From a virus, in IMG/VR virus record IMGVR_UViG_3300045256_000773, positions 1-21,551 of that record: a stretch of DNA of 21,551 nt; one strand, 5' to 3'. This document shows, piece by piece, positions 1 to 21,551 of this stretch. Position 1 is the stretch's first letter. Each line of letters begins with the position of its first letter. The notes under the pieces are model-generated. The model searched no databases, had not been told where the DNA came from, and was given only the letters and a program-made list of their open reading frames with translations. A program made the translations under genes and the position numbers.

Positions 1-1
1 T

Positions 2-787
2 GGCGTGTACCAGACCGTCATCAACCAGATTCCTCCGCACCGCGTGTACATCGAACCCTTCGCCGGAATGGGCGGGGTTTTTCGGAAAAAACAAGCTGCT
101 GACACCAGCATCATGATCGACCTCAGCAACGAGGTGGTGGAGTTTTGGGAGAACCGGGGCTTTGAGCGGATGCGGGTTTGGGACACTCGCGCTGCCGACC
201 AGGGCCGGTACGTGTACCGGGGCAACGCGCTCACCTTCCTGGCCGGAAACTTACCGGCCCGCTGGAACAACGAGCAAACGGTGCTCTACGTGGACCCGCC
301 TTACCCGCTGGCCACTCGTCGGTCAAGCCACCGCTACGATCACGAACTGACCGATGCCGAGCACGACGTGCTGCTCAACATCCTGCTCCGCCTCCAGTGC
401 CGGATTTTGCTTTCAACCTACCCCAACGACCTCTACCGGTACAAACTGACAATGGCGGGCTGGCGACTCATCGAGTTTCAGGCCCGGACGCGCGGCGGCA
501 CGATGGCCACCGAGTGGCTCTGGATGAATTTTCCGGAGCCGACCACCCTCCACGATTACCGCTACGCGGGCGGTGACTACCGGCAGCGCGAACGCATCCG
601 CAAGCGGGTGAAGCGCTTCATGCGGAAGTTCGGCCAGATGGACCCGCTTGAACGCAACGCCATCCTGGAAGCCATCAACCAGGCCACCGGCGGTCGATCT
701 GGCACCGCCGAAACCGGTGATTCCGGCCGGAACGCCATGTCGGAACTGGTTCTGATCGACCAAAACCACCTTAGTTCTTTCGCATGA
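2..787 (+). CDS. D12-class N6-adenine DNA methyltransferase, 5' end cut by window
   Basis: This enzyme transfers a methyl group from S-adenosylmethionine to adenine N6 in DNA. In a phage its likely role is protection from host restriction. Counting from the GTG at position 5, the SAM-binding motif reads YIEPFAGMG (about residues 15-23) and the catalytic DPPY motif IV lies at residues 97-100, followed by the usual LLSTYP segment. The frame is open to the left edge, and the residues before YIEPFAG look like the middle of the family's N-terminal helix. The true start and the GGK loop are therefore probably outside the window. It is short for the family and lacks the long recognition insert of the second methylase at 17491, so specificity probably differs. 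The stop overlaps the next start (ATGA). The family call is firm; the target site cannot be read from sequence. Confidence 0.9.
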   Translation, partial: GVYQTVINQIPPHRVYIEPFAGMGGVFRKKQAADTSIMIDLSNEVVEFWENRGFERMRVWDTRAADQGRYVYRGNALTFLAGNLPARWNNEQTVLYVDPPYPLATRRSSHRYDHELTDAEHDVLLNILLRLQCRILLSTYPNDLYRYKLTMAGWRLIEFQARTRGGTMATEWLWMNFPEPTTLHDYRYAGGDYRQRERIRKRVKRFMRKFGQMDPLERNAILEAINQATGGRSGTAETGDSGRNAMSELVLIDQNHLSSFA

Positions 788-1011
788 AAACGATCACAAT
801 CAGGTATCCGCAGATTGTAATTGACACCAAAGAGGTGTCAGTCGAAGACGAGAAGTTTGAAGAGCTTTCAAACTCTTCCCTTCACGACATCACCGATTTT
901 ATTTGGGAAAATCTTACTGAAGACGAGCGCGACTGGTCAACAGGAAAGGAATCGATGATGAACGCGATTGAAGTTGGCTATGCCGGAATTCGGAAAAACA
1001 CAAAACCGTAA
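784..1011 (+). CDS. small acidic hypothetical protein
   Basis: A 75-residue protein that I do not recognise. It begins with a short beta-like stretch (TITIRYPQIVID) and continues with an acidic helical region rich in E and D. No Cys/His cluster, signal peptide or membrane segment is visible. Its ATG overlaps the stop of the methylase by four bases, so it is probably translationally coupled to it. A role alongside the methylase is possible but is inferred from position only. Confidence 0.6.
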   Translation: MKTITIRYPQIVIDTKEVSVEDEKFEELSNSSLHDITDFIWENLTEDERDWSTGKESMMNAIEVGYAGIRKNTKP

Positions 1012-1029
1012 CCATCCAACCCCACTCAA

Positions 1030-1254
1030 ATGGATTTCAAAGTAATCAACATCGACGGCGACCAAGTGTGCATCCGCCGCGACCGCACTGACGAAGGCGA
1101 GAGCGTCGTGGTGTCGGCCTTCCTTCAAGATGACGAAGGCTGCGAACTGCTCCAGGAGTACGAGTACGCTTTCAACTCGACCTTTTTGGCGGTGGGAAGC
1201 GGCACCGGTTACCGAAATGGATGCGAAACAACATCGAGCACGTGTACCCGCTGA
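1030..1254 (+). CDS. small hypothetical protein, 3' end probably disrupted
   Basis: A 74-residue protein with a plausible beta-rich N-terminal part, FKVINIDGDQVCIRRDR followed by an acidic stretch and EYEYAFN. After about residue 55 the composition changes to G/T/S/C-rich sequence that looks like out-of-frame reading. At the same point the -1 frame opens into a recognisable C-terminal piece of a PAPS-reductase-like protein (next entry). I infer an indel or deletion joining two unrelated genes, so the last 20 or so residues may not be original. Function unknown. Confidence 0.45.
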   Translation: MDFKVINIDGDQVCIRRDRTDEGESVVVSAFLQDDEGCELLQEYEYAFNSTFLAVGSGTGYRNGCETTSSTCTR

Positions 1255-1592
1255 TTGAATTTCGCCGCGACCGGGCCGCTGTTCAGCGCACGATTCAAGC
1301 CTATGGCCACGAGGTGCCGATGCCCAGCAATTGCCGGTTTTGCCCCTTTCAAAACGGCCCGGAACTGGTGTACCTCGAACGGTTCCACCCGGAAGACTGG
1401 CAGGAGTGGGTCAGGCTTGAAGCGGCCAAACTGGAACGCAGCCGTGACTCACCCCGCAATTTGGGGGTGAGGGGAGCCAAGCCGTTGCCGGTTGTGCTCG
1501 AAGAAGAAAAGCGAAAGTACGGCCACTGGTCCGACGAGCAGTTGATTGATTACAAAATGAGTCACGGGCACTGCGTGAAAAGCAAATTTTAA
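1221..1592 (+). CDS. C-terminal fragment of a phage PAPS-reductase-like (adenine nucleotide alpha hydrolase) protein
   Basis: The 123 residues match the C-terminal part of the PAPS reductase/alpha-hydrolase-like proteins common in phages. CRFCPF gives a Cys pair at residues 38 and 41, after YPLIEF and a helix that ends in GHEVP. The typical tail KYGHWSDEQLIDYKMSHGHC follows near the end. The N-terminal half, with the ATP-pyrophosphatase P-loop (SGGKDS-type), is missing. The frame is open upstream to 1134, where the previous in-frame stop ends, but has no start codon before the ATG at 1221, and no good ribosome-binding site precedes it. I read it as a decayed remnant, perhaps still translated. 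A perfect 8-bp hairpin lies inside it at 1448-1471. Confidence 0.6.
   Translation: MRNNIEHVYPLIEFRRDRAAVQRTIQAYGHEVPMPSNCRFCPFQNGPELVYLERFHPEDWQEWVRLEAAKLERSRDSPRNLGVRGAKPLPVVLEEEKRKYGHWSDEQLIDYKMSHGHCVKSKF
1448..1471. repeat. perfect inverted repeat inside the PAPS-reductase-like fragment
   Basis: CTCACCCC at 1448-1455 pairs with GGGGTGAG at 1464-1471 around an eight-base loop. It falls between the zinc-binding-like region and the conserved KYGHWSD tail, in a linker (SPRNLGVRG) that looks unlike the rest of the protein. It could be a small palindromic repeat inserted in frame, or ordinary coding sequence. Confidence 0.4.
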
Positions 1593-1596
1593 CCCC

Positions 1597-1845
1597 ATGA
1601 AACCCCACTACCTCAACCGCCGCGCCCGGTTCGTGCTCGTTTACCACGGGCTGGGCATTTACAGAGTCGAGCTTCAGTACCGCCTGAAGTGGTGGCGCTG
1701 GTATTTCTGGAAGTCAGTGGCGGCAGACAGCTTGTGGCCGGATGCAGAATTTGAGAAAATAAAGCACCGGTTGTTGAAACAGCGAACGGAAGCACGGAGG
1801 GAGAAAGCCAGTCAGCGGAAATTTCTAAAGCACTTCTTTCCATGA
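1597..1845 (+). CDS. small basic hypothetical protein
   Basis: An 82-residue basic, aromatic-rich protein that I do not recognise. The middle (YRLKWWRWYFWKS) is dense in W, Y and R, and the C-terminus is a lysine/arginine-rich helix. It could bind nucleic acid or membrane, but nothing specific can be shown. It starts four bases after the stop of the preceding gene and ends in an ATGA overlap with the next, so the three are probably co-transcribed. Confidence 0.6.
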   Translation: MKPHYLNRRARFVLVYHGLGIYRVELQYRLKWWRWYFWKSVAADSLWPDAEFEKIKHRLLKQRTEARREKASQRKFLKHFFP

Positions 1846-2132
1846 ATCAACTGAGCCTGTTTGACGAACCCCAACCGCCGCATTCACAAATTGCCCTCAC
1901 GCCTTCGGGTGAAACACCCAGAAAAGTGAAAGTAGCCGACCTTCTGCTGAAGGGCTACCGGGTGATTCGACCTGGCCACGATGTGAAGCGCGACCAATAT
2001 CTGATTAAAGAGGCAACTCTGAAAAGCGGAGCCGTTGGTTGGATAGTGATTGACCGGTATGCCAGCAAATACATCCGCGATTGCCGGTTTGTTGAAATGC
2101 TGCACGGTGGGGAAGGCATAGTCGAAGGGTAA
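1842..2132 (+). CDS. small protein with N-terminal beta-clamp-binding motif
   Basis: A 96-residue protein beginning MNQLSLFDEP. QLSLF at residues 3-7 (bases 1848-1862) fits the QL(S/D)LF consensus by which bacterial proteins dock on the DNA sliding clamp. A proline-rich linker follows, then a compact domain from about residue 28 (KVKVADLLLKGYRVIR ... GWIVIDRYASKYI) with alternating hydrophobic residues. I do not recognise that domain. The motif is seen directly; clamp binding is inferred from known biology. It overlaps the previous gene by four bases. Confidence 0.65.
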   Translation: MNQLSLFDEPQPPHSQIALTPSGETPRKVKVADLLLKGYRVIRPGHDVKRDQYLIKEATLKSGAVGWIVIDRYASKYIRDCRFVEMLHGGEGIVEG

Positions 2133-2151
2133 CCAGCAGAACCGTTTTCCG

Positions 2152-2517
2152 ATGAAAATCAGCATCCTGCCCTACGTGAAAAAAGCGCCGAACAAGTTGA
2201 CGGCGGCATTGATGGACCACGCTCGGGAAATTGTGGCGAACCCATTCCGGTTCGGGGTGGACTCCGCCGTGGCGCTGGAAGACCGGCTCAACGAGTGGCT
2301 ACAGGAAAACGCGGCCAGCTACCGAGGCTGCCGCCGGGAGAAACTTCGGTTTCACATTGGGGGCCACAGCTTAACGGTCCATAACCGACACGGAACTGAG
2401 CAATACAGGATCGAATTTGTGCGGATTGAGTACGATAAACGTCTTTTTAAGTACAGTTGCCGTGAATCCGACCACTGGCTGATGACGATCTCGTTCAATC
2501 CGTATGTGAAACTGTGA
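2152..2517 (+). CDS. hypothetical protein
   Basis: A 121-residue protein that I do not recognise. The first half is helical (KLTAALMDHAREIVANPF and an acidic helix with LNEWLQEN). The second half is beta-rich (LRFHIGGHSLTVHNRHG, YRIEFVRIEYD) and ends in a hydrophobic strand. No catalytic motif, membrane segment or signal peptide is evident. It lies in the run of small genes that ends at the terminator at 2796. Confidence 0.6.
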   Translation: MKISILPYVKKAPNKLTAALMDHAREIVANPFRFGVDSAVALEDRLNEWLQENAASYRGCRREKLRFHIGGHSLTVHNRHGTEQYRIEFVRIEYDKRLFKYSCRESDHWLMTISFNPYVKL

Positions 2518-2544
2518 ATTACTTTTTATCACCTCGAATCGTTC

Positions 2545-2772
2545 ATGGACTACTGGGACAAAATCTGGTCTGAAGCCGAAAAGGTGGCTGCCAGCGTCAA
2601 ACTCGAAATCGCGGAGCCGCCTTGCAAAACCTGCCGCCACTGGACTCCGCGAATCAAAACCGACGAAACCGGAAAGTTTGCCGGAATTGTGTGCTGCTCG
2701 GCAAAGAAGATGCACCGGGACTTCTCCTGCTTTGAAGATTCAGAGCCGAAAGCGCCACCGGTTTTTACTTGA
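2545..2772 (+). CDS. small Cys-rich, probably zinc-binding protein
   Basis: A 75-residue protein with CKTCRHW at residues 27-33, CC at 50-51, H57 and C62. The first Cys pair and the later Cys/His residues are spaced like a small zinc ribbon or treble clef, of a sort often seen among phage accessory proteins. The N-terminus is a short amphipathic helix and the C-terminus is proline-rich. It is the last gene before a strong rho-independent terminator. Metal binding is inferred; its partner is unknown. Confidence 0.6.
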   Translation: MDYWDKIWSEAEKVAASVKLEIAEPPCKTCRHWTPRIKTDETGKFAGIVCCSAKKMHRDFSCFEDSEPKAPPVFT

Positions 2773-2795
2773 CTCCGAAGCGAACGCCATAAATT

Positions 2796-2822
2796 AAGCC
2801 TCTGAAAACCAGAGGCTTTTTT
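2796..2822 (+). terminator. rho-independent terminator
   Basis: AAGCCTCTG pairs perfectly with CAGAGGCTT (9 bp) around the loop AAAAC and is followed by an uninterrupted run of six Ts. It lies 24 bases after the stop of the Cys-rich gene and closes the left-hand accessory operon. Confidence 0.9.
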
Positions 2823-2855
2823 CTTGCCAGAATGTGGACAACTATCTGCGAAGAA

Positions 2856-2890
2856 ACTTGCACGTCGCGCGCGTGAGTGCGTGACTTGCA
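2856..2890. repeat. direct repeat ACTTGCA in the amidoligase leader
   Basis: ACTTGCA occurs at 2856-2862 and again at 2884-2890, 28 bases apart, each followed by (T)CGTC. The GC-rich spacer includes CGCGCG. It lies between the terminator and the amidoligase start and could be an operator. The 142-base gap holds no recognisable -7 TAnnTTTG element. A weak TTG-N16-TATCTGCG at 2824-2850 is the best promoter candidate. Confidence 0.3.
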
Positions 2891-2914
2891 TCGTCATAAC
2901 ACGCAGAGAACCAC

Positions 2915-3865
2915 ATGAATACCAGCGCCATCCTCGCCAACCCGAACCTTACCAAAACCGAAAAAATCCGGCAACTCCTGGCCCTCGGCCTGACCCGCCG
3001 CCAGGTGGCCGACCTGACCGGCGGAAATTACGGTTTCGTGCAAAACGTATTTGCACGGTACTGGCCCGAGCAGGTGGCGAGCCGCAACGGGCAACCGCGC
3101 GCCGAGCAGTTCAGCTTCGTGCCCTTCAACCGGCGCTTCGGCATCGAAATCGAGGGGCACGGCATCGACCGCCACCGCTTGGCCACCGCCCTGCGCGAAG
3201 CGGGCCTGAACGCCTACGCCGAAGGCTACAACCACGCCACCGCCGCCCACTGGAAAGTGGTGACCGACGGCAGCCTGACCGGGGAGCAAAGTTTTGAACT
3301 GGTCAGCCCGGTGCTCGAAGGGCTGGCGGGCCTGGAGCAGGTGAAAACGGCCTGCGAGGTGCTGAAGCGCCTACGGGCGAAAATCAACCGCACCTGCGGC
3401 CTGCACATTCACTTCGACGCCGCCGCCATCGGCCTGCCGCAGATGAAAAACCTGCTGCTCAATTACAGCCACTACGAGGGCGTGATTGACTCCTTCATGC
3501 CCGAAAGCCGCCGCGCCGACCGCAATACCTACTGCCTGCCGGTGCGCCGAGTGTTTCAGAATTTCGAGGGCCGGGTCGACGCCGCCACGAGCATCAGCGC
3601 CCTGGCCACGGAGCAACGGAGCCGCTACCACAAAATCAACCTGACCGCCTACCTGCGCCACCGGAGCATCGAATTCCGGCAGCACAGCGGCACGGTGGAA
3701 TTCGAGAAAATCAGCAACTGGGTTGTTTTCCTGCACAACCTGGTCGAATTTTCCCGCACCAACCGGGTGACCGCCGCCGAGGCCACCTTCGCCAGCCTGA
3801 CCCGCTTTCAGCAGCCCGAGGTCATTGAATACATCCAAACCCGCATCAACCAATTGGCCGCATGA
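2915..3865 (+). CDS. phage amidoligase (Amidoligase_2 family) with N-terminal HTH
   Basis: A 316-residue protein. Residues 14-48 form a helix-turn-helix-like segment (TKTEKIRQLLALGLTRRQVA). From residue 73 it carries the hallmarks of the glutamine-synthetase-like COOH-NH2 ligase (putative amidoligase) family: FGIEIE at 75-80, WKVVTDGS at 113-120, ELVSP at 128-132, CGLHIHFD at 161-168, the R/Y/HKIN region at 236-242 and EFRQHSGT at 253-260. These acidic and basic residues are the presumed metal- and ATP-binding set. The family is predicted to join a carboxyl to an amine using ATP, forming amide or isopeptide bonds. The substrate is unknown. It overlaps the next gene by ATGA, and the pair sits between two terminators. 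All key motifs appear intact. Confidence 0.88.
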   Translation: MNTSAILANPNLTKTEKIRQLLALGLTRRQVADLTGGNYGFVQNVFARYWPEQVASRNGQPRAEQFSFVPFNRRFGIEIEGHGIDRHRLATALREAGLNAYAEGYNHATAAHWKVVTDGSLTGEQSFELVSPVLEGLAGLEQVKTACEVLKRLRAKINRTCGLHIHFDAAAIGLPQMKNLLLNYSHYEGVIDSFMPESRRADRNTYCLPVRRVFQNFEGRVDAATSISALATEQRSRYHKINLTAYLRHRSIEFRQHSGTVEFEKISNWVVFLHNLVEFSRTNRVTAAEATFASLTRFQQPEVIEYIQTRINQLAA

Positions 3866-4119
3866 TTTTCAAAACCCAAGACGGGGAATCGCTCACGGGC
3901 GATTCCCCCACCGAAATCCTGGAGGCGCTCCGCGACGGGTCGCGGTTTGCCTCCGACCAACCCCTCGATGAATTCCTGGCGGATTTTGCCCAACGCCTCG
4001 AACAATTCAACGGCGTGATGATAGGACCGACCGACGAAAAAAACCACGGCTGGCTGCTCAACGCCCTGGTCGAACACGGCTACCTCACGCCCGTGGACGA
4101 CCGTGCAACGGACCGATGA
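3862..4119 (+). CDS. small amidoligase-coupled protein
   Basis: An 85-residue acidic protein beginning MIFKTQDGESLTGDSPTEI, which suggests a short beta hairpin followed by helices; the later part has a helix-loop-helix look ending in GYLTP. It has no Cys, membrane segment or signal. Its ATG overlaps the amidoligase stop by four bases and a terminator begins 24 bases after its own stop, so the two genes form an exclusive cassette. It is probably a partner, substrate or immunity factor for the ligase; that is inference from context. Confidence 0.65.
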   Translation: MIFKTQDGESLTGDSPTEILEALRDGSRFASDQPLDEFLADFAQRLEQFNGVMIGPTDEKNHGWLLNALVEHGYLTPVDDRATDR

Positions 4120-4143
4120 TTTCTGTTTTCTCTGCTTTTTGCC

Positions 4144-4180
4144 GAAACCCCACCAGCCTTGCCGGTGGGGTTTCTTTTTT
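4144..4180 (+). terminator. strong rho-independent terminator
   Basis: GAAACCCCACC (4144-4154) pairs with GGTGGGGTTTC (4164-4174), an 11-bp perfect stem with a nine-base loop, followed by six Ts. It ends the amidoligase cassette. The promoter-like element at 4184 begins only four bases later. Confidence 0.93.
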
Positions 4181-4183
4181 CCC

Positions 4184-4217
4184 GTCCTTTTTGCCGCTGC
4201 GGGCAACGCCCAATTTG
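4184..4217 (+). promoter_or_regulatory. promoter-like element, copy 1 of a repeated family
   Basis: GTCCTTTTTG at 4184-4193 is followed after 16 bases by CCAATTTG (4210-4217), which resembles the Bacteroidota -33 TTTG and -7 TAnnTTTG pair. The start codon at 4238 lies 21 bases after the -7 box, leaving a short leader. The same arrangement recurs at 4923, 13095, 17430 and 18389. Confidence 0.6.
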
Positions 4218-4237
4218 GCGGAAAATCGTTTCCCGGT

Positions 4238-4639
4238 ATGCTTCGCCTGCTTCCCCTGCTGCTCAACGTGGTACGGCATCCAGCCGTAACCAACCCGCGC
4301 CAGTATTTCGGGCTGTGGGTGGCGGTCTGTGCCGTCATCGGGTTTGGGCTGGGGTGGTACCTCCAGCACCGGCGGTACGTGGAATGCCGCGACGAGCGGA
4401 CCGGCCTGCTCCGCGACGCCCTCCGCCACCAGCGAACCGCCGACTCGCTCCAATTCGCGGGCCAACTGGCCGCGCGCGACCTTCAACTTGCCAAACACCG
4501 TGACACCATCACCGACCTCCGCGAACAGGCTGCTCGCGACAGCCTACGCCACCTTTCTGAGCTTCAGTCTGTGCGGGCAATCAATGCCTACATCCACGCT
4601 GGCCGACAGCGCGGCCAGCGTCAGGGAGTACGTCCGTAA
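4238..4639 (+). CDS. membrane-anchored coiled-coil protein, i-spanin-like
   Basis: I chose the ATG at 4238 because a terminator and a promoter-like element lie just upstream, even though the frame is open further left. The 133-residue product has one membrane span at about residues 23-42 (YFGLWVAVCAVIGFGLGWYL). A charged helical region of about 70 residues rich in R, D, L and A follows, predicted to form a coiled coil. This short-anchor-plus-coil layout resembles inner-membrane spanins (Rz type), which fuse inner and outer membranes during lysis. The next gene overlaps its last 56 bases in the +1 frame. No sequence homology is claimed; the function is inferred from topology and from a lysis enzyme lying 4 kb downstream. 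Confidence 0.6.
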   Translation: MLRLLPLLLNVVRHPAVTNPRQYFGLWVAVCAVIGFGLGWYLQHRRYVECRDERTGLLRDALRHQRTADSLQFAGQLAARDLQLAKHRDTITDLREQAARDSLRHLSELQSVRAINAYIHAGRQRGQRQGVRP

Positions 4640-4919
4640 CGCCAACGCCATCCTCGACTCGCTGACGCGGTTTGAGTTTACCAAGCAGCGGTACCATGCC
4701 CTGCTTGGCGACTACTCGGCCAGCATCACGGCGCGCGTGGCGCTCACGGCCAACCTGAGCCAGGCCCGCACCGACCAGGCCGCGAGCGCGGCCCGGCTCA
4801 CCATCGCGGAAACGTCCCTTGGCCAGCAGCGCCGGAAACGGCGGTGGAGCCAGGTGGAAAACTGGCTGTGGCGAGCGGGGGCGAGCTACTGGCTCTACCG
4901 GCAGTTTCGGGGACGGTAA
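4584..4919 (+). CDS. coiled-coil protein overlapping the spanin-like gene
   Basis: A 111-residue protein from the ATG at 4584, in the +1 frame relative to the preceding gene. It is helical and A/R/L/S-rich (about residues 12-85), with a tryptophan-rich basic C-terminus (WSQVENWLWRAGASYWLYRQF). A GTG at 4500 would add a hydrophobic leader (RLLATAYATFLSFSLC) that looks like a signal sequence, but its residue before Cys is Leu, which is poor for a lipobox. It may be an outer-membrane spanin partner, or the displaced continuation of the upstream coil after a frameshift. Its stop codon sits in the loop of the terminator at 4911. Confidence 0.5.
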   Translation: MPTSTLADSAASVREYVRNANAILDSLTRFEFTKQRYHALLGDYSASITARVALTANLSQARTDQAASAARLTIAETSLGQQRRKRRWSQVENWLWRAGASYWLYRQFRGR

Positions 4920-4931
4920 ACCGTCCTTTTT
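4911..4931 (+). terminator. terminator with the stop codon in its loop
   Basis: GGACGG pairs with CCGTCC (6 GC-rich bp) around the loop TAAA and is followed by five Ts. The TAA stop of the preceding gene is the first three loop bases. The 3' arm and T-run also form the -33 part of the promoter-like element at 4923. Confidence 0.65.
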
Positions 4932-4957
4932 GGTGGTGTAGCACTGCGCGATGTTTG
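4923..4957 (+). promoter_or_regulatory. promoter-like element, copy 2
   Basis: GTCCTTTTTG at 4923-4932, then 17 bases, then GATGTTTG at 4950-4957. The start codon of the next gene (4982) lies 25 bases after the -7-like box. It overlaps the terminator at 4911-4931, so the site could end one transcript and start the next. Confidence 0.55.
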
Positions 4958-4981
4958 AAGTACAATAATAACCCAACACGC

Positions 4982-5290
4982 ATGCCCAAGCAGGTAATCA
5001 AGCGGCGGGCGGCTTTTGCCGACATCCACCAGGACACCCGAGGCGGGCTGCCGCACCTGTTTGCGGTGAAGTACCGCAAGAAAGACGGCTCCATCGGCTA
5101 CAAGCCCAACGTGAGCAAGTCGCTACGGCGGGTGGCCGGGCCGGGTGGGTACCGGGGCAACGTGAACCAAAACCACGTGCTGCTGCTCGAAAACCACGAC
5201 CTGCCGGTGAATCACCCCAACCGGCATTTCGAGATTTTGATCGACCTGCTGGTGGAGTACAACGGCATGGTGGTCGATCACACGGTTTAG
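4982..5290 (+). CDS. small hypothetical protein upstream of the portal
   Basis: A 102-residue protein from the ATG at 4982, chosen because the promoter-like element ends 25 bases upstream. The N-terminus is basic (KQVIKRRAAFADIHQDTRGG), followed by a beta-rich part (LPHLFAVKYRKKDGS) and a C-terminal segment with LIDLLVEYNGMVVDH. I do not recognise it. It is the first gene of the portal transcription unit and lies in the same reading frame as the portal, separated from it by the 12-base repeat. It is possibly a structural or regulatory head gene, by position only. Confidence 0.6.
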   Translation: MPKQVIKRRAAFADIHQDTRGGLPHLFAVKYRKKDGSIGYKPNVSKSLRRVAGPGGYRGNVNQNHVLLLENHDLPVNHPNRHFEILIDLLVEYNGMVVDHTV

Positions 5291-5298
5291 CGGGCCGC

Positions 5299-5334
5299 AA
5301 TGACGCTGTAAATGACACTGTAACTGACGCTGTA
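5299..5334 (+). repeat. three tandem 12-base repeats ending one base before the portal start
   Basis: Units AATGACGCTGTA, AATGACACTGTA and ACTGACGCTGTA run head to tail. In the portal's frame they read ATG ACG CTG TAA, ATG ACA CTG TAA, then CTG ACG CTG TAC leading into the portal ATG at 5336. They are two mini-ORFs of Met-Thr-Leu-stop and a third copy that has lost both its ATG and its stop. They may act in translational reinitiation or be replication slippage. Confidence 0.75.
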
Positions 5335-5335
5335 C

Positions 5336-6607
5336 ATGGTCAAGCAACTTTCCGAGACCCTCTACGTGCTCGATACGGCGGTGCTTCAGTTGACCAACCG
5401 CCGCGACGTATCCTACGGGGTAGAAGCGCGCGGAATGGCCTCGACTGCCCAGCACGTGCGGTGGGGGGCGGCTGACAACCAGCCCAACCTGATGCACCGG
5501 CTGATTCAGAACAACAACCAGGTGCGGGCGCAACTGGAAAGCGCCCGCGACATGATTTACGGGTCGGGGCTGGGTTTTTTTCGCCGCGTGAACGAGAACG
5601 GCCAAGTGCGGCTCGACCCGTTTTCGGACGCTCGGCTCGAAGACTGGATGTGGGAAACGGGCCTCCAGAATTACTGCATCGCGGCCATCAACCAACGGGT
5701 GGACGCCGCCAACCACTTCACCCGCTTCGAGTGGGACCCGGCCAAACGCTGGTACCACCTGGAAATTTCCGACGCCTTCGTGACGCGCATCGCCCTGCCC
5801 GAAGGCGGTCGGATCACCCACTACTGCACGAACCCCTACTTCGGCGAAGGGCGGAGCTACGATGACAAAGCCACCGAGCGCCTCCCGGCCTTCGACCGCC
5901 GCAACCCCGAGGCCAACCAGGTGGAAACCGTGACCATCCTCCACTCGAAGGAGGAAATTCCCGGCCAGCCCTTCTACGCGTTCCCCTCGTGGTGGTGCGC
6001 CCAGGAGTGGATCGAACTGGCCAACCTGATCCCAACGTTTCACAAATCGGGCATCACCAACGGGTACAACATCAAGTACCTGATCCGAATGCCGCAGGAC
6101 TACTTCGACAAAGAAGGCAACCGCACCGCCGACGAGAAGTCGGTGAAAAAGAAGTGGGGGGATTTCTCCGACAACCTGAGCAACTGGCTGGCGGGCAAGA
6201 AGAACGTCAACAAAACGATGCTCGTGAAGTACCTGCGCGGCAGCGACGGCAAGATGCTCGACAACGTGGACGTGATTCCGCTGAAAAACGAGATGAGCGA
6301 CGACGCCTACGCCCGCGTGTGGGAAATGGCCGGGGTGAGCATCGCCAACTCGATGGGCATCCTGCCCACGCTGGCGGGGGTGAACCCTGGCAAGGGCAAC
6401 GATTCGGGCAGCCAGATTCGGGTGATGGCCGACTACCAGCAGCACTTCCGGACGCCCGTGCACCGGCACCTGGTGACCGAGCCGATCCAGCACGCCCTGC
6501 GCGCGATGGGCTACCGCGACGTGGTGCCGCTCTTCAAAGAAGTACAAATCACCACCCTCGACGCCAACCCCACCGGGGCGCAGGCCGTCGTCAACTCCGG
6601 TAGCTGA
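5336..6607 (+). CDS. phage portal protein
   Basis: A 423-residue protein with the look of a portal, the dodecameric ring through which DNA enters the head. An N-terminal helical region includes NNNQVRAQLESARDMIYGSG. A long mixed core contains FPSWWCAQEWIELANLIPTF near residue 216. The C-terminal third carries the features I associate with Bacteroidota phage portals: SNSMGILPTLAG-like wing or stem residues, GNDSGSQIRVMADYQQH, and a closing TTLDANPTG. The stop overlaps the next start (TGATG). It has the usual length for the family. No terminase or capsid gene lies next to it in this window. Confidence 0.75.
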   Translation: MVKQLSETLYVLDTAVLQLTNRRDVSYGVEARGMASTAQHVRWGAADNQPNLMHRLIQNNNQVRAQLESARDMIYGSGLGFFRRVNENGQVRLDPFSDARLEDWMWETGLQNYCIAAINQRVDAANHFTRFEWDPAKRWYHLEISDAFVTRIALPEGGRITHYCTNPYFGEGRSYDDKATERLPAFDRRNPEANQVETVTILHSKEEIPGQPFYAFPSWWCAQEWIELANLIPTFHKSGITNGYNIKYLIRMPQDYFDKEGNRTADEKSVKKKWGDFSDNLSNWLAGKKNVNKTMLVKYLRGSDGKMLDNVDVIPLKNEMSDDAYARVWEMAGVSIANSMGILPTLAGVNPGKGNDSGSQIRVMADYQQHFRTPVHRHLVTEPIQHALRAMGYRDVVPLFKEVQITTLDANPTGAQAVVNSGS

Positions 6608-7581
6608 TGCTCGTGACCCTCGACGTGCTGAAGGCCCAACTCGGGGGCATTCAGACCAAACTCGACTTCCGGACGGTGGAACCGTTTGTGAAAAACACCG
6701 AGCGGCGGTTTCGCCAGGAAATCGGCGAAGCCCTCTACGCGTGGCTGGCGGAGATGACGACTCCAGCCGACGGCGACGAATCCGACCTGCTCGACCTGGC
6801 CCGTGGCGTGGTGGCGTGGCGGGCTTACGACCTGGCGCTGCCGCACCTGAAAATCCGGGTGGGTGACCTCGGGCTGATGAAAGCCCAGCCCAGCGGCACG
6901 GTGGCCGTGACGAAGTGGGAATACGTGGACACGCGCGAGGCGACGCTGGCGATGGCCGACGCCTGCCTCGAGGAGTTTCACGGGCTGCTCGACCGCATGG
7001 AGCCAGCCGCCTGGACCGGCTCCGATGAATTCAAAGCCCGCCAGCGGCAGTACTTCCGCAGCGCGGGCGAACTGGCCCGCTACGCGCCGCTGGTGGGGCG
7101 CAACGCCCGGCTCTTCGCGCAACTGCTCACCTACGTGGAGCGGGCCGAAGAGTTGTACCTGCTGCCGCTCGTGACCGAGGGCGTGGACGACCTGCTGAAG
7201 GACAAACTCGAAAACCGCCAGCCGCTCACGACGGCGGAAGCGGCGGTACTGGAGCGAATCCGGAAGGCGTTGGCACCGCTGGCGCTCTTCGAAGCCTACC
7301 CGTACCTGCCGCTCCAAATGGACGAGAAGGGCCTGGCCGAAAGCCGCTCGAAAGACGGGGTGCGCGAAGAACTCAAAGCGGGCGAAGGGCAGATGAACGC
7401 CCAGCGCCGCGCCCTCTACAACGACGGCCAACTGTACCTGGCCCGCCTGCGCCGGTACCTCGACCAGGTGGCCTCGGCCACGGTGTTTGCGAGCTACTTC
7501 GCGGCCAACCAAACGACCGACGACGAACCCGGAGGAGCGCCTCCCGACGATTTTACCGATAAACCCCACGTGGTGTTATGA
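6607..7581 (+). CDS. DUF6712-like protein, probable head-tail connector with internal duplication
   Basis: A 324-residue, mostly helical protein resembling the DUF6712 family found after portals in Bacteroidota phages. It appears to consist of two related halves. LLDLARGVVAWRAYDLALPHL and GLMKAQPSG in the first half correspond to VLERIRKALAPLALFEAYPYL and GLAESRSKD in the second, each followed by a long helix. A duplicated helical adaptor fits a neck or connector role next to the portal, but this is inference. The tail is acidic and disordered. It starts in the portal stop (TGATG) and ends in an ATGA overlap. Confidence 0.65.
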   Translation: MLVTLDVLKAQLGGIQTKLDFRTVEPFVKNTERRFRQEIGEALYAWLAEMTTPADGDESDLLDLARGVVAWRAYDLALPHLKIRVGDLGLMKAQPSGTVAVTKWEYVDTREATLAMADACLEEFHGLLDRMEPAAWTGSDEFKARQRQYFRSAGELARYAPLVGRNARLFAQLLTYVERAEELYLLPLVTEGVDDLLKDKLENRQPLTTAEAAVLERIRKALAPLALFEAYPYLPLQMDEKGLAESRSKDGVREELKAGEGQMNAQRRALYNDGQLYLARLRRYLDQVASATVFASYFAANQTTDDEPGGAPPDDFTDKPHVVL

Positions 7582-8378
7582 GAACAGCATCCCAGGCCGC
7601 AGGCCAACCCACAGCTACAAATGCCAAAACCATCCAACTCAACGGCAAGGCGCGCGAAAATGCCGAACTGGAGGCCCGTCGTCAGCAACTGGCCGAGCAG
7701 GAGGAAGAGTTGAAACGCCAGCGGGAGGAACTCGCCCAGCAGGAAGCCCAGGCGGTGGAAGCCGCCCGACGGCGGAAGGAAGCCGAACTGGAGGAACTGC
7801 GCACCGACGCCGAAAATTTCCGCCGCTCGGCCCGCGAGGTGGACGACGAGACCGAGAAAAAAACCTACCTGCGTTTTGCCGCCGACGCCGAACGCCAGGC
7901 TGCCGAACTGGCCCGTGAGTTGGGCGTGGTGGTGGAAGGCGAACTGCTCTCGACGGAGGAGCCGCGCGCCTCATGGCTGGCGCGCAACCACGGCGTGGTG
8001 GCGCTGCTCCAGGTGGCGTTTATCAGCGCGATCCTGTGGCTGTGCTACGCCGAATTTCAGCACTACCACGACTACATCCAGGAGGTGAACAAGACGATGC
8101 CCGCCGAAGTGCAGATGCAGCCCTACGACGTGACGAGCATCCAGAAGTTCTTTTTCGAGAAACTCGTGCAGTTCAGCGACCTGCCCGTGGCGCTGCTCAT
8201 CTGCATCCTGGTGGTACCCTTCGTCGGTTTTTACGTCCTTCCCATCGTGCGGAGCAGGAAGGATTTTTACACCGAATTCTACGAAGACCTCTCCCCGTGG
8301 CAACGATCCGTCATTTCAACCGCCTTTGTGTTGGGCTTGCTCTTGTTTGCGGTGCTGTCGCACTTGGTCAAGCCGTAA
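7578..8378 (+). CDS. coiled-coil membrane protein with three transmembrane segments
   Basis: A 266-residue protein. Residues 22-118 are a highly charged E/R/A-rich coiled coil, followed by hydrophobic segments at about 139-160, 202-224 and 243-262. I do not recognise the family. The position directly before the endolysin suggests a lysis or envelope role (holin-like, or anchoring the lysis complex), although a coil this long is unusual for a holin. Its last 82 bases are overlapped by the endolysin frame if the GTG at 8297 is used. Coupled to the previous gene by ATGA. Confidence 0.65.
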   Translation: MRTASQAAGQPTATNAKTIQLNGKARENAELEARRQQLAEQEEELKRQREELAQQEAQAVEAARRRKEAELEELRTDAENFRRSAREVDDETEKKTYLRFAADAERQAAELARELGVVVEGELLSTEEPRASWLARNHGVVALLQVAFISAILWLCYAEFQHYHDYIQEVNKTMPAEVQMQPYDVTSIQKFFFEKLVQFSDLPVALLICILVVPFVGFYVLPIVRSRKDFYTEFYEDLSPWQRSVISTAFVLGLLLFAVLSHLVKP

Positions 8379-8968
8379 GGCCTCCGGAGCCGCCTCCGCT
8401 GGTGAGCACCGACGAGCAGCGCCTGCGCGAGGCGATTTTCGCCACGGCGCAGAGCCAGTTGCACGTGCGCGAGCGCACCAACCGCAACGACCACCCGCAG
8501 ATTGTGGAATACAACCGGGTGCTCGGCCTGCCTAAAAACGCCTTCTACTGCGCCTCGGGCCTGTACTGGTGCTACCGTCAGAACGGCGCGCGGGTGCCCA
8601 TTCCAGGTCCGGGCAGCGTGGCCAACTGGTTTCGCGACCCGGCCAAACTGGTGTGGAAGCGGGGCGGGCGGGGCAACCAGCGAAGCGGCCCGAAGCCACA
8701 GTTGATGGATGCCGTGAGCCTGTACACGAGCCACGTGGAAGGGCTGGCCCAAACCACCTGGGACCCCGACGCCGACCGAATCCGGACCATCGGGTTCAAC
8801 ACAACTGGCGGTACAGGCCGGGGTGGGGTGTACCTGGTGACGCGGCGCTTTGACCGCGACCGCATCAAGGCCGTGGCCAATCACCTGACGCCCTACCTGA
8901 AAGCCCAGCGGGAGGCGGTTAATAAGACCGTAGAAGAGACGCAGAAGAGTTTAAAAGACACTCGATGA
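8297..8968 (+). CDS. CHAP/NlpC-like peptidoglycan hydrolase (endolysin)
   Basis: The catalytic domain begins around STDEQRLREAIFATAQSQLHVRE. It carries the Cys nucleophile in NAFYCASGLYWCYRQNG (Cys85 from GTG 8297) and the His in TSHVEGLA (His146), followed by GFNTTGGTGRGGVYLVTRR. That order is typical of CHAP-like endopeptidases that cut peptide bonds in peptidoglycan. With GTG 8297 (223 residues) the N-terminus is a convincing Sec signal: ATIRHFNR, a hydrophobic stretch LCVGLALVCGAVALG, then QA before RPPEPPP. That stretch overlaps the third membrane segment of the upstream gene in another frame, so it could be a shadow. GTG 8402 would give a 188-residue enzyme without a signal. The stop overlaps the next gene (ATGA). 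Confidence 0.75.
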   Translation: MATIRHFNRLCVGLALVCGAVALGQAVRPPEPPPLVSTDEQRLREAIFATAQSQLHVRERTNRNDHPQIVEYNRVLGLPKNAFYCASGLYWCYRQNGARVPIPGPGSVANWFRDPAKLVWKRGGRGNQRSGPKPQLMDAVSLYTSHVEGLAQTTWDPDADRIRTIGFNTTGGTGRGGVYLVTRRFDRDRIKAVANHLTPYLKAQREAVNKTVEETQKSLKDTR

Positions 8969-9330
8969 GAACCACGGAATTCAATTTTCGCGCCAACCAG
9001 GGCGATACGTTCCGGGCCACGCTGCTGGTTGAAACCACGTTCTCGCTGACGGGGAAAACGGGCAAAATGCAGGTGCGGGCGGGCGAAAACTACCCGGTGG
9101 CGCTGGAGTTTACGACGGCCAACGCGACCATGACGCTGGGCGCACTCGTGACGCGCACGGTGAACGGCGCGCAGCGGGAATTCCGCGAAGTAGCCCTCTA
9201 CCAAGCGGCCAGCACGATGGCGGGGGTGAAGAGCAACAAGTACCAGTACGATCTCCAGTTTGCCGACGGCGCTGACACAACGACGCTGCTCCGGGGCAGC
9301 TTCGACGTGAAGCCACAGATTACCCGCTGA
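8965..9330 (+). CDS. small beta-rich structural protein, BppU-N-like
   Basis: A 121-residue protein beginning with FNFRANQGDTFRATLLVE, followed by LTGKTGKMQVR, an LEFTTANATMTLG strand and YQYDLQFADG near the end. This pattern (a GDT strand, 'tries to be a polynomial in a field', then YDL and a closing strand) recurs in N-terminal domains of baseplate upper proteins and in small tail accessory proteins. It probably forms a beta-sandwich in the virion tail or baseplate. It begins a block of tail and fibre genes. Confidence 0.6.
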   Translation: MRTTEFNFRANQGDTFRATLLVETTFSLTGKTGKMQVRAGENYPVALEFTTANATMTLGALVTRTVNGAQREFREVALYQAASTMAGVKSNKYQYDLQFADGADTTTLLRGSFDVKPQITR

Positions 9331-9334
9331 CCCG

Positions 9335-9676
9335 ATGAACGTAACCATTCTGGCCGAAGTGTACGAGACCGTCGTGATTCTGGCCGAGCCGGAACCGGCG
9401 GTGGAAGTCGTCGTGGCCGAGAACGGGACAGTGGTGCGGCAACTCAGCGGGGTAACAATCACCGATCTGCCGCTCGTGGTGCAGGCCATCGGGCAGACGC
9501 AGTTCAACATTTTCACCCTGCCACCCGAACGGCACTTTCTGCTCATCAATGGCCTGGAACACTACGCGCCCGACCACTACACCATCGAGCAGCAGGGCGG
9601 CAACGTGCGCCTGGTGTGGGGCAGTGCCCACGTGCTGACGACTTCCATGAAACTGATTTTCCGAACTTTTAACTGA
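9335..9676 (+). CDS. small beta-rich tail/fibre-associated protein
   Basis: A 113-residue protein with an N-terminal Val/Glu-rich beta region and a C-terminal module LINGLEHYAPDHYTIEQQGG ... VRLVW. That module resembles the 'NG..Y..D(Y)T' beta segment repeated in phage fibre and baseplate proteins. It lies four bases after the previous stop and eight bases before the next start, in the same unit as the fibre genes. The exact role is unknown. Confidence 0.55.
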   Translation: MNVTILAEVYETVVILAEPEPAVEVVVAENGTVVRQLSGVTITDLPLVVQAIGQTQFNIFTLPPERHFLLINGLEHYAPDHYTIEQQGGNVRLVWGSAHVLTTSMKLIFRTFN

Positions 9677-9683
9677 CAAAGCC

Positions 9684-10472
9684 ATGCCCGTACAAGCGGA
9701 ACAAATTGTAGGCAAACTGTTGCCGGGTCAGGTGGACTTTTCCACCGCTAGTGCCAACGCTGACCCGGCTACCCGTGGGTGGACCACCCAGCAAATTCAG
9801 GCGTTGCTCAACGCAATGGATGCCAAAAACAGTGTGCGGGTTGCCACGAACGTAAACGTAAACCTGGCCGCGCCGGGCGCGAACATTGACAGCACCGCAA
9901 TGACGGTGGGGCAGGATTTTCTCGCTTTTGGCCAAACCAACGGCGCGCAGAATGGCATTTACGTGTGGAACGGTGCGGCGGTACCCGCTACGCGCCGCAC
10001 CGATGCCGACGGTAGCCCGGAAGTGACGGCGGGGATGAACTTCCTGGTGTCGGAGGGCACCTGGGGCAACCGGCTGTTTTCGCTCGACACCGACGACCCG
10101 ATTACGCTCGACACGACCTCGCTGACCTTTACCAGCAAGTCGATTTTCTCCATCGCGGTGCCGACGCTGCTTAACAAGTGGATGCCCTGCCTGAATACCA
10201 CCAACGACGGCGACAAGGTGACCAACACCGTGGTAGCGGCCACGCCAGCCAGTGCCAGTTTTGTGGCCCTGTTCATCGAAGGGGTGATGGAGGAAATTGC
10301 CGATGGCAACGCCAACCGAACCCAGAAAGCGGCCTACGTAAGCGGCGACAACGGGGTAACGGCCCGCAACTGGAACCAGATTCAGGTAAACGACACCATT
10401 CACTGGAACGGCTCGAAGGCGGGCTACCAACTCAAGAATACCTGGCGGGCATCCCTGCTGTTTAACGTCTAA
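9684..10472 (+). CDS. tail fibre-like structural protein
   Basis: A 262-residue protein. Residues of about 51-155 follow a widespread phage fibre or structural module: VRVATNVNVNLAAPG, then a FLAFGQTNGAQNGIYVWNGAA segment trimmed to the NGIYVWNG core, RRTDADGSPEVTAGMNFLV, and LDTTSLTFTSKS. The remainder is a distinct C-terminal domain with TRNWNQIQVNDTIHWNGS-like beta content. It is likely part of a fibre or baseplate. Of the four small fibre-type genes in this block it has the clearest homology pattern. Confidence 0.65.
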   Translation: MPVQAEQIVGKLLPGQVDFSTASANADPATRGWTTQQIQALLNAMDAKNSVRVATNVNVNLAAPGANIDSTAMTVGQDFLAFGQTNGAQNGIYVWNGAAVPATRRTDADGSPEVTAGMNFLVSEGTWGNRLFSLDTDDPITLDTTSLTFTSKSIFSIAVPTLLNKWMPCLNTTNDGDKVTNTVVAATPASASFVALFIEGVMEEIADGNANRTQKAAYVSGDNGVTARNWNQIQVNDTIHWNGSKAGYQLKNTWRASLLFNV

Positions 10473-10477
10473 ACGCG

Positions 10478-11041
10478 ATGATTTTCATCGAACAAATCTC
10501 TGGCCTGCTGGCCCGCCTGTTGCCTGGAGGCGGGACGGCAGGCCAGGTGTTGAAGAAGGCCAGCGGCAGTGACTACGACGTGGCCTGGGCCAACGAAGCG
10601 GGCGGTTCGGACGGTTGGACACGCGTGGAAGTGGCCGCAGATACGAGCATCCCGACTGGCGGTGTGTCGCCCACGGGTTGGTCGAACATTCCCCTCGATG
10701 CCAACTCGGATTACGAGTTCGAGTTGATTGGTCGCCTGACGACGGCATCGACCGGCACCGGCATCCGCTTCGCGACGTCGGCGATTCCATCGGGGGCGAC
10801 GAGTTACTGGAACGGCCTCATCAGTGGCACGGCGGCGCAAGGGATGTTCGGCAACTACGGCTCTGGCACCACGTACAGCGGTGGATCGGGTTGGGTGGCG
10901 GCCAATGCGCTGATCACCTGGAAAATCCAGGGCAAAATCGAAGTCGGAGCCACGGCGGGCAACGTGACGTTCAGTTTCAACACCACCACCGGCACCGGCA
11001 CCCTGAAACTCGGCTTCTTGCTGAAATATCGTAAAATTTAA
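10478..11041 (+). CDS. tail fibre-like protein with C-terminal beta domain
   Basis: A 187-residue protein. The N-terminus has GGGTAGQVLKKASGSDYDVAW (residues 18-38), a motif found at the start of many phage fibre and appendage proteins. The rest is rich in G, S, T and aromatic residues, with ATSTGTGIRF and a closing TGTGTLKLGFLLKY strand, consistent with a jelly-roll or trimeric receptor-binding head. It is a candidate receptor-binding protein by its place at the end of the fibre block; this is inference. Confidence 0.6.
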   Translation: MIFIEQISGLLARLLPGGGTAGQVLKKASGSDYDVAWANEAGGSDGWTRVEVAADTSIPTGGVSPTGWSNIPLDANSDYEFELIGRLTTASTGTGIRFATSAIPSGATSYWNGLISGTAAQGMFGNYGSGTTYSGGSGWVAANALITWKIQGKIEVGATAGNVTFSFNTTTGTGTLKLGFLLKYRKI

Positions 11042-11046
11042 ACGCC

Positions 11047-11340
11047 ATGAATCAGCAAAATTCCCTCGGCCTGGTGGAGCGCCTGAGCGCGCCCACGCCC
11101 CAACTCTTCGCCATCATTCGCAACATCGGCCTGCTGCTCGCGGCCATCGCGGGGGGCATTGCCTACCTGACCAGCAACGGCATGGTACTGCCCGAATGGG
11201 CGGTGGCGGTGGGCGAAAAAGCCTACGTGCTGGCCGGTGCCGTGGCCGCGCTGGTGGCCCAACTGACGGTCGATTTCAAAAAACTCGACGCCCAGAAACG
11301 GCTCGACGGCATCGGGTTTCCACCCATGCCGAGAGCCTGA
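11047..11340 (+). CDS. two-span membrane protein, holin-like
   Basis: A 97-residue protein with membrane spans at about residues 22-41 (AIIRNIGLLLAAIAGGIAYL) and 52-73 (VAVGEKAYVLAGAVAALVAQLT). A short loop separates them and a charged, basic tail follows. Size and topology fit a class II holin, which would let the endolysin reach peptidoglycan. It lies 2 kb after the endolysin. Other small membrane proteins in the window are rivals for the role. Confidence 0.6.
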   Translation: MNQQNSLGLVERLSAPTPQLFAIIRNIGLLLAAIAGGIAYLTSNGMVLPEWAVAVGEKAYVLAGAVAALVAQLTVDFKKLDAQKRLDGIGFPPMPRA

Positions 11341-11349
11341 CGCGCCCCC

Positions 11350-12249
11350 ATGCAAACCATTTACCTGGCCGGGCAGCGGTATGATCTGCCCGGCACCTGG
11401 GCGGAAGTGCCCGCCGACCGGCTGCCCAAACTGCTGGAATTGCTCTTCGTGAAGCCCGAAGGGGGCGAAACGTACCACGAATTGCTCCGCACTACCCTCG
11501 GCCTGAGCAAGCGGGCCTGGACGAAGATGGCCTGCCACTACTTCAGCCCGCACCTGCCGCCCGGCACCCGTCGGCGCAACGCCGAAACGCTGGCGCAGGT
11601 GCTCGGCCTGATTGAGTGGATGTGGCGGGACGAACTCACCCGGCAGCCGTTTGCGGCGGTGCGAGCTGGGGGGCGCGACTACCTGCTGCCCGACGAGCAA
11701 CTGCGCACGGTGGCGTTTGGCGAACTGACCGACGCGTACATCCACGCGCAGGCGTTCATCAAGCAACTCGAACCCGGCGAGGGACGGCTGCACCTGCTGC
11801 TGGCCACGCTGTGCCGACCCGAACGCAGCAACCCGGTGCTCGGCCCAGCCTACACCGCCAGCCCTGACTGGAACGGCGACCGGCGCGAACCCTACAACGA
11901 GCACGCCGTGCGCCACCGGGCCGACGCGATGGCCGCGCTCGAACCGCGCGAAAAGGTGGCCGTGCTGATGTACTTCCTGGGCAGCCTGAAGGAATTCCTG
12001 GCGACCTACGACACCTTCGACGCCGACACGCCCGAAGGCTCGGTGTACGAAGACGACTATCCAGGGCAGGGGTTTATCAAAAACCAACACCTGCTGGCTG
12101 AAAAGGGGGTTTTTGGCACGCTGAAGCAAACGAAGGAGGCCAACGCCCACGAGGTGTTTCTCTTCCTCGAGGAGCACAAAAAGGACCTCGACGCCCAAAT
12201 TGAAGCCGAAGAGCGGGCGCAGGACGCTCGACGACACCACCACAACTAA
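11350..12249 (+). CDS. hypothetical phage protein, possible tail-assembly chaperone
   Basis: A 299-residue, largely helical protein. It starts with a short beta hairpin (TIYLAGQRYDLPGTWAEVP) and continues with amphipathic helices. FGELTDAYIHAQAFIKQLE and LLATLCRPE recall proteins that sit ahead of tape-measure genes in Bacteroidota phages. The C-terminus is a charged helix ending in a His-rich stretch. An assembly-chaperone role is suggested by that similarity, but here the tape measure lies about 7 kb away, so I hold it loosely. No frameshift site is obvious. Confidence 0.55.
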   Translation: MQTIYLAGQRYDLPGTWAEVPADRLPKLLELLFVKPEGGETYHELLRTTLGLSKRAWTKMACHYFSPHLPPGTRRRNAETLAQVLGLIEWMWRDELTRQPFAAVRAGGRDYLLPDEQLRTVAFGELTDAYIHAQAFIKQLEPGEGRLHLLLATLCRPERSNPVLGPAYTASPDWNGDRREPYNEHAVRHRADAMAALEPREKVAVLMYFLGSLKEFLATYDTFDADTPEGSVYEDDYPGQGFIKNQHLLAEKGVFGTLKQTKEANAHEVFLFLEEHKKDLDAQIEAEERAQDARRHHHN

Positions 12250-12260
12250 CGTGACTGGCC

Positions 12261-12716
12261 ATGACACCAACCGAACGATTCTGGGCGTACTTCAGGGAAA
12301 TTGCCGCCGTGGACCTGGGCGGTCTTTACTGCCAGATGTCGGATGCCGACCGGCTTGACCGGCTCACGGCCGACAGCGTCAGTTCCGACGTGTTTCCGGG
12401 CATTTTCTTCATGCGGCCCAAGCAGCAGGGCTACGACGAAAACAGCGGCCTGCTGTGCATTCAGTTCGACGCGCTGTTTTACGTCTTTGTGAAGGGAGAC
12501 CTGGCCGATTACGAATCGCAGGACGCGGCCTACCACACGGCGGAACTGCTGATTACACAACTGCTGCGGGTGCTCTGGAACGATTCGAAGGAGTACAAAA
12601 TCTTGTTCAGCCTGGCCAGCTACCGGGCCGAACCGGTGGCCTACCAACTGATGGACGCCTGCTGGGGCTACGAAGTTCGGCTGCGCGTGGGGCTACCCGT
12701 GAACGATTTATTCTGA
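12261..12716 (+). CDS. hypothetical phage structural protein
   Basis: A 151-residue protein that I do not recognise. It has mixed alpha/beta content: a helical N-terminus, a strand region FPGIFFMRPKQQG, strands CIQFDALFYVFVKGD, a helix with AELLITQLLRVLW and a final beta segment GYEVRLRVGLPV. That organisation is like tail-terminator or neck proteins of about this size, but no motif proves it. It lies between the putative assembly protein and the small membrane genes, with an 11-base gap upstream and three bases before the next start. Confidence 0.55.
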   Translation: MTPTERFWAYFREIAAVDLGGLYCQMSDADRLDRLTADSVSSDVFPGIFFMRPKQQGYDENSGLLCIQFDALFYVFVKGDLADYESQDAAYHTAELLITQLLRVLWNDSKEYKILFSLASYRAEPVAYQLMDACWGYEVRLRVGLPVNDLF

Positions 12717-12719
12717 GAA

Positions 12720-12908
12720 ATGGACAACGTGTGGAGTAACTTGCTGGGGCAAATTCCGCTCTCGCTCGTGCTGGGGTGGTTCATGGCGCAGTTTTTCAAG
12801 CGCCTGGACAAGTACATCGACCGCACCGAGCAACTCAGCGACCGGGTGCTCAAACTCGAAACCCGGGAGGAAATGAAGGAAAAACTCGAATCGAAGGGCA
12901 ATGGGTAA
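12720..12908 (+). CDS. small BhlA/UviB-like membrane protein
   Basis: A 62-residue protein with an N-terminal membrane span (about residues 10-26, LLGQIPLSLVLGWFMAQFF). A charged helix follows (DKYIDRTEQLSDRVLKLETREE) that probably forms a coiled coil. The same layout is seen in BhlA/UviB-type holin-like proteins. Its end overlaps the start of the next gene by eight bases. Holin-related function is an inference from topology. Confidence 0.5.
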   Translation: MDNVWSNLLGQIPLSLVLGWFMAQFFKRLDKYIDRTEQLSDRVLKLETREEMKEKLESKGNG

Positions 12909-13083
12909 AATGGTGCTTTTCTGGCTGGTTTGGCTGCTGCTGGCACCGCTCGTGCTGGTGGTGTTTCTGCTTTCCGACCTGGTGAACGGGCGGTTTCGCC
13001 ACCCTACGTTCTGGGTGAAACTGGGCTTGGTGCGGCGGAGCGTTTGGGAGCAGATGGGGTTCGACGTTCGGAAGCGCCGCTGA
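12901..13083 (+). CDS. very small single-span membrane protein
   Basis: A 60-residue protein with one strong N-terminal membrane span (MVLFWLVWLLLAPLVLVVFL) and a basic cytoplasmic-type tail ending VRKRR. It overlaps the preceding membrane gene by eight bases and is the last gene before the 63-base gap with the third promoter-like element. Function unknown. It may pair with the preceding protein in lysis or envelope interaction. Confidence 0.5.
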   Translation: MGKMVLFWLVWLLLAPLVLVVFLLSDLVNGRFRHPTFWVKLGLVRRSVWEQMGFDVRKRR

Positions 13084-13094
13084 GCGGTACTGCC

Positions 13095-13129
13095 GTCCTT
13101 TTTTCGGCTTCAACGCTGCTCGATTTTTC
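13095..13129 (+). promoter_or_regulatory. promoter-like element, copy 3
   Basis: GTCCTTTTTT at 13095-13104, then GATTTTTC at 13122-13129, 27 bases from start to start as in copies 2 and 4. The start codon at 13147 lies 18 bases further on. The -7-like part overlaps a small hairpin, GATTTT-TCGG-AAAATC (13122-13137). Confidence 0.55.
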
Positions 13130-13146
13130 GGAAAATCTGCGTTCCA

Positions 13147-15198
13147 ATGATCGATTTTCCGGCATCCGGCCTCGTTTTCTACCCGCTCAAATTCAGTCGC
13201 AACAAGCTCGTGCATCGCATCGAGCCTGCCGACCCTGGCCTGACCGACCGCGACGGCCTGAAGTATTTTCTGGAAATTCAGGTGCCGGAATACCCGATGG
13301 CTCCAACCCTGGTGTCGCTGCCGCGCGCCGAAGGCCGGGAAACACCCGCCAGCGAGGTGGGCGGGGCGGTGACGCTCGAAGGGGCCGAATTCACCTACAA
13401 CCAGCGCAACGGCAAACTGGACGGCCAACTGACTTACGCCAAGCCGATGGCGGGACAAACCACCGGCAGCGTGGTGGTGACGCAAACCATGCCCTTCCGC
13501 CTGCGTGAACTGGTCCAGGGGGGTACTCCGCCCGTAAACACGGACCTGACCAACCCGATGCAGTGGGTGGTGAAAGCGGGCCTGAGCAACGAGGATTTTG
13601 TCGCATTTGGCGAAACATTCTGGCACCAACACCAGGCTGAGCGGCGGCGATTCCTGACCTGGCAACCCGACGGCAAGACGGTGGGTTGGCAGCAGGAAGA
13701 GTACCTGCATTTTCTCGTCAACTTCACGCCCTCGCCGCAGCAGGTGCTCCTGCGGGTGGTGTTCTACCACCGCGACGGCTCGGTAACGCCCGCCCAGACC
13801 AAAGCCACGCTAAACGCCGTCGGGTTGAACCAGGTGGTGTGTTTTCCAGTCGGGCCAGCGGTGCTCGGCGCGCCCGACACGGCCCTGCGCTACGAAGTGT
13901 GGTTGAGCAACGAGCAGAACCGGCGCTTCACGGAAACCCGCACTTATTGGCTCGACCAGGCGTACCAGCAGCAGGAGCGGGCCATTCTGTTCGTCAATTC
14001 GCTGGGCGGATGGGACACGCTGCGGCTGGTGGGGCGGGCCACCGAAACGCTGAAGGTGACCCAGACCGTGGCTGAGCGCGACCGGCCCGCCGACGCGCCG
14101 CTCGACTGGCCGAGTACGCTGGTGGTGAGCACCGAGGGCGAACGTGAAATTCAGGTAGCCACGGGCTATTTCCGCCGCGACGCGAAGGAGTGGCGGCGCT
14201 ACCTGGACGAACTGCTCCTGAGCGAGCAGATGTACCTCGTGACCGACAAAGGGCACGTGCCGCTGCGCCGGGTGACGAACGCCCTGGTGGACGCGCGCGA
14301 CGAGCCGGGCCTGGTGAGCGAAACGCTGACGTTTGTGCGGGACCTGACCGTGCAAAACTACAGCGACCTGCCGCCCACCGAGCCGACGCCGACCCGCCCC
14401 ACGGCCTGGCAGGGCGTGAGCTACCAGCACGTGCTCGACGCGTGGGGCAAGCGGGTGGGGTTGCTCCGCGCGGCGCGGCTGCGGAAAATCTACGCCGACG
14501 ACGGGACGCCCTTCAAGCCGCTCACCTACAAACCCAACGCGCAGGGTGATCCGGACTACGAGTTTCCGAGGCCCGCGCCCAACGTGGTGCCGGGCAGCAC
14601 GCCCTACCCAAGCGCCCTGCTGGAGCGAACGGGCAGTTTCAACCGCTCGAACTGCCCGGCGGGGTCGGAGGGTGGCCCGGCGACCATCGTGATTGCCGCA
14701 GGGCGCTACGGGGGCGAGGCCCCCGGCGACGCCGACGCCCTGGCCGCTGCGGAAGCCGCCAGCCTCGATACCCAGGCCTACGCCGACCAATGGGGCACCT
14801 GCCTGGTGAACGAGCACTACACCTGGAGCGTACCCGCCAACCACTGGCACTACCGGGCCAACCGACCGGCCCGGATTGGGCTGTACAACCCCTCGTCGCA
14901 GTGGGGCAACCTGCAATCGCTCCCGGCGGGCAGCTACGCGTTTCCGCCGGGAGCGAACGACCTGGATTTCCCGATTTCTGACGCGCTGTTCTACTTCTAC
15001 GTGTACGGAACTCCGGGTGCGCAGGTGAAGGTGGACGTGTTTCGGAACGGAACGCTGCGCAAGTCAGTGACGTACACGGTGAGCAGCGAGGGCTTCGACA
15101 ACCATTTTCTGTTCGACAATCAGGGGTCAGGCGAGCCGTTTGCGCTCTACAACCCGGCCAGCGGCGACCGATTCTTTTTCAAAATCACGGACCTATGA
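13147..15198 (+). CDS. large tail/baseplate protein with DUF5977 domain
   Basis: A 683-residue beta-rich protein. About residues 485-552 match the DUF5977 pattern: FNRSNCPAGSEGG, AAGRYGG, a D/A-rich helix and a closing AYADQWGTC with paired Cys. That domain is frequent in large secreted or virion proteins of Bacteroidota and their phages. The first 450 residues are beta-sandwich-like with many short strands. The C-terminal 130 residues include NHWHYRANRPARIGLYNP and a FYFYVYGTPGAQVKVDVF strand region. It is probably a tail-tip or host-binding protein. It opens a transcription unit behind copy 3 of the promoter-like element and ends in an ATGA overlap. Confidence 0.65.
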   Translation: MIDFPASGLVFYPLKFSRNKLVHRIEPADPGLTDRDGLKYFLEIQVPEYPMAPTLVSLPRAEGRETPASEVGGAVTLEGAEFTYNQRNGKLDGQLTYAKPMAGQTTGSVVVTQTMPFRLRELVQGGTPPVNTDLTNPMQWVVKAGLSNEDFVAFGETFWHQHQAERRRFLTWQPDGKTVGWQQEEYLHFLVNFTPSPQQVLLRVVFYHRDGSVTPAQTKATLNAVGLNQVVCFPVGPAVLGAPDTALRYEVWLSNEQNRRFTETRTYWLDQAYQQQERAILFVNSLGGWDTLRLVGRATETLKVTQTVAERDRPADAPLDWPSTLVVSTEGEREIQVATGYFRRDAKEWRRYLDELLLSEQMYLVTDKGHVPLRRVTNALVDARDEPGLVSETLTFVRDLTVQNYSDLPPTEPTPTRPTAWQGVSYQHVLDAWGKRVGLLRAARLRKIYADDGTPFKPLTYKPNAQGDPDYEFPRPAPNVVPGSTPYPSALLERTGSFNRSNCPAGSEGGPATIVIAAGRYGGEAPGDADALAAAEAASLDTQAYADQWGTCLVNEHYTWSVPANHWHYRANRPARIGLYNPSSQWGNLQSLPAGSYAFPPGANDLDFPISDALFYFYVYGTPGAQVKVDVFRNGTLRKSVTYTVSSEGFDNHFLFDNQGSGEPFALYNPASGDRFFFKITDL

Positions 15199-16619
15199 GC
15201 CTGAGCATCCGACTCAACGGGCAGGTGGTGGACCTCGCGCCCAACCCGCGCGTGGCCTTCGACCTGTTGAACCCGTTTCTGACTTACGACAGCATTCCGG
15301 GCAGCCGGGCCGACATGCCCACCCTGCCGCTCACGCCGCGCAACCAGCGGGTGCTCCGGTACTGGCACGAAGCCCAGGGCGGCAGCCGGTTGCCGGAATT
15401 GGTGTGCGACCATTTTTTCAACGGCGAACTCATCCGGAGTGGCTATTACCTGGTGACCGAAGCCAGCGACACGGGCTACTCGGGCGGGTTCACGGACAAA
15501 CTGGGTGATTTTTTCGGCGATTACCAGCGCGAGCCGCTGGGCAACCTCGACCTCGGGACGCTGCCCGTAGCCCTGCCCGCCAGCGGCGAAGTGTACGATG
15601 GCGCTCGCCTGGCCTATTGCCTGCCGACGATTGTGAACCCCGATTACTACGGCACCAACGGCGGGAGCATCGGGTACGGCGGGCGGGTAAACGACTACGC
15701 CAGCGGCGCTTACGTGGTGGGGGGAACTCCGGGTGCATCGCCGAAAGTGCCGATGGTGGCCATGACGTACCTGCTGCACCGCCTGGCCGTGCTGACGGAA
15801 ACGACCATCGACGGCGACCTGTTCACCCACCCGGTGTGGAGCAAGCTGCTGGTGTACAACACCCGCGCCACCGATGGAGCGGCAACGATGGCCGTGGCCC
15901 GGCACCTGCCCGAACTGACCCTGGAGCAGTTGCTGATTGAACTGCGCAAACTGCCCAACCTGGCGCTGAAGTTTTTCCCGACCGAGAAGCGCCTGCGGAT
16001 CGACTTCCGGGAAGCGGACATGGCCAAGCCGACGGCGCTCGACTGGAGCGCGAAGGCCGTGGCGGGGGGCATCAAAACGCGGGAGCAAAACGCCCGGCTG
16101 CAATTGGGCTACGAACTCGACTCGGGCGATGCCCTCATGAAAGACAAACCGGAGGTGCTCCGCGATTACCTGACGCCCGAAACGGGCGAAGGAACGGGCA
16201 TTGCCAAACTGACGAGCAAGTTTTCGACGCTGCTGGTGGATGGGGCCACCGGCCTGGCCACGGCCAAGCAAGTGGGCGTGACGGAGCAGTTTGGGCAGGG
16301 GGCCAGCAAATTCGCGCCCAGGCTGCTGTTCTGGCACGGGGTGACGGGCGGGCTGCCGCGCGCGCTGCCGACGCTCGGCGGGCAGTCGCTGCACTGGAAC
16401 GGGGCGGACGGCCTGGCGGCACGCTGCTGGGCGCGCACCGAGGCCAACCGGAAGGGGCGGTTTTACCTGAAGAAAGACCTCATCCTGACCGAAACTGACT
16501 TGGCTCGGTTGGATTTTACGGCGAAGGTTCACATCGACGGGATGGACTACGAGGTGGCCCAGCTCTCACCGCAACTCCCCATCAAGGCGGCTGTTCCGGC
16601 GCTGCTCATCAGCCGATGA
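15195..16619 (+). CDS. tail/baseplate hub-like protein
   Basis: A 474-residue protein that starts with a short beta strand region and FDLLNPFLTYDSIPGSRADMP. This opening resembles Bacteroidota phage proteins that I would place at the tail tip. The middle has a hub-like pattern: LTLEQLLIELRKLPNLALKFFPTEKRLRIDF, a helix followed by strands. The C-terminus returns to beta (AKVHIDGMDYEVAQL). It couples to the 683-residue protein by ATGA. Its last 54 bases are overlapped by the convergent minus-strand gene that ends at 16566. A baseplate or Tal-like role is inferred. Confidence 0.55.
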   Translation: MSLSIRLNGQVVDLAPNPRVAFDLLNPFLTYDSIPGSRADMPTLPLTPRNQRVLRYWHEAQGGSRLPELVCDHFFNGELIRSGYYLVTEASDTGYSGGFTDKLGDFFGDYQREPLGNLDLGTLPVALPASGEVYDGARLAYCLPTIVNPDYYGTNGGSIGYGGRVNDYASGAYVVGGTPGASPKVPMVAMTYLLHRLAVLTETTIDGDLFTHPVWSKLLVYNTRATDGAATMAVARHLPELTLEQLLIELRKLPNLALKFFPTEKRLRIDFREADMAKPTALDWSAKAVAGGIKTREQNARLQLGYELDSGDALMKDKPEVLRDYLTPETGEGTGIAKLTSKFSTLLVDGATGLATAKQVGVTEQFGQGASKFAPRLLFWHGVTGGLPRALPTLGGQSLHWNGADGLAARCWARTEANRKGRFYLKKDLILTETDLARLDFTAKVHIDGMDYEVAQLSPQLPIKAAVPALLISR

Positions 16620-16823
16620 TGTATCGAGGCGCGCCAGCGAATCGAGCGCGGCCTGGTATTCTTCCTGGTAGCGCTGGAGTTCGTTCTGAACGCCATCGGC
16701 TTCGTACCGGGTGTTGCGGTAGGGGGAATCGGGCAGGGGGGTGTTGGGCGGTTGCCAGCCGGAGAAGTGGAGTACTGCCACGCCAATTACGACGATGGCG
16801 GCCGCTGTGAGGAGACGTTTCAT
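16566..16823 (-). CDS. small membrane-anchored coiled-coil protein of the minus-strand island
   Basis: An 85-residue protein read from the ATG at 16823 (minus strand). Residues 1-18 form a signal anchor (MKRLLTAAAIVVIGVAVL); a proline-rich linker (QPPNTPLPDSP) and a charged helix with ELQRYQEEYQAALDSLARL follow. No lipobox Cys is present. Its ATG overlaps the stop of the upstream minus-strand gene (TCAT at 16820-16823), so the two are coupled. It probably faces the periplasm. In an island that has its own promoter, a superinfection-exclusion or other host-altering role is plausible but unproven. Confidence 0.65.
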   Translation of the reverse strand: MKRLLTAAAIVVIGVAVLHFSGWQPPNTPLPDSPYRNTRYEADGVQNELQRYQEEYQAALDSLARLDTSSADEQRRNSRLDGELR

Positions 16824-17122
16824 TCGGGTGGTTTGAGTTGGGAATGGTAATACCAGTTGGAAGCATGACGCACGATTTTGAACAACTCCGTGGCCGGGTG
16901 CTCCTGGCCGAACGAATCGTACCATTCGAGCAGGGTAGCCGTATTGGTTTGTCGGGTGTGGATGCCCATCGGGAGCGTGTTCACATAATCCTCAAGGGCT
17001 TCGGTTGACGCAAAGCGCCTCACCCTCACGACGCCATAGGGGTGGCGGCAATGAACGATGAATTCAATGTCGGGTTGGGACGACTGGTTTTTGGTCAGCA
17101 GGAAGCGGGGCGCTTTGGGCAT
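16820..17122 (-). CDS. second part of a split or frameshifted minus-strand gene
   Basis: From ATG 17122 (minus) this gives 100 residues: a strand region FLLTKNQSSQPDIEFIVHC, then a charged beta/helix part with TEALEDYVNTLP and LLEWYDSFGQ, ending KIVRHASNWYYHSQL. It overlaps the other part (17064-17354) in a different frame, and together they read like one protein of about 175 residues. The junction is at the CCCC tract (plus-strand GGGG, 17107-17110); one base less would fuse them. The fold and function are not recognised. Confidence 0.55.
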   Translation of the reverse strand: MPKAPRFLLTKNQSSQPDIEFIVHCRHPYGVVRVRRFASTEALEDYVNTLPMGIHTRQTNTATLLEWYDSFGQEHPATELFKIVRHASNWYYHSQLKPPE

Positions 17123-17354
17123 CGGCGGGCAGGCGCGCCACGCAGGTAAAATGCACCTTCCCGTCGGGGGAGTCTGGCTCCTGAATTGCGTACAGGCACC
17201 ACTCGTTACCTTCCTCGGTGACGAAGTAAGGTACCAGCAACTGCTGACGAATGAAGACGGGAATGCGGCGGTTTTTCCATTTCTGGCCGCGCCGGGAAAT
17301 TCGGGCAAAGACTGCGCGAGCAGCCGAAATGCCGGTTTGGAAGTCAGTAAGCAT
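17064..17354 (-). CDS. first part of a split or frameshifted minus-strand gene
   Basis: From ATG 17354 (minus), 96 residues. A helical, basic opening (RAVFARISRRGQKWKNRR) is followed by strands PVFIRQQLLVPYFVT and EWCLYAIQEPDSPDG and a KVHFTCVARL strand. The last 20 or so residues (SAPLPADQKPVVPTRH) are proline-rich and look like out-of-frame reading of the next part. A perfect host-type -7 box (TATATTTG) lies about 45 bases upstream, so this is the first gene of the island. Function unknown. Confidence 0.55.
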   Translation of the reverse strand: MLTDFQTGISAARAVFARISRRGQKWKNRRIPVFIRQQLLVPYFVTEEGNEWCLYAIQEPDSPDGKVHFTCVARLPADAQSAPLPADQKPVVPTRH

Positions 17355-17399
17355 GATGTAGTTGCCGTTTTTTTAACCTGCTGGCCACCGCAGGCAGAG

Positions 17400-17407
17400 C
17401 AAATATA
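17400..17407 (-). promoter_or_regulatory. host-type -7 box of the minus-strand promoter
   Basis: Read on the minus strand, TATATTTG is a perfect match to the Bacteroidota TAnnTTTG. A TTTG lies 13 bases further upstream (17421-17424), which is closer than the usual -33 spacing. The predicted start near 17393 would leave a leader of about 40 bases to the ATG at 17354. It is back to back with promoter-like copy 4. Confidence 0.55.
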
Positions 17408-17429
17408 GCAGAGAGGGGTACAAATAATT

Positions 17430-17464
17430 GTCCTTTTTGCCGAACGGGAAGCGGGTCAGGTTTG
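17430..17464 (+). promoter_or_regulatory. promoter-like element, copy 4
   Basis: GTCCTTTTTG at 17430-17439, then 17 bases, then CAGGTTTG at 17457-17464. The methylase ATG at 17491 lies 27 bases after it. An imperfect hairpin (GGGTACAA-ATAA-TTGTCC with one bulge) precedes the T-run. Confidence 0.6.
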
Positions 17465-17490
17465 AAGCTCATTTACGCTTCATCAACAAC

Positions 17491-18291
17491 ATGACCAAAG
17501 TACTTCCACTGCGAACGCCGATTACCTACTACGGTGGGAAGCAGAACATGCTGGGCGCGATCCTGCCTAAGATTCCCGAGCACAAGGTGTACGTCGAGCC
17601 GTTCTTCGGCGGCGGGGCGGTGTTTTTCGCCAAACCTCCGAGCGAGGCCGAAGTGGTGAACGACATCAACAACCGGCTGATTACCTTCTACAAGGTGCTG
17701 AAGTACGATTTCGACGAGTTGCAGCGGCGCGTGGACGAGACCTTCCACAGCCGCGCCCAACATCGCGATGCCGACGGCGAGTACGTGGGAGGGGTAGACG
17801 AAATCCGGGACCCACTGGCAATGGCCTGGGCGGTGTGGGTGCAAACCAACATGAGTTTCGGCAGCGCCATCGGCGGCGGGTTTGGCTACGACCGGGGCGG
17901 GAAGTGCGCCACGAAGGTGTTCAACAAGAAGAATTCCTTCACCGAGGTGTACCAGCAACGCATGAAGCGGGTGACCATCGAGAGCTACGACGTGCTGAAG
18001 GTGATTCGGGCCTACGACGGTCCGGAGGCGTTTTTCTACCTCGATCCGCCCTACGTGAGCAGCAACCAGGGCCACTACCAGGGCTACACCGCCGACGACT
18101 TCCACCGCCTGCTCGACGCCTGCGCGGGGATGCAGGGCAAGTTTCTGCTCAGCAGCTACCCCGAATCCCAATTGCTCCAGTACCGCCAAAAATGCGGGTG
18201 GTCGACGGAGGACGTCGAGAAAACGCTGGCCGTGGACGGGCGGCGAAAATCGGCGAAGAAGAAGGTGGAGTGCCTGACGTGGAATTACTGA
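17491..18291 (+). CDS. D12-class N6-adenine DNA methyltransferase
   Basis: A complete 266-residue Dam-family enzyme. It has YYGGK at residues 13-17, the SAM-binding YVEPFFGGG at 34-42, a recognition-region insert of about 100 residues (roughly 75-175) and the catalytic DPPY at 185-188 with a following LSSYP. I chose ATG 17491 because the promoter-like element sits just upstream and ITYYGGK follows at the family's normal spacing. A TTG at 17428 would begin inside that element. It methylates adenine in DNA, probably against host restriction or for packaging or regulation. It lies between tail modules, separate from the first methylase at the left edge. Confidence 0.93.
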   Translation: MTKVLPLRTPITYYGGKQNMLGAILPKIPEHKVYVEPFFGGGAVFFAKPPSEAEVVNDINNRLITFYKVLKYDFDELQRRVDETFHSRAQHRDADGEYVGGVDEIRDPLAMAWAVWVQTNMSFGSAIGGGFGYDRGGKCATKVFNKKNSFTEVYQQRMKRVTIESYDVLKVIRAYDGPEAFFYLDPPYVSSNQGHYQGYTADDFHRLLDACAGMQGKFLLSSYPESQLLQYRQKCGWSTEDVEKTLAVDGRRKSAKKKVECLTWNY

Positions 18292-18322
18292 AGCAGCGCC
18301 AGTTGCGGCGGTGGATGCCTTC

Positions 18323-18355
18323 GATTTTGTAAGCGGACGCCGCGCGGACAAAATC
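18323..18355. repeat. inverted repeat after the second methylase
   Basis: GATTTTGT at 18323-18330 pairs with ACAAAATC at 18348-18355. The spacer carries an inner GCGG-ACG-CCGC stem. No T-run follows on either strand, so it is not a standard terminator. It may be a structured RNA or a protein-binding site. Confidence 0.4.
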
Positions 18356-18360
18356 CCCCG

Positions 18361-18388
18361 AAGCCCGATGCCGTGTGCGTCGGGCTTT
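18361..18388 (+). terminator. terminator-like hairpin with short T tail
   Basis: AAGCCCGA (18361-18368) pairs with TCGGGCTT (18380-18387). The stem extends by three more pairs to a CGTGT loop. The tail is TTTGTCCTTTCC, so the U-tract is broken. It ends the methylase unit and abuts promoter-like copy 5. Confidence 0.6.
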
Positions 18389-18423
18389 GTCCTTTCCCCT
18401 CTTGAACGACCGTCGGAAGTTCG
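18389..18423 (+). promoter_or_regulatory. promoter-like element, copy 5 (degenerate)
   Basis: GTCCTTTCCCC at 18389, then GAAGTTCG at 18416-18423, exactly 27 bases from start to start as in copies 2-4, with one mismatch in TTTG. It lies 31 bases before the GTG start at 18454. It is weaker than the other copies because the T-run is cut short. Confidence 0.4.
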
Positions 18424-18453
18424 CTACCGAGTAAATCCGTAGCCCGTTCCGCC

Positions 18454-18981
18454 GTGACCGACATCACCGAAAATCCCGCCATTGCCAACATCATCCAGAA
18501 GTACGTGGCCCTGGCCGAGCGCGCTTTTAAACAGGAAGTTGCGTCGGCGGGCCTGGTGATGGACGGCGACCTCCTGAGCAGCATTCGGGCCGGGGCGCTG
18601 GAGCGCGGCAAGGAGTGGCTCGAAGGCCACGTGTACTACGACATGCTGCTGCGGGTGAAGGACCTGCGGGTGCTGCGGTACACCACGATTCCGCCGCTGG
18701 GGGCGATGGTGCGGTACGTCGAGAAAATCGGCGTCGCTCAATTCCCCTTCGTGCCGGGCTACCCGCCCGGCGTGTCGCCGTCGAGCCAAACCCTGGCCGT
18801 GAACCGCATCGCCTGGGGCCTGCGGATGCACTTCCGGCGCGAACCCAACGTGGTGCGCGGCTACCGGGGCGTGTACAACGAACCCCTCACCAATCGGATT
18901 CTGCCGCAATTCATGCTCGAACTCCGCGAACAGGCCGGACAAACGGGCCTGCACCAATTCAAGCTGCTTTTCAACGATTAA
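18454..18981 (+). CDS. hypothetical tail-completion-like protein before the tape measure
   Basis: A 175-residue protein starting with GTG at 18454, the first start codon after promoter-like copy 5. It opens with a helical region (IQKYVALAERAFKQEVAS), continues with DGDLLSSIRAGALERG and a beta part (VYYDMLLRVKDLRVLRYT), and ends in a helix with LMLELREQAG-like sequence. Size and order recall HK97 gp10-type tail-completion or neck proteins, but I cannot prove it. It lies 12 bases upstream of the tape measure and is probably co-transcribed with it. Confidence 0.55.
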   Translation: MTDITENPAIANIIQKYVALAERAFKQEVASAGLVMDGDLLSSIRAGALERGKEWLEGHVYYDMLLRVKDLRVLRYTTIPPLGAMVRYVEKIGVAQFPFVPGYPPGVSPSSQTLAVNRIAWGLRMHFRREPNVVRGYRGVYNEPLTNRILPQFMLELREQAGQTGLHQFKLLFND

Positions 18982-18993
18982 CCGCCAACGACG

Positions 18994-21551
18994 ATGGAAT
19001 TCAAAGACACCGGGGTGCTCGCGCTTCGGATGGAAACGCCCGAAGGCCAGAAGGAACTCGACGCTCTCAACGTGCGCGCGAAGGAGTTGAAAGCCACGCT
19101 GAAGGAAATCGAGCGCGACGGCGGCAAAGGCTCCGAAAATTGGAAAAAATACAAGCAGGAGCTGAAGGACGTGACTGACCAGGCTGACAAAGGCGGGAAG
19201 GCCATGAAGGGCATGGACCTGAGCAAGATGACGCTCCAGCAACTCGAAAACCACGTAAAGGGCCTGAACAAGGAACTCAAGGGGCTGGTGCCGGGAACGA
19301 GGCAGTTTGTCGATGCCACGCGGCGGTTGCAGGATGCCGAAAAACGCCTGGCTGACGTGCGCAAGCAGGTGAAGGGCATTCAGGATTCGGGCGAAGACCT
19401 GGCCAAGCCCACGCTCTGGAACAAAATCGGGAACGGGTTCAAAATCGTGTCGAACGCCGCGAAAGCTTTCGTGCTGCTCGGCATCGTGCAGACGATTTAC
19501 GACCTGGGCAGGCGGATTTTTGACACGACGGCCAAGTTCGAGAAGTACAACAAGGTGCTTGAAAACGCGCTGGGTAGCCAGAAGCTGGCGCAGCAATCGA
19601 TGGCTGCCATCAAGCAGATGGCGGCGAACACCATGTTCACAGTGGACCAACTCACCGATGGGTACGTGAAGATGGTGAACCGGGGGATGCGACCCACCCA
19701 GCAAGAGATGGTGGCAATGGCCGACCTCGCTGCGAGCCAGGGGAAGGAGTTCGACCAGTACGTGGAAGCGATGCTCGACGCTCAGACGGGCGAGTTTGAG
19801 CGGTTGAAGGAATTTGGCATTCGGGCCTCGAAGTCGGGCGACACGGTGAAACTCTCCTTCAAGGGGATGAACAAGGAGGTGAAGAACACGCCGGAGGCCA
19901 TTCAGGGCGCGCTGGTGGCGTTTGGGCAAATGAACGGGGTGGCAGGCCAGAATGCCAAAATGATGGACTCGTTGGGCGGGATGGCCTCAAACCTGGAGGA
20001 CAATTTCACCGCCCTGGCGAGTGAGGTGGGTGACGTACTCAGCCCGGTGTTCGTCGGCATTCTGTGGCTGCTCAACAAGGCCATCGACGTGATCCGGTTG
20101 CTGGTCAAAGGCATTTCCTCGTTCGTCACCGCCATCAAAACGGGCATCGACGGAATTAAGGTTTTCGTGACGGGGGCGGGCGGGATGCTCAGTCACCTGG
20201 GAACCGCCGTCAAGGAGTTTCTGAGCGGCAACTTCGACGCGGCCAAAAAAGCCTACGACGACGCGAAAAAGGTGCAGCAGGAAACGGTGAAGGGGGTGCT
20301 CGACTCGGCCAAGAAAGGCCGGGACGCGGTGATGGCCATCTGGACGGACAAGGGGTCGACGGAAAAGGCGGCGTTTGCCGGTAAGGAGCAGGGGAAAGCC
20401 TACGGCAAAAGTCTCACCGACGAGCAGAAAAAAGCTGCTGAGAAGCGCGCTAAGGAGCTGGCGAAAGAACGGGACGAACAGTACAAACAAGAGCGTGAAG
20501 CACAGATTGCGGCCATCGCCGATGAACTGACCCGCGAACGAGAGAAGGTCAAGCTCAAGTACGAACTCAAAAAACGGGAACTCGAGCGGGATAAACTGAC
20601 GGCTGCGCAACGGAAAGAATCGTTGGCTACCATTGAAAAACAACTCAAGAGCGAACTGGAGGAAGTTGAAAACAAACACCTCCAAAAGGTAAAGGAGGCT
20701 AACAAGAAGGCACTTGAATCCATTGCCGAGTTGGAGTCAGAAACCGGCCAGGCGTCGGCAGAGCAGGCACTCGAACGAGAGAAAAAGAAGATTGAGGAAA
20801 TCCGACGCAAACGCCTCCAGGAAGTAAAAGAATCCATCGCCGATGAATCGGTGAAGGCGCAGCAAATCAAAGCCATCAACAGTGCAGCCCAAGCAGCACT
20901 GGATAAACTTCACCGGGAATCTGCTCAGAAAAAACTCGACAACGAGAAGTTCATCATCGAGCAGGAGCGGCAGGCCGAAATGGCGTTGCTCGACTGGAAA
21001 GAAGTGCAGGCCCGAAACAACGCCACCAAACTGGCGGGCATCAAGCAGGAGCGCCTGAACACCGAACTGCGCCTGCTGAAGGACAAACTCGACGCCGAAG
21101 AAGCGGCGGAGAAGGCGAAGGCGCAGCGGGAAGTGGCCGACAAGGACCAACTGGCCACCACCCTGACGGCTCTCGAACACCGCTACCAAAACGAGCGGCT
21201 GAAGGCCGAAGCCGACACGAAGGCGAAGATTGAGGAGATTGACAAAGACCTCCACGAGCAGAAGACCAAGCGCCGGGTGGCGCTGTCGGAGGCGTTTGGC
21301 GCGCTGCTGAAAGGCGACGTGACCAACTTCCTGAATGCCGCGCAGAACATCGTGCAGGGCGAAACGGCAGCCTGGCAGAAGAAGCTCGCCAAAAACATGG
21401 AGGGTTACGAGGCCATCGGGAGCATGGCCACGCAGGCGGTGGCCTTCCTGAACGACCTGGCGCAGAAAAAAGCGGAGAAGGCCATCGCGGAAATCAACCG
21501 GGAGAAGGAACAAAAAATCGCGGCCAACAACGCGGAACTGGCCAACACCGA
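18994..21551 (+). CDS. phage tail tape measure protein, 3' end cut by window
   Basis: 852 codons from ATG 18994 run open to the right edge. Residues 1-135 are a charged helical region (KELDALNVRAKELKATLKEI-type). A short hydrophobic helix lies at about 159-167. An N-terminal tape-measure core of TP901 type follows, with AAIKQMAANTMFTVDQLTDGY and MADLAASQGKEFDQYVEAML. Hydrophobic segments at about 351-378 (VFVGILWLLNKAIDVIRLLV) fit the membrane-inserting part. From about residue 470 a very long K/E/A-rich coiled coil continues to the edge. The protein sets tail length, so a siphovirus- or myovirus-like tail is expected, but the end is missing. The core call is secure from size, composition and the membrane segments. 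Confidence 0.9.
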   Translation, partial: MEFKDTGVLALRMETPEGQKELDALNVRAKELKATLKEIERDGGKGSENWKKYKQELKDVTDQADKGGKAMKGMDLSKMTLQQLENHVKGLNKELKGLVPGTRQFVDATRRLQDAEKRLADVRKQVKGIQDSGEDLAKPTLWNKIGNGFKIVSNAAKAFVLLGIVQTIYDLGRRIFDTTAKFEKYNKVLENALGSQKLAQQSMAAIKQMAANTMFTVDQLTDGYVKMVNRGMRPTQQEMVAMADLAASQGKEFDQYVEAMLDAQTGEFERLKEFGIRASKSGDTVKLSFKGMNKEVKNTPEAIQGALVAFGQMNGVAGQNAKMMDSLGGMASNLEDNFTALASEVGDVLSPVFVGILWLLNKAIDVIRLLVKGISSFVTAIKTGIDGIKVFVTGAGGMLSHLGTAVKEFLSGNFDAAKKAYDDAKKVQQETVKGVLDSAKKGRDAVMAIWTDKGSTEKAAFAGKEQGKAYGKSLTDEQKKAAEKRAKELAKERDEQYKQEREAQIAAIADELTREREKVKLKYELKKRELERDKLTAAQRKESLATIEKQLKSELEEVENKHLQKVKEANKKALESIAELESETGQASAEQALEREKKKIEEIRRKRLQEVKESIADESVKAQQIKAINSAAQAALDKLHRESAQKKLDNEKFIIEQERQAEMALLDWKEVQARNNATKLAGIKQERLNTELRLLKDKLDAEEAAEKAKAQREVADKDQLATTLTALEHRYQNERLKAEADTKAKIEEIDKDLHEQKTKRRVALSEAFGALLKGDVTNFLNAAQNIVQGETAAWQKKLAKNMEGYEAIGSMATQAVAFLNDLAQKKAEKAIAEINREKEQKIAANNAELANT

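What the first reader, a model, noticed from the sequence alone, without database searches (positions are those of the whole stretch)
4184..18423. A repeated promoter-like element ahead of five plus-strand units
Seen: GTCCTTTTT occurs at 4184, 4923, 13095 and 17430, with a shortened GTCCTTT at 18389. Each is followed at a fixed distance (26, 27, 27, 27 and 27 bases, start to start) by CCAATTTG, GATGTTTG, GATTTTTC, CAGGTTTG or GAAGTTCG. A start codon then lies 18-31 bases on. One 9-mer is expected about 0.08 times on one strand of this length under equal base use, and fewer times in GC-rich DNA. Known: Bacteroidota promoters have -33 TTTG and -7 TAnnTTTG. Inference: this is a phage promoter class with an extended, unusually conserved -33 block and a relaxed -7 block. 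It could be read by the host sigma factor with a phage activator, or by a different sigma, and it would define the late transcription units.
Basis: partly seen in the sequence, partly recalled or inferred. Interest (0 to 1): 0.75.

Follow-up and report, generated by a model that had tools for sequence, protein, structure and literature searches.

The report
Late-gene promoter class of Bacteroidota phages
A short, rigidly spaced DNA signal ahead of the virus-particle genes of many viruses that infect Bacteroidota bacteria looks like a phage-specific "late gene" switch, often nested inside a terminator-like hairpin; what reads it is not yet known.

Summary
GTCCTTTTT occurs four times on the + strand (0.01 expected), and all five copies have a -7-like block before a start codon.

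Relatives show what it is. In 24 related records (Spirosomaceae phages, window included), GTCCTTT-N24-TTYG occurs 86 times on the late-gene strand and never on the other. Permuted boxes reach at most 9. Ten further relatives use GTCCT[A/G] at the same spacing, and cultured phages Leef and Ingeline carry it too. A blind IMG/VR scan for the leaderless form recovers this phage lineage (44/120 loci encode its portal, 0/120 control loci). Host genomes lack it outside prophages. Many genes start exactly 4 nt after TTYG, where Bacteroidota transcription is expected to start.

Best reading: a phage-lineage-specific late promoter. Invariant GTCCT takes the -33 slot, the sigma-A -7 block is relaxed (T-12 lost), and a phage-encoded activator is probably needed. 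Prophages in one host carry different box subtypes, which points to a phage-encoded reader. I did not identify it.

Unexpected: many copies sit inside a hairpin that only read-through RNA could form. There are no expression data.

The parts
4184..4217 (+). late promoter copy 1: GTCCTTT, A at 4212, TTTG 4214-4217 (gap 23); drives ORF from ATG 4238, which ends in a c2-family region
4923..4957 (+). late promoter copy 2: GTCCTTT, GATGTTTG (gap 24); ahead of ATG 4982 (c3 family) and the portal gene 5336-6607. Same slot carries the element in many relatives
13095..13130 (+). late promoter copy 3: GTCCTTT, A at 13123, TTCG 13127-13130 (gap 25); ahead of ATG 13147 (683 aa, c11 family)
17430..17464 (+). 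late promoter copy 4: GTCCTTT, CAGGTTTG (gap 24); ahead of ATG 17491, a D12-class DNA adenine methylase
18389..18423 (+). late promoter copy 5: GTCCTTTCC, GAAGTTCG (gap 24); ahead of GTG 18454 and the tape-measure gene
5336..6607 (+). portal protein gene used to find relatives
17491..18291 (+). D12-class N6-adenine DNA methyltransferase gene downstream of copy 4
   Evidence: Pfam PF02086, E 3.6e-26
17402..17409 (-). canonical Bacteroidota -7 element TATATTTG of the divergent gene; internal contrast to the relaxed late -7
18994..21549 (+). tail tape-measure gene (cut by the window end), downstream of copy 5
   Evidence: PHROG tail length tape measure, E 8.6e-43

Best explanation
GTCCTTT-N20-nAnYTTYG is the late promoter of a lineage of temperate siphoviruses of Bacteroidota. 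Shown by sequence: GTCCT occupies -39..-35 and the -7 element -12..-5, if transcription starts 4-5 nt after TTYG as in Flavobacterium. The -7 part keeps A-11, T-8, T-7 and G-5 of the host primary-sigma element but has lost T-12 and half of T-6, so it should be weak alone. Inferred: the host RNA polymerase with its primary sigma is brought to it by a phage-encoded factor made early, which binds GTCCT in the slot of the -33 element, much as the T4 MotA box replaces -35. This switches on each block of structural, lysis and methylase genes late. In many copies the promoter is nested in a hairpin whose left arm lies upstream of the start site and right arm downstream, sometimes followed by a T-run. 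Transcripts from upstream would fold and terminate or hide the start codon, while the promoter's own transcripts lack the left arm. This last step is inferred.
For: 86 elements on the late strand and 0 on the other; gap 24 dominant; permuted boxes at most 9; no single-base variant within GTCCT. Recurrence at orthologous slots. -7 identity with the published Bacteroidota element and its start spacing; ATG exactly 4 nt after TTYG in 12 of 76, in orthologous genes of both subtypes. Phage-only distribution. Blind pattern scan recovers the lineage, portal in 44/120 loci against 0/120 control loci. Two box subtypes coexist in prophages of the same host. Own-copy hairpin pairing z = -9.6 and -10.0.
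Against: No transcript data of any kind. The reading factor was not found: no early protein family is shared by all element-bearing phages. Labanvirus, with a related portal, lacks the element. The A/G subtype hairpin window was the second one tried. The window's own copies show at most weak hairpins.
Confidence: 0.7

Rival explanations
1. A late promoter read by an alternative sigma factor: a phage-encoded sigma-like protein without a detectable region 2, or a host alternative sigma, with GTCCTTT as its -35 and nAnYTTYG as its -10.
For: Rigid spacing and an invariant box are typical of two-domain sigma recognition (general knowledge).
Against: No Sigma70_r2 match in 18 phage records while the control rings in 10 of 14 genomes. 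The -7 half is the primary-sigma element in degraded form. A host sigma is unlikely: no host regulon, and one host carries prophages of both subtypes. A region-4-only factor is not excluded.
Confidence: 0.13
2. An ordinary host primary-sigma promoter: GTCCTTT is just a strong -33 region, and no phage factor is needed.
For: -7 resembles the host element, and copies in the window read TTTTTG at -33.
Against: Not enriched in host genomes. T-12, near-invariant in host promoters, is T in only 21 of 86. The AT-rich stretches at -18 and -28 are absent. Same-host prophages differ in box subtype.
Confidence: 0.1
3. Not a promoter: the copies are parts of terminators, or RNA sites for antitermination or processing, in one long late transcript.
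For: Hairpins and T-runs overlap or precede many copies; a T-run lies within 30 nt upstream in 30/86 and 12/29 against 11.6% background.
Against: GTCCT lies outside the hairpin and many copies have none. The gap is rigid, the second block matches the host promoter element, and ATG falls exactly 4 nt after it in many copies.
Confidence: 0.05

Closest known systems
Bacteroidota primary-sigma (sigma-ABfr) promoter, -33 TTTG / -7 TAnnTTTG (PMC6847099)
   Same: A-11, T-8, T-7, G-5 and the 4-5 nt spacing to the start
   Different: T-12 not conserved, T-6 half C, no AT-rich -18/-28, and an invariant GTCCT at -39..-35 in place of a weak -33; confined to phages
Phage T4 middle promoters (MotA box, sigma appropriation; PMC6755090)
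   Same: Host sigma -10-type element with a phage-specific box replacing the upstream element
   Different: T4 needs an excellent -10; here -7 is relaxed. No MotA or AsiA relative was identified. The box lies at -39..-33, not centred at -30. Late rather than middle genes
Phage Mu late promoters activated by protein C (PMC4461284)
   Same: Several late units of one temperate phage switched on by one phage activator with host polymerase
   Different: No C/Mor protein identified; box and host promoter type differ
IS10/IS50-type protection from read-through transcription (recalled, not tested)
   Same: The promoter starts inside an inverted repeat, so only read-through RNA can form the hairpin
   Different: Here repeated at many late units of a phage, sometimes with a terminator-like T-run

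Membership tests
Bacteroidota primary-sigma promoter | A-11, T-8, T-7, G-5 of the -7 element | tested here: met
   Unconditioned on the second block, 162 boxes: A 72%, T 79%, T 83%, G 69% at those offsets
Bacteroidota primary-sigma promoter | near-invariant T-12 and T-6 | tested here: not met
Bacteroidota primary-sigma promoter | AT-rich motifs near -18 and -28 | tested here: not met
   AT fraction 0.40 and 0.37 in the 5-nt bins from -19 and -29
Bacteroidota primary-sigma promoter | transcription start 4-5 nt after the -7 element | not testable with these tools
   Indirect support only: ATG exactly 4 nt after TTYG in 12 of 76
T4-type middle promoter | excellent -10 element | tested here: not met
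   T-12 lost, T-6 mixed
T4-type middle promoter | MotA and AsiA encoded by the phage | tested here: inconclusive
   Not among the Pfam families listed for 144 early proteins, where only the first 25 of 35 were shown in one scan; no dedicated search
Mu-type C-activated late promoter | Mor/C-family activator encoded by the phage | tested here: inconclusive
   Not among the Pfam families listed; no dedicated search was run
phage sigma-factor promoter | sigma-70 family protein encoded by the phage | tested here: not met
   Sigma70_r2 absent from 18 records, control positive; region-4-only proteins not tested

The most novel reading that the evidence does not exclude
One late-promoter code (GTCCT box plus relaxed -7) is conserved across the phylum in Bacteroidota siphoviruses (Duneviridae/Helgolandviridae-like phages and Spirosomaceae prophages). 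It is read by an undiscovered phage transcription factor of no known family. Many copies are superimposed on terminator-like hairpins, so that upstream polymerase is stopped while new, often leaderless, transcripts start from inside the hairpin.
Probability: 0.4. Interest if true: 0.85.

Novelty: new variant of a known kind. Interest (0 to 1): 0.7.

Why it matters
I found no description of how temperate Bacteroidota phages time their late genes in the open-access papers searched. If right, this gives a sequence code that marks late units in such phages and prophages, predicts transcription starts and leaderless mRNAs, offers a phage-only promoter as an induction reporter, and defines a target for finding the missing activator. 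The hairpin-nested promoter is a simple, testable way of insulating transcription units.

Tried and rejected
Early gene c26 as the universal activator: it tracks the TT subtype (16/23 against 0/10) and sits in the early operon, but it was not found in Leef or Ingeline. My idea that it is a tandem ribbon-helix-helix protein got no support from Foldseek or VIA-align.

c15 as a universal reader: present in 28 records and in Leef, but also in Labanvirus, which lacks the element. Fold searches of its model gave no informative match.

LuxR/GerE proteins of Ingeline and Labanvirus: no BLAST homologue in the Spirosomaceae phages.

"Element-free" relatives: first scored as lacking it, later shown to use GTCCT[A/G]. 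The first co-occurrence test is therefore about subtype, not presence.

Rfam scan of the window: nothing. E. coli-type promoter and generic terminator scan: at shuffle level. The search for related loci with the c26 alignment: alignment too divergent.

Full report
OBSERVATION. GTCCTTT lies at 4184, 4923, 13095, 17430 and 18389 on the + strand. GTCCTTTTT lies at four of these, where an order-3 Markov model expects 0.01. All five copies are intergenic and have an A exactly 28 nt after the first base of the box, then TTTG or TTCG at gap 23-25 and a start codon 17-30 nt further on. The window is the whole held record, so relatives had to decide what it means.

RELATIVES. The portal gene 5336-6607 retrieves prophages and viral contigs of Spirosoma, Dyadobacter, Runella, Rudanella, Larkinella, Siphonobacter and Rhabdobacter. 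Its nearest annotated relatives are portal proteins of Polaribacter phage Leef (Helgolandviridae) and Cellulophaga phage Ingeline (Duneviridae), at about 21% identity. Full or nearly full stretches of relatives were fetched and oriented.

STATISTICS. In 24 records including the window (1.03 Mb), GTCCTTT-N24-TT[TC]G occurs 86 times on the late strand and 0 times on the other. Gaps 23 and 25 give 8 and 9 on that strand, all others 0-3. The 105 arrangements of the box letters otherwise reach at most 9 on both strands together (median 2). No single-base change within GTCCT is found on the late strand at this spacing; the 6th and 7th bases tolerate some change. Only 3 of 86 lie well inside a long + ORF. 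Without any condition on the second block, the bases 28, 31, 32 and 34 nt after the box start are A 72%, T 79%, T 83% and G 69% (all). A scan of intergenic 7-mers for strand bias puts GTCCTTT first.

SECOND SUBTYPE. Ten relatives that seemed to lack the element use GTCCTA (17 against 0 on the other strand) and GTCCTG (8 against 1) at the same spacing. In two hosts both subtypes coexist in different prophages: IMG/VR taxon 2831701549 (G021 with TT, G030 with A/G) and 2882134870 (G018 with TT, G027 with A). The specificity is therefore most simply phage-encoded (inference).

BEYOND THE CLADE. Leef and Ingeline carry the box with the same downstream layout ahead of several genes, with a laxer second block that the strict gap count largely misses (my reading of the sequences). 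Labanvirus does not. Of 120 loci, 44 encode a homologue of this portal, against 0 of 120 loci fetched with the one-base control box GACCTTT, and 44 against 12 hold a further same-strand element. Both scans were truncated, so absolute counts cannot be compared.

NOT A HOST REGULON. In 15 host genomes of 6-9 Mb most matches cluster in the prophage on one strand, and the rest are no more frequent than the reversed control. In 148 Bacteroidota genomes the leaderless form occurs 3 times against 12 for the reversed control, and one of the three is a known prophage.

WHY A PROMOTER. Positions map onto the published Flavobacterium johnsoniae -7 element (T-12 A-11 H H T-8 T-7 T-6 G-5, start 4-5 nt later; PMC6847099). 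A-11, T-8, T-7 and G-5 are kept; T-12 is T in 21 of 86 and T-6 is C in 41 of 86. Twelve of the 76 elements with an ATG have it exactly 4 nt after TTYG, which would be +1. Most of these are starts of orthologous genes (c16, c38, c3) in different phages and both subtypes. In the methylase intergenic region the opposite strand carries a canonical TAnnTTTG in 6 of the 10 phages shown (window TATATTTG, 17402-17409), a useful internal contrast.

HAIRPIN NESTING. The segment -25..-3 pairs with +1..+33 of its own copy far better than with other copies (z = -9.6, 5000 permutations), while two flanking control comparisons give -1.6 and +3.3. In the A/G subtype the pairing of -28..-8 with -5..+33 gives z = -10.0; the first window tried there gave only -2.2, so this one was chosen second. 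Some copies are complete terminator-like structures (hairpin plus T-run), for example G005:51211, G019:30328, G020:27729 and G027:31165. Because the left arm lies upstream of the inferred start, only read-through RNA can form the hairpin. The window's own copies show at most weak pairing. Insulation from upstream transcription is my inference.

WHO READS IT. There is no sigma-70 region 2 in 18 phage records, with working controls. Early proteins show only scattered HTH, LytTR and HU hits. Family c26 (about 110 aa, early operon) tracks the TT subtype, 16/23 against 0/10. Other genomes carry c26; in two of them (G162, G266) two elements lie about 19-28 kb downstream on the same strand, while several other c26 loci have none nearby. 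c26 was not found in Leef or Ingeline, and fold searches of its model gave no informative match. It remains a candidate for the subclade only. On the portal tree the subtype label needs only two changes, so c26 and subtype are confounded with descent.

MECHANISM AND CONFIDENCE. My estimates: promoter nature about 0.9; phage-lineage-specific late promoter with a phage-encoded activator in the -33 slot about 0.7; nested read-through insulation as a real function about 0.5. T4 middle promoters (MotA box replaces -35; PMC6755090) are the closest working analogy, but those require an excellent -10, which is not the case here. Searches of the open-access library found no description of this element or of late promoters in such phages. 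Subscription papers and preprints were not searchable.

Noticed in passing
window 16609-17354 (-) with 17491-18291 (+): Two small minus-strand genes (families c34 and c31, no Pfam or PHROG match for those tested) sit divergently beside the DNA adenine methylase, with the late promoter between them, in many relatives. c31 occurred in 12 of 23 TT-subtype records and 0 of 10 others.
   Followed up: partly
window 17365-17409 (-): The leader of the divergent c34 gene carries a recurring CTGCGG..CAGCAG..AAAA..CGG pattern after the canonical TAnnTTTG in several phages; possibly a structured RNA leader. No Rfam match.
   Followed up: partly
window 2915-3865 (+): Homologue of a family (c36) that includes a putative amidoligase gene in related phages; its role in a phage is unclear.
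   Followed up: no
window 5-787 and 17491-18291 (+): Two adenine-methylase-family genes in one 21.5 kb phage fragment (both in cluster c27 or D12 class).
   Followed up: no
c16 and c38 slots in relatives, e.g. G014:12180, G012:27213: Orthologous late genes begin exactly 4 nt after the -7 block in different phages, predicting leaderless mRNAs.
   Followed up: yes
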